Below, piece after piece: positions 1 through 64,000 of a stretch of DNA of 64,000 nucleotides. The position numbers and the translations under genes are program-made. The first letter of the stretch is position 1, and every line of letters begins with the position of its first letter. Under the pieces are notes generated by a model, which ran no database searches, had not been told where the DNA came from, and was given only the letters and a program-made list of their open reading frames with translations. Where the stretch lies: contig JAEUUP010000089.1 in assembly GCA_016787525.1 (NCBI GenBank), forward strand, positions 124,001 to 188,000. Direction: 5' to 3'. The DNA is from Saprospiraceae bacterium (GTDB taxonomy: Bacteria > Bacteroidota > Bacteroidia > Chitinophagales > Saprospiraceae).

Positions 1-60
1 ACAATGTCAAGGAAATGTAAAAGCATTTTTTATCTGAAAAGCACGTCTTACATTTGAACC

Positions 61-1308
61 ATGAATCACAAAGTCATACGTCACTTAGTTATACTGGCAG
101 TCATTGCCCTCGCAGGTCTGATGACGGTGCAGATTGTCTGGTTCAAACAGGCTTATGACTTGCAGCAGCGTCAGTTTTCCGAAAAAGCCAACTCCGCTTT
201 GCATTTCACAGCCCAACAACTCAACCGCACGCAAGGTCAGCACCCTTTGGTCAACCAAACAGCGGCAAACACCTTCCGCGTGCAAATCAACGGTTGCCTC
301 AACGAGGACAGTTTGCCCTTGCAACTGCAAAAAGCCTTCATGCAATTCGGCACAGCGGGCGATTATGATGTGGTGGTGAACGATTGTGGCGACAAAAATC
401 GGTTGCTCAACTACAATTACAAGCTCTTGGTGGACAGCAACAAACTGTTCGCCCACAACAACCAACAAGAAGAGCCGTGCTACTACCTCAGCGTCACGTT
501 CAACAACAAACCCAAGACCTTGATGCAAGCGATGTGGTTTTGGGTGTTCGCTTCAGTCTGTTGTTTGTTGGTGCTGGTGTTTTTTGCGTACAGTTTGTAT
601 GCCTTGTTGAAAGAAAAACGCCTGTCGGAGATGAAACAAGATTTCGTCAGCAATATGACGCATGAGTTGAAAACCCCGATTGCCAATATCGCCGTCGCCA
701 GCGAGATGTTGAAGCATCCCCCCCTCAGTATGACGACCGAAAAAGTGCAACATTATGCCGATATTATCCAAAAAGAAAACAAACGATTGGAGGTTCAAGT
801 CGAACGCGTATTGACCATGGCTTTTTTGGAAGAAAAAAACCTCGACCTCCAATACGAAAAAGTGAACCTGCACCAACTTTTGGACGATGCGCTGTCTGGT
901 TTTGCCTTGCGAGTCCAGCAGCGTGGCGGGCGCATCCAATGGCATTGCAAAGCCGAACAACCGACCATCGAAGCCGACAAGTTTCATGTGCTGAATGTGA
1001 TTTACGGACTCTTGGACAATGCCGACAAGTATTCGCCCAGTCAACCCGACATTACTTTGGAGACCGAAAACACACCCAAAGGCTTGCGTCTGACGGTGGC
1101 AGACAAGGGCATCGGCATCATAAAAGAGGCACAAAAGCTGATTTTTGAGAAATTTTACCGCGTTCCAACGGGCAATGTCCACAATGTCAAAGGTTTCGGC
1201 TTGGGATTGACCTACGTAAAGATGATAGTCGAGGCACACGGTGGCAAGATAAAGGTAGAAAGTGAGCCGAATGTCGGCAGCCGCTTCTCAGTTTATTTCA
1301 ATGGTTGA
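61..1308 (+). CDS. Membrane sensor histidine kinase
   Basis: A 415-residue two-component sensor kinase. A first membrane segment lies near residues 9-29, an extracytoplasmic sensor region follows, and a second membrane segment lies near 155-183. The dimerisation/phosphoacceptor domain has the H-box MTHELKTPI with His201. The ATP-binding domain shows an N box (LLDNADKYS), a G1 box (DKGIGI) and a G2 box (GFGLGLTYVK). Such kinases phosphorylate a partner regulator, here most likely the OmpR-type protein at 1927. The sensor region matches nothing I recognise, so the stimulus is unknown. A copy of the dispersed word at 721 encodes PLS just after the H-box helix. Confidence 0.93.
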   Translation: MNHKVIRHLVILAVIALAGLMTVQIVWFKQAYDLQQRQFSEKANSALHFTAQQLNRTQGQHPLVNQTAANTFRVQINGCLNEDSLPLQLQKAFMQFGTAGDYDVVVNDCGDKNRLLNYNYKLLVDSNKLFAHNNQQEEPCYYLSVTFNNKPKTLMQAMWFWVFASVCCLLVLVFFAYSLYALLKEKRLSEMKQDFVSNMTHELKTPIANIAVASEMLKHPPLSMTTEKVQHYADIIQKENKRLEVQVERVLTMAFLEEKNLDLQYEKVNLHQLLDDALSGFALRVQQRGGRIQWHCKAEQPTIEADKFHVLNVIYGLLDNADKYSPSQPDITLETENTPKGLRLTVADKGIGIIKEAQKLIFEKFYRVPTGNVHNVKGFGLGLTYVKMIVEAHGGKIKVESEPNVGSRFSVYFNG

Positions 1309-1350
1309 ATGAATAAAGCGATTTAATAAACTTTTGTAAAAACAAGACAC

Positions 1351-1923
1351 ATGAAACTCAAATTTTGGCTCTTAACAGGCTTGTTACTCTTTTCGAGAGG
1401 CTGTGATTTTTACTCCACCAGCTTGTGGTTTTTCCAACCCGACGGTATGAAAGGCGAAATGAACCCTCTCACCTACTTTTTTGGCGTAGGTTGGAACGGT
1501 TTAATCCTCGCCAACGTCATCGTTATCAGCTTGATACTTCACGCATTTTATCAGTACAGCTATCATAAAACAAAACCCCAGTTCACAACTCGGCCCAAGG
1601 ACTATATGGACTATGGCTCGCTCTTATACTTCAATCAATCAGGTCAATTGTACAAATTAATGTATCAATGCCCTAAGAATCACTCTGTTGCTTGGCAGCA
1701 TTTTGGTTATATTGTGGTGCGTGTCGTCATCATTTTAAGCTTTTTAGCCCCTGCTCACAACCTTTTGCAATACTACAATGTCGCAACGTATGACCTTGTA
1801 CTTGATGCCATTCACCTTGTCATGCGACCATTGCTCTTGATGGCTCTATTCGGTATCGCGTTATTGGTTTATTTTCAAATAAGGATTCTAAAAAAAGAGT
1901 TCGCAAAACTACCCCCTCAGTAA
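1351..1923 (+). CDS. Hypothetical multi-pass membrane protein between kinase and regulator
   Basis: A 190-residue protein of unknown function. The N terminus is hydrophobic (MKLKFWLLTGLLLFSRG), and further membrane segments lie near residues 45-65, 118-138 and 150-178. The pattern D-Y-S-T-S with a following E-x-N-P-L near the N terminus suggests a conserved membrane family, but I cannot name it. It lies 42 bases after the kinase and 3 bases before the response regulator, so all three are probably co-transcribed and it may modulate the sensor. Its last codons and stop (CCC CCT CAG TAA) lie in a copy of the dispersed word. Confidence 0.8.
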   Translation: MKLKFWLLTGLLLFSRGCDFYSTSLWFFQPDGMKGEMNPLTYFFGVGWNGLILANVIVISLILHAFYQYSYHKTKPQFTTRPKDYMDYGSLLYFNQSGQLYKLMYQCPKNHSVAWQHFGYIVVRVVIILSFLAPAHNLLQYYNVATYDLVLDAIHLVMRPLLLMALFGIALLVYFQIRILKKEFAKLPPQ

Positions 1924-1926
1924 AAC

Positions 1927-2670
1927 ATGGCTTTATCGAACTCAAAAACCAAAATTCTCTTAGTCGAAGACGATGCCAGCATGGGCTTTCTGGTGAAAGA
2001 CTACCTCGAAATGACGGGTTTCGCCGTCACGCTCTTGACACAAGGCGACGCAGTGCTGCCTGTCTTCCTCCAAGACGCGTTTCACCTGTGCCTACTCGAT
2101 GTTATGCTGCCACAAAAAGACGGTTTTGCTGTCGCAACCGACATCAGACGACACGACACAGACATACCAATCATCTTTTTGACTGCCAAAAACATGAAAG
2201 AAGACCGCCTAAAAGGCTTTAAACTCGGTGGCGACGACTATGTGACCAAACCTTTCAGCATCGAAGAGCTGCATTTGCGCATCGAAGCCGTTTTGAAACG
2301 CACTTACGCCCACACGACCCGCGAAGAAGAGAAATTAATCATTCGTTTCGGTCATTCGTCATTCGATACCGTCAATCAATGCCTCGTAACAGCCACCGAA
2401 CGTTTCGATTTGACCTATCGAGAAGCCAAATTGCTCAAAGTATTTTGTCAAAACAAAAACAAACTACTCGAACGCGACTTTATCAACCAAACCGTATGGG
2501 CAGACGAAGGCATCATCGTTGGACGCAGCGTGGATGTATTCGTCTCCCGCTTGCGCAAACTCTTGAAAAACGACCCCTCAGTAAAAATCTCAAACGTTCA
2601 CAGCGTCGGCTACCGCTTTGAAGTCGCTGACACGGAGACAAACACCCCTTTTTCAGAAACAATCATTTAA
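1927..2670 (+). CDS. OmpR/PhoB-family response regulator
   Basis: A 247-residue DNA-binding response regulator. The receiver domain (about 8-125) has the acidic pair (VEDD), the phosphoacceptor Asp58 in LLDVMLP, a Thr in FLTAKN and the conserved Lys in VTKPFS. A winged-helix output domain fills about 140-235 (LTYREAKLLKVF, ending VHSVGYRFEV). It starts 3 bases after the preceding membrane protein, forming a kinase, membrane protein and regulator operon. A copy of the dispersed word at 2574 encodes PSV in the winged helix. The next gene starts 25 bases after its stop. Confidence 0.94.
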   Translation: MALSNSKTKILLVEDDASMGFLVKDYLEMTGFAVTLLTQGDAVLPVFLQDAFHLCLLDVMLPQKDGFAVATDIRRHDTDIPIIFLTAKNMKEDRLKGFKLGGDDYVTKPFSIEELHLRIEAVLKRTYAHTTREEEKLIIRFGHSSFDTVNQCLVTATERFDLTYREAKLLKVFCQNKNKLLERDFINQTVWADEGIIVGRSVDVFVSRLRKLLKNDPSVKISNVHSVGYRFEVADTETNTPFSETII

Positions 2671-2695
2671 TTTTTCATCAAAAACAGTTAAAAAC

Positions 2696-3586
2696 ATGAA
2701 AAAGCTTTGCACTTTGTTCTGCTTCATGGCTCTGCCATGCCTCTTATTGGCTCAAAAACCCGTCGCACACCTTTGGGGCAGCGTCACCCGCGACTCACTC
2801 TTGCAAGAACCACACGCCACATGGTTCAAAAAGAACTACGACGACTACAAACCCAACGCCGACATCGTCGCCCAGCTCAAACGCTTGCCCACGAAAGACC
2901 TTCACATCAAGATTTTCTTCGGCTCATGGTGCGGCGACACCAAACGAGAGATGCCCCGACTGCTGAAAGTCTTAGACGACATCGGTTTTCCGAGCGCGCA
3001 CATCCATTTCATCGCCGTTTCATCGGACGATGCGGTGTACAAACAGTCGAAAAACAGAGAAGAACGCGGGTACAATGTCTTTCGAGTCGGTTGTTATGTC
3101 ATCGAAAAGAACGGTCGGGAGGTCAACCGCATCATCGAGTATCCTGCCTATTCGATGGAACGTGATTTGCTCACCATTTTCACAGGTCAAAACTATACCC
3201 CTCAGTATGCCGCCTATTCGACCATCACTCAATGGTTGAAAAACGGCGACCTACTGGACGACAACACCTCTCCCGCGAGTTTGGCGACTCAGATTAAGAC
3301 CCAAGTCAGCTCCATGAGCGACCTGAACGCCTGCGGTTACGTCCTCTTAGCCGACGGCAAACTCAAAGAAGCGGTCAAAATCTTCCGCATCAACGCCAAT
3401 CTATTCCCTGACAACGCCAACACCTACCACAGCCTCGCCGAAGGCTGGCTGACATTGGGCGATAAAGACAAAGCCCTCGCCGTTTTAGAATACGGTTTGC
3501 AAATCAACAAAAGCCCCGACATGGTCAAAGAGTATTTGGCATTGCACAAGAAGATTGTGAGTGGCGAGGCAGTTAAGTCGCATTAG
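2696..3586 (+). CDS. Secreted thioredoxin-like protein with TPR-like C terminus
   Basis: The ATG at 2696 is chosen because it gives a clean signal peptide (MKKLCTLFCFMALPCLLLAQ); the frame is open further upstream but overlaps the regulator gene. The 296-residue product has a thioredoxin-like domain (about 65-165) with FFGSWCGDTKREMPR at the active-site position. Only Cys79 is present; the second Cys of a CxxC pair is replaced, so classical disulfide exchange is doubtful. Residues about 215-290 contain helix pairs of TPR type (LKEAVKIFRINANLFPDNAN, DKALAVLEYGLQIN). It probably acts in the periplasm or outside the cell. Its place after a two-component operon may mean shared regulation. Confidence 0.85.
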   Translation: MKKLCTLFCFMALPCLLLAQKPVAHLWGSVTRDSLLQEPHATWFKKNYDDYKPNADIVAQLKRLPTKDLHIKIFFGSWCGDTKREMPRLLKVLDDIGFPSAHIHFIAVSSDDAVYKQSKNREERGYNVFRVGCYVIEKNGREVNRIIEYPAYSMERDLLTIFTGQNYTPQYAAYSTITQWLKNGDLLDDNTSPASLATQIKTQVSSMSDLNACGYVLLADGKLKEAVKIFRINANLFPDNANTYHSLAEGWLTLGDKDKALAVLEYGLQINKSPDMVKEYLALHKKIVSGEAVKSH

Positions 3587-3627
3587 GGGAATTGACCGAT
3601 GATGCAGTTTGGGTGGTGCGTTGTCGG

Positions 3628-4980
3628 TCATTCTTCATACTTCCGAAACACAAAATAGCCTGCTGTGCAGAACACAAAAGCCGCCACCACAGTCAACTGA
3701 ACACCATAAGGATTCTCGACGCTCTTGCCATAGACCAACAAGGACGGAAACAGCAGATTGGCGAGCGAAATACCGACTTTCATCATAAAAGCCGCCACTG
3801 CGTAGAACATACCTGCTTGATTTTTGCCCGTCAGAGCCTCATTTTTGTGGATGCAATCGGCAACAAAGGTATTCGGCAAGATGCCAAAGGTCGCCAACGG
3901 GAACGCGGCTAAAACAGTGACGAGTATGAAGCGCACAATGCCTTCAAGAGGTAACAGTAAAATGGCGAAAATGACCAAAAATGTGAGAAATGCAACCAAT
4001 GTAATGGTCTTTTTGGAAAACCCCGCTTGCAACTTGCCCATCAATGGATAAAACAAAAAGCTGGTGAAAAAGCTACCAATACCAAAATAAGTCGCATAAG
4101 ACTTATCCAAACCCAACAACAAGGTGACATAAAAGATGATACCCGCTTGCACGAACGTCAAAGCCAGCCAATAGAGCAGATAGGACGTGGCAAAATAGCG
4201 GAAAGGTCGGTTTTGGAAAACCGATTGCAGTGATTTGATAAAGTTTTCATGCGATTCACTCTGTAAAGCATACTTTTTTTCGTCGAGAAAGAAAACAGGA
4301 ACGAGCAAAAACACCACCGATAGCAGTGCAAACAACCCCACCGTCTTCTGAAACGCCCATACTGAGGGGTCCCCTTTCGATTCAAAAAAGCCTTGCAAGG
4401 CGGGCGTGGTGTTGCCAATCAAAAAACCCAAAGCCCAAGTGATGGAAATGATGGTCGAGATACGCAGACGGTCACTCCCCACATGTCCCAATTCAGAAAT
4501 CAGAGCCGCATACGGTATCATATACATCGCCAAACTGACATAGAACACAAAGACCACCGCAGTCAACCACAGCGCATTGGTCACAGACACCCCCTCAGTC
4601 ATCGGATGAAACATGGCGTAGGATGTAGCAGCCAAAGGCAAAGCCGCAATCGCCATAAACGTTTTGCGCTTACCAAAGGATGTAGTCATTTTGTCCGACC
4701 AATTCGCCACAAAAGGGTCAATAAACGCATCGAACAAGCGTCCGCTGAAGCTGATAAGCCCCAACAAGGTCAACCCCAAAAATGATAAGGTCGGTATATA
4801 ACTTGGGAATAAGGTTCGAGAAGCGGTATCTTCGGGTGGCATATAAAAATAACTCAACAACGAGCCAACGCCATAGGAAGCCAAAGACCAGCCCAATTGT
4901 CCACAGGCGTAAATCCAAATAACAGAAAGAGGAGGGCGCATAGGTATGTTTACAGTCGTTTGTTCGATTGTCTTGTTCAT
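3628..4980 (-). CDS. MFS transporter, glycoside-pentoside-hexuronide:cation symporter type
   Basis: A 450-residue membrane protein with about twelve hydrophobic segments. The N-terminal half has the MFS_2/GPH pattern: SGRLFDAFIDPFVANWSDK, then TSFGKRKTFM in the cytoplasmic loop. Relatives move sugars or other small molecules with Na+ or H+; the substrate cannot be read here. It converges on the thioredoxin-like gene and diverges from fabH at 5190. A copy of the dispersed word at 4360 encodes DPSVW, and a near-copy at 4591 encodes TEG. Confidence 0.9.
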   Translation of the reverse strand: MNKTIEQTTVNIPMRPPLSVIWIYACGQLGWSLASYGVGSLLSYFYMPPEDTASRTLFPSYIPTLSFLGLTLLGLISFSGRLFDAFIDPFVANWSDKMTTSFGKRKTFMAIAALPLAATSYAMFHPMTEGVSVTNALWLTAVVFVFYVSLAMYMIPYAALISELGHVGSDRLRISTIISITWALGFLIGNTTPALQGFFESKGDPSVWAFQKTVGLFALLSVVFLLVPVFFLDEKKYALQSESHENFIKSLQSVFQNRPFRYFATSYLLYWLALTFVQAGIIFYVTLLLGLDKSYATYFGIGSFFTSFLFYPLMGKLQAGFSKKTITLVAFLTFLVIFAILLLPLEGIVRFILVTVLAAFPLATFGILPNTFVADCIHKNEALTGKNQAGMFYAVAAFMMKVGISLANLLFPSLLVYGKSVENPYGVQLTVVAAFVFCTAGYFVFRKYEE

Positions 4981-5075
4981 TCAATTCTTCATTTTATATT
5001 CCATAAAAGCCTGTTTTAAAATGTATTGTGTAGCTTTCTATCGAAAAAAATAGAATTTATTGGAAAGACTTGAAA

Positions 5076-5083
5076 CAAAATTA
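5076..5083 (-). promoter_or_regulatory. Probable promoter of the MFS transporter gene
   Basis: Read on the minus strand the bases are TAATTTTG, matching the Bacteroidota TAnnTTTG element, about 95 bases upstream of the transporter ATG at 4980. The upstream TTTG box is poor (TTTCG at about 21 bases). Confidence 0.45.
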
Positions 5084-5189
5084 GTCAAATATCCTTTTCA
5101 TTTATCGAAACTTAGCTAATTTTCGCCAATAAGTTTATCCCCCCCTCAGTAAACTGACTTATTTTGACTAATCATTTAAACCTAACAGG

Positions 5190-6257
5190 ATGCGACATTC
5201 AAAAATAGCGGGCATCGGAAAGTATTTGCCTGAAAAAGTGACCACAAACGACGACCTCTCAAAAGTGATGGAAACCACCGACGAGTGGATTCAAGAACGC
5301 ACAGGCATCAAAGAGCGTCGGTACGGCAAAAAACACGAAGAAACAACGACCACAATGGGCGCACGCGCTGCCGCAATCGCCATAGAACGCGCTGGCATAC
5401 AGAAAGAAGACATAGATTTTATCATTTTCGCCACTTTGAGTCCCGACTACTATTTCCCAGGTTGTGGTGTACTGGTGCAACGCGAGTTGGGCATCACACA
5501 CAAAGAAGTGGGTGCATTGGATATTCGCAATCAGTGTTCGGGTTTTGTCTATGCACTCTCTATTGCCGACCAATTTGTGAAAACAGGCATGTATAAAAAC
5601 GTGTTGGTGATTGGTGCGGAGATGCACTCGATGGGTTTGGACTTCACGACACGCGGTCGCAACGTGACGGTCATCTTCGGCGACGGTGCAGGAGCAGTTG
5701 TGCTACAACCCTCAGATGACGATAGTCAGATTTTGACAACTAAACTCCATGCAGACGGTACTCATGCGGAGAAATTAGCCTATATCAACCCAGGCTCACA
5801 CGGCGGCTATCATTCAAAAAGATTGGGCGAAGAGGTGGATTATGGCTATCCAGACGACGATACCTATGGCGGCATATTCCTCACACAACACATGATGGAC
5901 AATGCACAGACTTATCCGAACATGGAAGGTCAGTTTGTGTTCAAATTAGCGGTTCAGAAGTTCCCAGAAGTCATCATGGAAGCCCTCACAGAACAAGGTT
6001 TGAAGCCGAGCGACATCAATATGCTCATTCCACATCAAGCCAACTTACGGATTTCGCAATTCGTACAACGCAAAATGGGCTTACGCGACGACCAAGTGTG
6101 GAACAATATCCAAAAATACGGCAACACAACGGCTGCCTCAGTGCCTATCGCCCTCTGCGAAGCCTACGAAGCAGGTGCTATCAAGAAAGGTGACTTGGTG
6201 TGCTTGGCGGCGTTTGGTAGTGGGTTCACTTGGGGTTCGGCTTTGATACGGTGGTAA
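5190..6257 (+). CDS. fabH: 3-oxoacyl-ACP synthase III (KAS III)
   Basis: A 355-residue thiolase-fold condensing enzyme. The catalytic triad is visible: Cys116 in RNQCSGFVYAL, His282 in LIPHQANLR and Asn312 in YGNTTAASVP. KAS III starts fatty-acid elongation by joining acetyl-CoA or a short acyl-CoA with malonyl-ACP in the cytoplasm. It stands alone between a divergent transporter and a secreted-protein gene, not in a fab cluster, and is slightly longer than the common form of about 320-335 residues. A specialised KAS III for a secondary acyl product is therefore possible. A copy of the dispersed word lies about 50 bases upstream. Confidence 0.9.
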   Translation: MRHSKIAGIGKYLPEKVTTNDDLSKVMETTDEWIQERTGIKERRYGKKHEETTTTMGARAAAIAIERAGIQKEDIDFIIFATLSPDYYFPGCGVLVQRELGITHKEVGALDIRNQCSGFVYALSIADQFVKTGMYKNVLVIGAEMHSMGLDFTTRGRNVTVIFGDGAGAVVLQPSDDDSQILTTKLHADGTHAEKLAYINPGSHGGYHSKRLGEEVDYGYPDDDTYGGIFLTQHMMDNAQTYPNMEGQFVFKLAVQKFPEVIMEALTEQGLKPSDINMLIPHQANLRISQFVQRKMGLRDDQVWNNIQKYGNTTAASVPIALCEAYEAGAIKKGDLVCLAAFGSGFTWGSALIRW

Positions 6258-6264
6258 GTTTGAA

Positions 6265-6296
6265 TTGAGGATTGTGAAATGATTCACAATCCTCAA
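6265..6296 (+). terminator. Terminator-like hairpin after fabH
   Basis: Perfect 14-base arms (TTGAGGATTGTGAA and its complement) close a 4-base loop directly after fabH. The following T tract is weak, so termination efficiency is uncertain. Confidence 0.65.
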
Positions 6297-6414
6297 CTCA
6301 TAATGAACTTTTTATGTGTCACATTTGGTTTAGTCCTTCGATACAAAAAATGTTGCACAGTATTTGGTTGCATACTTTTGTAAACTTTTTATTCACCTAA
6401 AAACCCTTTCTATT

Positions 6415-8046
6415 ATGTATTCTTTCAAAACCGTTCTCAGAACGTCACTGTTTTTGCTTGTTGGCTTACAAACAAACATGGCTCAAAGCGTTGACCCGCT
6501 TAATTATATTCCCAAAAAGTCGCAAAATATCTTTGTTCTCAACACCCCCTCAGTAGTTGGGAAGATGGACGTGGCAGCATTGAAGGAATTAGACTTCGTC
6601 AAAGACTTTACAGCCAATCCGAGTGGCAAAAAAGCCTTATCATTGATGGTCAACCCTGCTGAATCAGGCATCAATTTCTTGAAACCCATTACAATTGCCA
6701 TTTCAGACTTAGAAGACACAAAGTTTCAGACAATAAATATCATCATTCCGTTGGCAAATGCGGCAAAATTTAAGTCTGTGATGTCTGAAAACAAGTCCAA
6801 TATCACCCAAAAAGGCAACTTGACCGTCATTGAAAATGACTCGACCAACTTTTTTTGGAATGATAAGATGCTCGTCGTGGCTTCTTTGAAAAAGAAAAAA
6901 GACCCGATGGCGGCTTTTGCGCAACAAGACACAACTGAGGAGCAACCTGCACCGCCGAAAATAGACCCCTCAGTATATTTTGACAACAACGAGACAAACG
7001 ACAAAGCCGATGCGCTCCGCGAATTGATGCGCACGCCTCACGACATCTACATCTACCAAACCACCGATGGCACAGGCAAAAGCATGAAAGGCATGATGGC
7101 AAGCATGATGTTCGGCTTGAAACCCAATGACCTCGATGGCAATGTGACAACAGGCTGGGCAGACTTTGAAAAAGGGCGTATCTACGGCGAAACGTCGCAA
7201 AAAATGAACGAAGCCATGACTCAGAAGTTTGCTTCGCTCGGCAGACCCAAACCTTCGGTGAATTGGAATCAATACGTCAACACCAACAGCAAGCCTGTGA
7301 TGCTCATGTCGTTTTCGCTCAACCCAATGGGTTTGAAACAGATGCTCTCAGAAAACGAAATGCTGAAAATGGGTGCAGAAAAAGCCATGACTAAGTCGGG
7401 AGGTAAGTTTTCGATGGATAATGTTTTAGCAGCATTCGGAGGCGATGTGTTTGCAACATTTGCAATGGACGATAAAGACGCAAGTTTTTTGATTGGCTTA
7501 TCTGTTTCGGACAAAAAGTCAGTTGAAAAATTGATGACAGATGAGTTTAAGTTCAAAAAAATGAGCAAAAACCTCTACTACTCAGAGCCAAAAGCCGAAC
7601 CTGCCAAAACAGAACAGTCTGACGACGAGCCTGCACCGACAACTCTCCCCAAAGCAAAGACCAAAACCTTCTTTTTGTTCAAAGACGATGTGGTTTTGAT
7701 TGGCAAAGAGAAACAAATCATGGCTTTGAAAGAAGCTCCTAAGCTTACCAACATGGTGGAAACCAGTGAATGGCAAAAATCTTTGAAAAACAAACCTGTC
7801 AATCTCTTATTTGACTTTAGTGCTATCGCAAGTTCATTAGGGCCATTGGCACAAGGCAAACTCGATGATATTCCATTCGAATCAATGAGTATGACCATGG
7901 CTAACAAAGTCTCGACTTTTGAACTCAAGATGAACGACAAGGAACACAATGCCTTGACTTCTTTCTTCCAATTCGTGGATAAAACCATGAAAGAGAAAAA
8001 AGAGAAAGCAAAAATGTTGGAAAACATAGAAGAGAAAAAGGATTAA
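6415..8046 (+). CDS. Secreted hypothetical protein (DUF4836-like)
   Basis: The ATG at 6415 is chosen over the longer frame because it gives a signal peptide (MYSFKTVLRTSLFLLVGLQTNMAQ). The 543-residue mature protein begins DPLNYIPKKSQNIFVLNTPSVV, which recalls the DUF4836 family of Bacteroidota; I offer that as a possible match only. It is rich in Met, Lys and Asp, with no catalytic motif visible, and ends in a charged helix (MKEKKEKAKMLENIEEKKD). A TACTTTTG element at 6373-6380 could be its -7 box. Copies of the dispersed word at 6546 and 6966 both encode PSV. Function unknown. Confidence 0.8.
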   Translation: MYSFKTVLRTSLFLLVGLQTNMAQSVDPLNYIPKKSQNIFVLNTPSVVGKMDVAALKELDFVKDFTANPSGKKALSLMVNPAESGINFLKPITIAISDLEDTKFQTINIIIPLANAAKFKSVMSENKSNITQKGNLTVIENDSTNFFWNDKMLVVASLKKKKDPMAAFAQQDTTEEQPAPPKIDPSVYFDNNETNDKADALRELMRTPHDIYIYQTTDGTGKSMKGMMASMMFGLKPNDLDGNVTTGWADFEKGRIYGETSQKMNEAMTQKFASLGRPKPSVNWNQYVNTNSKPVMLMSFSLNPMGLKQMLSENEMLKMGAEKAMTKSGGKFSMDNVLAAFGGDVFATFAMDDKDASFLIGLSVSDKKSVEKLMTDEFKFKKMSKNLYYSEPKAEPAKTEQSDDEPAPTTLPKAKTKTFFLFKDDVVLIGKEKQIMALKEAPKLTNMVETSEWQKSLKNKPVNLLFDFSAIASSLGPLAQGKLDDIPFESMSMTMANKVSTFELKMNDKEHNALTSFFQFVDKTMKEKKEKAKMLENIEEKKD

Positions 8047-8064
8047 AGACAATAGGTCGAAACA

Positions 8065-8121
8065 GAGAAACAAGATATGGACAGCATTTATACTGAGGGG
8101 TGCTGTCCTATTTTGTTTCTC
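8065..8121. terminator. Bidirectional terminator hairpin with the dispersed word in its loop
   Basis: The inner arms GGACAGCA (8079-8086) and TGCTGTCC (8101-8108) are extended outward by GAGAAACAAGATA pairing with TATTTTGTTTCTC, with one bulged base and one wobble pair. It lies between convergent genes and touches the stop of the deformylase gene. The 14-base loop is almost entirely the TACTGAGGGG word. Confidence 0.8.
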
Positions 8122-8611
8122 ACTTACGCCACCTAAACGATTGATTGTCAATGGCTCTTTGCGTGGCTAAAATACCATCTAAATGATCGTATTCATGTTG
8201 CAGCAGTTCGGACAAACTGCCTTCGAGGTGCATCTCCTGCATCTGCCAATCCAAATCACGATATTGAATAGTGCAGGAATAGTGTCGCTCTAAATGCACC
8301 AATAAATTAGGAAAACACATACAATCGTCCCAAACCAGCATCTTTTCATCGCTCAAATCCGTCAAAACGGGATTAATGAACACCACAGGTTTGTCAATAT
8401 ACATATAAATCAGCCGCTTCATCACCCCGATTTGTGGCGCAGCAATGCCCCGAAACGCGCCATAATGGGCAAATCGTTCTTTAAACTCAAACAAAATATC
8501 GTGCAAGTCTTCGATAACAGGTTTGAGGTTTTCAATTTCATCGCGCTCAATAGGCTCTGAAACAAGGTGCAGACGTGGGTCGCCCAGTAGAATGATTTTG
8601 TTGGATTTCAT
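8120..8611 (-). CDS. Peptide deformylase-family protein
   Basis: A 163-residue metallohydrolase of the deformylase family, which removes the formyl group from nascent N-terminal Met. Motif 1 is GIAAPQ (residues 55-60). Motif 3 is the zinc helix HEYDH (139-143). Motif 2, normally EGCLS, reads DDCMCFPN, keeping the metal-ligand Cys97 but with changed neighbours. It is somewhat shorter than the housekeeping enzyme and stands alone, so it is probably a secondary deformylase; activity is likely but not certain. The long hairpin at 8065-8121 ends it. Confidence 0.85.
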   Translation of the reverse strand: MKSNKIILLGDPRLHLVSEPIERDEIENLKPVIEDLHDILFEFKERFAHYGAFRGIAAPQIGVMKRLIYMYIDKPVVFINPVLTDLSDEKMLVWDDCMCFPNLLVHLERHYSCTIQYRDLDWQMQEMHLEGSLSELLQHEYDHLDGILATQRAIDNQSFRWRK

Positions 8612-8717
8612 ACTTATTGAATTTATATTTTCAGAGCAACATTAATCAGAATTCGTAAATTGCTGTAATTTTTAGACCTAAAAAATAACGTTTTATTCAC
8701 TTTAAAATATCAATATC

Positions 8718-9878
8718 ATGCCCAAACACATCTTTTTGTTAATCTGTTGGATACCCCTCAGTATTTCTCCTGTTTTTAGTCAAAGTGCTTGCGATGAATT
8801 GAGAGATTTAATTCTAAGCAATACGTCTCCTCAATCTGTTGGTTTACGTCAAACAACCTTATCTATTTGGGGTAAAGACACCATACGCACACAAAAAGAG
8901 ATAGACCCGCGTGGCTTAGAACATGAGTATCAATGGCGCGATGGGTACGTTCAAGAAAAAATTGTTACAGAATTAAGAACCTACCATTTGTCAGACCGTA
9001 AACAGCATTATTGGGGTGCGCCTTACAATGGTTGGTCTTATACAGAAATTGATACAACACAAACGAAAGGGCGATTTATTCACAAACGAGATTCCATACA
9101 AATTAAAGCTTTAATAATTTATATTTATAAACAACACACGAATTGTCAAAAGAGAGGTACAGAAATCATAAATGGTCAAAACTGCACTATTTATACCTAT
9201 GAACACCATGCTAACCCCGATACTTTAAAAAAATACGCTACGACAAAAGGTTATGAAAATCATATTCTGATTCCTGTTACTTACCATAAGACATGGATAG
9301 GCAATGATGGACGTATTTATCAAACGGAAGAATGGCATGATAAAGGGGAAAGATATACGGCATCATTTAGTCGAACAACGATTGAATATGATGTACCTGT
9401 TACGATAAATGTCCCTCAAAATACTTATAATTTTTTGGAATTGCTCAAAAAAGAGCAACGTCGTGATACCATTATGAAACATTTCCTTGTTTACAGCCGT
9501 CGCCCATTGATGAAAAGTCAAACTGGCGCGCCTGTTTTGAAAAAAGTGGACACAAAAGCACAATTTCAAAAGAGTGAAGCCGATTTTAAAAGGTGCATTG
9601 AGCAGCAAGTTTCAGCGCATCGCATTGCTGACCGCTTTTACCAAAAACCAACGACCGTCAATCTCAGTTTTACAGTCGAGCGAGATGGTACAGTATCGCA
9701 TATCGCCGTAGATAAGCCGAAAAAAAGACGTCAGTATGTCGAAGCCGAAGCGATTAGAATCATAGAAACGACTTCTGGTCAGTGGAAAGCAGCTGTCAAA
9801 AATGGGCAAAACGCCTGCTCGGTGCAGAAGGTTGCGATTGATTTTCCATTGTTCGGTACATACTCACAGAGAGATTAA
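8718..9878 (+). CDS. Secreted protein with TonB-like C-terminal domain
   Basis: A 386-residue protein with signal peptide MPKHIFLLICWIPLSISPVFSQ. Residues about 300-383 resemble the TonB C-terminal fold (VNLSFTVERDGTVSHIAV, then YVEAEAIRIIETTSGQWKAA). In Bacteroidota this fold is often attached to secreted or periplasmic proteins that are not true TonB, and no N-terminal membrane anchor with Pro-rich linker is seen here. The N-terminal 280 residues are rich in Tyr, Thr and charged residues and match nothing I recognise. A copy of the dispersed word lies within the signal peptide (IPLSIS). Confidence 0.75.
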   Translation: MPKHIFLLICWIPLSISPVFSQSACDELRDLILSNTSPQSVGLRQTTLSIWGKDTIRTQKEIDPRGLEHEYQWRDGYVQEKIVTELRTYHLSDRKQHYWGAPYNGWSYTEIDTTQTKGRFIHKRDSIQIKALIIYIYKQHTNCQKRGTEIINGQNCTIYTYEHHANPDTLKKYATTKGYENHILIPVTYHKTWIGNDGRIYQTEEWHDKGERYTASFSRTTIEYDVPVTINVPQNTYNFLELLKKEQRRDTIMKHFLVYSRRPLMKSQTGAPVLKKVDTKAQFQKSEADFKRCIEQQVSAHRIADRFYQKPTTVNLSFTVERDGTVSHIAVDKPKKRRQYVEAEAIRIIETTSGQWKAAVKNGQNACSVQKVAIDFPLFGTYSQRD

Positions 9879-10136
9879 GATTAGCTGGTATTTATAACTG
9901 TCATTTTAACTCTCGGTATCTGTACCCAACCTCAAACCTGCCATTTCGTCATGCCCTACGATGCCTTATCCGACAATATTGCTGCTCCAAAAAGAGTCAA
10001 TCCGCCAAAACGTCATATTCTGATGTATTTTTTAGCGTGGCACTCACTTTGATAGTAATGATGTGTTTTCAAAGCAGAAAAATATTCATTCAGTAAATAA
10101 AAAGATAACTAATAATTAATTACCAATATCAAAGTT
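9879..10136. other. Intergenic region before dnaK
   Basis: 258 bases without a convincing reading frame, hairpin or heat-shock operator. It should hold the dnaK promoter, but I see no clear TTTG/TAnnTTTG pair. Confidence 0.4.
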
Positions 10137-12047
10137 ATGGGCAAAATTATCGGTATAGACTTAGGAACAACCAACTCTTGCGTTGCCGTTATGGAAGGCA
10201 ACGAACCTGTCGTTATTGCAAACGAAGAAGGTCGCAGAACCACCCCCTCAGTAGTGGCGTTCATGCCGAACGGCGAGCGTAAAATTGGCGACCCTGCAAA
10301 ACGTCAAGCTATCACTAACCCGACAAAAACAATTGCGTCTATCAAACGCTTCATGGGTCAACGTTATAGTGAAGTTCAAAATAAGCACGAAATCGAACGT
10401 GCTGCTTATAAAGTCGTGCGTGGTGACAACGATACAGTTCGTGTAGCTATTGACGACCGCAACTATACAGCGCAAGAAATCAGCGCCATGGTGTTGCAAA
10501 AAATGAAAAAAGTAGCTGAGGACTTTTTAGGTCAAGGTGTGACAGAGGCTGTTATCACTGTTCCAGCTTACTTCAATGACTCACAACGCCAAGCAACAAA
10601 AGAAGCAGGCGAAGTAGCTGGTTTGACTGTCAAACGTATCATTAATGAGCCAACAGCAGCAGCCTTAGCTTATGGTATGGACAAACGCAGCAAAGATATG
10701 AAAATTGCGGTCTATGACTTAGGCGGTGGCACATTCGATATTTCGATTTTGGAACTCGGCGGCGGTGTTTTTGAAGTAAAATCAACCAATGGCGATACGC
10801 ACTTGGGTGGTGATGACTTCGACCACGTTATTATTGACTGGTTGGCAGCTGAATTCAAAGGTCAAGAAGGCATTGACCTCAAAAGAGACCCAATGGCTTT
10901 GCAACGCTTGAAAGATGCCGCTGAAAAAGCTAAAATCGAGTTGTCAGCTTCACAAGAGACTGAAATCAACTTGCCATACATCACGGCTGTTGATGGTATG
11001 CCCAAGCACTTAGTGACAAAATTGACTCGTGCAAAATTCGAGCAATTGGCAGACAATTTGGTGCAACGCACACTTGAGCCTTGCCGCCAAGCATTGAAAG
11101 ATGCAGGCATGAGTGCAAGTCAAGTTGATGAAATCATCTTGGTCGGTGGTTCAACCCGTATTCCTAAAATTCAAGAAGTTGTTGAGCAATTCTTTGGCAA
11201 AAAGCCTAATAAAGGTGTGAACCCTGACGAGGTTGTAGCCATCGGTGCAGCCATCCAAGGTGGTGTTTTGACAGGCGAAGTGAAAGACGTTCTTCTTTTA
11301 GACGTTACACCATTGTCACTTGGTATTGAAGTTATGGGTGGTATGTACGATGTTGTGATTGAATCAAATACAACGATTCCGTCTAAAAAATCAAAAGTGT
11401 ACTCAACTGCCACAGACAATCAGCCTTCAGTTGAAATCCACGTTTTGCAAGGCGAGCGTCCAATGGCTCGTGACAACCGTCCGATTGGTCGCTTCGTTCT
11501 TGATGGTATTCCACCAGCACCGCGCGGTGTACCACAAGTTGAGGTGACATTTGACATTGATGCTAATGGTATTTTGAGTGTAACGGCACAAGACAAAGGC
11601 ACTGGTAAACAACAAACAGTACGCATCGAAGCAGGGACAGGTTTGTCGAAAGACGAAATCGCACGTATGAAGCAAGAAGCAGAAATGAATGCCGATGCTG
11701 ACCGCAAAGCACGCGAAACAGCAGAGAAATTGAATCAAGCAGACAGCCTTGTGTTCCAAACTGAAAAACAGTTGAAAGAATACGGTGATAAAATTCCTGC
11801 TGACAAAAAAGGAGCCATCGAGACTGCTGCCGCAGACCTCAAAGCCGCACACGCTGCCAAAGACGAAGCGGGCATTGACAAAGCTATGGAAGCCCTAAAC
11901 GCAGCATGGCAAGCAGCAAGTCAAGATATGTACAATACGGCTCAACAAGGTGGAGGTGCTGAAACAGGTGCTAATACTGAGGGGGGTAACGCAGGTGCAG
12001 GCAATGGCAGCACTGTCGAAGATGCAAGCTACGAGGAAGTGAAATAA
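10137..12047 (+). CDS. dnaK: Chaperone protein DnaK (Hsp70)
   Basis: A 636-residue Hsp70, full length. The ATPase domain opens [17 protein letters not shown] and has [16 protein letters not shown] and [11 protein letters not shown] motifs. The substrate domain has [13 protein letters not shown], and the tail is rich in Gly, Asn and Glu, ending ASYEEVK. It binds unfolded segments with DnaJ and GrpE, which are not nearby. A copy of the dispersed word at 10244 encodes part of the family-invariant TTPSVVAF, and another at 11975 encodes TEGG in the variable tail. A 48-codon gene follows after one base. Confidence 0.99.
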
Positions 12048-12048
12048 G

Positions 12049-12195
12049 ATGAAAAAATGGGTCTTTTACATGGCTTTGAGTTTGATGGTTTTTGCAGCGG
12101 CTTTTGGTCAAACCTTGCCGCCAACCTTACCTGAAACTAAAATCGTTCAGAAGGTGCGAAAAAAGAAAAAAGACCCATTTCTGAAAACGATATAA
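12049..12195 (+). CDS. 48-residue secreted peptide downstream of dnaK
   Basis: A short reading frame starting one base after the dnaK stop. The product has a typical signal peptide (MKKWVFYMALSLMVFAAAFG then Q) and a mature part of about 28 residues, Pro-rich and then very basic (VQKVRKKKKDPFLKTI). The good signal sequence, tight spacing and the terminator just after it suggest a real gene transcribed with dnaK. I recognise no family, and function is unknown. Confidence 0.6.
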   Translation: MKKWVFYMALSLMVFAAAFGQTLPPTLPETKIVQKVRKKKKDPFLKTI

Positions 12196-12236
12196 AAGAG
12201 AAACTTTAGGGTTAAAGTTTGGTTTTTCATAGGTGA

Positions 12237-12269
12237 AACCTCCGATACTTAGGCATCGGAGGTTTTTTT
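12237..12269 (+). terminator. Terminator of the dnaK transcript
   Basis: Arms AACCTCCGAT (12237-12246) and ATCGGAGGTT (12255-12264) with an 8-base loop are followed by a run of T. A strong intrinsic terminator. Confidence 0.9.
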
Positions 12270-12377
12270 ATACCTCTATGCGTTAAGAAAAATTGTGTTA
12301 AAAATTACCAACGTAGCGAAAATTCACTAATTTCACGTTTTGAAAAATTTAATTTTTTGAACTAACGCACTAAGAGT

Positions 12378-15257
12378 ATGAAATTTTATTTACCTAAACG
12401 CTCATTGAAACGGGTTCTTACGTTTTCAATCCTATCTCTTTGCCTTCAAATGGCTGTTTCTCAAACGGTTGTGAAAGGAAAAATTATTGCTGCGAGCGAC
12501 GGTCAACCCGTTTTTGATGCCACTGCAGTTATTAAAGGAACAACCACTGGTGTAAAATCAGATTTTGATGGTACATTTGAGTTTACAACTTCAGAGAAAC
12601 TTCCTCTTACACTACAAATCTCGTTTGTAGGTTATACAACTGTTGAAATACCTATTACAGCCGATACAAAGTACCCCCTCAGTATAAAACTCTCAGAGAA
12701 TAATAATATTCTGCAAGAAGTTGTCGTCAAATCATCACCCGTGAGCGACAAAACCAAACAATCCCCTCAGACTGTTGAAAGTTTAGAAGGTCGTGGTTTA
12801 AGAGATATTGCCGCACCGAGCATGTCGCAAGCCCTCAGTAATTTGAAAGGGGTAGATATGACGACTGCGAGTATCGGTTATACTATCATCAATACACGTG
12901 GTTTCAACTCAACAAGCCCTGTGCGTTCTCTTCAAATCATTGATGGTGTGGACAATCAAGCACCTGGTCTTAATTTTTCTTTGGGCAATTTCTTAGGCTC
13001 ATCGGAGTTAGACCTACAAAAAGTTGACTTGGTCGTCGGTGCAAGTTCTGCCTACTATGGTCCAAACGCCTTCAATGGTGTCATTTCGATGGAAACAAAA
13101 AATCCATTTTTCCAACGCGGTTTATCAGGCTCAGTCAAAGCAGGCGAGCGTAATCTGTTTGAAGCCATGTTCCGCTTTGCAGAGTCTTACAAAAATAAAG
13201 ATGGTCACGCTTGGATGGCATTCAAACTCAATGGTTTCTATTTGAAAGCGTATGACTGGGTCGCCGATAATTATGACCCTGTTTACGATACAGAACAAGG
13301 AAAAGGAAACCCAGGCAGATTCGATGCTGTTAATATCTATGGCGACGAATACAATGCGACTTTTGACCAACGTTCACGCTCTACCAAAACACCCATTGTC
13401 AATGTTGGTTTAGGTACTTATTATCGTACAGGTTACAAAGAGATTGATTTGGTGGATTATAATACTAAAAACATCAAAGCCAATGCAGCTGTGCATTTCA
13501 GATTGAAACCATCACAGGCTGAACAATCTCCTGAATTGATTTTGTCTTCCAATTTTGGCAATGGAACAACTGTTTATCAAGGTGACAATCGCTTTAGCCT
13601 TAGAGATATTCTTTTCTTCCAAAACCGAGTGGAATTGCGCAAACGCGACAAATTTTTTGTCAGAGCTTATGCCACGCAGGAAGATGCGGGTAACTCTTAC
13701 GACCCTTATTTTACAGCATTGGTCATGCAGCAACGCCTCAAAGACAATACTCGTTGGGCAGCTGACTATGAAAAATATTGGCGCGATTATGTTGACCCAC
13801 AAGTTGTGCGTTTAGGCTATCCACAATTGAAAATCAATATCGGACCTAACGGTGAGATAACGCGTTCATTCGATACAACAGGTGCTTTAGCATGGTTGGC
13901 GAATCCTCGTTTTATTGATTCGATGTTTGTTTGGCACAAAACTGCTGAGTCAATCGCCAACGGTGGTACAAATAGTAAAGACTTCTATCAACCAGGTTCA
14001 GCCGAATTTCAGGCAGAATTTGATAAAATAACATCTGCAAAATCCAATAAACGCAGCTATAACGACCCCTCAGTAGGAACACGTTTTTATGATAAGTCCG
14101 CCCTCTATCACGTCCAAGGGGAGTATCGTTTTCAGCCTAAATTTACAGATGAAATAGTCGTCGGTGGCAATATCCGCATGTACCGCCCTGTGTCTGATGG
14201 CACTATTTTTTATGATACAGTGGGTGCGCCAGCCATCAAAAACAATGAATTTGGCTCATTCGTAGGTTTAGAAAAGAAATTTGGCAGCCGTATCGTTGGT
14301 ACAGATGGTAAGCAAGGAAACAAAAAGTGGAAGTTCAATGCTACTTTACGCATGGATAAGAACCAAAACTTTGACATACTGTTTTCACCCGCAATTTCAT
14401 TCGTTTGGCAACCTACCACCAAAGACTTCGTTCGATTCTCATTCGCATCAGCCATTCGCAACCCAACTTTGACCGACCAATACCTTTATCTCAACGTTGG
14501 TCGTGCCATCCTATCTGGCAACTTGACGGGAGCTAAAGATTTGATTACTGTCGAATCATTCAGAGACTATCTTAGCACACTCAATAAAGATACCATTCGC
14601 CGTTTCAATATTGCACCTGTATTACCCGAAAAGGTCAAATCTTTTGAAATGGGCTATCGTACATCATTTTGGGGCAATACTTTTGTAGATGCTAGTTACT
14701 ATTTCAGCATTTATGATCGCTTTATTGGCTATCAAATTGGCGTAACAGCCGATTTGAGTGCAGGCATTCCACGCAATACACAAGCCTATCGTTATGCTGC
14801 TAATTCGCTCAATACAGTAACAACCCAAGGTTTTTCAATAGGTCTTTCGCACTATCGCCCCAAATACATTCAATTTACTGGTAACTATTCATGGAATGTG
14901 TTGAATACTAAAATTGATGACCCAATCATTCCTGCCTTTAATACACCCGAACACAAGTTCAATTTGGGTATCCTAGGACGTGATATTAAAATGGGAAAAT
15001 TAGAAAACTTCGGTTTCGGTTTCAACTATAAGTGGATTCAAGGGTTTATATTCGAAGGATCGCCACAGTTTACGGGCTATATCCCGTCTTATGACCTTCT
15101 TGATGGACAAGTAAATTACAGTATTCCAAAACATAATTTGACATTCAAAATCGGAGGATCAAACCTTTTGAACAAAAAACAATTCCAAACTTATGGCGGT
15201 CCTCGTATTGGACGGATGGCTTATGCGTCTATTGTTTACGATTTTGTCAAAAAATAG
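12378..15257 (+). CDS. TonB-dependent outer-membrane receptor
   Basis: A 959-residue receptor. After a signal peptide (about 1-29) comes a carboxypeptidase-regulatory-like domain (about 30-115: VVKGKIIAASDGQPVFDATA, FVGYTTVEI). A plug domain follows (about 130-245, with LQIIDGVDNQAPG and VDLVVGASSAYYGPNAFNG), then a long beta-barrel ending in VYDFVKK. Such receptors import ligands too large for porins, powered by TonB. There is no SusD partner next to it; the neighbour is a secreted hydrolase-fold protein. The ligand is unknown. Exact words lie at 12675 and 14066, and degenerate ones at 12762 and 12831. Confidence 0.93.
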   Translation: MKFYLPKRSLKRVLTFSILSLCLQMAVSQTVVKGKIIAASDGQPVFDATAVIKGTTTGVKSDFDGTFEFTTSEKLPLTLQISFVGYTTVEIPITADTKYPLSIKLSENNNILQEVVVKSSPVSDKTKQSPQTVESLEGRGLRDIAAPSMSQALSNLKGVDMTTASIGYTIINTRGFNSTSPVRSLQIIDGVDNQAPGLNFSLGNFLGSSELDLQKVDLVVGASSAYYGPNAFNGVISMETKNPFFQRGLSGSVKAGERNLFEAMFRFAESYKNKDGHAWMAFKLNGFYLKAYDWVADNYDPVYDTEQGKGNPGRFDAVNIYGDEYNATFDQRSRSTKTPIVNVGLGTYYRTGYKEIDLVDYNTKNIKANAAVHFRLKPSQAEQSPELILSSNFGNGTTVYQGDNRFSLRDILFFQNRVELRKRDKFFVRAYATQEDAGNSYDPYFTALVMQQRLKDNTRWAADYEKYWRDYVDPQVVRLGYPQLKINIGPNGEITRSFDTTGALAWLANPRFIDSMFVWHKTAESIANGGTNSKDFYQPGSAEFQAEFDKITSAKSNKRSYNDPSVGTRFYDKSALYHVQGEYRFQPKFTDEIVVGGNIRMYRPVSDGTIFYDTVGAPAIKNNEFGSFVGLEKKFGSRIVGTDGKQGNKKWKFNATLRMDKNQNFDILFSPAISFVWQPTTKDFVRFSFASAIRNPTLTDQYLYLNVGRAILSGNLTGAKDLITVESFRDYLSTLNKDTIRRFNIAPVLPEKVKSFEMGYRTSFWGNTFVDASYYFSIYDRFIGYQIGVTADLSAGIPRNTQAYRYAANSLNTVTTQGFSIGLSHYRPKYIQFTGNYSWNVLNTKIDDPIIPAFNTPEHKFNLGILGRDIKMGKLENFGFGFNYKWIQGFIFEGSPQFTGYIPSYDLLDGQVNYSIPKHNLTFKIGGSNLLNKKQFQTYGGPRIGRMAYASIVYDFVKK

Positions 15258-15403
15258 GGATAAATCCAAATTAAATATGGATTACCAATAAAACAATAAA
15301 ATTTTTTTGTTAGAAAATATGTCCTCTCAGTATTTTCAATAATAATTGTTAACATTGCATCCAATTTGACAATCAAATTCAATTTAAATTAAAATCTTAA
15401 CGT

Positions 15404-16987
15404 ATGAAAAAAGTATTTCTACTCCTTTTAGTTTGTGTTTCTTTACTCAACTCATCGGTAAAAGGGCAAGCTGTACGCTATTTGGACACTGTTTTTACAT
15501 CTGTAAAAGTGGACTCTAATGTTGTGTATGGCTCTAATTTTACAATCATGGGCATCATTGCCCAGCAAACAACCCGCACAGTCCGCCAACCGCTCACTTG
15601 CAACGTACACACACCTGTGGGCGATACTGAGGCTGCGCGCCCTGTTGCTTTGATTTTTCACTCTGGCAACTTCTTGCCCAAAGCTATTACAACGAGCTAT
15701 AGTGGTACAAAAGAAGACTCTGTCGTAAGTACAATTTGCCGCCAATTAGCTCATCGTGGCTACGTCGCAGCATCATGTACATATCGCATTGGTTGGAATC
15801 CAGCTGACCCTTCACAAGATGGTCGTACCAACTTTTTGATTAACGCAGCTTATCGCGGTATCCAAGATGCTCGTACAGCCATTCGTTATTTCAAAGCCAA
15901 TGCGGCTACATGGAAAGTAGATACCAACAAAATCATGTTGATCGGTGTCGGTACAGGTGGCTACATTACGCTCGGAACAGCTTCATTTGATGCCTATGGC
16001 AAAGTCGTAACTACGCAGTACCCAGCCAATAAATTCATTGACAACCGCAATGGTTTACCAATGGTTATTGAACAAGCTCCTGGTTTTGGTTACGTCAACG
16101 GCGATGTAGAAGCTAAAGTTGTAGGTCGTGTCCCACCAGGTGGTAGTGGCGTACCGCCTGCATTAGATACTTTGTGCGCGCCTAATCACGTAACACCTTC
16201 TTCTAAATTCCAATTCTGCGTCAACTTAGGCGGTGCAATAGGTGACTTAAACTGGTTAGATGCTAACACACCACCTATTCTCAGCTTCCAAGCACCTTAT
16301 GACCAAAATGCACCTTATATAGACGAAACGCTTCGCGTACCAGTTGCGCCAGGTGTATCACTCCCAATTGTTCGCGTACAGGGCGCAAGCCTTATCCAAC
16401 GTAAAATGGATACCTTAGGTCGCAACAACGTTTTCAAAGGCAAAGTCATTGCTAAATATGACCCATACAAATCCATTTTTGATACACGTAATGGTGGCAG
16501 TGTAAATGGCTTATACCCAATTTTAGGTGACACTATTTCTGATTCTTCGCCTTGGGATTTTACAGGTAGTGCTGATTTATATGCTAACTCTATTTATGTC
16601 AGCGCACCACGCTCAAGTCGTGCTCGTGCTTTGCGCTACATTGATACGATTATGAAAGTAATGACACCGCGTGCTTGTTTAGCTTTGAATTTACCTTGTA
16701 AAGGCCCTGTAACGTCAACAGAAGACTTACTAAATGCCAATACAACTAAATTAACCATCGCACCCAACCCAGCTCAAAACTACATTACTTTCGAGAGCGA
16801 AGTGTATAACCCAATGCATGCCATCGAGTTGTATGACATGAGTGGTCGTTTGGTTCGTCAAGTGGCTAAAGTGGACAATCATCAATTCAATATGATGCGT
16901 GGCTCGCTGCCAACAGGTATGTATATTGCTAAAGTCAGATTTGAAGGTGGCATTTTGAGTAAAAAAGTCGTCTTTGAAGATAGATAA
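15404..16987 (+). CDS. Secreted alpha/beta-hydrolase-fold protein with T9SS type A sorting domain
   Basis: A 527-residue secreted protein with signal peptide MKKVFLLLLVCVSLLNSSVKGQ. Residues about 60-420 have the layout of a carboxylesterase-like fold: VALIFHSGNF (oxyanion strand), GYVAASCTYRIGW, and DARTAIRYFKANA before the elbow MLIGVGTGGY. At the elbow the usual G-x-S-x-G reads G181-V-G183-T-G185, so the nucleophilic Ser is missing and a binding role is possible. The C terminus (about 447-527: IAPNPAQNYITFES, MSGRLVRQV, LPTGMYIAKV) is a type IX secretion sorting domain, so it is probably anchored at or released from the cell surface. It may work with the preceding receptor. Confidence 0.85.
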   Translation: MKKVFLLLLVCVSLLNSSVKGQAVRYLDTVFTSVKVDSNVVYGSNFTIMGIIAQQTTRTVRQPLTCNVHTPVGDTEAARPVALIFHSGNFLPKAITTSYSGTKEDSVVSTICRQLAHRGYVAASCTYRIGWNPADPSQDGRTNFLINAAYRGIQDARTAIRYFKANAATWKVDTNKIMLIGVGTGGYITLGTASFDAYGKVVTTQYPANKFIDNRNGLPMVIEQAPGFGYVNGDVEAKVVGRVPPGGSGVPPALDTLCAPNHVTPSSKFQFCVNLGGAIGDLNWLDANTPPILSFQAPYDQNAPYIDETLRVPVAPGVSLPIVRVQGASLIQRKMDTLGRNNVFKGKVIAKYDPYKSIFDTRNGGSVNGLYPILGDTISDSSPWDFTGSADLYANSIYVSAPRSSRARALRYIDTIMKVMTPRACLALNLPCKGPVTSTEDLLNANTTKLTIAPNPAQNYITFESEVYNPMHAIELYDMSGRLVRQVAKVDNHQFNMMRGSLPTGMYIAKVRFEGGILSKKVVFEDR

Positions 16988-17010
16988 TGCACCAATAATT
17001 ATTTACCAAT

Positions 17011-17039
17011 AGCCATTCTTCTAAAAATGTTAAATGGCT
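17011..17039 (+). terminator. Weak hairpin after the secreted hydrolase gene
   Basis: Arms AGCCATT and AATGGCT close a 15-base loop just after the gene; there is no T tract. Confidence 0.4.
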
Positions 17040-17089
17040 GTGGTAAAATAATGACTATAAAAAATAAGTTTTTGTGTTTATCTCGTGTG

Positions 17090-17126
17090 GAGGCTATTTC
17101 CGAATTTCGGAAATGCCTCTTTTTTT
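17090..17126 (+). terminator. Intrinsic terminator
   Basis: A hairpin with GAGGC/GCCTC ends and an inner ATTTCCGAA/TTCGGAAAT palindrome is followed by seven T. It probably ends the receptor and hydrolase transcript. Confidence 0.85.
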
Positions 17127-17140
17127 ATGGCTCAATTTTA

Positions 17141-17148
17141 TAATTTTG
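17141..17148 (+). promoter_or_regulatory. -7 promoter element of the FemAB-like gene
   Basis: TAATTTTG fits TAnnTTTG and ends 16 bases before the TTG start at 17165, which implies a very short leader. No good upstream TTTG box is seen. Confidence 0.5.
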
Positions 17149-17164
17149 CCCAAAAGAAAAAGAT

Positions 17165-18124
17165 TTGAAAGAGAAATATAAAGAATTTTGCGCCCATACT
17201 GAGGGGGTCAATATTTTCATGCAGCCTTGGTTTTTAGATGCTGTTTGTAGCGCAGGCGAGTGGAATGTATGTATGGATATTGCCAAAAATGGCGAAGTGA
17301 ATGGTGTTTTGGTTTACTATATGGTTAAAAAATGGGGATTTACAACAGCACAAATGCCCTTTCAAACAGCTTATATGGGTTTGTGGATAAAAGAATATCC
17401 AAGTCAAAAACTGCATCAGAAAACCTCACATGAACGTAATACACTCAAATCTCTCATCGCACAATTGCCCTCATTTGCTTATTTTTCGCAGTCTTTCTCT
17501 CCTCAATTTTCCTATTGGCAGCCTTTCCAATGGGCAGGATTTCAGCACCAACTCAAAGTCACGCACATAGTCGAAGGGCTCGACAAACCAACTGAGTTAT
17601 TTAATAATTTCAAAGAAAATACCCAGAAGAAGATTAAAAAAGCAGCCAAAAACGTTGTCGTTGAAAAAAACGATGACTCCAAAATCGTGTACGACATTTA
17701 CAGCCAAATCCAAAATAGATATGGTCGGCGAATGTCATACTCCCTCAGTTTTTTAGAAAATTTGGATAGAAAATTGAAAAAAAATAAAGCAGGACAGCTT
17801 TATTTGGCAAGAAGTGTGGACGATGGTGCAGTTCATGCTGCACTTTATATTATTTGGGATAAAACAACCGCCTACTATTGGCTTGGAGGTTCAGACGAGC
17901 GTTATCGCAACAGTGGAGCTTTGTCCTTGTTGATTTGGGAAATCCTGAAAGAAATGGGTAGCAAAGGCATCAAACAATTTGATTTTACAGGGTCTTCCGC
18001 TGAAAATTTAGAAACATTTTTTACCTCATTTGGTGCGAAAAAAGTCGCTTATTTGCACTTGAATCGCATCAACAACCGCTTTTTATCTCTTTTTTATACC
18101 TTTAAAAAAGCGGTTATTGGATAA
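17165..18124 (+). CDS. FemAB/GNAT-like acyltransferase
   Basis: A 319-residue protein of the FemAB-like acetyltransferase group, two GNAT-type halves. The C-terminal half has YYWLGGSDERYRNSGALSLL and KGIKQFDFTGSSAENLETFF, typical of the group. Relatives transfer acyl or aminoacyl groups in polysaccharide or peptidoglycan pathways. The start is a TTG at 17165, supported by a -7 element just upstream. The next in-frame ATG (17219) would begin MQPWF and drop the HTEG residues encoded by the dispersed word at 17197. It converges on the polysaccharide locus and may serve it. Confidence 0.75.
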   Translation: MKEKYKEFCAHTEGVNIFMQPWFLDAVCSAGEWNVCMDIAKNGEVNGVLVYYMVKKWGFTTAQMPFQTAYMGLWIKEYPSQKLHQKTSHERNTLKSLIAQLPSFAYFSQSFSPQFSYWQPFQWAGFQHQLKVTHIVEGLDKPTELFNNFKENTQKKIKKAAKNVVVEKNDDSKIVYDIYSQIQNRYGRRMSYSLSFLENLDRKLKKNKAGQLYLARSVDDGAVHAALYIIWDKTTAYYWLGGSDERYRNSGALSLLIWEILKEMGSKGIKQFDFTGSSAENLETFFTSFGAKKVAYLHLNRINNRFLSLFYTFKKAVIG

Positions 18125-18145
18125 AAACAGTTTTTTACTGAGGGG

Positions 18146-18895
18146 TCAATATTCCCATAAAACTTGTTGAAAAGAACTTTTTTCGTCCGATAAAAGAGTC
18201 TCAGAAGTCAGCTCCCATCCCATCTGCATCAACATATCTACAATCGAAAGCCCTTTCACAAACACCCCCTCAGTATGAGGTTGCTTATAAGTTGGATGCG
18301 TAAATTCTTGAAAATCAATAGCAATTCCAGCTTTTTCAAACTTCTCTAATTCCAAAAACCCTACGCTATTTCCCTTACCTGATAGATAATTGTCAACGCC
18401 AAAAGCCAAGCAAGTGCTGACGATATAATCTGTTTTCAAATCAGATGAGTTCATCAATTCGGCTTTTGATGACGAGCGATTAAAGCGAACATGCTCTAAA
18501 CCCAAGTGGTGAGCCACGGACTCTATAAAAAAGCAATTAAAATCTGCTAACAAATGAAAGTTTTCCGCTTTTAAACTCACCAAAAATGGAAAAACATCAT
18601 CGAAATAAGGCGCGCGATGATAAGCGTGGCGAATGGTAGTCAAGGTTTTGTGCCAATTTTGAGCAAAATCTATCAATTCAACGTCACAAATACGCTGCCC
18701 GCCCCGTCCCGATTTCAGCGTCGGTAAAGTCAACCAATGTTCCGCCCCATGCAACAAGATTTTGCAACGCGATGTCCACGTTTTACCATTAGAAATAGCG
18801 ACCGAGTCAAAGAAAATCATTTCGTCAACTTGAGCCATTTTGTGAAAATAGCCCACCCAAGGCATAAAATTGGGTTGGTGAATAGCAGCTATCAT
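18146..18895 (-). CDS. WbqC-family protein
   Basis: A 249-residue member of the WbqC-like family, opening MIAAIHQPNFMPWVGYFHKM with FFDSVAISNGKTWTSRCKI. The family occurs in O-antigen and capsule clusters and is thought to act in sugar modification, but the reaction is not established. It is the last gene of the minus-strand polysaccharide locus, 12 bases after wecB. The word at 18266 encodes TEGV, and another at 18136 lies between this gene and the convergent FemAB-like gene. Confidence 0.88.
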   Translation of the reverse strand: MIAAIHQPNFMPWVGYFHKMAQVDEMIFFDSVAISNGKTWTSRCKILLHGAEHWLTLPTLKSGRGGQRICDVELIDFAQNWHKTLTTIRHAYHRAPYFDDVFPFLVSLKAENFHLLADFNCFFIESVAHHLGLEHVRFNRSSSKAELMNSSDLKTDYIVSTCLAFGVDNYLSGKGNSVGFLELEKFEKAGIAIDFQEFTHPTYKQPHTEGVFVKGLSIVDMLMQMGWELTSETLLSDEKSSFQQVLWEY

Positions 18896-18907
18896 ATTTC
18901 GAGTGTT

Positions 18908-20005
18908 CTATTGGTCTATATTTTTCAAATAGTGTGATATAATATTGACGATACGTGTGGCAGTTCTTCCATCTCCCAAAAAGCCACTCCAAACTGTTGG
19001 ACGCTCAAAGCTACGAATTCCTGAGAGAATATCACTACTTTGGCTGCCAACAAGTTTTGCCCAACCTTCTCTGACAGCCTCTATCCACTCAATTTCCTTC
19101 TGTAAAATCAAACAAGGCACTCGATGAAAATACGCTTCTTTTATCACACCGCCCGAGTCTGTCAAAACCATTTTGGCGTTTTGAATCAGGACTTGAGTAT
19201 CCCAAAAGCCGATAGGTTCAAGCACAACCACGTTCTTTTTCTCCAAATAATGCTGCAAACCGTGTTTTTCAATTGTATTTTTAGTACGTGGATGAATGGG
19301 GAAAATGATAGGCTCTTTTATGGTGTCAAAGATTGACAGTATCTGCTCCAACTGCCCCACATCGTCCGTATTGCCAGCTCGGTGACACGTCATAAAAAAA
19401 TATGATCCCTCAGTAATGGATAATTTTTCAAGTAAGTTTTTATGACGCTCAATTTTATCTAAATTATTGATTATCAAGTCCATACCAATATCTCCGACTA
19501 AATATACCCCCTCAGTAACACCCTGTTTTTTGAGGTTATCTACCCCTGTTTGGGTCGGCGGGAAGTATAAATCTGTCACTGCATCTGTGAGCATTTTATT
19601 AATCTCTTCTGGAATCCGTTTGTTCCACTCACGCAACCCCGCCTCAACATGAGCTAAAGGAATATTGTTCTTTGCCGCTGTAATTGCCGCCGCCGCCGTC
19701 GAATTGGTATCGCCAAACACAACCACCATATCGGGTTTCTCCTTTTCCAAAACAGCATCCAACTTAATCAAAATCTGCCCCATCTGATAGGCGTGGCGAC
19801 CGCTCCCTATTTCTAAATTATACTGAGGGGTTGGCAAACCCAATTCGTCAAAAAACTGTTGCGAGAGCGCGTAATCATAATGTTGTCCCGTATGCACCAA
19901 CACCTCTGTCAAATTGTCACTCGCTGCAATGGCTTTGCTAAGAGGTGCGGCCTTGATGAATTGTGGTCGTGCGCCAACGACGCTTAAAATTTTGTATGGT
20001 TTCAT
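18908..20005 (-). CDS. wecB: UDP-N-acetylglucosamine 2-epimerase (non-hydrolysing)
   Basis: A 365-residue enzyme converting UDP-GlcNAc to UDP-ManNAc for surface polysaccharide. The start is placed at the ATG giving MKPYKILSVVGARPQFIKAAPL, the usual family start, rather than six codons earlier. VVFGDTNST, HVEAGLRE, MTCHRAGNTD and LTDSGGVIKEA are family motifs. Its 5' end overlaps the preceding gene by 68 bases. Words at 19508 and 19821 encode TEGV and TPQY, with a near-copy at 19406. Confidence 0.95.
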   Translation of the reverse strand: MKPYKILSVVGARPQFIKAAPLSKAIAASDNLTEVLVHTGQHYDYALSQQFFDELGLPTPQYNLEIGSGRHAYQMGQILIKLDAVLEKEKPDMVVVFGDTNSTAAAAITAAKNNIPLAHVEAGLREWNKRIPEEINKMLTDAVTDLYFPPTQTGVDNLKKQGVTEGVYLVGDIGMDLIINNLDKIERHKNLLEKLSITEGSYFFMTCHRAGNTDDVGQLEQILSIFDTIKEPIIFPIHPRTKNTIEKHGLQHYLEKKNVVVLEPIGFWDTQVLIQNAKMVLTDSGGVIKEAYFHRVPCLILQKEIEWIEAVREGWAKLVGSQSSDILSGIRSFERPTVWSGFLGDGRTATRIVNIISHYLKNIDQ

Positions 20006-21278
20006 ACAAGAAAAAAGAGGCATAAAGTATTAAAAATGAATCAATTGTAACAGTTCTAAATCGAATATACGTCCCAAAAATGATAGAAAAAATCAACATA
20101 GTCAGGTATAAAGTCAATATCCAATTGTGCTTAGTAAATTGCTTGTTTAAACATTTTATCATGCCTAAAAAAGCAGCCACATACAGTATTCCAGCACTTA
20201 AAAAGGTGAAAAACAAAGTAAACAATGCGGCATTTGGCGATTTACTCCCAGGTATCAAAAATCGGACAAAATTATACCCCCTCAGTATCCAAAACTTTTT
20301 GGGATTGTCAAAAACCCACTTCCATGCAGCCTGACCAAATTTATTTTGAATGTCTTGAACTGTACCCCAAGTTTTTCGTGCCGTTAGAAATTTATTCAAA
20401 TCGGCTGTTGGTGGCACAAGGTTGTGCATTTGATACACTTCGTCCCGAGCCGCCATTTCTGGATAAACCTCTGCATAGTCTTTTTTCAATACAGCAGCAG
20501 TGTAAGCATATTCGCTATTGCCCACCCAAAATAAGAAAGAACCACCATTACTCGACAAAGTATATAGCCCATGTTTATTTAAATTATACATCCCAATCGG
20601 CAATGTAAAAATTAAACATACAAGAGCATATAAAAACGAAAATCTTATTTTTTGTTGAATTGAAAAGTTTTTTTGTAAAAAAATAAATAAGACAATAAAA
20701 GGCGACCAAAAAAGAATAAATGATTTTGTTAAAAAAGACAAAGAAAAAAACACCGCTGACAAAACCAAACGCCAACCATTATTACTAATAATAAAATCAA
20801 ACAAAAAGTAAAGAGAAAAAATCAGAAAAGACTGAAAACAAGTTTCTTGACCTATGAGCCTAACATACATAAATGCGTCAAGATAAACCGCATAAATAAA
20901 ACCCGAAAGCAAGGCAATGTTTTTATTATTAAACAGCCACAAAGCCATTTGATACAAACAAAAAACACAAAGAGAAGACAACAAGGCTTGACAAATAAAA
21001 AGCCAAGGTGACCAATATTGAGGACTTATAATTTTTAAACTTGCTAAAAAATACGGAAAGAAAGGCGCACACAAAAAGCTCCCTGCATCTAAATCAAAAT
21101 TACCCGCAACAATTTGGTCGCTTAACCATAAATAGCGTTGCTCATCAACATGACTTTCAGGACTCAATAACAGTCTGATGATAAGAGCTAAAGTAAAGAC
21201 AGCCCTAATATTTAGGCAGTAAATCAATAGCTTACTCAATCGCAGGTTTCGATAGTTGAGTTTTATAAAATAAAACAA
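19938..21278 (-). CDS. Membrane glycosyltransferase (GT39/GT83, ArnT-like)
   Basis: A 446-residue protein with about ten membrane segments. The first extracytoplasmic loop has an acidic motif (PESHVDEQRYLWLSDQI), as in lipid-linked-sugar transferases of the PMT/ArnT type. It probably moves a sugar from an undecaprenyl carrier on the periplasmic side. No ATG is available near the front. TTG at 21278 overlaps the preceding gene by 47 bases; a second TTG about 39 bases downstream would overlap that gene's stop and allow coupling, so the start is uncertain. The 3' end overlaps wecB by 68 bases. A word at 20278 encodes LRG. Confidence 0.78.
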   Translation of the reverse strand: MFYFIKLNYRNLRLSKLLIYCLNIRAVFTLALIIRLLLSPESHVDEQRYLWLSDQIVAGNFDLDAGSFLCAPFFPYFLASLKIISPQYWSPWLFICQALLSSLCVFCLYQMALWLFNNKNIALLSGFIYAVYLDAFMYVRLIGQETCFQSFLIFSLYFLFDFIISNNGWRLVLSAVFFSLSFLTKSFILFWSPFIVLFIFLQKNFSIQQKIRFSFLYALVCLIFTLPIGMYNLNKHGLYTLSSNGGSFLFWVGNSEYAYTAAVLKKDYAEVYPEMAARDEVYQMHNLVPPTADLNKFLTARKTWGTVQDIQNKFGQAAWKWVFDNPKKFWILRGYNFVRFLIPGSKSPNAALFTLFFTFLSAGILYVAAFLGMIKCLNKQFTKHNWILTLYLTMLIFSIIFGTYIRFRTVTIDSFLILYASFFLYETIQNFKRRWRTTTIHQGRTS

Positions 21279-22563
21279 AAGTCGCCATAATCAGCCAAAA
21301 ATAACGAACATTCATCAAATCTACCGTGACAGCTTCGCAACAAAGAAAGAAAATGAGAGATTTTGACATTAAAGCAAATTGGGGCAAAAAAGCATCAAAA
21401 ACTCGGATTTTCTTTATCATTTTCACTAATTGAGTAAAAAAAGTTAAAATTGCCGCCAAACCTAAAAGTCCTAACTCACCCAATGCCCCGAAAAAAGTAG
21501 AATGTGGCGCACAACAAAATGGACGCAGATGTCTGCCTTGTGCCACTAATTGATGGACATAATTTGTCAAATTATCGCCTCCAATACCCCACGGAAATGA
21601 GTCGTAAAAAGCTAAAAGAGCAGCACGTTTTGTTCCATAATAAAACGTCGGTACAATCGCGTAGTCATCGGTTATTTGCCATAAAAACTGGGGAAAGTAA
21701 TAACCTTTACTCAATATAATATCTAAATTCGGTTGTTTTGTTTTTATTATCAATAAGTGCGAAAGACATAAATAAGATAAAACAGCAAAAACGCTAAGAG
21801 CGCAGAAGCTATATTTCACTGTTTTACTGAGGGGGGACATTTTTGTTAAAAAAAATAACCCAAGAGCAAAAACGATTAAAACAGATTTGGTTTTTGTTAA
21901 AAATAAAGCTAACCCAAATAAGAATAACAAGAATAAAATAAATGGCTGACCTTTTTTGATTTTATCAAACTCGTAACTGGCAAACACAATGAGTGTACAG
22001 GCGAGATAATTTGCATGAAAGATAGGATTGCGAAAAAGCCCAAAAGACCGCATCGCATCGCCAATCAATGGATAATATTCATGGGTCTGAGCGACTGTTT
22101 GATTTAAGCCCAAAAGACCTATCAAATACGAGCCAATAGCGATGATAGAGGCTAAAACACCAGAATAAGCAAAGATTTTAACGCCATTTTGAAGTAAAGT
22201 GAGACTATTTTGTGTCCGAAATACCCAAGTTGTCATAAAATAGAAACTGGACATATAGCCACAACCGACCATCTCACGCAAGCTATTGGATGTCGGGTGA
22301 AAAGCATAGGAAGTCGCAACAATTATGGCATATATGATAACTAACGAATCAAAAAACAGCCAGTCGGCTAATAATTGCTTTCTATGTTTCCAAATAGTTG
22401 GTAAGCAAAAAAGGAAAGTGACACTGAGGGGTATGTATAATATTTCAGGTAAAAAAATAATACCTATGGGCGTTCTTATTGACAATAACTGTTCGAGCGC
22501 AAAGCTGATGGTATAGGCAATAAAAAACAGGTTGAATAAGCGAAATATCGTCTGATTAGCCAT
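21232..22563 (-). CDS. O-antigen polymerase/ligase-like membrane protein
   Basis: A 443-residue, very hydrophobic protein with about ten to twelve membrane segments and one large periplasmic loop (about 270-345, including GIGGDNLTNYVHQL and CCAPHSTFFGALGELGLLG). The H-S-x-x-x near a G-rich stretch is typical of Wzy/WaaL proteins, which polymerise or ligate lipid-linked glycans. The start overlaps the end of the preceding glycosyltransferase by 8 bases. A word at 21825 encodes PLS, and a near-copy sits at 22422. Confidence 0.82.
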   Translation of the reverse strand: MANQTIFRLFNLFFIAYTISFALEQLLSIRTPIGIIFLPEILYIPLSVTFLFCLPTIWKHRKQLLADWLFFDSLVIIYAIIVATSYAFHPTSNSLREMVGCGYMSSFYFMTTWVFRTQNSLTLLQNGVKIFAYSGVLASIIAIGSYLIGLLGLNQTVAQTHEYYPLIGDAMRSFGLFRNPIFHANYLACTLIVFASYEFDKIKKGQPFILFLLFLFGLALFLTKTKSVLIVFALGLFFLTKMSPLSKTVKYSFCALSVFAVLSYLCLSHLLIIKTKQPNLDIILSKGYYFPQFLWQITDDYAIVPTFYYGTKRAALLAFYDSFPWGIGGDNLTNYVHQLVAQGRHLRPFCCAPHSTFFGALGELGLLGLAAILTFFTQLVKMIKKIRVFDAFLPQFALMSKSLIFFLCCEAVTVDLMNVRYFWLIMATFVLFYKTQLSKPAIE

Positions 22564-23869
22564 AAGAATTGCGCACTTTTTCGATTTCAGACATCAGTTT
22601 ATTAACCGTAAACCCCCACTCCAATTCTTTTAATTTTTCGGTATGAATCATTCTTTCTACTTGACCTGTTTTTTGAAACTGGTAAAAAAGCATCAAAACA
22701 AAAGCTCTCAACTCACTGTGCGAACGATCATTATAGGCGACACAACCCGCATTGAGCCTCATCATAATCTCTTCAAATTCAATATCTTGCGAGCCATTTA
22801 TCAAAACTAAAATAGGTTGTAAAGCCGCCAAATATTCGTAAAATTTGCCTGTCATCACGCCTGTCCACTGAGGGGTCGCGGTAGTCAGTAGAAGATTCAA
22901 ATGACTGGTTCTTTGTAATTCTTGTGCTTTGCTGAGGGCGACTAAGCCCAAACTCTTGAAATGAGGTTCAAGGTCAAAACGGCGCATCCAATCGAACCAA
23001 ACTTGGGTATCTTTACCTGCATAAACGAATTGAAAATTGTCATGTGTCAGAATACCTTCCGCCACCAATTCTTTCAAAATAGTCAGTAAAAGCTGCGGAT
23101 TGCGTTCGTCGGCATACATCGAACCTGTGTAGCAGATGGTGAATTTGGTGGGTTGACTATCATTTTTATTATCCAAAATACTGAGGGGGGCTATTCCATT
23201 CTGGAAAACATAAACATTTGAATGGTAATCTTTTAAGTGTTTAGATAAACCTGTGGAAACAGTTGTAACGAGGTCAGCTTTTTTCAAAATTTGGCGATTG
23301 CACCAGTGTTGAAAAGGTCGCCAATAGACAATATCATAGTGTGGCTCGACATGCAAGTCGCGAAAATCGGCAACCCAAGTGAGTTTGGGATAAAAAATTT
23401 TGAGCCAATATGCTACAATATGGTCAGAATAAGGCGAAAAGGAACTGTAAATGGTTTGAATTTTATGTTTGCGAATCAATTTTAGAGCTACGAAAAAAGC
23501 ATGAATCGAATAAATCAAACCGCCTTCGCCCCATAACAAATTGGTTGGAAAGCTTTTATTGAGTTTTACTAAGAATTGAACCAGAGGATTGGCTTTGCTA
23601 TTCTCTTCAAAAGAGACGGATTGTCGTTTGCGTAATGTTGAAAGAGTGCGGTAGTCAAAGGTTATGGCTTCGTGTATTTGCACCCCCTCAGTAATAGGCA
23701 TATTTTCGGCAGGTAAACGATTGCGATTTGTTGTGGTTATGACATAAATATCTGAAAAATAATTTTTTACAAATTGAGAAAAATAATACGTTCTAAGAAC
23801 TGCGATACTTTTAATAGGTGGATAAAAATAGGCGAGAATGAGCAGTGGTTGGGCGTGAGTTCGGTTCAT
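22556..23869 (-). CDS. Glycosyltransferase, GT4-like
   Basis: A 437-residue GT-B fold transferase. The N terminus LLILAYFYPPIKSIAVLRTYYF is typical of GT4 enzymes with a flexible acceptor loop. The C-terminal half has FTICYTGSMYADERNPQLLL and a KFYEYLAALQPILVLI donor-site region. It probably adds a sugar to the growing repeat unit on the cytoplasmic face; the sugar is unknown. Words at 23179 (APLS) and 23684 (TEGV) and a near-copy at 22866 lie within it. Confidence 0.85.
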   Translation of the reverse strand: MNRTHAQPLLILAYFYPPIKSIAVLRTYYFSQFVKNYFSDIYVITTTNRNRLPAENMPITEGVQIHEAITFDYRTLSTLRKRQSVSFEENSKANPLVQFLVKLNKSFPTNLLWGEGGLIYSIHAFFVALKLIRKHKIQTIYSSFSPYSDHIVAYWLKIFYPKLTWVADFRDLHVEPHYDIVYWRPFQHWCNRQILKKADLVTTVSTGLSKHLKDYHSNVYVFQNGIAPLSILDNKNDSQPTKFTICYTGSMYADERNPQLLLTILKELVAEGILTHDNFQFVYAGKDTQVWFDWMRRFDLEPHFKSLGLVALSKAQELQRTSHLNLLLTTATPQWTGVMTGKFYEYLAALQPILVLINGSQDIEFEEIMMRLNAGCVAYNDRSHSELRAFVLMLFYQFQKTGQVERMIHTEKLKELEWGFTVNKLMSEIEKVRNSYG

Positions 23870-23896
23870 TTTTACAAAAAAAGCGATTCAATTCAA

Positions 23897-24784
23897 TCAT
23901 TTTTGGGCTAAAATATAAAATTGTCTTCCTTTGATAATTTCAGATTGTTCGATTCTAAAACCTAAGTTTTTTAATTCATTTTCAATGACTTGTGTATTGT
24001 CAAAATGTACAGTATGGTCGTCAATGGCGACGCGATTAGTCAATTGGTGCATTTTTCGGGCTAAAAATTCAAAAAACGTTGCTGAAAACAACTGACCTAA
24101 AAAACGGCTGGCGCGCTTAGTCATAGGAGCATCAATGTGTCCTGTGATTAAAATCTGACCTTTTTCTTTCAAAACTCGTTTGGATTCTACTAAAAATTGC
24201 TTGTAATCTGCCATGTGGTCAATGGCGGCAAAGCACAACACAATGTCCGCAGAACTGTCTTTGAACGGCAATTTTTCACCAAAACCCAAAATATGCCCCA
24301 TTTTTAGCGTCAAAAGTTGGGGATAAATGCGGATGAATTGATCATGTAGTAAACGCAAATTGGGATCTATGAGAAAATAAGTTAACTTATGCGGATATTG
24401 AAAAAAATTAACAAAAGTCTGTCCTGTTCCACCACCTACGTCCAGCACGACCTTATTTTCTGCATAAGCTAAACCCGTTTTGATGCCTAAATAATGATTG
24501 AAAGGTAGACCATTGATAAGTGTAAAAGGGGTGAGCGAACGGTGATAGTTCATAAATCGCTTGTTCTGACTCTCCCACTCTTCTGTTTTAACAGCATCGG
24601 GTCGGTAGTCTAAAACATTAGATTTTGTCATTTTTGCCTCAATATCAGCATCTGAAAGCCTTAAAAAAGGTTTAATTTCTTCTGAATTGAAGCGATTTTG
24701 CTCATAAAGCTGTGCGTTTTGATAAATATTTCTTGGGTTTTCGATTAACTCGAAATAGGTTTTGAGTATATTTTCTTTTGTCAT
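23897..24784 (-). CDS. SAM-dependent methyltransferase
   Basis: A 295-residue class I methyltransferase. VVLDVGGGTGQTF is the SAM-binding motif I, followed by LPFKDSSADIVLCFAAIDHM (motifs II-III) and VLKEKGQILITGH. It probably methylates a sugar or a lipid-linked intermediate in this locus. The start overlaps the preceding gene's stop by 4 bases (ATGA), which implies translational coupling. It carries no copy of the dispersed word. Confidence 0.85.
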   Translation of the reverse strand: MTKENILKTYFELIENPRNIYQNAQLYEQNRFNSEEIKPFLRLSDADIEAKMTKSNVLDYRPDAVKTEEWESQNKRFMNYHRSLTPFTLINGLPFNHYLGIKTGLAYAENKVVLDVGGGTGQTFVNFFQYPHKLTYFLIDPNLRLLHDQFIRIYPQLLTLKMGHILGFGEKLPFKDSSADIVLCFAAIDHMADYKQFLVESKRVLKEKGQILITGHIDAPMTKRASRFLGQLFSATFFEFLARKMHQLTNRVAIDDHTVHFDNTQVIENELKNLGFRIEQSEIIKGRQFYILAQK

Positions 24785-25929
24785 TTACTAGGTATTAAAT
24801 GTTGATTTATCTTATTCATATAAAGTTGGAGGATAATTTTCTCGTCAAACTCTGACACCATTTTCTGTCGCGCTTTTGTCCCCATTTCCTCTTTTTCTGA
24901 TGGCGAAAGTTGAATAAACCTTTCGATTTTCTCAATTAAATCTTGCGCATTTTGAGGTTTACAGAGATAACCTGTTTCGTTGTCGGATACAACTTCGCGA
25001 CAACCAATATTGTCTGTCGTGATGATGGGTTTGCCCATACTTGCGGCTTCGAGCAAAATCCGAGATATACCTTCGCGGTAGTAGGATGGAAAAACGAGGC
25101 AATCGATATGACATAAAATGCTTTTCACATCAGTGGTTTCGCCCAAGTAATGCAGTATTTTTTCGTCTTGCCAAGCTGTAATCTGCTCAGGCATAACCGA
25201 ATTGGGATTGTTAAGGTCAATAAATCCTAGTAGCTCAAAATTTACAAAATCATATTTTTGAGTAATATAGCGAGCCGCTTCTACCAACTCTCCTACCCCC
25301 TTGTCCCATAAAAGCCGCCCCGCAAAAAGAAAAGTGAGCGTTTTTGTTTCGTGTTTCAGTGGCAGGCAATCATTGACAAAATATTGAGTATTCACGCCTT
25401 CACTTGGCAAAAGGTAGGTTTTTTCAGATTTGACGATCCTGTTGTTTATAAAAGTTTGTTGGTCAGTCTCATTCAAAAACCAGACTTCTCTACTCAAAAA
25501 TGCAGCAAAACGATACATATTGACGATTAAAAAGCGCAATAAATCGTTTCTAAAGGTAAACATGTGACCTAAGCCCGTAGTCACAGCAATAGACGGGATT
25601 CTGCACCAAGCAGCTGCACAAGTGCCATAAATATTAGGCTTAATAGTATAATGAAATATAAAATCTACTTTATATTTACGATATATTCTGGAAAGTTGAA
25701 GTGTTGTCCGAATGTCATAAATCGGATTAATGCCGTAGTTCTGAATATCAACATGGTGGTAGTGAAATCCCTCCGAAATTAGCTTAGAACTAAAGGCATC
25801 TTTAGGAGCTATGACTAAAACATCGAATCCGTTTTCTTTTAAATATTGAATTAAACCGAGCCTAAAATTATATATACTCCATGATGTGTTTGAAACTATG
25901 GCTATGGTTTGTCGTTTTGTAAGATTCAC
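24781..25929 (-). CDS. Glycosyltransferase family 4 protein
   Basis: A 382-residue GT-B transferase. The N-terminal half opens QTIAIVSNTSWSIYNFRLGL and has HYTIKPNIYGTCAAAW and TGLGHMF, as in WcfI/PglA-like enzymes. The C-terminal half has FLFAGRLLWDKGVGELVEA and YREGISRILLEAASMGKPII, the nucleotide-sugar site with the E-x7-E pattern. It probably acts early in repeat-unit assembly. It is coupled to the following methyltransferase. Confidence 0.9.
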   Translation of the reverse strand: MNLTKRQTIAIVSNTSWSIYNFRLGLIQYLKENGFDVLVIAPKDAFSSKLISEGFHYHHVDIQNYGINPIYDIRTTLQLSRIYRKYKVDFIFHYTIKPNIYGTCAAAWCRIPSIAVTTGLGHMFTFRNDLLRFLIVNMYRFAAFLSREVWFLNETDQQTFINNRIVKSEKTYLLPSEGVNTQYFVNDCLPLKHETKTLTFLFAGRLLWDKGVGELVEAARYITQKYDFVNFELLGFIDLNNPNSVMPEQITAWQDEKILHYLGETTDVKSILCHIDCLVFPSYYREGISRILLEAASMGKPIITTDNIGCREVVSDNETGYLCKPQNAQDLIEKIERFIQLSPSEKEEMGTKARQKMVSEFDEKIILQLYMNKINQHLIPSK

Positions 25930-25989
25930 ATATTCGTTTTTTATACGAAACTTGACGCAAATTTTCCACTTGCGTCAAGCTGTATCGTT

Positions 25990-27075
25990 CTATAAATAGT
26001 CACTGCCTTTCCACTTCTTGACGGCTTCCGTTACCAATTTGATTTCTTGCTCTTTCGACTTCGGAAAAATCAAAAGGGTATTATTTTCGTCCACAACAAT
26101 GAAATCATCTAACCCCCTCAGTACCACCAGCTTTTCGCTCGGCACACGCACAAGGCAATTAGTAGTGTCGAAAGCTAAAACATTGTCACTTTGAAATACA
26201 TTCGCTTCTTCATTTTTTTTCGATTCGTCGTACAGTGCGCCCCATGTGCCTAAGTCAGACCAGCCGAAATCACCTGGAATAGTGTAAACATTATCTGCTT
26301 TCTCTAAAATAGCATAATCTATCGATGTTGAACGAGTTGCAGGATAATATTCATTGATAAAATCTTGCTCCCCCTCAGTATTGTACAGTTTTTCGCCTTG
26401 TTTCAATATATCATAAATATCTTCTGCATTACGTTTAAATGATTTCAAAAGACTCTTGACAGACCAAATAAAAATACCTGCATTCCATATATAATTCCCT
26501 GCTTTCAAGAACTCTTTAGCGGATTCCAAATTGGGTTTTTCTTTAAAACTGACCACTTTGTAGATACCATCTTTGTTGGCATCGTGGCGATTGTATTGAA
26601 TATATCCGTAACCTGTATTGGGCGATTTAGGCTCTATCCCTAAAGTCACGAGCGTATCCTTAGCACTTGCAAAATCGAGAGCTTGTTTGACATCTTTCAG
26701 AAAAATATCTTCTTTCAGAATCAAATGGTCGCTTGAAGCTACAACAAAAGTCGCATCTGGGTTCAAAGCGTGTAATTTTAACGCCATATAAGCCAAACAA
26801 GGGGCTGTATTGTTGCGGCTGGGCTCTGACAGAATTTGATTGTCCGTCACATCGGGCAATTGCGCTTTAATGAGGTTTTTATAGGCCGCATTAGAAACGA
26901 TAAAAATATTTTCTTTAGGAATAAGTGGCAAAAATCGGTCATAAGTCATTTGTAACAGCGATTTGCCAATGCCCAAAATATCGAGAAACTGTTTAGGTTT
27001 TGCTTCACGGCTGGCAGGCCAAAATCGGCTACCTACACCGCCAGCCATTATGGCTACATAATGATTCGGATTCAT
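25990..27075 (-). CDS. manC: Mannose-1-phosphate guanylyltransferase
   Basis: A 361-residue nucleotidyltransferase making GDP-mannose from mannose-1-phosphate and GTP. It shows the signature MAGGVGSRFWPASREAKPKQF, VASSDHLI, a FKEKPN motif and GDFGWSDLGTWGAL. It lacks the isomerase domain of bifunctional ManC/AlgA proteins. GDP-mannose would feed fcl next door. Words at 26114 and 26371 encode LRG and TEG; another at 27107 lies just upstream of the start. Confidence 0.93.
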   Translation of the reverse strand: MNPNHYVAIMAGGVGSRFWPASREAKPKQFLDILGIGKSLLQMTYDRFLPLIPKENIFIVSNAAYKNLIKAQLPDVTDNQILSEPSRNNTAPCLAYMALKLHALNPDATFVVASSDHLILKEDIFLKDVKQALDFASAKDTLVTLGIEPKSPNTGYGYIQYNRHDANKDGIYKVVSFKEKPNLESAKEFLKAGNYIWNAGIFIWSVKSLLKSFKRNAEDIYDILKQGEKLYNTEGEQDFINEYYPATRSTSIDYAILEKADNVYTIPGDFGWSDLGTWGALYDESKKNEEANVFQSDNVLAFDTTNCLVRVPSEKLVVLRGLDDFIVVDENNTLLIFPKSKEQEIKLVTEAVKKWKGSDYL

Positions 27076-27219
27076 AAGTTTTGTTCATCTGCGAGGCGTA
27101 TGTTAACCCCTCAGTATTTGATTTAAAAGAATGATTATTTGAAAAGACAAAATAAGTAAATTATTTGATAATCAACTATTTACGAGAATTTTTACTGATT
27201 CGTTTTTAATTACGTTATA

Positions 27220-28146
27220 TCAAAATATATCTTTCACTTCTTCAACAACTCGTTTGATACCTTCTTCTAAGGAGATTTGGTGTTGCCAACCCATGTTGTG
27301 AATTTTCGACACATCCATCAATTTACGCGGTGTACCGTCGGGTTTTGTGGTATCTTGAATGATGTCACCTTCGTAGCCTACTGTCCGTTTGATGATTTCA
27401 GCCAAATCACGAATAGACAAATCCACACCTGTTCCAACATTTACAAAACCTTCACTATCAAAGTTTTGCATCAAAAACAAACACGCATCAGCTAAATCGT
27501 CGGCGTGCATAAATTCGCGCAGAGGTGTACCCGTTCCCCACAAAATGACTGAGGGATCGTTGTTTTTCTTTGCCGTCAAAAACTTACGAATAAGTGCAGG
27601 CAAGACATGCGAATTTTGCAAGTCATAATTATCATTTGGACCATAAAGGTTGGTCGGCATAGCTGAAATAAAATTACAACCATATTGTGTACGATATGCA
27701 TCGCACATTTTGATACCTGCAATTTTTGCAATGGCATAAGGCTCATTAGTGGGTTCGAGCAAACCTGTCAGCAAGGCATCTTCTTTCAAAGGTTGTGGTG
27801 CGAGTTTCGGATAGATGCACGATGAGCCCAAAAACATCAACTTTTTCACCTCCGTTTTATAAGCCGCATGAATAACATTGGATTGAATCATCAAATTTTC
27901 GTACAAAAAATCGGCGCGATAGGTATTATTTGCCAAAATACCGCCCACTTTTGCAGCTGCTAAAAACACATAATCGGGACGTTCTTTACGAAAAAATTCA
28001 TTGACGGCTGCTTGATCGCGCAGGTCAAGTTCGTTTGATTTTCTGAAAATAAGATTTTCAAAACCATTTTTGCGAAGCCCCCTCAGTATGGCAGAACCTA
28101 CCATACCTCGATGACCCGCGACATAGATTTTGTTATTTTTTTCCAT
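27220..28146 (-). CDS. fcl: GDP-L-fucose synthase
   Basis: A 308-residue epimerase/reductase converting GDP-4-keto-6-deoxymannose to GDP-L-fucose. It has the Rossmann motif [10 protein letters not shown], the SSCIYP serine and the YAIAK catalytic pair. The preceding enzyme, GDP-mannose 4,6-dehydratase (Gmd), is not in this window and must be elsewhere if the pathway is complete. A word at 28079 encodes LRG close to the Rossmann motif. Confidence 0.94.
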
Positions 28147-28158
28147 AAAACTAAAAGT

Positions 28159-28800
28159 CTAATTGTTAATAAGTCTCACCACCTCAAAAACTTCTGCATA
28201 TCTCGTATTTATTTGTACACCTCTTGTACGAGCGAGGGAGCGCAAAAACTCTTCATTCGCATACGGACGGTGTGCTTGCGACTGATATTGCTTTAAGGCA
28301 TTCACTTTTGTCTGCACATGGCGCTCTTCGAGGTGAAAAAAGCAGGTAGTTGAGAATGTAAAATTGTTCCATGGCAATTCATAGCACAAAATCGAAGTAA
28401 ATTTGAATGCGCGAATCGCTTCGTTGGAGACAGTTGCATGGTCTTGGTGAATGTCCTGAGGAGACGGCACAAAGACCAAATCGGGGTCAATATCACGTTT
28501 CAAACGGATAATATCGTCCAAAATCTCTTGCCGATGATAGTTGAATGTACGCACATCATATGTGAGAAGCGTCAAATTTTCAGGTTTGATACCCAATTCT
28601 TTTGTAGCCGCTTTCACTTCTGTTATCAAAATATCTTTAGGGAATTGCGGCAAAACTGACTGCTCACATGCCGAAAAAGCCACATAATATACTTCACTGC
28701 CTTGTTCTATCAATTTTGCGATTGTTCCGCCACAGCCCAACTCACCGTCGTCGGTGTGAGGAGCCAATACAAGGACTTTTTTAAAAGGAATATATGCCAT
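28159..28800 (-). CDS. PIG-L family N-acetylglucosamine deacetylase-like protein
   Basis: A 213-residue LmbE/PIG-L protein. The zinc motif is PHTDDGELGCGG and the second His motif is HQDHATVSNEAI. Members remove acetyl groups from GlcNAc-type sugars or related conjugates. In this locus it probably deacetylates a nucleotide sugar or lipid-linked sugar. It sits 12 bases upstream of fcl. Confidence 0.88.
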   Translation of the reverse strand: MAYIPFKKVLVLAPHTDDGELGCGGTIAKLIEQGSEVYYVAFSACEQSVLPQFPKDILITEVKAATKELGIKPENLTLLTYDVRTFNYHRQEILDDIIRLKRDIDPDLVFVPSPQDIHQDHATVSNEAIRAFKFTSILCYELPWNNFTFSTTCFFHLEERHVQTKVNALKQYQSQAHRPYANEEFLRSLARTRGVQINTRYAEVFEVVRLINN

Positions 28801-28841
28801 AAATAATTAGAATTTTGAATTTGTGTTCTTAGGTTTAGGCA

Positions 28842-29951
28842 TCATGGATTGTTAAGTTGCTTCGCTTTTAACGCCACCTTTTTTTCAACCAAACGTTGCA
28901 AAAAATAACTTAAAAGAGTCGCCAAAGCAATGATCAAAAATAACAGCTTAAATGTCCCAATGTTTTGCAGAGTCAATACAAATATGATGAAAAAAGAGGT
29001 CACAGCGATTAAAACACCTGTTGCTTGCATATGTGTGAATCCAAAATCAACCAATAAATGATGTATGTGCAACCTATCAGGTGAGAACGGCGAACGCCCC
29101 CTCAGTATGCGAATGGTAAAAACACGAAGTGTATCGAAAAGAGGTAATATCAAAATACCGATAGCTACAGCAGGGCTTGCTTTGATGGCCAAAGGGTTTT
29201 GACCAACTAATAACTGATTGATTTCTATGAACTTAACGACCAGAATGGAACAAATTAGCCCTAATAACAAAGCTCCTGTATCACCCATAAAAATAGTAGC
29301 AGGAGTGAAATTGTATTTTAAAAACGCAACGATTGCACCTGCTAACGAAAACGCCATGATAGACAATCCGATACAAGTATTCGCGACCTCGTAAGGTGTC
29401 ATTGGATTGTTGCCGACATAAAAAAACCATGAGCCAAATGATAAGCTAATCAAAGTCGTCAGACTACCAGAGAGACCATTGATGCCATCTATCAAATTGA
29501 ATGAGTTAATGATGACGATGATGGTAAAAATGGTCAAAAGCACGCTGAACCATTCGGGAATTTCATAAATCCCGAACATGCCATGCAAACTTGTGATTTT
29601 GACTCCCGATTTCAGAACAATAATGCCTGCTGCCATCAACTCGCCTAGCAATTTTTTATACGGCGAAATAGGGATAATATCATCTTTTACACCTATCAAA
29701 AAAATGATAATAAATGCACACAAAGTGTATTGCAACTGCCCAAAAACGTCAAAAGGCATCCAAAATATCATAGAAAACATCAATCCCGCAAAAATAGCAA
29801 CGCCTCCCAAAGATGGCGTACTCACCACATGAGAGCGTCTTTCGCCTGGTTCGTCGCACAAATGTTTGGCATGAGCCACATTTATAACCGATGGAATGAT
29901 AAAATAGCTGGGTATAAAAGCTGTAATAAAACTCAATAAGACTTCATACAT
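28842..29951 (-). CDS. Undecaprenyl-phosphate sugar-1-phosphate transferase (WecA/MraY family)
   Basis: A 369-residue membrane enzyme with about ten segments that starts glycan assembly by transferring a sugar-1-phosphate (often GlcNAc-1-P) to undecaprenyl phosphate. TPSLGGVAIF, VKDDIIPISPYKK, NSFNLIDGINGLSG and FMGDTGALLLG are the family's cytoplasmic motifs, with catalytic Asp residues. It is the probable initiating enzyme of this locus. A word at 29098 encodes LRG in the basic loop ILRGRSPFSPDRLHIHH. Confidence 0.93.
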   Translation of the reverse strand: MYEVLLSFITAFIPSYFIIPSVINVAHAKHLCDEPGERRSHVVSTPSLGGVAIFAGLMFSMIFWMPFDVFGQLQYTLCAFIIIFLIGVKDDIIPISPYKKLLGELMAAGIIVLKSGVKITSLHGMFGIYEIPEWFSVLLTIFTIIVIINSFNLIDGINGLSGSLTTLISLSFGSWFFYVGNNPMTPYEVANTCIGLSIMAFSLAGAIVAFLKYNFTPATIFMGDTGALLLGLICSILVVKFIEINQLLVGQNPLAIKASPAVAIGILILPLFDTLRVFTIRILRGRSPFSPDRLHIHHLLVDFGFTHMQATGVLIAVTSFFIIFVLTLQNIGTFKLLFLIIALATLLSYFLQRLVEKKVALKAKQLNNP

Positions 29952-30038
29952 GGACTACAAATAATTGTTATTCATATTTTTATGCGCAAATATAAATGAA
30001 ATCTGGGAATCGTGAAAAGCAAAATGTCCCCCTCAGTA

Positions 30039-30620
30039 TCAAGACACTTTTTTAGTCACTTTCCCATCTTTAAGTTGATAATGTTCGCCGCTTTCAGGAC
30101 AAATTGCCCAGCCATCTTTATCAAATTTGAGTTTATGACCGTGTTCGCTCATCCATCCAGTTTGCCGCGCAGGATTGCCAACGACAAGAGCATAAGGTAG
30201 CACTTCTTTTGTCACAACTGCACCCGCACCGATAAAAGCAAATGCGCCAATATTGTGTCCACACACTATGGTCGCATTAGCCCCAATACTCGCGCCTCTG
30301 CCAACATGGGTTTTCAAATATTCGGACTTACGATTGACGGCACTACGTGGATTGATGACATTGGTAAATACCATCGAAGGTCCCAAAAACACATCATCGT
30401 CACACGTTACACCTGTATAAATGGAGACATTATTCTGAACTTTCACATTTTTTCCTAAAACAACATCTGGGCTAATGACAACATTTTGACCAATATTACA
30501 ATTTTCTCCCAAACGGCAATGGGGCATAATATGGCTAAAATGCCAAACTTTTGTCCCCTTCCCTATCTCACAACCCTCATCAATAACGGCTGTTGGATGT
30601 GCAAAAAACTCTTTTTCCAT
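30039..30620 (-). CDS. Left-handed beta-helix sugar N-acetyltransferase (WlbB/WbpD-like)
   Basis: A 193-residue hexapeptide-repeat acetyltransferase, the repeats running from about residue 8 to 155 (GKGTKVWHFSHI, GENCNIGQNVVI and so on). The close resemblance is to WlbB/WbpD, which acetylates the 3-amino group of UDP-GlcNAc(3NH2)A on the way to a diacetamido uronic acid. It follows the matching aminotransferase by 15 bases. The dehydrogenase (WbpA) and oxidase (WbpB) are not in this window. The word at 30029 touches its stop codon. Confidence 0.9.
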   Translation of the reverse strand: MEKEFFAHPTAVIDEGCEIGKGTKVWHFSHIMPHCRLGENCNIGQNVVISPDVVLGKNVKVQNNVSIYTGVTCDDDVFLGPSMVFTNVINPRSAVNRKSEYLKTHVGRGASIGANATIVCGHNIGAFAFIGAGAVVTKEVLPYALVVGNPARQTGWMSEHGHKLKFDKDGWAICPESGEHYQLKDGKVTKKVS

Positions 30621-30635
30621 CGTTTGCCGTTTCTG

Positions 30636-31778
30636 TTATTTGTCAAAAAATGATTTTACAGTTTCTGTGATATATGCCAACGTTTCTTCTGTCATTTCGG
30701 TATGAATCGGCAGCGACATGACTTCATCACACAATTCTTCAGTCACAGGCAACTCACCTCCTTGCCAATAGTGTGCGTAAGCGGTCTGTTTATAAAGTGG
30801 CATCGGATAATAAATCATGGCACTAACTCCCCCCTCAGTAAGATAGGTTCGCAAAGCGGCACGTTGCCCATTTTTCACTTTTAAAGTATATTGATGAAAA
30901 ACATGCGTCGAATTGTGCTGCCGTGCAGGAGTTTCTAAACCCTCAATTTGGGCAAAAGCCGCATCGTAGTAAGCCGCCGCCTGCTGTCTGGCTGCTGAAT
31001 ATTCGTCCAAATGGCGCAATTTGACATCTAAAATACCCGCTTGAATGGAGTCCAAACGCGAATTGACACCAATAGAATCGTGATAATATTGTCGCGATTG
31101 CCCATGATTTGCCATCATTCGCAACTTGGCGGCCAAATCATCATCATTCGTCATAATAGCACCACCATCGCCGTAGCAACCTAAGTTTTTGGAAGGGAAA
31201 AATGATGTACAGCCGATATGACCAATCGTACCAGTCTTAGCTTTTTGACCATTTGAAAAATTATAATCTGCTCCAATGGCTTGAGCATTGTCTTCAATCA
31301 CATATAAATTATGCTTTTCAGCGACAGCCATAATGGCTTCCATATCACAACTTTGACCAAACAAATGCACTGGTACAATAGCTTTTGTACGTGGCGTAAT
31401 CGCTTTTTCGATGATTTCGGCGGTGATATTGAATGTTTTTGGATCAACATCTACCATAATTGGCTTCAATTTCAATAGTGCAATCACCTCAGCCGTTGCG
31501 ACATATGTAAATGCAGGCACAATCACTTCATCATCTACTTGCAACGCCAAAGCCATCATCGCAATCTGCAACGCATCCGTCCCATTTGCACATGGAATCA
31601 CATGTTTGACATTCAAATAGAACTCTAAATTTTTCTGAAAAGATTTAACATGTGCGCCATTGATAAAAGCTGCAGAATCGAGACACTCTTGAATGGAAGC
31701 ATCAATTTCTGATTTTATTTTGCGATACTGACCTTTAAGGTCAACCATTGGTAACATGGTTTTTGCTTTAACTGTCAT
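30636..31778 (-). CDS. DegT/DnrJ/EryC1 sugar aminotransferase (WlbC/WbpE-like)
   Basis: A 380-residue PLP-dependent aminotransferase. The PLP Lys is in FFPSKNLGCYGDGGA, with IEDNAQAIGADY and PCANGTDALQIAM upstream. It probably installs the 3-amino group acetylated by the neighbouring WlbB-like enzyme. The ATG giving MLPMVDLKGQY (31757) is an alternative start. The word at 30831 encodes TEGG. Confidence 0.92.
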   Translation of the reverse strand: MTVKAKTMLPMVDLKGQYRKIKSEIDASIQECLDSAAFINGAHVKSFQKNLEFYLNVKHVIPCANGTDALQIAMMALALQVDDEVIVPAFTYVATAEVIALLKLKPIMVDVDPKTFNITAEIIEKAITPRTKAIVPVHLFGQSCDMEAIMAVAEKHNLYVIEDNAQAIGADYNFSNGQKAKTGTIGHIGCTSFFPSKNLGCYGDGGAIMTNDDDLAAKLRMMANHGQSRQYYHDSIGVNSRLDSIQAGILDVKLRHLDEYSAARQQAAAYYDAAFAQIEGLETPARQHNSTHVFHQYTLKVKNGQRAALRTYLTEGGVSAMIYYPMPLYKQTAYAHYWQGGELPVTEELCDEVMSLPIHTEMTEETLAYITETVKSFFDK

Positions 31779-31995
31779 TTTATAAATAGATTATGTTTAC
31801 AACTGATTGATTTTTTAAAATTTTGACATTAAGAAAACATTGTTTCTTCCCATTTTAACCCTTAAATACTGAGGGGTGGATTGTCGAGAAAAATGGTTTT
31901 TCGCAAGGCTTCGCCATTCATCTGTCCCAAACAAATGACTACAAAGCCCCGTTACTATTTCAAGATAAAGTTCAATACGAACCTATATTTTGTTC
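31779..31995. other. Leader between antiterminator and polysaccharide genes
   Basis: 217 bases between the RfaH-like gene and the first sugar gene, with no reading frame of note. It holds a dispersed word (31867) and would be the natural site for a promoter and a pausing element. No clear operator-like element can be assigned by eye. Confidence 0.4.
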
Positions 31996-32589
31996 CTAAA
32001 TAGCACCTTCTACCTTCCTAAGCAATTGACTATCAATACTTATTTCTAAAGTATAACCCGAATTAATCAACTCTACCAACACCTTTTCCTTTCCTTTCAC
32101 ATTCACCAATCTACCTCGCATACCGAGTAGTGGCCCCATTGTCACTTCGACCCAATCTCCTTTTTCAAGACCGACATTTTCAATCACTTCTACGTCCACA
32201 TTTTCACCCAAAAGCCGCCGAATCAATGAAATTTGCTCTTCTGGAATAGATAAAAGATTGTGTCCTAATTTTAAAAAACCATTCACATATTCAGTTTGTA
32301 GAACTGTCAAATAATCTTTTTTAACAATTTTTACAAAAACGAAGTTGTTAATCAGAGGTAAATCTACTTCTCTCTTTTTACGACCATAACGTCGAATCAA
32401 GTGTCGAATCGGCAAATAAGCATCAATTTGGCGGCTGAGAAGCTGTTTGTAAGCCAATTTTTCACTTTTGAAACGTGTCCTAATTGCAAACCAACGGGGT
32501 TCGGTTTCACTCAAATGGCTTTCGTGTTCGAGTGGTTTTACAGGTAGTGTAGCTGCCATATTATTTTTATGTTTTGAATCCGTTTTCAC
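31996..32589 (-). CDS. NusG/RfaH-like transcription antiterminator
   Basis: A 197-residue specialised NusG paralogue. The NGN domain (about 32-125) has RWFAIRTRFKSEKLAYKQL and LPLINNFVFVKI. The KOW domain (about 140-190) has LEKGDWVEVTMGPLLGMRGRL. In Bacteroidota such proteins (UpxY type) lie at the head of polysaccharide operons and let RNA polymerase read through them. Its position just upstream of nineteen kilobases of such genes fits this role. The N-terminal 30 residues are a poorly conserved extension. Confidence 0.9.
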   Translation of the reverse strand: MKTDSKHKNNMAATLPVKPLEHESHLSETEPRWFAIRTRFKSEKLAYKQLLSRQIDAYLPIRHLIRRYGRKKREVDLPLINNFVFVKIVKKDYLTVLQTEYVNGFLKLGHNLLSIPEEQISLIRRLLGENVDVEVIENVGLEKGDWVEVTMGPLLGMRGRLVNVKGKEKVLVELINSGYTLEISIDSQLLRKVEGAI

Positions 32590-32635
32590 TCTTTCGTCTT
32601 GGTTGTCATAAGATTTGGAATCGTATCTATATCTT

Positions 32636-33832
32636 TCAGAATCGTTTCAAAGCCTTATCTGCCACTGTTTCGCCAACTGCCAAACAGGCAGTTGCGGCAG
32701 GTGAAGGAGCATTACAAACGTTGATAACATATTGATTTTCAATAAACCAGAAGTCATCCACCAAATTCCCTCCCGAATCGCAAGCTTGTGCACGTACACC
32801 ACTGCCACCTTCCACAAGGTCGTCTTCTCCGATTTCTGGAATCAAATTTTGTAAAGCTCTCACAAAAGCACTTTTTGAATAGGAGCGATACATTTCGTCC
32901 AGTCCCTCGCGCCAATACTTTGCCGCAATTTTACGAAAACCTTTATAACTTAAGGTCTCAAATAACTCCCCAAAATGTACGTCCCACCGACTATATCCCT
33001 CTCGGCGATACGATAAGACTGCATTTGGTCCTGCTTCCACGCCACCTTTTGCCATACGTGTAAAGTGAACCCCTAAGAAAGGAAAGTTTGGATTGGGAAC
33101 TGGATAGATGAGATTTTTGACAAGATATTGACGGTTAGGAACGATTTCATAATACTCACCACGAAAAGGCAAGACATGAAAATCAACTTGCGGTTCAAGC
33201 ATTTTTGTGACTTTATCGGCATACAAACCTGCACAACTGATGACCAATTTAGCCTCAAAATCCCCCCCCTCAGTATGCACAACAGAATAATCGCTTTTTG
33301 TCGTCATACTTTTCACTTTATGCTTAAAAAAAATCTTATGACCTTGACCTTCAATTAGTTCTGCCAATTTTTTCGACATGCCAACATAATCAATGATACC
33401 TGTTTGTGGTACCCAAATAGACTCCACTGCATTCACATATGGCTCGATTTCTTTTGTTTCTTTTGGCGAAATTTTGCGAATCCCTTGCATGCCATTTGCT
33501 ATGCCACGCTTAAAAATATTGTCCAAAAGTGGACGTTCAGCTTCTTTCGTAGCGACTATGACTTTGCCACACACATCATGTTTAATGCCGTATTCTTTGG
33601 CAAATACCAGCAGTTCATCGTAACCCTTTTTACAATTTAAAGCCTTTAAGCTGCCTGGTTTGTAGTAAATACCTGAGTGAATAACGCCACTATTATGACC
33701 CGTTTGGTGTGCTGCAACAGTGTTTTCTTTTTCAAGAATACAAAGGCTCAATCGAGGGTTTTTCTGACTAATTCGGTAAGCTGTTGCCAATCCAACAATA
33801 CCTGCACCAACAATGACAATATCATACTTCAT
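32636..33832 (-). CDS. lhgO: L-2-hydroxyglutarate oxidase
   Basis: A 398-residue FAD enzyme of the DAO family that oxidises L-2-hydroxyglutarate to 2-oxoglutarate, passing electrons to the membrane quinone pool. It has the FAD motif IVIVGAGIVGLATAYRIS, the family region HNSGVIHSGIYYKPGSLKA, and a C-terminal GGSGVRAQACDSGGNLVDDF. It is full length. Its presence between a winged-helix regulator and the antiterminator is unusual, and I see no sugar role. The word at 33266 has eight consecutive C and encodes TEGGD. Confidence 0.94.
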   Translation of the reverse strand: MKYDIVIVGAGIVGLATAYRISQKNPRLSLCILEKENTVAAHQTGHNSGVIHSGIYYKPGSLKALNCKKGYDELLVFAKEYGIKHDVCGKVIVATKEAERPLLDNIFKRGIANGMQGIRKISPKETKEIEPYVNAVESIWVPQTGIIDYVGMSKKLAELIEGQGHKIFFKHKVKSMTTKSDYSVVHTEGGDFEAKLVISCAGLYADKVTKMLEPQVDFHVLPFRGEYYEIVPNRQYLVKNLIYPVPNPNFPFLGVHFTRMAKGGVEAGPNAVLSYRREGYSRWDVHFGELFETLSYKGFRKIAAKYWREGLDEMYRSYSKSAFVRALQNLIPEIGEDDLVEGGSGVRAQACDSGGNLVDDFWFIENQYVINVCNAPSPAATACLAVGETVADKALKRF

Positions 33833-33888
33833 TGATAATCAAATTTTTACAAGGCATTCTTTAATAAAATTTCCGTGCCTCAATACAA

Positions 33889-34428
33889 TCACTTTTTATC
33901 ATTTGTCCAAAGCAGTAAAGGCTTAGTCTCATACTTCGACCAATCAATTTGTTCAGCTTCGGATTCAGAATAAATAATATATCGGATTTTACGACTCATC
34001 AATAATTCTGCTTTTTCGATAAGGTGCACCAAATAGGCTGTATCTACTTTGCCAACAAAAACAAGATCAATAATTTGACTGTCTAAACCTCTTGAAAAAT
34101 CGCCAACTACAAAAACTTCCCGCACATCTCCCAAGCGTTCTATAACATTTTCTATGATATGATCGAAGCCCACATATTTCAATAAAATATTATGAACTTC
34201 ACGAAACAAAGGGTGAGTAGTATTAGCTTGAAAAACCTTTTTGTTGCCAACCATTTTCGATTTTAACATGCCAGCTTGCTCAAAACGGTTGATTTCGATG
34301 CGAATAGCATTGGTTGATTCGCCAAACTCGGTTTCCAATCCACGCAAATAGGCTTGAGTATTACTGTTCAAAAAAAACTTGAGCAGTAGTTTTATTCGGG
34401 TTTTTGATGAAATTAATGTCTCTAACAT
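33889..34428 (-). CDS. Winged-helix regulator with nucleotidyltransferase-like C-terminal domain
   Basis: A 179-residue protein when started at the ATG giving MLETLISSKTRIKLLL; a longer frame begins at TTG 34458 but overlaps an inverted repeat and promoter element. Residues about 1-75 form a winged helix (RGLETEFGESTNAIRIEINR, KSKMVGNKKVFQAN). Residues about 95-150 resemble a degenerate nucleotidyltransferase fold (VREVFVVGDFSRGLDSQIIDLVFVG). Proteins of this layout occur beside polysaccharide loci in Bacteroidota. It probably represses or tunes its own promoter and perhaps the locus. Confidence 0.75.
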   Translation of the reverse strand: MLETLISSKTRIKLLLKFFLNSNTQAYLRGLETEFGESTNAIRIEINRFEQAGMLKSKMVGNKKVFQANTTHPLFREVHNILLKYVGFDHIIENVIERLGDVREVFVVGDFSRGLDSQIIDLVFVGKVDTAYLVHLIEKAELLMSRKIRYIIYSESEAEQIDWSKYETKPLLLWTNDKK

Positions 34429-34434
34429 GAATGA

Positions 34435-34461
34435 AATTTGAGTAGCAAAGTTACTCAAATT
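34435..34461. promoter_or_regulatory. Perfect inverted repeat over the promoter of the winged-helix gene
   Basis: Arms AATTTGAGTA (34435-34444) and TACTCAAATT (34452-34461) with a 7-base spacer. A minus-strand TAACTTTG (34446-34453) lies inside it. The repeat ends 7 bases before the ATG at 34428, as an autoregulatory operator would. Function is inferred. Confidence 0.65.
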
Positions 34462-34529
34462 GTTTTTACTCTGAGTTACAGTTGGTATTTTTATTGAAAA
34501 ATTATGTTATAAGTCTGTCTATATAAAAA

Positions 34530-35087
34530 TTAAAATGAGGATTCATCCACGTACTCGCACAGTATATGCCCTATCAAAATATGCATTTCTTGGATGCGTG
34601 CGGTCGTGTCAGAAGATACAATCAAATCAATATCGCCTTGTCCTCTCAGCAAACCACCATCACGACCCGATAAAACAATGATTTTCAGACCCTTAGCGCG
34701 TGCTGTTTCCACAGCTTGAATGATGCTCGTACTGTTTCCAGATGTCGAAATGGCAATAAAAACATCGTTTTCGTAGCCTAAACCTTCAATTTGACGGGCA
34801 AAAACCCTATCGAAACCATAGTCATTGGCGATAGCCGTCAAAGCCGAAGTATCGGTAGTGAGGGCAATAGCAGGGTAACTTTTGCGATTTTTGACAAATC
34901 GCCCGACAAATTCTGCGGCGATGTGTTGGGCATCGGCAGCCGAGCCACCATTACCAGCAAGGAGAATTTTACCCCCCCTCAGTATGGTGTTGGTGCAAAG
35001 CTTGCAAGCAGCTTCGATGGCTGGTTCTAAAGTTTTCAATCGCTCTGCGGTGGCGATGTGTTCGTTTATTATCTGATTGACTTCCAA
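34530..35087 (-). CDS. gmhA: Sedoheptulose-7-phosphate isomerase
   Basis: A 185-residue SIS-domain enzyme making D-glycero-D-manno-heptose 7-phosphate, the first step to ADP-heptose. It has ILLAGNGGSAADAQHIAAEFVGRF and AISTSGNSTSIIQAVETA. It starts 18 bases after hldD, which performs the last step. The word at 34975 encodes LRGG in the NTILRGGKILLAGNGG region with seven C. Confidence 0.94.
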   Translation of the reverse strand: MEVNQIINEHIATAERLKTLEPAIEAACKLCTNTILRGGKILLAGNGGSAADAQHIAAEFVGRFVKNRKSYPAIALTTDTSALTAIANDYGFDRVFARQIEGLGYENDVFIAISTSGNSTSIIQAVETARAKGLKIIVLSGRDGGLLRGQGDIDLIVSSDTTARIQEMHILIGHILCEYVDESSF

Positions 35088-35105
35088 TTTTTTATACGAT
35101 TACAA

Positions 35106-36140
35106 TTAAAAATATTTTTTTGGTGCAAGATAGTTTTGCACATAATCTGCAATGCCCTCTTCGAGCGAAGTGAACCCCTCAGTATAGCCTGCTGATTGCA
35201 ATTTTTTCATATCTGCTTCCGTAAAATATTGATAGGTGTCGCGAATATCTTCGGGCGTTGGTATATAGTTGACCGACCAGGACTTGTTCGTATTTTTGAA
35301 TACTTGCGTCACTAAATCGTTGAAACTGCGTGCTTTGCCTGTGCCTAAATTATAGATGCCACTTTTTACTGAGGGGATCGGTTCTTTCGATTTTTCGTAA
35401 AACCAAAACAGCACCTTCACTACATCTTTCACATAAATGAAATCGCGCATTTGCTCACCATCTTTAAAATCAGACCGATGACTTTGGAACAAATTCACTG
35501 AGCCTTTTTCGCTGATTTGGTTGAAAAAATGAAAAATAGTAGATGCCATACGCCCTTTGTGATACTCGTTGGGACCATACACATTAAAAAATTTCAAGCC
35601 TACCCAAAACGGAAATTCTGCCAAATCACCACCTAAAAACGATTTTGTATTCAAAATCTCACGGCTTTCAACCATTTGCAACAACCATTTATCGAAATCC
35701 TGTTTCGAATCGCCATACGGATTCAAAGGTTTGAGTTTGAGTGTCAAAGCATCGTCGTTGTCAGAATAGCCCAATTCGCCTGCGCCATAAGTTGCCGCAG
35801 ACGAAGCATAAATAATTGGTTTTGAATACTTTTGGCACAACAAAAAAAGATAACGCGAATAGTCAAGATTGAGTTTTAGAAAAATTGAACGGTCGAATTC
35901 TGTCGTATCTGTCCGTGCGCCCAAGTGAAAAACGATTGATACTGAGGGGTGGTTTTGGTCGAACCAATCGAGAAATACATCGCGTTCGACACGTGTGTGT
36001 ATGCGCACATGTGCCAAATTGATGTCTTTTTCTTTTTTTGAAAAATCATCAACCGCAACGATGTCTTCTATGCCTTTTTGATTCAAATAGGAAATGAGGC
36101 AACTCCCGATGAACCCCAATGCACCTGTAACAACTACCAT
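35106..36140 (-). CDS. hldD: ADP-L-glycero-D-manno-heptose 6-epimerase
   Basis: A 344-residue extended SDR enzyme, the last step of ADP-heptose synthesis for LPS core. It has the NAD motif VTGALGFIGSCL, YASSAATYGAGELGY and the YGDSK catalytic pair, and the family stretch VYGPNEYHKGRMAS. It is paired with gmhA; hldE is not in the window. It carries three words (35175, 35367, 35940), the densest cluster in one gene. Confidence 0.95.
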   Translation of the reverse strand: MVVVTGALGFIGSCLISYLNQKGIEDIVAVDDFSKKEKDINLAHVRIHTRVERDVFLDWFDQNHPSVSIVFHLGARTDTTEFDRSIFLKLNLDYSRYLFLLCQKYSKPIIYASSAATYGAGELGYSDNDDALTLKLKPLNPYGDSKQDFDKWLLQMVESREILNTKSFLGGDLAEFPFWVGLKFFNVYGPNEYHKGRMASTIFHFFNQISEKGSVNLFQSHRSDFKDGEQMRDFIYVKDVVKVLFWFYEKSKEPIPSVKSGIYNLGTGKARSFNDLVTQVFKNTNKSWSVNYIPTPEDIRDTYQYFTEADMKKLQSAGYTEGFTSLEEGIADYVQNYLAPKKYF

Positions 36141-36208
36141 AATGTGTCAAATTTAGGCGGCAAAATTAGTTTTTTTAGTCAACTCCCAATGAATAAAGGT
36201 GTGTTAGT

Positions 36209-36988
36209 TTATTGCCCTTTGAATATGGGGCGGCGTTTTTCGATGAAAGCTTTGACCCCCTCAGTATAATCTTCGGTTTGCCCTGCCAGGCTTTGGCACT
36301 CCGCTTCGACTGCCAATTGTGCTGCCAAACCGTCAAAAAATGAAGCATTTAAGGCTTTTTTTGTCAATGCAAAACCTTTTGTGGGCATTTGGGCGAGTGA
36401 TTCGCACAGATTTGTTACTTCATTTTTGAACGATGCGTCGGGGATACATTTATAAATCATACCCATTGCCTCAGCATCTTTCGCAATTAGTTTTTCACCC
36501 AAAAACATCAAAGCCGAAGCGCGTCCAAAACCCACAAGACGGGGCAAAATCCATGTGCCACTACAATCGGGGACTAAACCGATTTTTGAAAAAGCTTGTA
36601 CGAATGAGGCCGATTCTATTGCCACCACTATGTCGCAAACCAAAGCTATATTCGCGCCTGCACCTGCTGCAACGCCATTGACTGCTGCAACAACAGGTTT
36701 TTCTAAGGCTCTGATTTTCAAAATGATAGGATTATATTCATCATTCAATACTTCTTTGAATGGAATTGGTTTGTCGGGGTCGCCCGCTTCGGTGAGGTCT
36801 TGCCCTGCGCAAAAGGCACGCCCTTCGCCTGTGATGCAGACGGCTCTTACTGAGGGGTCGGTTTGGCAATCATCCAAAGCTAATATGAGTTCTTTTCGCA
36901 TGGCAGTGTGCATCGAATTGAAAACCTGTGGACGATTCAGCGTCAGATATGCCACGCTTTTTTCTTTTTTTACAATAATTGAGTCCAT
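36209..36988 (-). CDS. Enoyl-CoA hydratase/isomerase family protein (PaaG-like)
   Basis: A 259-residue crotonase-fold protein. It shows GRAFCAGQDLTEAGD (oxyanion hole, as in PaaG), VNGVAAGAGANIALVCDIVVA, and GLVPDCSGTWILPRLVG with the Asp typical of ring-CoA isomerases such as PaaG rather than Glu of simple hydratases. It would act on a CoA thioester in phenylacetate-like degradation, though no other paa gene is present. Words at 36257 (TEGV) and 36848 (DPSV). Confidence 0.9.
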   Translation of the reverse strand: MDSIIVKKEKSVAYLTLNRPQVFNSMHTAMRKELILALDDCQTDPSVRAVCITGEGRAFCAGQDLTEAGDPDKPIPFKEVLNDEYNPIILKIRALEKPVVAAVNGVAAGAGANIALVCDIVVAIESASFVQAFSKIGLVPDCSGTWILPRLVGFGRASALMFLGEKLIAKDAEAMGMIYKCIPDASFKNEVTNLCESLAQMPTKGFALTKKALNASFFDGLAAQLAVEAECQSLAGQTEDYTEGVKAFIEKRRPIFKGQ

Positions 36989-37036
36989 AAAAATTGGTTT
37001 TAATCTTGGCTTAAAGGTAGTTATTTGGTCGTATTC

Positions 37037-37611
37037 TAATGTCCAAAATATTTTATGGTGTTGAAAGGGTTTTATTTATATGAAAAAATTTCAAATTATT
37101 TTTATTCTACCCTTGTCACAAAATTACTTAGTAGATTGAGTGGTGTTAACAAATCTTTGAAAACTACAATATACTGTAAATCAACTTATTATAACATTAT
37201 TTTATTTAAATAATAGCATAATTAGTTTACACTTTCAAATAAGTATGAAGATATTAATTGTCACACAAATTCAAAAGATAAACAATTTAATGTAACCAAG
37301 ATGTATTAATATCGTTTTTACAATTACTTAGACAAATAAACATGATACACATTGAAAAAATTGGCATAGTTATTGAACAATAAAAACAAAGCAAGCAACT
37401 ATAAATTATAAAACCCTTATTGTTGCAAACTACTTTTTATAACATCTCTATTTCCCACGAGCATATTAGTTTTAAAAGAAAACTTATTTGGCAGCATCAT
37501 TATCTAACTTTTGCCTTTAGGCCTAAGCGGTAATGCACTTTTAACGAACGAATATTGCGATTAAACAAAAACCAAGACCGTATTTTTTTTACATTTAAAT
37601 GCCTAAATTTT
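37037..37611. other. AT-rich intergenic region
   Basis: About 575 bases, very AT-rich, without the dispersed word, a convincing reading frame or a clear hairpin. A 19-codon frame from 37080 is too short to support. The region probably holds the promoter of the minus-strand crotonase gene. Confidence 0.45.
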
Positions 37612-38025
37612 ATGACAATGAACGGTCTAACATCAGCAGCAACGCTCAGCTCTTGGGGAGAACAAAAAACACTTAAAGTTTTTGTTTGTGAAATCATTGA
37701 TTCAAAATTGGATTTCATTGAGCTGAAAACTAGGAAATTACTTGACAAGTTTCGTCGTAGAGAATCCACAACTCAAGGTTCTCATCGGACTGACGACAAC
37801 TACACTTTGCCATCTATGACAGAACTACACGTGAACAACGATGAATCAGCACAGATTTTTGAACATCTTGAGAACTTAAGTCGCTCTATTTGCATACTCG
37901 AACACATGAAATTTTCAGTTAGCGAATCTAATGTTTGTTCTGTGATGGATTTACTAAAAGATGATAACTATTTGAAATACGACGAATTAGAAATTGAGAA
38001 AAAACTCAATACTAATTTATCTTGA
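37612..38025 (+). CDS. Hypothetical protein
   Basis: A 137-residue frame from ATG 37612; a TTG at 37555 would extend it by 19 residues. No family is recognised. The product is polar and mostly helical in character (FEHLENLSRSICILEHMKF, LKYDELEIEKKLNTN) with no signal peptide or membrane segment. It is followed by a hairpin terminator, which supports a real transcript. Its codon use looks somewhat different from neighbours and it has no dispersed word, so it may be recently acquired. Confidence is moderate. Confidence 0.5.
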   Translation: MTMNGLTSAATLSSWGEQKTLKVFVCEIIDSKLDFIELKTRKLLDKFRRRESTTQGSHRTDDNYTLPSMTELHVNNDESAQIFEHLENLSRSICILEHMKFSVSESNVCSVMDLLKDDNYLKYDELEIEKKLNTNLS

Positions 38026-38063
38026 CCAATACCCACAATAAAGACATTCAGGTTTTATAGCGC

Positions 38064-38098
38064 ACCCACGATATTCGGTAGAATGTCGTGGGTTTATT
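38064..38098 (+). terminator. Intrinsic terminator
   Basis: Arms ACCCACGATATTC and GAATGTCGTGGGT with a 4-base loop (one mismatch) are followed by a T-rich stretch. Confidence 0.75.
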
Positions 38099-38137
38099 TT
38101 TTGGGATGTGGGTTCATTCGTAATCGTTTCCGTCCAA

Positions 38138-38171
38138 TTTTGATGAATTCTAGAATAAAGTCCTAATTTTG
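38138..38171 (+). promoter_or_regulatory. Promoter of the DUF1573 lipoprotein gene
   Basis: TTTTG (38138-38142), a spacer of 21 bases, then TAATTTTG (38164-38171): a near-ideal Bacteroidota promoter. The leader to the ATG at 38282 is about 100 bases. Confidence 0.75.
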
Positions 38172-38281
38172 CAACATTCTTGAGCATTTTTGAGAAACTT
38201 CTTAATGATTCACTGATTTTTCGTCAAAAACAGGCTCAAATGCCGAATTGCGTAAATTATGATTCACAAAATTATTTTAGA

Positions 38282-38791
38282 ATGAAAAAGCAAAATATGC
38301 CATTTATTAAAGCCCTTCTTCTTTTTTCTATTATCACAACCTCTTTTGCTTGTAAGCAGCGCGAGTCCGAAAAAAAAGACAATGGTTTGCAAGAAGTTCG
38401 ACTGGATGAAAAAGCAAGTAATGCAGACATCGTGCGCTTGCCTGTTAGTGCCGACAAACCTACTGATACAGTCAATGTGCCAAAAATTCAGTTAGAAGAA
38501 GCTGTGTTCGATTTTGGTGAAGTTACTGAGGGGGTCGTTGTGAAACATAATTTTAAGTTTAAAAACGTTGGTAATCAACCTCTTGTGATTACTGATGTAC
38601 AAACTACTTGCGGCTGCACAGTCCCTGACTGGAACAGAAACCCGATACAACCCAATGCAACGGACGAAATAAAAGTACAATTCAATTCGGAAGGAAAAGA
38701 GGGCAAAATGGATAAACCTGTTACAATTATTGCCAATACATATCCTGTCAAAACAGAGTTTAAATTAATAGGCTCGGTCAAAAAGAAATAG
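38282..38791 (+). CDS. DUF1573-domain lipoprotein
   Basis: The ATG at 38282 is chosen because it yields a lipoprotein signal (MKKQNMPFIKALLLFSIITTSFAC, lipobox SFAC). The 169-residue product has a DUF1573 domain (about 70-165): VFDFGEVTEGVVVKHNFKFKN, then TTCGCTVPDW and PVTIIANT. This Ig-like domain is common in secreted Bacteroidota proteins, role unknown. The word at 38524 encodes VTEGVVV, a position where the family often has a Gly-rich turn. Confidence 0.9.
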   Translation: MKKQNMPFIKALLLFSIITTSFACKQRESEKKDNGLQEVRLDEKASNADIVRLPVSADKPTDTVNVPKIQLEEAVFDFGEVTEGVVVKHNFKFKNVGNQPLVITDVQTTCGCTVPDWNRNPIQPNATDEIKVQFNSEGKEGKMDKPVTIIANTYPVKTEFKLIGSVKKK

Positions 38792-38836
38792 TTTTCAAGC
38801 TATCATATTTTTCAACCAATTAGTAATCATCTCATT

Positions 38837-40465
38837 ATGATTGAATCAAAAAAACTAAATGACCTTTTCCCAAGTACCACTTCAATTCCTGCGGAATATG
38901 CTTTTGGTGAACCCATACACCAAAGAGAATATTTGCTCGACGGCAAAATAGTGACTTGGGATGGTGCTGTACAAGACGTGTATTCGCCTATTTGCGTACG
39001 TACTGAGGGGGGGGATTTACAGCCTCAGCTGCTCGGCTCTTATCCGCTTATTGGCGAAAAAGAAGCACTCGAAGCACTCGATTCTGCCGTAAAAGCTTAC
39101 GACAATGGGCGTGGCGAGTGGTGTACAATGTCTGTTGAAAAACGCATCAAATGCGTAGAAGCTTTCACCAAAATGATGATTGGCTACCGCAGCCATGTTG
39201 TCAAATGCCTCATGTGGGAGATTGGTAAAAGCCTTGCCGACTCCGAAAAAGAGTTTGACCGCACGGTCGAATACATCTATGCGACTATTGATGAATTGAA
39301 AAAATTAGACCGCGATAGTAGCGGCTTTCGCATCGAACAGGGTGTTATCGGTCAGATTCGTCGTTCACCATTGGGCATTGTACTGTGTATGGGTCCTTTT
39401 AACTACCCATTGAACGAGACCTATACGATGTTGATTCCAGCCCTCATCATGGGTAATGTTGTGCTTTTCAAACCACCACGTCAAGGTATCATGTTGCACA
39501 ATATTTTTCAAGATGCCTATCAAAAGTGTTTTCCTGCGGGAGCTATCAATTTCTTATATGGTCGTGGTTCAGTAGTTGTACCGCCCATCATGACTTCTGG
39601 CAAAGTAGATGTATTAACTTTGATTGGTTCTTCAAAAATGGCAGATAGACTGCAAAAATCGCATCCAAAAGTCAATCGTTTGCGCTCTATTTTAGGTCTC
39701 GATGCTAAAAATGCGGCTATTATTTTAGAAAATGCAGATTTAGATATGACGGTCAAAGAGGTCGTTTTAGGCTCTTTGTCGTTCAATGGTCAGCGTTGTA
39801 CAGCGATTAAAATCGTTTTCGTTCATCGGAGTATTGCAGATAGTTTTATTGAAAAATTAAATACAGCAATCAGCAGTCTTAAAGTCGGTATGCCGTGGGA
39901 AAAAGGTGTCAATATAACGCCCGTGGCAGAGCCTGAAAAACCAAAATATCTCGACGAAGTCATCCAAGATGCGCTTTCTAAAGGCGCAAAAATCGTCAAT
40001 ACTGAGGGGGGGACTGGGAGCCAATCATTTGTGTTTCCGACGGTTGTCTATCCTGTTGCGGAAGGCATGACACTTTACACCGAAGAGCAATTTGGTCCGG
40101 TTGTTCCTATTGCTGTTTTCGACGATTTGGAGCAGCCGATTCAGTATCTTATCAACAGTGATCATGGACAACAATGCGCCATTTTTGGCACAGATGCTGC
40201 TCAAATTGCACAATTGATTGATCCACTTGTGAACCAAGTAACCCGTGTCAATGTCAACGCTCAATGTCAGCGTGGTCCCGACACATTCCCATTTTCTGGT
40301 CGCAAAGATTCGGCTCAAGGAACATTATCTATTTTGGATGCTTTGCGTTCATTTTCAATCCGTTCTGTGGTTGCTACAAAGGAAAACGATGCGAATAAAG
40401 CCTTGTTCAATCAAATCATTAATGAAGATTTATCGAATTTCCTTTCTACTCGATTCATTTTTTAA
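38837..40465 (+). CDS. Aldehyde dehydrogenase, probable NADP-dependent glyceraldehyde-3-phosphate dehydrogenase
   Basis: A 542-residue ALDH-family enzyme, longer than the usual 480-500. The catalytic Cys321 is in SFNGQRCTAIKI. MGPFNYPLNETYTMLIPALIMGN and EEQFGPVVPIAVF are family motifs. The segment that normally carries the general-base Glu (ELGGK) reads ILGLDAKNAAIIL, so the base may differ. GapN-type enzymes oxidise glyceraldehyde-3-phosphate without making ATP; I assign this by overall likeness. It holds two words with long G tracts, 39001 (eight G) and 40000 (seven G), both encoding TEGG. Confidence 0.85.
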   Translation: MIESKKLNDLFPSTTSIPAEYAFGEPIHQREYLLDGKIVTWDGAVQDVYSPICVRTEGGDLQPQLLGSYPLIGEKEALEALDSAVKAYDNGRGEWCTMSVEKRIKCVEAFTKMMIGYRSHVVKCLMWEIGKSLADSEKEFDRTVEYIYATIDELKKLDRDSSGFRIEQGVIGQIRRSPLGIVLCMGPFNYPLNETYTMLIPALIMGNVVLFKPPRQGIMLHNIFQDAYQKCFPAGAINFLYGRGSVVVPPIMTSGKVDVLTLIGSSKMADRLQKSHPKVNRLRSILGLDAKNAAIILENADLDMTVKEVVLGSLSFNGQRCTAIKIVFVHRSIADSFIEKLNTAISSLKVGMPWEKGVNITPVAEPEKPKYLDEVIQDALSKGAKIVNTEGGTGSQSFVFPTVVYPVAEGMTLYTEEQFGPVVPIAVFDDLEQPIQYLINSDHGQQCAIFGTDAAQIAQLIDPLVNQVTRVNVNAQCQRGPDTFPFSGRKDSAQGTLSILDALRSFSIRSVVATKENDANKALFNQIINEDLSNFLSTRFIF

Positions 40466-40484
40466 GCTAAATACTGAGGGGGAT

Positions 40485-40512
40485 GGTTGAGTAAAAACTT
40501 CATTACTCAACC
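40485..40512 (+). terminator. Hairpin between aldehyde dehydrogenase and scpA genes
   Basis: Arms GGTTGAGTAA and TTACTCAACC with an 8-base loop lie just after a dispersed word (40472). No T tract follows, so it may be structural rather than a terminator. Confidence 0.5.
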
Positions 40513-40535
40513 CGCCTCTCTCTTCACTAAAAAAT

Positions 40536-41300
40536 ATGGCAAACGAAACATATACGATAAAACTATCCAAATTTGAAGGGCCATTTGATTTACTCTTGTT
40601 CTTCATCGAGCGAGACGAATTAGACATATATGACATACCGATTGCCAAAGTAACCGATGATTTCCTTGCTTATATCCGCGACCAAGAGGCTATGAATATT
40701 GATTTGGCGAGTGAATTTATCGTCGTTGCTGCGACTTTGATGCGGATAAAAGCCAAATTATTGTTGCCTCGAAAACAGATTGATGAGCAAGGTAATGAAA
40801 TTGATCCACGCGAAGAGCTTGTCAGCCGACTTTTAGAATACAAACGTTATAAGAGTGTTCTGGACGAATTACGACAACTCGAAGAGGAAAGAGCCAGCCG
40901 AGAAGGTCGTGGCAATGTGGTCAAAGAATTAAAAGATATTGCCGTTAAAGCATTGGTTGACAGCGAGTTAGAAGATATAACTTTATTTCGACTGTTACGT
41001 GTTTTTGAGCGTATGATGCGACAATTTGATGAAGAGCAAAAGAGACCTGTCCATCGCATTTATACCTATCACTACACTGTCGAAACACAACGGGATTATA
41101 TACTCAGCAAAATAAATAAAGGCAAGAAAAGTGATTTTAAACACATTTTTGGACATTTGGAAGACCGCCTACATGCTATTATCACCTTTCTCGCCTTGTT
41201 GGAAATGCTCAATCGGCAAGAACTCAAAATTATTCAGGGGGAAGGAATCAATAATTTTTGGTTAGCTCTGCCCGAACCCGAAGAAACCGAAAGTGTTTAA
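40536..41300 (+). CDS. scpA: Segregation and condensation protein A
   Basis: A 254-residue kleisin of the bacterial condensin, linking Smc heads with ScpB in chromosome segregation. The N terminus KLSKFEGPFDLLLFFIERDELDIYDIPIAK is the family signature, and the C-terminal winged helix contains FLALLEMLNRQELKIIQGEGINNFWL. Smc and ScpB are not in the window. Confidence 0.95.
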   Translation: MANETYTIKLSKFEGPFDLLLFFIERDELDIYDIPIAKVTDDFLAYIRDQEAMNIDLASEFIVVAATLMRIKAKLLLPRKQIDEQGNEIDPREELVSRLLEYKRYKSVLDELRQLEEERASREGRGNVVKELKDIAVKALVDSELEDITLFRLLRVFERMMRQFDEEQKRPVHRIYTYHYTVETQRDYILSKINKGKKSDFKHIFGHLEDRLHAIITFLALLEMLNRQELKIIQGEGINNFWLALPEPEETESV

Positions 41301-41413
41301 AAATCGCTTTCGTCAGATGGATTCGATGCCAAACGGCGTGAATTTTTGCAAATCGGTGAAATGAGAACGACAAAACCGCAAATAAGCAGTAAGAAAAGTA
41401 AGAAATGTTCCAT
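41297..41413 (-). CDS. Possible 38-residue small membrane protein
   Basis: A minus-strand frame whose stop overlaps the scpA stop. The product has one membrane segment (MEHFLLFLLLICGFVVLIS) and a polar basic tail (CKNSRRLASNPSDESDF). The layout is that of a genuine small membrane protein, but there is no family match or clear promoter, so it is tentative. Confidence 0.35.
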   Translation of the reverse strand: MEHFLLFLLLICGFVVLISPICKNSRRLASNPSDESDF

Positions 41414-41754
41414 GGGTGGATCGGTTTAAGTAGTATAAAAATATGCTGTTAAAGTTGTGTGCCTTGGCTAAATTAAAATTAGCTGATGCGTTCAAGAATA
41501 CGGTACAAATGTATGCAGTTTTTTATAAATTAACTTTAATGAAATGTTAATAGCGTGACATTCAATAATAATACCTTTTTACTTGAAGAATTCTCAAGTA
41601 TTTTTTTACTGCAATTTTAGCGTATGAATTGTACGATTTAATAAGCAGAAATGCCTAAGTCACACATTTTATTAAAATTAAATAAATTCGTTTTAATAAA
41701 ATGTGTGACAAAAAAACGATATTTCCATATTGATAAAAAATATTTTTTTAGAAA
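41414..41754. other. Gene-poor region upstream of tRNA-Leu
   Basis: AT-rich sequence with two hairpins: ACTTGA/TCAAGT followed by eight T at 41581-41606 (possible terminator), and the long perfect inverted repeat at 41659-41709. No reading frame is supported. Confidence 0.5.
41659..41709. repeat. Perfect 19-base inverted repeat
   Basis: Arms at 41659-41677 (beginning GTCACACATTTT) and 41691-41709, fully complementary, with a 13-base AT loop. The T tract lies on the wrong side for a plus-strand terminator and also precedes the stem on the minus strand. The role is unknown. Confidence 0.8.
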
Positions 41755-41789
41755 TTTTTGCAAAATCTAAACTCACAGGATTATCTTTG
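41755..41789 (+). promoter_or_regulatory. Promoter of tRNA-Leu
   Basis: TTTTTG (41755-41760), a 21-base spacer, then TATCTTTG (41782-41789), ending 18 bases before the mature tRNA. The same boxes and spacing occur upstream of the DUF177-rpmF operon. Confidence 0.8.
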
Positions 41790-41807
41790 CACCGCTTCCA
41801 ATAAAAT

Positions 41808-41889
41808 ACGCACGTGGTGGAATTGGTAGACACGCTACTTTGAGGGGGTAGTGCCGCAAGGTGTGCTGGTTCGAGTCCAGTCGTGCGTA
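41808..41889 (+). tRNA. tRNA-Leu (anticodon GAG)
   Basis: An 82-base tRNA. Acceptor arms ACGCACG and CGTGCGT pair with discriminator A. The anticodon stem CTACT/GGTAG holds loop TTGAGGG, anticodon GAG, reading CUC and CUU. A long variable arm (TGCCGCAAGGTGT) marks the Leu class, and the T arm has TTCGAGT. CCA is not encoded. A terminator follows at 41904. Confidence 0.95.
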
Positions 41890-41903
41890 CAGATTAAAAT
41901 CTC

Positions 41904-41943
41904 AAATCGTTGATAATCAGTGCATTATCAACGATTTTTTTAT
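41904..41943 (+). terminator. Terminator of tRNA-Leu
   Basis: Arms AAATCGTTGATAAT (41904-41917) and ATTATCAACGATTT (41924-41937) with a 6-base loop and a T run. Confidence 0.9.
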
Positions 41944-41966
41944 TTTACTTCACTTTTATTTCTGTT

Positions 41967-42425
41967 ATGATTCAGTACATCTGCCGCCCATTCGCACAAC
42001 TGACTGTTTATGAGCTTTACGACATCATGGCATTGCGCCAAGTCGTTTTTGCAGTCGAACAAAACTGCCCCTACCTTGACGCAGATGGGAAAGACCTCAA
42101 AGGGTGGCATCTTATGGGGCGCGATACTGAGGGGGAGTTAGTGGCTTATACACGGCTTTTGCCCAAAGGAGTCTCTTATTCTGACTTTGCTTCGATTGGT
42201 CGTGTTGTCAATGCTCCGAAAGTACGCGGAAAAGGTGCGGGAAAAGATTTGATGCAAAAAAGTATAGAATGGATGCAGCAACTTTTTCCCAATGAGCCTA
42301 TCAAAATTGGCGCACAGACCTATCTTTTGGATTTCTACACATCGTTGGGTTTTGAGTCAACAGGTGAAGAATATTTGGAGGATAATATCCCTCATACAGT
42401 TATGATTTTAAAAAATAGAAAATAA
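41967..42425 (+). CDS. GNAT acetyltransferase, ElaA-like
   Basis: A 152-residue N-acetyltransferase of the ElaA type. The start is at ATG 41967; the frame is open upstream but runs into the tRNA terminator. It shows LYDIMALRQVVFAVEQNCPY, then GRVVNAPKVRGKGAGKDLM (acetyl-CoA loop R-G-K-G-A-G) and a C-terminal FYTSLGF. The substrate is unknown. The word at 42125 encodes TEGE. It is 24 bases from rpe. Confidence 0.9.
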   Translation: MIQYICRPFAQLTVYELYDIMALRQVVFAVEQNCPYLDADGKDLKGWHLMGRDTEGELVAYTRLLPKGVSYSDFASIGRVVNAPKVRGKGAGKDLMQKSIEWMQQLFPNEPIKIGAQTYLLDFYTSLGFESTGEEYLEDNIPHTVMILKNRK

Positions 42426-42449
42426 TCTATCAATAATAATCAATTAAAA

Positions 42450-43127
42450 ATGAGACACTTAATCGCCCCCTCAGTATTAGCAGCTGACTTTACGAAATTG
42501 GCAGATGAAATTGCTTTGGTCAATCAAAGTGAAGCTGATTGGTTTCACTTTGATGTCATGGACGGACGTTTTGTACCCAATATTTCGTTTGGATTTCCGA
42601 TACTCGAAGCCGTCAAAGCGTTGGCAACCAAACCTATTGATGTGCATTTGATGATTTTAGAACCTGAAAAATACATCGAAGATTTTCGCAAAGCAGGGGC
42701 TGATGTCATTTCTGTCCACATCGAAGCCTGCTCACATTTGCACCGCACTTTGCAACAAATTCGTGCCACAGGCGCAAAAGCAGGCATCGCGGTCAACCCA
42801 CACACACCAGTTTCGCTTTTGGAGGATGTATTAGAAGATACGGATTTGGTTTGTTTAATGTCCGTAAATCCAGGATTTGGTGGTCAAAAGTTCATCTACC
42901 AAACGCTGAATAAGATACGAAAGCTCCGAGCTATGCTCGATGAACGCAACCTCGATGAGGTTTATATCGAAATTGACGGTGGCGTAGGGCTCCAGAATGC
43001 AGAAATCATTTTACAGGCAGGAGCAGATGTTTTAGTAGCAGGTAGTTCTGTGTTCAAGGCTGCAAAACCTATCGAAACGATAAGCCAGCTGAAGGCATTG
43101 TCGGCGCATAAGTTTGACAATTTTTAA
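42450..43127 (+). CDS. rpe: Ribulose-phosphate 3-epimerase
   Basis: A 225-residue TIM-barrel enzyme interconverting ribulose-5-phosphate and xylulose-5-phosphate in the pentose phosphate pathway. LIAPSVLAADFTKL, WFHFDVMDGRFVPNISFG, DVHLMI and SVNPGFGGQKFI are family motifs with the metal-binding His and Asp residues. The word at 42467 encodes PSV in the conserved APSxLxADF start. Confidence 0.97.
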   Translation: MRHLIAPSVLAADFTKLADEIALVNQSEADWFHFDVMDGRFVPNISFGFPILEAVKALATKPIDVHLMILEPEKYIEDFRKAGADVISVHIEACSHLHRTLQQIRATGAKAGIAVNPHTPVSLLEDVLEDTDLVCLMSVNPGFGGQKFIYQTLNKIRKLRAMLDERNLDEVYIEIDGGVGLQNAEIILQAGADVLVAGSSVFKAAKPIETISQLKALSAHKFDNF

Positions 43128-43135
43128 GGTTAAGA

Positions 43136-43179
43136 GTTTATAGATTTACAAAAAATTAGAATTTTGTAAATCTATAAAC
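43136..43179. terminator. Bidirectional terminator between rpe and rbfA
   Basis: Perfect 18-base arms (43136-43153 and 43162-43179; GTTTATAGATTTACAAAA and complement) with an 8-base loop lie between convergent genes. Confidence 0.85.
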
Positions 43180-43192
43180 TTCTGTTTTTCAT

Positions 43193-43576
43193 TTATTCAG
43201 TACTTTCAGATTTACCGAATTGCCCCTCTTCTTCGAGTTGTTTGAGTAGAGCATCAACACGGTACATCTCATCCACCGTATCGTCCAAATAAATATGCAC
43301 GTCGGGAATATTTCGGACTTGTTTTTTGATGCGCTGTGCCAATTTGGAGCGCAAAGAGACCAATTCTTCTTGCAACATCAATATCGGTTCTTGCTTATTC
43401 TCAGTGCCAAACACACTCAAATAGATACGTGCTAAATTCAAATCGGGCGACATACGCACGTGCGCAACTGTAATCATCACGCCGTATCCACAAATATTCG
43501 GTGCTTCCTCTTGCATCACGTAGCTGAAATTACGGCGTATCAATTCAGCCACTTGTTTTTGTCTTTTCGATTCCAT
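43193..43576 (-). CDS. rbfA: Ribosome-binding factor A
   Basis: A 127-residue KH-like protein needed for maturation of the 30S subunit. It has SKRQKQVAELIRRNFSYVMQ, ITVAHVRMSPDLNLARIYLSVF and IPDVHIYLDDTVDEMYRVDALL. It is close to the usual length. The dispersed word at 43596 lies 20 bases upstream of its start. Confidence 0.95.
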   Translation of the reverse strand: MESKRQKQVAELIRRNFSYVMQEEAPNICGYGVMITVAHVRMSPDLNLARIYLSVFGTENKQEPILMLQEELVSLRSKLAQRIKKQVRNIPDVHIYLDDTVDEMYRVDALLKQLEEEGQFGKSESTE

Positions 43577-43631
43577 TTTCTGTTTTTAAAATATACCCCT
43601 CAGTATTTCTCGTGAAGCGGCGTTTTTTCAA

Positions 43632-43639
43632 TAATTTTG
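43632..43639 (+). promoter_or_regulatory. -7 element of rsmG
   Basis: TAATTTTG lies 46 bases before the rsmG start, in the divergent rbfA/rsmG region; the upstream TTTG box is poor. Confidence 0.45.
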
Positions 43640-43685
43640 CAAAAGTATTGGTTTTAGAATAAAAAATAGGCGTAATTCGATTCGT

Positions 43686-44315
43686 ATGACCGAAATCTTA
43701 AAATATTTCCCAAATTTGACAGAGGTGCAACAAAAACAATTCGCAGCTCTCCTACCGCTCTACAAAGAATGGAACGAAAAAATAAATGTCGTTTCCAGAA
43801 AAGATATAGACAATCTATATCTGCACCACGTGCTACATTCATTAGCAATTGCTAAAGTAGTGAATTTCAAAGACGGCTCAAAAATTCTTGATTTAGGCAC
43901 AGGCGGAGGTTTCCCTGGCATACCATTGGCAATTTTATACCCCTCAGTATCTTTTAAGTTGGTGGACAGTACAGCTAAAAAAATTCGTGTGGTACAAGAA
44001 GTCGCAGCAGCTTTGGAGTTAAAAAACATTGACGCTCAGCATATTAGAGTAGAAGACATTAAAGGCGTGCAGTTTGATTTTGTGGTAACGAGAGCAGTGA
44101 CTTTGCTTGACCAGTTGTTTCGTTGGTCTCGAAAATTAATAAAAAACAAACATATCAACGCATTACCCAATGGCATTTTAGCACTGAAAGGTGGCAATAT
44201 CCGAGAAGAAGTCAAAGCCTTGGGTAAAGGACAATATGTAGAAATAACCCCCATAAATAAGTTTTTCAATGAAGACTATTTTGAAGAAAAGGTAGTGGCT
44301 TATGTACAAGGTTAG
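43686..44315 (+). CDS. rsmG: 16S rRNA (guanine-527-N7)-methyltransferase
   Basis: A 209-residue methyltransferase (GidB) modifying 16S rRNA. It shows WNEKINVVSRKDIDNLYLHHVLHSL, the SAM motif ILDLGTGGGFPGIPLAIL, and FVVTRAVTLLDQL. The word at 43940 encodes YPSVSF straight after the SAM motif, where P-x-x-x-F is common in the family. Confidence 0.96.
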   Translation: MTEILKYFPNLTEVQQKQFAALLPLYKEWNEKINVVSRKDIDNLYLHHVLHSLAIAKVVNFKDGSKILDLGTGGGFPGIPLAILYPSVSFKLVDSTAKKIRVVQEVAAALELKNIDAQHIRVEDIKGVQFDFVVTRAVTLLDQLFRWSRKLIKNKHINALPNGILALKGGNIREEVKALGKGQYVEITPINKFFNEDYFEEKVVAYVQG

Positions 44316-44344
44316 AGGTTTTTATTTTTTATTTTTTTCAAAAA

Positions 44345-44379
44345 TTTTTGAATAAAACACCTCAAAAAACCTATCTTTG
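44345..44379 (+). promoter_or_regulatory. Promoter of the DUF177-rpmF operon
   Basis: TTTTTG (44345-44350), 21 bases, TATCTTTG (44372-44379). The leader to the ATG at 44507 is about 120 bases and AT-rich. Confidence 0.8.
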
Positions 44380-44506
44380 CAGTCGTTTTCAGAAAATGAC
44401 CGTTAAAATTAAAAATAAAAGCTTATTTTGGGTTTTAAAAAATTGAAAATCAATAAATTAGGTTTTTATTTTTAGTTTCTTAGTTTTGTAATAGTTCAAT
44501 TGAAAA

Positions 44507-45049
44507 ATGAATCCTTTCAAAGAATTTTCGTTGCCCATCAAAGGTTTGAAAAACGGTTATCATGCCTTCAATTTTCAAATTGATAAAACCTTTTTTGATT
44601 GTTTTGAAGGTTCGCCCATTCAAGATGGTACATTTGATGTGCAGGTTGAGATGGATAAACGTGATTCTTTTTTTGAACTAACTTTTGATTTTGATGGTAC
44701 GATGCGAACCGAATGTGACCGTTGCACCGCTTCAATCGAACTTCCTTTTGGCGACACCCAGCATTTGGTTGTCAAAATGTCGGAAGAAACACATGATGAA
44801 GATGCTGACGTAGTTTTCATCCATTCTGATGCGTTTGAGTTCAATGTGGCGCAATATATATATGAGTTTATTTGCCTAGCAGAGCCATTCAATAAAGTCT
44901 ATGACTGCGAAAACGATGAACCAAGACCTTGCGATTTTGACATTTTAGACAAAATATCCCCCTCAGTATCACCCGATGCAGAGGGAAATTCGGAGGATTC
45001 TGTAAAAAATCCTTTCCAAGACTTAAAAAATCTTTTTAATAAAAATTAG
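44507..45049 (+). CDS. DUF177 (YceD-like) protein
   Basis: A 180-residue DUF177 protein. The central pair of Cys-containing strands is seen in TMRTECDRCTASIELPFG. The family is usually encoded next to rpmF, as here, and is linked to 23S rRNA accumulation or 50S assembly. The acidic tail (SPSVSPDAEGNSEDSV) holds a word at 44959. Confidence 0.88.
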   Translation: MNPFKEFSLPIKGLKNGYHAFNFQIDKTFFDCFEGSPIQDGTFDVQVEMDKRDSFFELTFDFDGTMRTECDRCTASIELPFGDTQHLVVKMSEETHDEDADVVFIHSDAFEFNVAQYIYEFICLAEPFNKVYDCENDEPRPCDFDILDKISPSVSPDAEGNSEDSVKNPFQDLKNLFNKN

Positions 45050-45054
45050 ATGAT

Positions 45055-45109
45055 GAATTATGGTAAATAAACTACAAAAAGCTTTTCTATAGTTTATAAC
45101 CCATAATTC
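45055..45109 (+). promoter_or_regulatory. Stem-loop between DUF177 and rpmF
   Basis: Outer arms GAATTATGG / CCATAATTC and inner arms TAAACTA / TAGTTTA form a two-part stem just before rpmF. It could set relative expression or mark RNA processing. The role is inferred. Confidence 0.45.
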
Positions 45110-45131
45110 AGATTTACAAAAAGTACAAGCC

Positions 45132-45344
45132 ATGCCTAATCCACGTAACAGACATTCACGCATGCGTAAGCGCAGCCGCCGTGGTCAAGACAAATTAGCA
45201 TTACCTACTTTGTCAACATGTAAAACTACAGGTGAAACACACCGTCGTCACCGTGCATATAAGCACGAAGGTAGCCTTTATTATAAAGGTATGATGATTG
45301 TGAAAGCAAAAGAAGTTGCTGCCGCTGACGACGACGCTGAATAA
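45132..45344 (+). CDS. rpmF: 50S ribosomal protein L32
   Basis: A 70-residue L32: PRNRHSRMRKRSRRGQDK, PTLSTCKTTGETHRRHRAY and YYKGMMIVKAKE. Only one Cys remains at the site where many L32 proteins have a zinc ribbon, so this is a zinc-free form. The tail is acidic. Confidence 0.95.
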   Translation: MPNPRNRHSRMRKRSRRGQDKLALPTLSTCKTTGETHRRHRAYKHEGSLYYKGMMIVKAKEVAAADDDAE

Positions 45345-45373
45345 CGCTAATGTATTCATTATCAACGAATAAT

Positions 45374-45410
45374 AAGCTCCCGAATGACTTTTGTACTGAG
45401 GGGGCTTTTT
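45374..45410 (+). terminator. rpmF terminator whose 3' arm is a dispersed word
   Basis: Arm AAGCTCCC (45374-45381) pairs with GGGGGCTT (45400-45407, one wobble), followed by T. The G tract of the word at 45394 forms the 3' arm. Confidence 0.7.
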
Positions 45411-45479
45411 GTGTTTTAATTTGGTTAGGTGTTGATTATGTCATGCGCAACAAATAACCAATCAACGAATAACAAAGCA

Positions 45480-45857
45480 ATGAAAAAAATAATCAATACA
45501 CCCAACGCACCCGCACCTATTGGACCATATAGCCAAGCTGTGCAAACAGGCAATATGCTATTCGTCAGTGGTCAAATCCCGATTGACCCTGCGACAGGGG
45601 AATTGGTCATGGAATCACTCGAAGCCGAGACAACTCAAGTGATGAAAAACTTGCAAGCTGTTCTGACCGAAGCGGGTACGAACTTTGACAATGTTGTAAT
45701 GACAACAATTTTTTTATCAGATATGGGTTATTTTGGAACTATAAACGGCATTTATGGTTCGTACTTTACGGCTAATTTTCCAGCAAGAGCAACCGTTGCT
45801 GTCAAAACTTTGCCTAAAAATGTCAATGTCGAAATTTCAGTTATTGCTGTCATATAG
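45480..45857 (+). CDS. ridA: RidA family reactive-intermediate deaminase
   Basis: A 125-residue RidA/YjgF protein hydrolysing reactive enamine/imine intermediates such as 2-aminoacrylate. The start is at ATG 45480 (MKKIINTPNAPAPIGPYSQAV, the family start); a longer frame exists upstream. IPIDPATGELV, NLQAVLTEAG and FPARATVAVKTLPKN (the Arg that binds substrate carboxylate) are present. Confidence 0.94.
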   Translation: MKKIINTPNAPAPIGPYSQAVQTGNMLFVSGQIPIDPATGELVMESLEAETTQVMKNLQAVLTEAGTNFDNVVMTTIFLSDMGYFGTINGIYGSYFTANFPARATVAVKTLPKNVNVEISVIAVI

Positions 45858-45874
45858 TTGTTAGATATTGGTGA

Positions 45875-45909
45875 TTGGTTGGGTTATTTATTGATAGTCA
45901 CCCAACCAA
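45875..45909 (+). promoter_or_regulatory. Hairpin before trpS
   Basis: Arms TTGGTTGGGT and ACCCAACCAA with a 15-base loop and no T tract, between ridA and trpS. It could be a weak terminator or leader structure. Confidence 0.45.
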
Positions 45910-45942
45910 CTACCGATGGCTAATAATACAATCAATAATATT

Positions 45943-46941
45943 ATGAAAAGAGTCCTTTCTTGCGTACAGCCTACGGGTGATTTGCATTTGGGCAACTATT
46001 TTGGCGCAGTCAAAAATTGGGTTGACCTTCAAGAAAAATACAGTTGTGTTTATGGCGTAGTGGATTGTCACTCAATGACAATGCCTTACAAAGCCAGTGA
46101 TTTGCGTGAAAACACATGGAAAATGGCTTTCCAACTCTTGGCTTGTGGCATAAAACCCGAAAATTTATTTATCCAGTCACTTGTACCCGAGCATACAGAA
46201 TTGTGTTGGATTTTGAGTTGTGTCACTTCGTATGGCGAATTGTCGAAAATGACGCAGTTCAAAGACAAGCGCGAACAATTGGAAGAAAAAGACAATCAAG
46301 CCTTTATTTCCTCTGGTCTGTTCAGCTATCCTGTGTTGCAAGCAGCTGATATTTTAATTTATCGCGCCGACTATGTACCTGTGGGTAAAGACCAAGAACA
46401 ACATTTGGAACTCAGTCGCAACATTGCAGCTCGTTTCAATAAGCAGTTTGGACAGGAGTATTTTGTGCATCCAGAACCACTCTACACGGAGATTCCGAAA
46501 CTCTTATCTCCTGCCGACCCAACTAAAAAAATGTCTAAATCGTTGGGTGAAAAACACTATATCAATCTTTTTGGTGACCCAAATCGCATCAGAAAACAGA
46601 TAAAATCGGCTGTAACCGACACTGGTGAAGCGAGCGACAAAATGAGTTCAGGTGTCGAAAACCTATTCAATTTGCTCAAAGCTTGTGGCAAAATGGACGC
46701 TTACGACACACTGATGGACACATATAAATCTGGGACTTTGCGCTATGGCGATTTAAAGGGCGAAGTAGCAGAGGCTTTGGTCGAGTTAACCACGCCTTTT
46801 AGTGAGCGTTTGACAGATTTGACTACACGTAAAAAAGATGTAAAAGCACAAATACAAGATTCGTCTGCCGAAATTCGCAAAATAGCCCGCCAAACTTTGA
46901 GTGAGGTTAAAGAATTGGTCGGTTTATTGAATCCTAAATAA
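45943..46941 (+). CDS. trpS: Tryptophan-tRNA ligase
   Basis: A 332-residue class I aminoacyl-tRNA synthetase when started at ATG 45943 (MKRVLSCVQPTGDLHLGNYFG); nine codons of open frame lie before it from another ATG at 45916. The HIGH-type motif is DLHLGNY and the KMSKS motif is KKMSKSLGE. It is full length. Confidence 0.96.
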   Translation: MKRVLSCVQPTGDLHLGNYFGAVKNWVDLQEKYSCVYGVVDCHSMTMPYKASDLRENTWKMAFQLLACGIKPENLFIQSLVPEHTELCWILSCVTSYGELSKMTQFKDKREQLEEKDNQAFISSGLFSYPVLQAADILIYRADYVPVGKDQEQHLELSRNIAARFNKQFGQEYFVHPEPLYTEIPKLLSPADPTKKMSKSLGEKHYINLFGDPNRIRKQIKSAVTDTGEASDKMSSGVENLFNLLKACGKMDAYDTLMDTYKSGTLRYGDLKGEVAEALVELTTPFSERLTDLTTRKKDVKAQIQDSSAEIRKIARQTLSEVKELVGLLNPK

Positions 46942-46947
46942 GTCAGT

Positions 46948-47008
46948 GGTCATTGGTCGGTGGTTGAGTGGTCATTATTTGTGACCCTTAACCAAATGAC
47001 CAATGACC
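46948..47008. repeat. Inverted repeat GGTCATTGGTC after trpS
   Basis: GGTCATTGGTC (46948-46958) and GACCAATGACC (46998-47008) are perfect arms with a 39-base loop containing further partial copies. The same word family forms the terminator at 49338. Confidence 0.65.
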
Positions 47009-47023
47009 AAATAACTAAACATT

Positions 47024-47476
47024 ATGACTCGACAATTATCATCAAGCTGGACGCTGGCTTTGCGTATATTTTTGCCTACATTTTGGATTGCTTTTTTCGG
47101 CACATTCTTTATGGCAACACTTTTTACCGACAAAAACCAAATCGGGCAAATGTCTATGAATGGTTTACGTTGGGGTTTATTGGTATTTATTACCATTTTT
47201 GTCATCATTTTTTGGAAAACCGTTTTGCGTCTAAAGCGTATTGATGCAGATAAGGACTACGTTATTGTCACCAATTATTTCAAAACAGTACGCTATCCAC
47301 ATATTGACGTTGAAAAAATAGAACTATCGAAAGGTTTTATTTTCACTTATGGCACATTGGTTTTGAAGGGAAAAGGACGCTTTGGGGATCGTATTCTCTT
47401 TCTGGCAAGTCGCAAAAGAGTAGAAATTTTTATTGCTGAAAATCCGCAGATAAAAGATTGGTTGCAAGAGGCTTGA
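47024..47476 (+). CDS. Hypothetical membrane protein with PH-like C-terminal part
   Basis: A 150-residue protein with two membrane segments (about 13-32 and 48-67) followed by a cytoplasmic beta-rich part (DYVIVTNYFKTVRYPHIDVEKIEL, LKGKGRFGDRILFLAS) that resembles bacterial PH-like membrane proteins. No family is named with certainty; function unknown. The word at 47497 follows the stop. Confidence 0.75.
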   Translation: MTRQLSSSWTLALRIFLPTFWIAFFGTFFMATLFTDKNQIGQMSMNGLRWGLLVFITIFVIIFWKTVLRLKRIDADKDYVIVTNYFKTVRYPHIDVEKIELSKGFIFTYGTLVLKGKGRFGDRILFLASRKRVEIFIAENPQIKDWLQEA

Positions 47477-47583
47477 TAGACAGTCGTTGTTTTTACCCCC
47501 TCAGTAAATGTTCGCCCGAACTCAGTATTTTTGTTATAAATACCTGATTATCAGACTTTTTTAGCATATTTTGATATAAAAAG

Positions 47584-47632
47584 CACAACCGACGATTAGT
47601 CTATCCAAAGGCTAATCGTCGGTTGTGTTTTT
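47584..47632 (+). terminator. Strong intrinsic terminator
   Basis: Perfect 16-base arms (CACAACCGACGATTAG and complement; 47584-47599, 47612-47627) with a 12-base loop and T run. Confidence 0.9.
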
Positions 47633-47773
47633 ATACCTATTGGTCTGTTCGCGTTTTTCTTTCCCTGTTTTTGCTTAGTTTAATAAAAAACTTTTACCTT
47701 TCAAGGGCTTTGACGGAAGCCATAAGCCCCCCTCAGTATAATGCAAAATTTTTCTAAGAAAAACAACCAATCA

Positions 47774-49315
47774 ATGAAAAACCTATTTTATCTCTTTCTA
47801 CTGTCCTTATGTTTTGTGTCGTTCACAAAAAAACAAACCAAAAGACCCAATATCATCGTCATTTTCTCTGATGACCATGCTTTGCAAGCGATAAGTGCCT
47901 ATGGCAGTCCGCATGTCAAAACACCCAATATTGACCGCATTGCACGAGAAGGTGTCATTTTTAGAAATACTTTTTGTACCAATTCTATTTGCGGTCCCAG
48001 TCGAGCTGTCTTGTTGACGGGCAAGTATAATCACCTCAACGGGCAATATGACAACAGAACGGAAACAAAAATCAATACAGGACAACCGATGTTTCCGAAA
48101 TATTTGCAAGAGAATGGTTATGCTACTTCCTGGATTGGTAAATGGCATATCAACAACAATCCTCAGTATTTTGATTATTGGAAAGTGCTGCCAGGGCAAG
48201 GTCAATATTACAATCCAGATTTTATCAATATGGACAATTCGCGCACGCGTACTGAGGGGTATGCTACGAACATCATCACCGACGAGGCAATTCAGTGGTT
48301 GGATAAAGGGCGCGACAAATCAAAACCGTTCAGCCTTGTGATTGGTCACAAAGCACCACACCGCGAGTGGCAACCCGATGCACAAGACCTTCACGCCTTT
48401 GATGGCAAACAGTTTGATGTGCCAAAAACATTTTTTGACGATTATAAAGACCGAAAAGCTGCCCAACATCAACAAATGGAGATTAAAGACTTGCGTTGGG
48501 ACTGGGATTTGAAAGTTGGCGCGAGTGATGTCGGCTATGTGAAACGCATGAATAAAACCCAAAGAAAAGCATGGGACGACTACTACGAAACCGAAAATGC
48601 TAAATTGGATACGACAAAAATGACTGCTAAAGAAATCGCCCTTTGGAAATATCAGCGGTATATGCACGATTACATGGCTTGTATTTTGTCGCTCGACCGC
48701 AATATTGGGCGTGTTTTAGACTATTTGGACAAAACGGGTTTGGCTGAAAATACGATTGTGATTTATGCTTCCGACCAAGGTTTTTACCTCGGCGAACATG
48801 GTTGGTACGACAAGCGATTCATGTACGAGGAATCGTTGCGGATGCCTTTCATCATGCGTTATCCTAAAATGGTGAAACCCAATACAGTGGTAGATAATAT
48901 GGTTGTCAATATTGATTTTGCACCGACAATTTTGCACGCGGCAGGCGTTCCTATTCCCAATGATATGCAAGGGAAATCGGTTTTGCCCTTGGTTTCGAGC
49001 AAAAAGAAGCCTAAGGACTGGCGCAAATCTATGTATTATCACTACTACGAATACCCAGATGCGCATCGTGTGATGCCGCATTTTGGCATCAGAACGGAAC
49101 GTTATAAATTGATTTATTACTACGGCAATGGGACATCGTGGGAATTGATTGATTTAAAAAATGACCCAGATGAAGTAAAAAATGAAATCAATAATCCGAA
49201 TTACAAAGCTGTGATTGCCAAATTGAAAAAAGAATTGAAGACTTTGATGATTCAATACAAAGACAATGAAGCTTTAGAACTGTTGGAAAAAGCGATGAAA
49301 ACCCCTCAGTTGTAG
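47774..49315 (+). CDS. Secreted sulfatase
   Basis: A 513-residue type I sulfatase. The start at ATG 47774 gives signal peptide MKNLFYLFLLSLCFVSFTK; eleven further upstream codons are open. The formylglycine motif is CGPSRAVLLTGK with Cys73, and metal-binding residues lie in IVIFSDDHALQ and YASDQGFYLGEHGWYDKR. It probably removes sulfate from polysaccharides in the periplasm. An activating FGE/anSME enzyme is not in the window. The word at 48250 encodes TEG; degenerate ones sit at 48159 and 49302. Confidence 0.93.
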   Translation: MKNLFYLFLLSLCFVSFTKKQTKRPNIIVIFSDDHALQAISAYGSPHVKTPNIDRIAREGVIFRNTFCTNSICGPSRAVLLTGKYNHLNGQYDNRTETKINTGQPMFPKYLQENGYATSWIGKWHINNNPQYFDYWKVLPGQGQYYNPDFINMDNSRTRTEGYATNIITDEAIQWLDKGRDKSKPFSLVIGHKAPHREWQPDAQDLHAFDGKQFDVPKTFFDDYKDRKAAQHQQMEIKDLRWDWDLKVGASDVGYVKRMNKTQRKAWDDYYETENAKLDTTKMTAKEIALWKYQRYMHDYMACILSLDRNIGRVLDYLDKTGLAENTIVIYASDQGFYLGEHGWYDKRFMYEESLRMPFIMRYPKMVKPNTVVDNMVVNIDFAPTILHAAGVPIPNDMQGKSVLPLVSSKKKPKDWRKSMYYHYYEYPDAHRVMPHFGIRTERYKLIYYYGNGTSWELIDLKNDPDEVKNEINNPNYKAVIAKLKKELKTLMIQYKDNEALELLEKAMKTPQL

Positions 49316-49337
49316 TGAAAAATAAACGATTGTTCAG

Positions 49338-49381
49338 AGTCATTGGTCATAAATCCTAAAAAGAATGACCAATGACTTTTT
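49338..49381 (+). terminator. Terminator of the sulfatase gene
   Basis: Arms AGTCATTGGTCAT (49338-49350) and ATGACCAATGACT (49365-49377) with a 14-base loop and five T. Confidence 0.85.
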
Positions 49382-49539
49382 GATGGTTAATATCCACAAA
49401 GCGTCGAATAAATATTGTTTTTAGCAAAAATGACAAAATTAATTCTCCCTTTAAGGCATCTTTAGTGTACTTTTATTCGTCGAATATTAAGATATAGAAA
49501 AGTATATTTTTTTATTTATGGTTAAACGGGGACGCAATC

Positions 49540-51780
49540 ATGTGGAACAAACACTTTTTAGGTATTGCAGTTGGTTGTTTTTTATGTTTTCTGCCTTTCT
49601 TACTGAGGGGTAGTCATATCATTGGCGGGGAAATTTATTATAAGTTTGTCAATCGGGTAGGTAACAAAATTCAGTACCATTTTACGATGCGCATGTACAA
49701 AGATGTATTCAACGCACGTGCAACAGCTGACTTCGACAATCCTGCGGTCATTGGTATTTACTTGCAAACACCAACAGGTTATACTTTATTTGGTGACAAC
49801 AACAACGGACAAGGAATTTCAGTACCGCTTTACAACCGAAAAATGGTGAACCCAAACGAAATCCCTTGCCTCATTCCACCTTCTAACGTCATTGTCGAAG
49901 AAGCTTTGTATGAATGGGATGCTACTTTGATTGATACAAACTTTAGTTATATCATTTCTTCTCAAAAGTGTTGTCGCAATATGACGATTGCGAATATTTA
50001 TTCGCCGAGCACCGCAGGTTCAACTTACAGTATCGAAATCACACCTGAATCGCAGCATTTGAACAATAGTAGTCCTTATTTTAAAACTTTGCCGCCGATT
50101 TTCATTTGTGTGAATGAACCGTTGAAGTATAATCATGCCGCTGAAGACCAAGAAGGTGATCAAATTGTATATCGTTTTTGCACTGCCTATACTTCTCCTT
50201 CAGGAGGCAATGCCTCGCAAGGACGATTGCCACCACCGCCACCTTACACACCTGTATCTTACAAACAACCTGAATATACCGATTCTGCGCCTATGGGTGG
50301 TGACCCTGTTGTGAAAATAGATGCCAATACGGGTCTAATTTACGGTACACCCAATTTAATCAATCAGTATGTGGTGACAGTCTGTGTCGAAGAGTATCGA
50401 AATGGTGTGCTGTTGTCCAGAATGTTTCGAGATTTTCAATTCAATGTACTTCAATGCCAAAAATTGGTAGATGCTGTGGTGAGTGCAGATTCTGTCTCGG
50501 GAAAAAAGTTTTTTTTGTATGGTTGTGAAAATGTGGATTTGACTATCAAAAACTTGAGTTATGAACGCGCTCAAATACGCAGTTTCAGATGGGAATTTGA
50601 TGTGAGAGGTAATATACAACGGCCCTCTGATTGGAGTCCGTCATTGATGTTTCGAGATACAGGTCACTATAAAGGCGTTTTGTATTTGAATGAAAACTCT
50701 CAATGCAACGATTCGGCTTTGATTAATATTCAAATCGGCGGCAAAATCAGCACCAACTTTACGGCTAAATACGATACTTGTGTCGCAGGACCTGTTAAGT
50801 TCAAAGGCGTATTTAGCTCTGCTTATGCCACTAAGCAGATTTCATGGGAATACAACGACGGTTTGTGGAGTTACGATAGTCTTGAAACCAGTCACCGCTA
50901 TCAATCGCCAGGTATTCGGAATGTGACTTTTGCCGTTACTGACCAATTCAATTGTGTTGGCAAAACAACAAAGCAAGTGGCTTGGCAACCCGCACCTGAC
51001 ATCATTGTTGTTGAACCAAGTTCTTTTATTGGTTGTGCGCCAGCGAAAGTCTTTTTCAACAATAAATCATATCCAATTGATACCACCTATAATATCACAT
51101 GGGATTTTGGCGATGGTAAAACAAGCAAAGCCATCAGTCCGACACATATCTACGAGAAAGGAGGCACTTATAATGTGCGACTCAATATCGTCTCGCCTTT
51201 GGGTTGCAAAAAAGACGGTTATTTTAGCAATTGGATAAAAGTGAAACCTTCGCCACAAGCTGATTTTGAGTATGCGCCAACCCGTGTGTCGAATATGACA
51301 CCGACCGTTTTTTTCAAAGATAAATCAGTCAATGCGATTAATTGGGAATGGATGGTCAATCATTTAGGATTTTCGTTGAAACAAAACCCTGTTTACACCT
51401 TCAAAGATACAGGCAAACACACCATTACTTTGAGGGCGCGCAATACTGAGGGGTGTGTGGATTCTATCACAAAAATAGTTGATGTTGAACCACTTGTCAC
51501 CTACTATATGCCCAATGTTTTCACGCCTAACGACGATTCTAATAATGATATTTTCAAAGGCGCGGGTTTTACTGAGGGGATGAAAAGTTTTAGTTTTCGC
51601 ATTGCCAATCGTTGGGGTGAAGTCATATTTGAGTCTAAAGACCCCAGTTTAGGGTGGAATGGTCGAAAAAACAATGATGGACAACCTTCTCCGCAAGGCG
51701 TGTATTTGTATGAAATCAGCTATGTAAACCCACGTTTAGAGCAAATTAATTTACATGGGTTTGTTACTTTGTTGCGGTAA
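49540..51780 (+). CDS. Secreted PKD-domain protein with gliding-motility (T9SS type B) C-terminal domain
   Basis: A 746-residue surface protein. A signal peptide covers about 1-27. PKD-like domains lie in the second half (about 490-565, [22 protein letters not shown], with another before and after). The last 90 residues ([53 protein letters not shown]) are the CHU_C/gliding-associated sorting domain recognised by the type IX system. Probably an adhesin or gliding-associated protein. Words at 49601 (in the signal peptide, LLRG), 51444 and 51570, the last two only 126 bases apart. Confidence 0.9.
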
Positions 51781-51800
51781 AACGTTGTTTAGGATATAAA

Positions 51801-51843
51801 AAAGCTCTGAACTTCCTATGTTAGAAAATTCAGAGCTTTTTTT
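51801..51843. terminator. Bidirectional terminator between the PKD protein gene and aspS
   Basis: Arms AAAGCTCTGAA and TTCAGAGCTTT (51801-51811, 51829-51839) with T runs on both strands. Confidence 0.9.
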
Positions 51844-51868
51844 ATACTAAAAATGACTAATCAACTCA

Positions 51869-53632
51869 TTACACCTTCTCCACCGTTACATCAATATTCA
51901 ATTCAGCCAATTGTGAATCTTCGATGAATGAAGGTGCGTCAATCATCACATCGCGCCCTTGATTGTTTTTCGGGAAGGCGATGAAGTCTCGAATCGAATT
52001 GCTACCCGACATCACAGCACACAAACGGTCGAAACCGAAGGCAATACCACCGTGTGGTGGCGCACCAAACTCAAAAGCACCGAGCAAAAAGCCGAATTTT
52101 GACTCTGCTTCTTCTTCAGCCATGCCCAAGAGTTTGAAGTTTTTAGATTGCAAATCGCGGTCATAAATCCGAATCGAACCGCCGCCAATTTCTACACCAT
52201 TCAACACCAAGTCGTAAGCATCGGCACGGAGGTTTTTCATAGTTTCGTGGTCGCCGTTGAGCATACTAGCGATTTGGTCGCGTTTAGGCGATGTGAACGG
52301 GTGGTGCATCGCGTAGAAACGTTGCGTATCGTCATCCCACTCCAAAAGCGGGAAATCCACAACCCACAAAGGCTTGAATACTGAGGGGTTGCGTAAGCCT
52401 AAACGGTTGCCCAACTCGAGGCGCAATTCGCTGAGTTGTTTGCGCGTTTTTTCTGCTTCACCTGACAGAATGAAAATGATGTCGCCTTTTTTTGCACCAC
52501 ATTTGTCTGCCCAAGTTTTGAAATCTTCTTCTGTAAAAAACTTCGATAACGGCGATTTGATGCTGCCATCTTCTTCAAATTTGACATATGCCAAACCCTT
52601 TGCACCAATTTGTGGTCGTTTGACCCATTCTGTCAACTCATTGATGGTTTTGTTAGAATACTGCGAAGCAACCCTCTCAGTATTGATAGCCACCACCAAC
52701 TCCGCACCATCAAAGACAGGAAACCCTTTGCCTTTTGCCACATCTGTCAACTCCACGAAAGGCATACCGAAACGCACATCGGGTTTGTCAGACCCATACA
52801 AAGACATCGCTTCGTCGTATGTCATGCGTGGAAAATCAGGCAAATCAATATTCAAACAGGTCTTAAACAAGTGTTTTGTCAGACCTTCAAAAGTATTCAA
52901 AATGTCCTCTTGCGTCACAAACGACATTTCACAGTCAATCTGCGTAAACTCGGGTTGACGATCGGCACGCAAGTCTTCGTCGCGGAAACATTTCACGATT
53001 TGGAAATATTTGTCGAAACCCGACACCATCAACAGCTGCTTAAAAGTCTGTGGCGATTGCGGCAAAGCGTAGAATTGTCCTGCATTCATACGGCTTGGCA
53101 CAACAAAGTCGCGCGCACCTTCGGGCGTTGATTTTATCAAATTGGGCGTTTCAACCTCAATAAAGTTTTGTCCTGCCAAATATTTGCGCGTCTCAATCGC
53201 TACTTGCGAACGGAAAAACAAGTTTTTCTGCACCGCACCACGACGCAAATCGAGATAGCGGTATTTCATGCGAATATCGTCGCCGCCATCCGTTTCATCT
53301 TTGATGGTAAAAGGCGGTGTTTTTGATACATTCAACACTGTCAATTCCGTTGCCACGATTTCAATATCGCCTGTTGCACGATTGGGGTTTTTTGCCATAC
53401 GTTCGCGCACAGTACCTTCCACTTTCACCACAAATTCGCGTCCTAAAGCCATCGCTTGTTTGTTAAGGTCTTCATTATTTTCAAAAACCACTTGTGTAAT
53501 GCCATATCGGTCGCGTAAATCCACAAAAGTCATCGGTCCAAAAGCACGAGAAGCGTCAACCCAACCACTCAAAGTGACCGTTTTATTAACATCTGAAATG
53601 CGGAGTTCTCCGCAGGTATGTGTACGATACAT
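51869..53632 (-). CDS. aspS: Aspartate-tRNA ligase
   Basis: A 587-residue class II synthetase of bacterial type. The OB-fold anticodon domain comes first ([26 protein letters not shown]), then motif 2 ([20 protein letters not shown]) and motif 3 ([10 protein letters not shown]). The bacterial GAD insertion lies between about 290 and 420. It is full length. The word at 52379 encodes NPSV; a near-copy is at 52673. Confidence 0.97.
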
Positions 53633-53729
53633 AGTTTCTATTGATATTTTTTTATTGATAATTGCATATTTTTTACGATAAAACGTACTTTTTGTTCACT
53701 CAAAAAAGGCGTATCGTTGAAAATGGGTG

Positions 53730-53766
53730 CAAAATTACGACAGTTTCAGTCGTAAGTGTCAAAAAA
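53730..53766 (-). promoter_or_regulatory. Promoter of aspS
   Basis: On the minus strand, TTTTTTG (to 53760), a 22-base spacer, then TAATTTTG (53737-53730), about 98 bases before the ATG. Confidence 0.65.
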
Positions 53767-53856
53767 GTGGTAGAAACTTTTTGACTTATCAAAGGTTGTG
53801 AAAGGAATTAAAGGAAACTGTGCTTTAGGAATGAAAAAATTTATTAATCGAGATTT

Positions 53857-54072
53857 AAGTAATCAGAAATAAGTTTTCGCGTGTTTGATACTCACTGTTT
53901 TGCGCTATGCGCAAAAGACGTACTCTGAAAGTTTTTCTATTGGAGCGAGCGATTTTTTGATTAAAATTTTGGCAAAGCCCAAATTTTAATCAAAAAATCG
54001 CTCGCTCCTCAAAGTCCTTTTCGCCGCCAAAGGCGGCGGTTAAAATGCGCAAAGACTTATTTTTGACTACTT
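53857..54072. repeat. Nested inverted-repeat element
   Basis: Outer imperfect arms at 53857-53881 and 54047-54072 enclose three hairpins. These are TTTTGCGC/GCGCAAAA (53898-53916), a very long stem of 28 perfect pairs plus three more after one mismatch with a 3-base loop (53942-54008, arms beginning GGAGCGAGCGATT), and CGCCGCC/GGCGGCG (54022-54038). It could be a MITE-like element, a palindromic repeat unit or a folded RNA. No reading frame is inside. Confidence 0.85.
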
Positions 54073-54197
54073 ATGAGTAGGCTCAAATGAACACGCCGTC
54101 AGAATCCCTCCTCAGTAAAAGTGGCGCAGTTGCAACGCTTTGAACAATGTTGTCACTGTGCCACCACTATATTTTACGACAGGTTGCCAATGTGTTC

Positions 54198-54231
54198 TTT
54201 GGACAGTATCTCCACCTTTTTACTATCTTTG
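54198..54231 (+). promoter_or_regulatory. Promoter of the PAP2-family gene
   Basis: TTTG (54198-54201), 22 bases, TATCTTTG (54224-54231), ending 33 bases before ATG 54265. It supports that start over the longer open frame. Confidence 0.7.
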
Positions 54232-54264
54232 TGTCAGTTTATTCAACTTTTAAAAGTGACAACA

Positions 54265-55614
54265 ATGAATGTATTGAAAACAACACGTACAACTTGCGTT
54301 TTGGCTCTACTCCTATTGGTTTGGAGTTGCCAAACAGCCGAAAAATCAAACCCAAACTATCAGAAGGAGGCTGCCAATCCTGAGTTTCTGCACCAATCAC
54401 TTGTGAGTTTGACAAAGGTTATCAAGCACGACCTTTTTGCGCCTATGATTGCAGCACGTATTTATACGTATGCGCAAATCGCTGCTTATGAGGCACTGAA
54501 CGCGCAGACCCCTCAGTATCAGAGTCTCGCAGGGCAAATCAAAGACTTGCCTGAAATGCCCAAAGCAGAAGCGGGCAAAGACGTTTGTCTGCCTTTGGCA
54601 GCTGTGAAAGCTTATTTCAAAGTGGGCAAACAGCTGACATTCTCGGGTGACAGCATGGATGTGGAATGGGGGAAAATGATGACAGAATTTAAAAAAGTAG
54701 GTATTCCGAAAGAGGTATTCGACCGTTCGATTGCCTTAGGTGACACCATCGGCGGCACTATTTTGAAATGGTCGGCAGGCGACAACTATGCACCCACCCG
54801 TTCGATGCCCAAATACACCATCAAACAGCAAAATCCAGCGACTTGGCGACCAACCATGCCAGATTATGCGGATGCACTTGAGCCAAACTGGAATAAGATT
54901 CGCCCCTTACTGATGGATTCAGCAGCACAATTTAAGCCTACACGCCCAACCACTTACGATTCATCGAAAACGAGTAAGTTCTACAAAGAGGCTTTTGAAG
55001 TTTATAAAACGGTGGCTGACTCAACGCCTGAACGTATTGCCACGGCATGGTATTGGGACGACAACCCGATTGCAACGCTCAATGCAGGGCATTTTAATAT
55101 CATCAGAAAAAAAGTGACACCAACGGGCCATTGGATGTGGATTACGATGTACGCATGTCGTCAGCAAAGCAAGGATATATTTGAAACCTCAGAAGCCTAT
55201 GTCAAAGTCGCCATTGGTTTATTCGATGCTTTCATCAGTTGTTGGGACGAAAAATACCGTTCAGAGGTGGTGCGCCCTGAGACATATATCGGGCAATTCA
55301 TCGCACCGCAGTGGACCCCCATTATTGTAACACCACCTTTTCCTGAATATACAAGTGGTCACTCATGCGTTTCAGGGGCAAGTTCGACGATTTTAACGGA
55401 TGTTTTCAAGACCAATACAGCATTTACAGATAGCACAGAGGTGCAATTTGGCATTCCTCCTCGTTCGTTCAAATCCTTTGACGAAGCAGCCCAACAAGCA
55501 GCCATCAGTCGGATGTATGCAGGTATTCACTATCGTCCTGCTTGCGACAATGGTATCACACAAGGTCAAGCTGTTGGCAAACAAGTGTTGGCTAAGGTGA
55601 AAACCAAGAAGTAA
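54265..55614 (+). CDS. PAP2-superfamily lipoprotein (vanadium haloperoxidase-like phosphatase)
   Basis: A 449-residue lipoprotein. ATG 54265 gives the signal MNVLKTTRTTCVLALLLLVWSC with a lipobox. The three PAP2/haloperoxidase motifs are present in order: K-x6-R-P in KYRSEVVRP, PEYTSGHSCVSGASS (P-x-x-SGH type), and SRMYAGIHYRPACDNG. Relatives are acid phosphatases or vanadium-dependent haloperoxidases, and the sequence does not decide between them. It probably sits in the outer membrane or periplasm. The word at 54509 encodes TPQY; a degenerate one lies upstream at 54108. Confidence 0.88.
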   Translation: MNVLKTTRTTCVLALLLLVWSCQTAEKSNPNYQKEAANPEFLHQSLVSLTKVIKHDLFAPMIAARIYTYAQIAAYEALNAQTPQYQSLAGQIKDLPEMPKAEAGKDVCLPLAAVKAYFKVGKQLTFSGDSMDVEWGKMMTEFKKVGIPKEVFDRSIALGDTIGGTILKWSAGDNYAPTRSMPKYTIKQQNPATWRPTMPDYADALEPNWNKIRPLLMDSAAQFKPTRPTTYDSSKTSKFYKEAFEVYKTVADSTPERIATAWYWDDNPIATLNAGHFNIIRKKVTPTGHWMWITMYACRQQSKDIFETSEAYVKVAIGLFDAFISCWDEKYRSEVVRPETYIGQFIAPQWTPIIVTPPFPEYTSGHSCVSGASSTILTDVFKTNTAFTDSTEVQFGIPPRSFKSFDEAAQQAAISRMYAGIHYRPACDNGITQGQAVGKQVLAKVKTKK

Positions 55615-55653
55615 ATGTGTGACAACGAGTAAAGAACAACACCAATAAAAATG

Positions 55654-55689
55654 GAAAAAGCGACCCCTCAGTAAGGAGTCGCTTTTTTC
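55654..55689. terminator. Bidirectional terminator built around a dispersed word
   Basis: Arms GAAAAAGCGAC (55654-55664) and GTCGCTTTTTT (from 55678) continue inward as CCT/AGG, leaving CAGTA as the loop. The word at 55664 thus forms the 5' part of the stem and the loop. It lies between convergent genes. Confidence 0.85.
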
Positions 55690-55720
55690 ATGTTTGACAT
55701 TTATATGTCATGATCCCGAC

Positions 55721-58354
55721 CTACTGTTTTTGCCATTTTTGCGTACTGACCACTTTGCCATTCGCTTTGATAACAACCATGTAGAGACCTGTGTTGAGGT
55801 TCGATAAATTGTCCAAAGTTTGAATATAGCTGCCCATATCTTGGTTGCCACCATCCAAACGACTGACAACTTGACCTTGGAGATTCATCAATTCGACTTT
55901 TACATTGGCTTCTTTCGATAGCGTGTAAGCGACTTGAACAGATTCAGAGCCAGGGTTCGGATACACACCAAATTCGCTGATATATTGCGGCATATCTGTA
56001 CCTTGTGCTGCAAATTCATCATCGCCAAAGCAGTTTGCACCGAATCGGAATTGTTTGGTCACCCAATCGCTCGCCTGCCCGTTGCTACAAATAGATCTCA
56101 CTTGAACAATATAGTAACGACATTGTACGAGTTCTCTCATTACAAAAGCATTGGTCGAAACCCTAACGGGTGTTGCATTGAAGACAGATGAATCGGCTGC
56201 CGCTGCGTATCGCACTTCATAGGTTAAGCCTGTCGCAGGCATAATCCACGTTAATTTGGCAGAATCGGCAAGGTAGTTAGACACAACAAGGTCACGCGGA
56301 ACGCTTGCGCATGGTGTAGGGCAGCCTTTTGTCGTAAATGTTGCGCTTGCACTTTCTATAATGCTTGTAGCAGAGCAATTGGTCAACACACGCCATTGAT
56401 AAGTTGTGCATTTAAGTAAACCTGTCACACGCACAGGTAAAGCACTGGCATTGATTGAATTATACTGAATAGATGTCCAGTTAGCAGTACCTGCCACACG
56501 ATACTGAATAGTATAAGTCGGCGCGCCAGTCAGACTGAATTTCAAAAAGACAGCTGTATCATTCACAATTTCAGAAGCTAATGCAGTAGAAGCTACACAT
56601 GGTCTTGGACAGCCTGTTGTTGTGAATGTGAAATTCGTATAACCCGAAATACCTGTTGAACAAACTGAAGCAATGCGTATCATATACGTTTTGCATGTTT
56701 GCAAATTGCTTAATGTAATGGTATTAGCCGTGGTAGAGTCACGCTTCCATGCAGCTAAGCTATCCGCCAAAAGTTTGTATTCAACATAATATTTAACAGC
56801 ACCCATATTCGCCCATTTCACAACAACTTTGTTAGAGTCTGTGGCAAAACTTATTTCTCTCGGTGTGCCACAAGGTTCTGGGCAACCACGTGTTTCAATA
56901 GTTGCTGTGACGATTTCGCTTGTTGACGATGAAGAACAGACCGTTTTAAGCTGAATTTTATACTTTTTGCAACGCTCTAAACCTGTCAAAGTGTAGACAG
57001 TACCTGTCACATTCGCTTCTCTAATGACAGTTCCTGCCTCATTTGTTACAATCAATCGGAAATTATTGACACTACTTGCTGTAACCCATGAGACGAGTGC
57101 AACCGTATCAGCCACATACACTTTCAAATTTTTAGGTGCTAAACAAACAGCCGCACAACCACCTGTTTTGAAACGAATAGGAGAACTCCACACACTGCTT
57201 GAAGTCGTTGTACAGTTTGTTTTGACGCGGAAAGAGTAATAACTACAAGCCGTCAAACCTGTGAACGCATACTGATTGCCACGTACGCCTTCAACGGTGC
57301 GCCAAGTGCTGTCGCGAGGACCGAGAATTTGGAGCGTATAAGTAGCACCAGCCGTAGTATCCCATTTGACCACTGCTCCTGTTTCTGTTACGGTATAACT
57401 CAAACGGCTTGGTGCGTTGCAACGGACACACCCCTCAGTATTGACAGATATTGTTGCACTCCATTCGCTGTAAACAGGAGCTGTCGATGTGCCACAAATG
57501 CTACGTACTTTGAATTTGTAGGTTTTACAAGTAGCAACGTTGCCGAGTGTCAAAAAACTTGATGTGCTGGTGACTGTACGTGCCGCAGAGTCGCCAATGG
57601 AGTACATGATTTCATAAGCGGTTGCGCCTGTTGCGACCCATTTCACTAAAATCCCACCATTGACATTCACCGCAACTACTTCGCGTGGCGTGCTGCATGG
57701 TGCAACGCAACCACTTGTCTTAAACTTGATGCTTTCTGAGTAAGCACTTGTTTCGGTATTAGAACAAACCGTTGCAACGCGGAATTGGTATTCCGTACAA
57801 GGTTGTAAACCGTTGATTAATAACGAGTTGGTAGAAGATGTTTGCTCGCGCCATGTTGAATCGAGGCGTGATTTCCATTGGATTTTGTACGTTCTGCCAG
57901 TACCCATATTCGACCAATTGAGCGAAGCCGCACTGTCGCGTGTTGCAGCGAACAAAGAAGATGGCGCGCGACAAGGTTCGACGCAACCTACAGTTTTGAA
58001 TTCAGCTGTTCTCCAATCACTCACTTCTGTGGCAGAGCAATTGGCACGAAGCCGAACGACATAACATTTGCAAGCCGTCAAATTCCCCAACGTATAGATT
58101 CCTGTATCACGTAGAGTTGTTCCTGCTGTGATGTTGTTAACAGTCGTCCAAGCACTGTCGCTACATGCACGATATTGCAAAGTGTAGTTGAGTGGCGGCG
58201 TTGCAGCCGTGGATATCCAAATCACCTTGCCAATTGTTGCTTCGGTAGAATAAGCCCCCACATAAGGTGCTGTGCATACAAGTTCAGGCGCATCTTGTGC
58301 GATGGCAAAGAAACTTGAAATAAAAAAACTGAGAAAAAGTATGACTTTTTTCAT
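55721..58354 (-). CDS. Secreted fibronectin type III repeat protein with T9SS type A sorting domain
   Basis: An 877-residue surface protein. The start at 58354 gives the signal peptide MKKVILFLSFFISSFFAIAQ; the frame is open for 54 more codons upstream. About eight fibronectin type III units of roughly 90 residues follow, each with a conserved W, L-x-x-C-x-x-Y and C pattern and ending in F-x-T-x-GC then PC. The last 80 residues (YPNPGSESVQVAYTL, LNTGLYMVVIKANGKVVSTQK) are a type IX sorting domain. The many Cys pairs suggest disulfide-stabilised domains and adhesion. The word at 57431 encodes TEGC. Confidence 0.9.
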   Translation of the reverse strand: MKKVILFLSFFISSFFAIAQDAPELVCTAPYVGAYSTEATIGKVIWISTAATPPLNYTLQYRACSDSAWTTVNNITAGTTLRDTGIYTLGNLTACKCYVVRLRANCSATEVSDWRTAEFKTVGCVEPCRAPSSLFAATRDSAASLNWSNMGTGRTYKIQWKSRLDSTWREQTSSTNSLLINGLQPCTEYQFRVATVCSNTETSAYSESIKFKTSGCVAPCSTPREVVAVNVNGGILVKWVATGATAYEIMYSIGDSAARTVTSTSSFLTLGNVATCKTYKFKVRSICGTSTAPVYSEWSATISVNTEGCVRCNAPSRLSYTVTETGAVVKWDTTAGATYTLQILGPRDSTWRTVEGVRGNQYAFTGLTACSYYSFRVKTNCTTTSSSVWSSPIRFKTGGCAAVCLAPKNLKVYVADTVALVSWVTASSVNNFRLIVTNEAGTVIREANVTGTVYTLTGLERCKKYKIQLKTVCSSSSTSEIVTATIETRGCPEPCGTPREISFATDSNKVVVKWANMGAVKYYVEYKLLADSLAAWKRDSTTANTITLSNLQTCKTYMIRIASVCSTGISGYTNFTFTTTGCPRPCVASTALASEIVNDTAVFLKFSLTGAPTYTIQYRVAGTANWTSIQYNSINASALPVRVTGLLKCTTYQWRVLTNCSATSIIESASATFTTKGCPTPCASVPRDLVVSNYLADSAKLTWIMPATGLTYEVRYAAAADSSVFNATPVRVSTNAFVMRELVQCRYYIVQVRSICSNGQASDWVTKQFRFGANCFGDDEFAAQGTDMPQYISEFGVYPNPGSESVQVAYTLSKEANVKVELMNLQGQVVSRLDGGNQDMGSYIQTLDNLSNLNTGLYMVVIKANGKVVSTQKWQKQ

Positions 58355-58507
58355 GTCAGATTTTGATTGTGATAAATTAAGTACGGTTATTTCGATGTCA
58401 AATATTTTGATTTTGGCATACCCAAAGAGTTTAAAAAGAACAAGATTACTGAGGGGGTATGTTTTTGTCAAGCGTGTAATATACCAACCACTGTCCTTTC
58501 TGAGTAG

Positions 58508-58717
58508 ATACGACAAAGTTATTTTTCGTTGCTTGATGGTTTATTTTTTTCAAAAAAATTCTTCTCTCCTTTTTTAACGACATTTTGACAACAACTTTTT
58601 GAAATTACTAAAATACGACAAAGTTATTTTTCGTTGCTTGATGGTTTATTTTTTTCAAAAAAATCCTTCTCTCCTTTTTTAACGACATTTTGACAACAAC
58701 TTTTGGAAATTACTAAA
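58508..58717. repeat. Tandem duplication, 2 x 105 bases
   Basis: Bases 58508-58612 are repeated directly at 58613-58717 with only two differences (T/C in the AAATTCTTC/AAATCCTTC stretch and T/G near the end). Each copy holds a minus-strand TAACTTTG element (58514-58521, 58619-58626). Confidence 0.95.
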
Positions 58718-58723
58718 AAAGGA

Positions 58724-58876
58724 ATGGCTATTGCTGTACATTTGCAGCGATTTTTAAAATTAGGTTATTCGTTGGCGCATCTCATACCACTTTTGGCTAA
58801 AAATGTGTCAACTTATCTCTCTGATGCACAGCCAATCAGCCAATTTTTTATCAATACAAGTGCCAAGGTTCAATAA
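58724..58876 (+). CDS. Possible 50-residue protein
   Basis: A short frame directly after the tandem duplication, preceded by AAAAAAGGA. The product (opening MAIAVHLQRFLKLGYSLAHL, ending FFINTSAKVQ) looks like an amphipathic helix with no signal peptide. There is no family match; it may be a remnant of a longer gene. Tentative. Confidence 0.35.
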   Translation: MAIAVHLQRFLKLGYSLAHLIPLLAKNVSTYLSDAQPISQFFINTSAKVQ

Positions 58877-58991
58877 AATTATTTTTTGACAAAACTATTG
58901 ATAAACAGCCTTTTATCACTCAAATTGTTCTCAAAATATTGAGTCTTCGTACTTAGATTCTATCTTAATACACAATATTTATTACTCAATT

Positions 58992-59945
58992 ATGGTAAGA
59001 ATTCTTGTAAACGACGGCATAGAAGCCGATGGAAAATTGCTTCTCGAAGAAGCAGGTTACGAAGTCAACACGACAAAAGTACCTCAAGACGAATTGATGA
59101 AAGAGTTGCCAAAATACGATGTTATCATCGTCCGCTCGGCGACTCAAGTGCGCAAAGATTTGATTGATGCTTGTCCAAATCTCAAAATCATCGCTCGTGG
59201 TGGTGTAGGTACAGACAATATTGACGTGGACTATGCGCGCTCAAAAGGTATCGAAATCATCACTACCCCTGCCGCATCGTCTCAATCCGTAGCGGAGTTG
59301 GCGATGGGCCATATTTTCATGTTGTCTCGCTTTTTGCACCGTTCAAACCGCGAAATGTCGGGTGGCGACTTCAAAAAACTCAAATCGGCTTATGCGGAGG
59401 GTATCCAACTCAAAGGCAAAACTTTGGGTATCGTTGGTTTCGGGCGCATCGGTCAAGAGTTGGCACGCATCGCTTTGGCAATGGGCATGAATGTGATGGC
59501 AAGTGACCCTTTCATCAAAGAAACAGACTTGACAATCGGTTTATACAATTCAAAAGATGTAAAGTTGAGCGTCCATTTGCGCTCTTATCCGTTGACAGAG
59601 GTGTTGAAAAATTGCGATTTTATCAGTCTGCACACGCCTGCTTTGAGTAAGCCGCTCATCGGTGCCGAAGAAATAGCGATGATGAAAAAGGGAGCTATCA
59701 TTGTCAATTGCGCCCGTGGTGGTGTCATTGACGAACAAGCTTTGCTCGATGCTTTGGAAAGCGGACAATTGGGCGGTGCTGGTCTCGATGCGTTCAAAAA
59801 TGAGCCAAATCCTCGTGCTGATTTGCTCAATCACCCACGCATTTCGGTTTCGCCACATATCGGAGCTTCTACTGTTGAGGCACAAGCCAATATTGGTTTG
59901 GAGTTAGCAGATAAAATCATCGCTTTTTTCGGCGACGATAAATAG
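58992..59945 (+). CDS. serA: D-3-phosphoglycerate dehydrogenase
   Basis: A 317-residue D-2-hydroxyacid dehydrogenase starting serine synthesis. It shows VRSATQVRKDLID and NLKIIARGGVGTDNID, the NAD motif GKTLGIVGFGRIGQELA, and INCARGGVIDE-type and HPRISVSPHIGAST regions with the catalytic Arg, Glu and His. It lacks the C-terminal ACT domain, so allosteric serine inhibition is not expected. It carries no dispersed word. Phosphoglycerate is inferred from family likeness. Confidence 0.9.
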   Translation: MVRILVNDGIEADGKLLLEEAGYEVNTTKVPQDELMKELPKYDVIIVRSATQVRKDLIDACPNLKIIARGGVGTDNIDVDYARSKGIEIITTPAASSQSVAELAMGHIFMLSRFLHRSNREMSGGDFKKLKSAYAEGIQLKGKTLGIVGFGRIGQELARIALAMGMNVMASDPFIKETDLTIGLYNSKDVKLSVHLRSYPLTEVLKNCDFISLHTPALSKPLIGAEEIAMMKKGAIIVNCARGGVIDEQALLDALESGQLGGAGLDAFKNEPNPRADLLNHPRISVSPHIGASTVEAQANIGLELADKIIAFFGDDK

Positions 59946-59946
59946 T

Positions 59947-60134
59947 GAGCCACGAATTACGCGAATTAACGGATTTGACGAATTATTACAATTCTTTATC
60001 TCAATTCGTCAAATCTGTTAATTCACATAATTCGTAGTTCAAAAAAAACAATTCAAAATCCCCAATTCGTACAATCCGTTAATTCGTATAATTCGTGGCT
60101 CTATAAATTCGTAAAATCTATTAATTCGTAGCTC
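59947..60134. repeat. Four copies of an AATTCGT-based 38-base repeat
   Basis: Unit about AATTCGTnnAATCnGTTAATTC...AATTCGTGGCTC. Copy 1 is inverted (59947-59984), copies 2-4 are direct (60003-60040, 60064-60101, 60106-60134, the last shortened). Copies 1 and 2 can pair as a long hairpin between serA and the next gene. Copy 4 forms the coding end of the GSCFA gene. Confidence 0.85.
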
Positions 60135-61087
60135 AAAAACGGATATTTCTCCAACGCATTTTTCACCTTCTCATCCAACTGCTTTTTGAATTTTTGATAC
60201 CCCTCAGTATCAACCCCGTGCAAAGGACGATGCGCCCGCATCTGATTGATTTTTTCTACTTCTTCAATAATACTCTTCGTTTTTTTATCGAAAAAAGTAT
60301 CTGAAAACTGCTGCCAAATGTAGTCAATCGCCACAGCGTTGGGGTGAATCATATCGCGCTCGTAGAAACGGTAGTCGCGCAAATCGTCCATTACAAGTTC
60401 GTAAGCAGGAAAATAATAAATAGGTGAAAAACGCTGACAAAGAGCTTCGCAAGCCAAAAGTAGAACCGCCTTTGACCGATTGTTTTCAACCAAACCATCT
60501 CTTGTATGACGGATAGGACTGACAGTCAAAATGATGCGACAATCAGGGTTTTGTAAGAAAATTTTCTCAAAAACAGGTGTGAATGCCTCTACAATCTCTG
60601 CCACAGAAAGTCGTTTAGGCGTAAAATACTGAGGGGGTATCTTGTGACAATTGGCGACAACAGCATCGGTTTCTTTCCAAACAAAAGTATTGGCTGTACC
60701 CAAAGTAAGGAACAAGCGATTTGTTTTTTGGGCAAAAACACGTGCTTTTTCAATGTTTTCATTGATGTTGTGCAAAACCAGTGTCTGGTTTTCACCTGAA
60801 AAGTGACCATGATGTTGTAGCGAATGCCACAAACCGTTCTGTTGAACGAGGTCTTTTTCTGTAAAAAAAACAGGTGTTTCGGAAGAAAAAATGGTCGCTA
60901 ATTGTTGCGCCATACTGAGGGGGTTGTAAACGATGCCAAAAGGATTCTGTAAAAAAGGCAATTGCCTTGCACTGAGCATTGACCCCATGTTTTCGATAAA
61001 ACAAGAGCCAATGCCCAGCATAAAGCATTGATAGTCAATTGAAAAAGGAGCAGACCGCGGCTTGAGTTCTGTCCGAAATGTTTGCAT
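60101..61087 (-). CDS. GSCFA-domain protein
   Basis: A 328-residue GSCFA-family protein, an SGNH-hydrolase-like fold of unclear function. It shows MLGIGSCFIENMGSML, FLQNPFGIVYNPLSM, LTLGTANTFVWK, ILTVSPIRHTRDGLVENNRSKA and RDMIHPNAVAIDYIW, the last holding the Asp/His-like HPN motif. Its last ten residues (SYELIDFTNL) are encoded by a copy of the AATTCGT repeat. It is 6 bases from the preceding gene, so co-transcribed. Words at 60200, 60627 and 60913. Confidence 0.88.
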   Translation of the reverse strand: MQTFRTELKPRSAPFSIDYQCFMLGIGSCFIENMGSMLSARQLPFLQNPFGIVYNPLSMAQQLATIFSSETPVFFTEKDLVQQNGLWHSLQHHGHFSGENQTLVLHNINENIEKARVFAQKTNRLFLTLGTANTFVWKETDAVVANCHKIPPQYFTPKRLSVAEIVEAFTPVFEKIFLQNPDCRIILTVSPIRHTRDGLVENNRSKAVLLLACEALCQRFSPIYYFPAYELVMDDLRDYRFYERDMIHPNAVAIDYIWQQFSDTFFDKKTKSIIEEVEKINQMRAHRPLHGVDTEGYQKFKKQLDEKVKNALEKYPFLSYELIDFTNL

Positions 61088-61093
61088 AATCTT

Positions 61094-63025
61094 TTATTTT
61101 TCAACCCGTTCAATCAACCGTACAGAGATGCGCAGAAAATCCATTTCTGTGATGATACCCACCAACTCGCCCGACTTGTTGACCACAGGCAAACAACCAA
61201 TGCGATTATCGCGCATGATTTTCAAGGCTTCTATGAGTGTGGCATCGGGAGTGATGGTTTTCGGGTTTTCAATCATAATTTCTGCGACAGTGCTTTGTTT
61301 CACATTGTCCAAATTATTATTTTGTGTCAATGCACGCAACAATAAACGCGATGTCACCAAACCCACCAGTTGACCTTTGGAATCCTCAATAGGCATAAAA
61401 CGGATGTTGCGCCAGTCCATCAACTGTGCTACAAACTCGATGATGTCTTCTTTTTGAGCTGTAAAAAGGTCTGTTTGCATAAACTCTTCCACTTTCAATT
61501 TAGAAGGCATATAGTGTTCGAGCGCACTCGGCTCGGGTAGCGTCCAAGTATGTACTGGTTTTTCAGCCCATTGATTTTGTGCGATGGCAGCCGTCATAGT
61601 TGTTACAGCTTCGTCGGTCGTCACCTCTTTGGTGAGTTTCGTGAAGGCACGCAATTGCCAGCGTGCGCCTGTCATGTGTGCCTTCGCACGCTCTTCGATG
61701 ATGTCCATGTAGCGCGAAATATCGGCTTCGTCAACCCCCCTCAGTGTCAGACCTTCGCGAGCAATAGGCAACAACTCATTGAGAATCAAATCCTGTGGAC
61801 TCACTTTTCGGTCATTGAACCAAGTGTATTTAGTATCGAAACCAAACTTAGCGGCTTTGTCAAAATTATCTCTAATGTCTTCAAAACCAATGTGTTTGGT
61901 GACATCACCATAGTTTTTGGCATAACCTATCATCAAACCGAGCCAGAACGCTGCATTCGCTGTCGAATCCACCACCGATGGTCCCGCAGGCAACACACGG
62001 CACTCAATGCGCAAATGAGGTTTGCCATTGGGTGAAATACCATAACATGGACGATTCCAACGATACACCGTTGAGTTGAAAATTTGCAAAGCACGCAGTT
62101 TAGGTGTTTTGCCTTTAGCAATCATTTCCAGTGAATCTTCTTCAATCACATCACCCAACAAAACCCTAAAACGTGAAATATCGTCGCGATGAATTTCCAA
62201 AATGCTTTCGTGCAACCAGTCGTTGCCAAAATTGACACGTGGGCGGCGTTCGCGCAGATGCTCATGCGAGGTTCGGGTATCGAGGGCTTGTTGGAACAAA
62301 GCAATCCGCGTCTCGTGCCACAATCGCCGTCCAAAAACCAGTGGCGAGTTGGCTGAAATGGAGATGATGGGCGCAAGCAGCATTTGAGCAATATTGTACA
62401 TTTTGACATATTCCTTCGGCGAAACCTGCAAATGCACCTGAAAACTTGTGTTACAAGCCTCCAAAAGTGGTGAATCGTGGCGAATATGCAGCTCATCAAT
62501 GCCATCGAGTCGCAATTCAAAATGTTCATCGCCCCGCAACGAATGCTCTTTGATGCTTTCCATCAGAGCCAAATAGCGAGGTTTGGGTGTTAGGTTCGAC
62601 AAATCGAGGTCAGATTTGCGCAATGTTGGCAAAATACCTGTCAACACAACCTCTGCGCCCATCTCACGTACAACATCCCGAATTTTCTGTAACCCCTCAG
62701 TATTTTCGCGTTCCATTTCACGCAAACAATTGCCTTTAAATTCAAGCGGCGTTAAATTGGTTTCGAGGTTAAATTGTGCCAGTTCGGTGGTGACCCAGTC
62801 CCAACCTTTCATTTTTTCCAAAGCAGCCATGTTGATGCAGGCGGGTTTGAAAGTGTCTTTGTTGACAAGGCACATCTCTTGTTCTGCCCCGATGCGTGTG
62901 ATGTCGGACTCAAACCAGTCATTTTTGAGCATATAATCGAATGCGTCAACGTCACGAAGCAAATGGCGCACAAAATTTTGCATTTGCTTTTGGTCTCTGA
63001 CCACTTTTACTTTGGCTTCTCCCAT
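61094..63025 (-). CDS. Glutamate-cysteine-ligase-like protein fused to two CBS domains
   Basis: A 643-residue fusion. Residues about 25-480 resemble the GCS2 type of carboxylate-amine ligase: ITRIGAEQEMCLVN, LTPLEFKGNCLREME, FQVHLQVSPKEYVKMYNIAQ, and IECRVLPAGPSVVDSTANAAFWLGL. Residues about 515-640 hold two CBS units (FMPIEDSKGQLVGLVTSRLLL, IGCLPVVNKSGELVGIITEMD), which commonly bind adenine nucleotides. It would join glutamate to an amine or Cys under energy control. The exact product is unknown. Word at 62693; near-copy at 61737. Confidence 0.87.
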   Translation of the reverse strand: MGEAKVKVVRDQKQMQNFVRHLLRDVDAFDYMLKNDWFESDITRIGAEQEMCLVNKDTFKPACINMAALEKMKGWDWVTTELAQFNLETNLTPLEFKGNCLREMERENTEGLQKIRDVVREMGAEVVLTGILPTLRKSDLDLSNLTPKPRYLALMESIKEHSLRGDEHFELRLDGIDELHIRHDSPLLEACNTSFQVHLQVSPKEYVKMYNIAQMLLAPIISISANSPLVFGRRLWHETRIALFQQALDTRTSHEHLRERRPRVNFGNDWLHESILEIHRDDISRFRVLLGDVIEEDSLEMIAKGKTPKLRALQIFNSTVYRWNRPCYGISPNGKPHLRIECRVLPAGPSVVDSTANAAFWLGLMIGYAKNYGDVTKHIGFEDIRDNFDKAAKFGFDTKYTWFNDRKVSPQDLILNELLPIAREGLTLRGVDEADISRYMDIIEERAKAHMTGARWQLRAFTKLTKEVTTDEAVTTMTAAIAQNQWAEKPVHTWTLPEPSALEHYMPSKLKVEEFMQTDLFTAQKEDIIEFVAQLMDWRNIRFMPIEDSKGQLVGLVTSRLLLRALTQNNNLDNVKQSTVAEIMIENPKTITPDATLIEALKIMRDNRIGCLPVVNKSGELVGIITEMDFLRISVRLIERVEK

Positions 63026-63106
63026 AATTTGATTCTTTTTGGTTTGTTTTATGACCTAAAATTTTGTTTTGAATATTCTAATACCCCCTCAGTATTTCGA
63101 TTGTTT

Positions 63107-64000
63107 TTACTTCCCACCGAACAATTCGTTCCAAGCTTTTTCATATTTATCGCCAGCTATCCATTTAGGCGGTGTGGCTCGATTGGCTATCAATCGCGCC
63201 GCATAGGCGTAGGCTTGGCAATATTTATGCAAATATGGGAAATCAATCGTTTCAGGATTGTCCGATGTTTGATGATAATATTTCATGATTTCCCCACCAA
63301 ATGTCTTCATACCTGGGGCAAAATTGGGCGCAGGAATGCCTTTTGCAGCAAAATTTACATTGTCAGAACGGTCAAACAGGTTCTGCTCAGGCGCAGAGTC
63401 ATCAATGATTTTAAGCCCAAAAGCTTTAGCGGATGTTTCCAGTTCTGCCTTTGCGTCAGTTCGACTCAACCCTATTGTGGTTAATAAACTTGTGTCATCA
63501 TAGCCTGCGCCATCACAATTGAGATTAAAAACGCACTGTTTCAAAGGTACAAGTGGGTGTTCCACGTAGTATTTACTTCCTAACAAACCAATCTCTTCGC
63601 CTGTATAGCCGATGAACAAAATCGAACGCTTCGTGCACATTTGGCTGAATGCCTTAGCCGCAAACAGCATAGCTGTTACACCAAACGCATTGTCTCTTGC
63701 ACCGTTTGAAATAGAGTCCGTTTTGTTGGTGCGATTGATGCCAATATGGTCAAAATGCGCTGATAGTACGATGTATTCCTTCTTCAAAACAGGGTCAGTT
63801 CCCTCCAAAACACCCGCTACATTGTAGGACACCACATTGGTTTCCTTTTTTTCGCTTGTGTGCATCGTCAAAGATTTGAGTTTATCTTTTGAAAAAGCAC
63901 CGCCTCGGGCAGCGTTCACCCACAAGTGAGGAATCGAACTTTCGGTTTTGTCAGAAGCCAATCGGAGGCTTTCAGACGTAAAAAAGCGCAGCAAATTTTT
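63107..64000 (-). CDS. M28-family metallopeptidase, partial (5' end outside window)
   Basis: The C-terminal 295 or so residues of a zinc aminopeptidase; the start lies beyond the window edge. Metal and catalytic residues are visible in order: SAHFDHIG (His), GARDNAFGV (Asp), YTGEEIGLLGS (Glu pair), LNCDGAGYDD (Asp) and YYHQTSDN (His). Such enzymes release amino acids from peptides, usually as secreted or lipid-anchored proteins; the signal region is not available. Word at 63085 follows its stop. Confidence 0.9.
   Translation of the reverse strand, partial: KNLLRFFTSESLRLASDKTESSIPHLWVNAARGGAFSKDKLKSLTMHTSEKKETNVVSYNVAGVLEGTDPVLKKEYIVLSAHFDHIGINRTNKTDSISNGARDNAFGVTAMLFAAKAFSQMCTKRSILFIGYTGEEIGLLGSKYYVEHPLVPLKQCVFNLNCDGAGYDDTSLLTTIGLSRTDAKAELETSAKAFGLKIIDDSAPEQNLFDRSDNVNFAAKGIPAPNFAPGMKTFGGEIMKYYHQTSDNPETIDFPYLHKYCQAYAYAARLIANRATPPKWIAGDKYEKAWNELFGGK

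Follow-up and report, generated by a model that had tools for sequence, protein, structure and literature searches.

A dense ten-letter word in a Saprospiraceae genome, likely a DNA uptake sequence

The analyzed window is a stretch of 64,000 nucleotides from the genome of Saprospiraceae bacterium GCA_016787525.1 (contig JAEUUP010000089.1, positions 124,001 to 188,000, forward strand). It contains 64 exact copies of the ten-letter word CCCCTCAGTA between positions 721 and 63,094 (Table 1), compared to a mean of 0.03 copies in 100 dinucleotide shuffles. The distribution over the two strands (38 forward, 26 reverse) did not differ significantly from parity (binomial p = 0.17), and the start-to-start gaps averaged 990 b with a maximum of 3,131 b. 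Our recount is identical to that of a preliminary description of this DNA, whose claims of a large excess over chance and of no gap above 3.1 kb were also reproduced.

Table 1 Exact copies of CCCCTCAGTA in the 64,000-nucleotide window, with the containing gene where one is given.
Position	Strand	Gene
721..730	+	
1913..1922	+	
2574..2583	+	
3198..3207	+	
4360..4369	-	
5142..5151	+	
6546..6555	+	
6966..6975	+	
8091..8100	-	
8754..8763	+	
10244..10253	+	within HSP70 gene 10137-12047
11975..11984	-	within HSP70 gene 10137-12047
12675..12684	+	
14066..14075	+	
17197..17206	-	
18136..18145	-	
18266..18275	+	
19508..19517	+	
19821..19830	-	
20278..20287	+	
21825..21834	-	
23179..23188	-	
23684..23693	+	
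26114..26123	+	
26371..26380	+	
27107..27116	+	
28079..28088	+	
29098..29107	+	
30029..30038	+	
30831..30840	+	
31867..31876	-	
33266..33275	+	
34975..34984	+	
35175..35184	+	
35367..35376	-	
35940..35949	-	
36257..36266	+	
36848..36857	-	
38524..38533	-	
39001..39010	-	
40000..40009	-	
40472..40481	-	
42125..42134	-	
42467..42476	+	
43596..43605	+	
43940..43949	+	
44959..44968	+	
45394..45403	-	
47497..47506	+	
47729..47738	+	
48250..48259	-	
49601..49610	-	
51444..51453	-	
51570..51579	-	
52379..52388	-	within aspS 51869-53632
54509..54518	+	
55664..55673	+	
57431..57440	+	
58447..58456	-	
60200..60209	+	
60627..60636	-	
60913..60922	-	
62693..62702	+	
63085..63094	+	

The excess extends over the whole genome (7,267,541 b), which harbors 6,920 copies of CCCCTCAGTA or 0.95 per kb, while the same word read backwards occurs three times. 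These counts confirm that the genome-wide word is real. It is found on either strand, as had been claimed, with no orientation bias (3,463 forward and 3,457 reverse copies). A strand bias within contigs, whose position relative to the origin was not placed, was sought and not seen: heterogeneity among the 20 stretches with at least eight copies was not significant (p = 0.06), one of 21 stretches deviated when tested singly (p = 0.02), and contigs of up to 161 kb were balanced, with 81 copies on each strand of contig C6. Of 787 adjacent pairs of copies, 410 had both members on one strand.

The nearly invariant ten-base core is embedded in a longer motif, [CA]CCCCTCAGTA[TA], accompanied by phased A/T tracts that are strongest downstream; beyond these approximately 12 bases the copies share only a compositional rhythm. 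On the 3' side, the A/T content oscillates with a period of 10.54 ± 0.06 bp in genic copies of both orientations as well as in intergenic copies, and none of 300 or 500 null draws matched this periodicity. Tracts with a period of roughly 10.5–10.7 bp occur on both sides, covering about four helical turns 3' and reaching weakly to about position −70 upstream (fitted amplitude ~0.30 downstream and 0.05 upstream). The 3' flank is presumably curved.

Gene placement and mismatches were analyzed for 736 kb of the genome. Here, 533 copies of CCCCTCAGTA were genic, 201 intergenic and one at an edge. Synonymous-codon shuffles (n = 20) yielded a mean of 5.7 and at most 13 genic copies, and therefore neither codon usage nor protein sequence explains the excess, which thus survives the codon-preserving control that the preliminary description had proposed. 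Density was higher in intergenic DNA (1.24 per kb) than in called genes (~0.93 per kb; p = 8e-4), although this difference is approximate because our home-made gene caller, which called 78% of the sequence as coding, misses genes. Between convergent genes the density reached 1.85 per kb (35 copies). Intervals below 60 b were rare (5 of 787 between neighboring copies), all five were inverted pairs, and the two that were folded both formed a strong hairpin. Hence, the suggested enrichment at terminators holds only in a mild form, with a raised density between convergent genes but few closely spaced inverted pairs.

Copies of CCCCTCAGTA were spaced more regularly than expected at random: the gaps had a CV of 0.70, and counts in 70 bins of ten kb gave an index of dispersion of 0.48 (lower-tail p = 9e-5). 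Perfect copies (735) far outnumbered single-mismatch copies (108) in the 736 kb, and mismatched copies at TCAGT were close to chance (9 observed, 6.3 expected). In a small sample of genic sites that could be aligned to one species of the same genus, 15 of 18 were gap-free within the word, which suggests that copies arise through substitution and not through insertion. Across quartiles of increasingly atypical codon usage, density was 0.94, 1.05, 0.96 and 0.80 per kb. Genes with atypical codon usage were thus not poorer in the word, which counts against a role in DNA uptake, as the uptake signal sequence (USS) is reportedly sparser in accessory genes (PMC6776037).

Among the relatives examined, CCCCTCAGTA occurred at about chance level and was dense in one Saprospiraceae species only. 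More than 14 copies were found in none of 149 other genomes of the family and none of 297 other genomes of the order (overlapping samples), and the one other species drawn from the same genus had three copies in 4.7 Mb. Sharing by members of the genus or family, as expected for USS and for the DNA uptake sequences (DUS) of Neisseriaceae, was therefore not observed among these genomes. Two further Bacteroidota words were detected. Two Saprospiraceae carry GTTTTGGCGNAAGC, and YRGGTACGTT occurs in a part of the family of Fibrella; the named strain Fibrella forsythiae has one such word other than CCCCTCAGTA. The flanks of GTTTTGGCGNAAGC and YRGGTACGTT displayed no clear long periodicity, which we count against the uptake reading. 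Among 14 IMG/VR records found, two had a host-like density of CCCCTCAGTA (25 and 28 copies). If these are temperate viruses of this host, they parallel the temperate phages of Pasteurellaceae, which are described to accumulate USS (PMC6776037).

The search for competence genes that had been proposed was successful in part. The genome encodes comEC, with a gene for a ComEA-like protein adjoining it, and dprA. Word-free relatives also possess comEC (27 of 27 genomes) and dprA (9 of 9), ten word-free Saprospiraceae have a comEA-like gene beside comEC, and in the two further word carriers, G150 and G151, no such neighbor of comEC was found. These genes therefore do not discriminate. No match to the type IV pilus ATPase (PF00437, the one pilus family searched) above the Pfam cut-off was found in G000, G150 or G151, so that the known class of receptor appears to be missing, which counts against the uptake reading. 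CCCCTCAGTA would thus probably depend on a receptor that is not a type IV pilus. One candidate, but no more than that, is a TonB-dependent outer-membrane protein whose gene lies near comEC.

Taken together, the sequence data make it likely that CCCCTCAGTA is a DNA uptake sequence, a self-recognition tag read by a predicted non-pilus receptor. This reading, put forward in the preliminary description, is supported by the genome-wide excess, the codon control, the strand balance and the presence of comEC and dprA, and additional hallmarks fit as well, namely spacing, consensus, origin by substitution, the 3' phased A/T tracts and the copies in virus records. Most features match the USS/DUS hallmarks listed in PMC1626085. 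Cells would take up DNA with a preference for fragments bearing CCCCTCAGTA. A predicted receptor at the cell surface would recognize the word, and the 3' flank, presumably curved, may ease the bending of double-stranded DNA into the outer membrane. Preferential import and recombination of CCCCTCAGTA-bearing fragments would then have spread the word as copies arose by point mutation.

The extent of the flank periodicity also counts against an uptake sequence, as it reaches beyond what the two USS tracts cover and is reminiscent of sites where DNA is wrapped. Our main alternative, which we consider rather unlikely, is accordingly that CCCCTCAGTA is an intracellular wrapping site placed about every kb, at which gyrase or a species-specific nucleoid protein organizes or supercoils the chromosome. 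Phased tracts on both sides, the even spacing, the occurrence in two of the virus records and an undiminished density in genes with atypical codon usage would all suit such a site. Gyrase, however, is a conserved enzyme, and yet the species of the same genus is practically devoid of the word. The gyrase motif of Escherichia coli, as described in PMC6379681, shares the A/T-G/C alternation with a period of ~10.5–10.8 bp, and its flanks are 10.75 bp periodic over 130 bp, but it is symmetric, long and degenerate in its core, whereas CCCCTCAGTA has a near-invariant core and asymmetric flanks; a symmetric 130-bp motif with a degenerate core was not found around CCCCTCAGTA. Sites of regulatory proteins, moreover, typically have a more relaxed consensus (PMC1626085).

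A strong consensus is also typical of young copied elements according to PMC1626085, and CCCCTCAGTA could be a copied or inserted repeat (a transposon relic or a product of homing or gene conversion) or a methylation or defence self-mark similar to HIP1. We regard this as improbable, because the copies have so little in common beyond the core and the aligned protein sites mostly show gap-free replacement within the word. HIP1 of cyanobacteria is likewise a short word of very high genome density, but it is palindromic and shared across genera, whereas CCCCTCAGTA is not palindromic. Density and lack of a palindrome would also agree with a Chi-like or KOPS-like sequence that orients recombination or segregation. 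Chi and KOPS are strand-biased, in conflict with the balance of CCCCTCAGTA within contigs (taken without reference to the origin), and phased duplex flanks are not expected at sites read in single-stranded DNA, which renders this role highly improbable.

If CCCCTCAGTA is an uptake sequence, its implications reach beyond this genome. In the surveyed literature, descriptions of uptake sequences are limited to two proteobacterial families, both using type IV pili; their occurrence in another phylum, in a genome lacking a detectable pilus ATPase, would mean that DNA self-tagging evolves repeatedly and that the tag is separable from the pilus. It would also provide a handle on the outer-membrane step of transformation in Bacteroidota and account for the maintenance of ~6,900 sites, of which about 70% lie in called genes (based on the 736 kb). 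More tentatively, Bacteroidota may own a pilus-free, sequence-specific uptake in which the unrelated words CCCCTCAGTA, GTTTTGGCGNAAGC and YRGGTACGTT reflect at least three origins and fast-changing outer-membrane receptors coupled to ComEC; we consider this broader scenario possible, with the odds slightly against it. With Fibrella forsythiae, the uptake question is testable now.

Among Bacteroidota, transformation of Riemerella (Flavobacteriaceae) requires ComEC, DprA and a helix-hairpin-helix protein, and none of the essential genes revealed by a transposon screen was a pilus homologue (PMC8459023). R. columbina prefers its own DNA (PMC7965970). We count both observations in favor of the uptake reading. 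The published k-mer count for Riemerella (PMC7965970, Table 3) contains only A/T-rich words and none like CCCCTCAGTA. The DUS of Neisseriaceae resembles CCCCTCAGTA in its ten-base core, its density of ~1 per kb and its unbiased orientation, whereas the flanking motif present at CCCCTCAGTA is described as absent from Neisseria DUS (PMC1626085). DUS dialects differ between Neisseriaceae species (PMC3630211), which we count among the similarities. The reader of Neisseria DUS is the pilin ComP (PMC3868556); no such reader was found in the genome studied here, where the type IV pilus ATPase was the pilus family searched. The USS of Haemophilus influenzae and other Pasteurellaceae has an unrelated core of nine bases (PMC1626085), and its dialects are shared by relatives, whereas CCCCTCAGTA is confined to one of the species examined and to a genome with no detected type IV pilus ATPase. 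In the features described in PMC1626085, USS is nevertheless like CCCCTCAGTA in occurring about once per kb in unbiased orientation and regular spacing, in the predominance of perfect over single-mismatch copies, in its origin by substitution and in its A/T tracts 3' of the core with roughly helical spacing, of which USS has two and CCCCTCAGTA about four.

The window contains 64 copies of the ten-letter word CCCCTCAGTA (38 forward and 26 reverse, as counted in the preliminary description), whereas 0.03 copies are expected. The whole assembly of this Saprospiraceae genome (G000; 7,267,541 b in 169 contigs, 98% complete) confirmed the proposed genome-wide excess, as it contains 6,920 copies, 3,463 and 3,457 on the two strands, but only 3 copies of the same word read backwards (reversed control). 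The excess also persisted in a codon-preserving comparison: among the genes called in 736 kb, 533 genic copies were observed versus a mean of 5.7 in 20 synonymous-codon shuffles. Because the shuffles fell far below the observed count, the excess does not stem from proteins or codon usage. Tripeptides encoded by the word were overrepresented in the called genes of G000 (TEG 222 versus reverse GET 37). The first named matches of the aspartyl-tRNA synthetase in the window were Saprospiraceae records (70–73% identity), and T9SS sorting domains were found among the proteins of the genome. The family assignment is fixed by L025, whose record, a Saprospiraceae MAG, belongs to G158; the hit positions of G158 coincide with those of G015, a genome classed as same-family.

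Orientation was balanced within contigs (809 kb) as well as genome-wide, and within these contigs no sign of the strand switch considered in the preliminary description was seen. The strand counts on the three largest contigs were 81:81, 74:59 and 76:80 (heterogeneity p = 0.06), and 410 of 787 adjacent copies shared the same strand. An apparent long run of plus-strand sites on contig C6 was rejected as a signal, since the count for the whole contig is 81:81. Across the same 809 kb, copies were spaced more evenly than by chance (mean interval 988 b, CV 0.70), with 5 intervals above 3.2 kb versus 31 expected and 9 below 100 b versus 76 expected. The index of dispersion in 70 ten-kb bins was 0.48 (lower-tail p = 9e-5). 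The density was 0.93/kb in called genes, 1.24/kb between genes and 1.85/kb between convergent genes; these figures are approximate because they depend on a home-made gene caller, which called 78% as coding and missed some genes. Genes of atypical codon usage showed no drop in word density. Five close inverted pairs were detected, most of them followed by T-rich stretches, and strong hairpins were predicted for both of the two pairs that were folded. A single ORF covers most of the poorest stretch for the word, which is not obviously a mobile element.

Features of G000 with their coordinates
Location	Feature	Observation
Window 18146-36988, minus strand	Long gene run, likely a surface polysaccharide cluster	Five examined proteins are of sugar-nucleotide or glycosyltransferase type; 22 copies of CCCCTCAGTA, normal density
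C110:8182-19285	Poorest CCCCTCAGTA stretch of 809 kb	Mostly one ORF
L116:5718-18740 (contig C110)	ORF covering most of the word-poor stretch	4,340 codons
L195:244-2490	T9SS-tailed protein	DUF5689 joined to PLD-like nuclease domain
L194:7414-10428	T9SS-tailed protein	DUF5689 joined to sub-threshold exonuclease/endonuclease/phosphatase match

In the consensus of 731 copies (736 kb), the word is preceded by C (59%) or A (38%) and followed by T (59%) or A (23%). The same 736 kb contain 735 perfect copies versus 108 with a single mismatch, for which the chance expectation is 14.7. Almost all of these mismatches (99/108) affect one of the four C or the final A, while only 9 fall within TCAGT, where 6.3 are expected. 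On the 3' side, A/T content peaks at approximately +10, +20, +31, +42 and +52, with troughs near +15, +26, +36 and +47. The downstream periodicity power of 806 copies was 65.9, compared to a maximum of 2.9 in 500 null draws. A decaying-cosine fit yielded a period of 10.54 ± 0.06 bp and an amplitude of 0.30 downstream, and a period of 10.66 ± 0.08 with an amplitude of 0.05 upstream. None of 300 null draws reached the downstream rhythm in the genic copies of either orientation (266 and 247 copies), and the same was true for 113 copies far from called genes (0/300). Hence, the rhythm resides in the DNA itself rather than reflecting the reading frame. Most of it is contributed by AA/TT steps, from which curvature would be predicted. 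A control based on the autocorrelation of the genome underpredicted the flank signal up to about +47 and accounted for much of the signal beyond; we therefore claim only about four downstream turns as directly selected.

Judging from these sequence patterns, the most likely mechanism is an uptake bias acting as drive: word-bearing DNA would be taken up preferentially through a receptor other than the pilus type, and recombination of the imported DNA would then spread the word. The strongest rival explanation is that CCCCTCAGTA is bound inside the cell by a wrapping protein, for example gyrase. An asymmetric flank signal, a nearly invariant core, and the lack of the word in the sister species G046, the sole other member of the genus drawn (3 copies), argue against a wrapping protein. 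USS accumulate in temperate Pasteurellaceae phages (PMC6776037), and word-bearing phages would be predicted by an intracellular role of CCCCTCAGTA too. Scanning IMG/VR for the inverted pair retrieved 14 records, two of which are rich in the word: one of 26.5 kb with 25 copies and one of 36.8 kb with 28. In the 26.5-kb record, genes for a terminase, a portal and a neck protein identify a tailed phage; a weak antirepressor match was also obtained. In the 36.8-kb record, the one protein examined gave a weak ligase match. At 18 distinct copies from both records, the A/T rhythm appeared similar as judged by eye. The other twelve records (L281-L284, L286-L293) contain the inverted pair alone and are otherwise free of CCCCTCAGTA; these lone pairs are probably ordinary hairpins.

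No genome with more than 14 copies was found among 149 other genomes of the family and 297 other genomes of the order, these being overlapping samples. The compared stretches of G000 and G046 shared 40 protein matches (36 without duplicates, median identity 42%), and matches with at least 45% identity contained 18 word sites, several of them within one gene. At 15 of these 18 sites the word aligned without internal gap (for example, RSRDPLSIVAE versus RSRDLFSIVAE), and at three sites the word-encoded residues were the same in both species. The gap-free alignments indicate that CCCCTCAGTA arose by substitution inside existing genes, often altering residues. In a similar test of the Haemophilus USS, where gaps were scored across longer segments, 24% of the alignments had gaps (PMC1626085). 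In 299 kb of G046, the palindrome TTGATWATCAA is overrepresented: TGATAATCAA was present in 47 one-kb bins, with 3 copies expected. Longer dispersed repeats occur there as well. In G000, 30 copies of TTGATAATCAA were counted in 736 kb, the two counted spellings being reverse complements. The palindrome resembles a regulator site or hairpin rather than a DUS-like word.

The preliminary description knew of no such sequence in Bacteroidota, and no paper listed in our literature searches reports one as far as titles and the beginnings of abstracts go, a scope outside which most subscription papers and bioRxiv lie. We screened 80 named loci plus another 37 genomes (G046 and 36 from the family), some of which may coincide with named ones, with little power for loci below 10 kb; a convincing both-strand word was detected in 2 of the 117 (L034 and L038). 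Candidates in L032, L065, L079, L086, L157 and L161 were set aside as repeats, mostly one-stranded, or few or weak copies, and those in L145 and L151 because the word was on one strand. L022 and L045 had four-copy words. G150, the 3.3 Mb Saprospiraceae MAG containing L034, has 899 copies of GTTTTGGCG (449:450) and 47 of its reversed control; in 33 other genomes, the count of GTTTTGGCG was below control or within about 2.3-fold of it. Its extension GTTTTGGCGNAAGC was found 780 times in G150 and 808 times in G374 among 247 family genomes searched, followed by a tail of genomes with 10–47 copies (controls 0–2). Six Saprospiraceae besides G150 and G374, with 23–47 copies and reversed controls of 0, are possibly relics or early stages. 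The fourteen-position form GTTTTGGCGAAAGC has 58 copies in 356 kb, and single-mismatch versions are absent at ten of these positions; this second word equals the first in sharpness. Its downstream periodicity was not significant (reached by 120/1000 null draws), and a hint from 31 sites (1/500) disappeared with 95 sites. For the 63 IMG/VR stretches matching GTTTTGGCGAAAGCT, the DNA examined contained at most two copies of GTTTTGGCGNAAGC each.

The third word, YRGGTACGTT, was counted as GGTACGTT 4,379 times in Fibrella forsythiae (G151, L038; control 158) and 4,103, 3,265, 2,121, 1,192 and 1,131 times in five others of 121 sampled genomes, while the rest grade to background. This gradation over the family (L038, L168, L241-L260) would permit a phylogenetic test of the rise or decay of such words. 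Both additional words exceeded synonymous-codon shuffles (177 versus 26 for GGTACGTT, 79 versus 7 for GTTTTGGCG). Periodicity around the Fibrella word was not significant downstream (145/500 null draws reach it) and was reached by 6/500 upstream. Since its spacing is random (CV 1.10) and near-copies are many, it may be a weaker or different thing.

The genes proposed for a search in the preliminary description were partly recovered: G000 has one ComEC and one DprA, and a PilB/PilT-type ATPase was not found above the Pfam cut-off. A type IV pilus receptor was rejected, because the seven of 34 genomes with PF00437 above the cut-off (five strong) did not include any of the three word carriers covered by the search, G000, G150 and G151, of which only G151 belongs to the Fibrella family. 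Neither comEC (27/27 genomes) nor dprA (9/9) tracks the word. Downstream of comEC in G000, on the same strand, lie genes for a 402-residue ComEA-like helix-hairpin-helix protein, an MltA-like transglycosylase and a TonB-dependent outer-membrane protein. This neighbourhood is not a usable discriminator, as the comEA-like gene adjoins comEC in ten word-free Saprospiraceae, and the finding of the TonB-dependent protein only in G000 comes from a comparison of just 7 loci, G000 included. In neither G150 nor G151 was a comEA-like gene found next to comEC, and the MltA-like gene adjoins comEC in G046 too. The Riemerella DUF5689 surface protein was rejected as receptor, with two weak matches in G000 and no clear RS04920-RS04915 pair. 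PF18942 does not track the words, being absent from the six word-richest Fibrella-family genomes searched. The domains joined to DUF5689 in the two T9SS-tailed proteins of G000, a PLD-like nuclease and a sub-threshold exonuclease/endonuclease/phosphatase match, suggest secreted nucleases.

The hallmarks of USS and DUS listed in PMC1626085 are a density near 1/kb, no orientation bias, a distribution that is somewhat regular, a number of inverted pairs close together, a non-coding preference and an unusually strong consensus; the Pasteurellaceae USS also has two A/T segments on its 3' side with approximately helical spacing. Each of these features is found for CCCCTCAGTA. Unlike USS and DUS, the word is not shared among the relatives examined, and no pilus ATPase was found; together with the shared hallmarks, this points to uptake bias via a different receptor. 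In Riemerella, ComEC, DprA, ComF, RecA, a helix-hairpin-helix protein, a predicted outer-membrane protein with a carboxypeptidase-regulatory domain, a DUF5689 protein and a DUF1343 protein are essential for transformation, and no pilus homologue is among these essential genes (PMC8459023). Transformation is reduced in a Riemerella tonB mutant with normal iron uptake (PMC8383284), and R. columbina shows a preference for DNA of its own, the reported k-mers being only A/T-rich (PMC7965970). The essential gene set of Riemerella thus provides a precedent within the Bacteroidota for transformation without known pilus genes.
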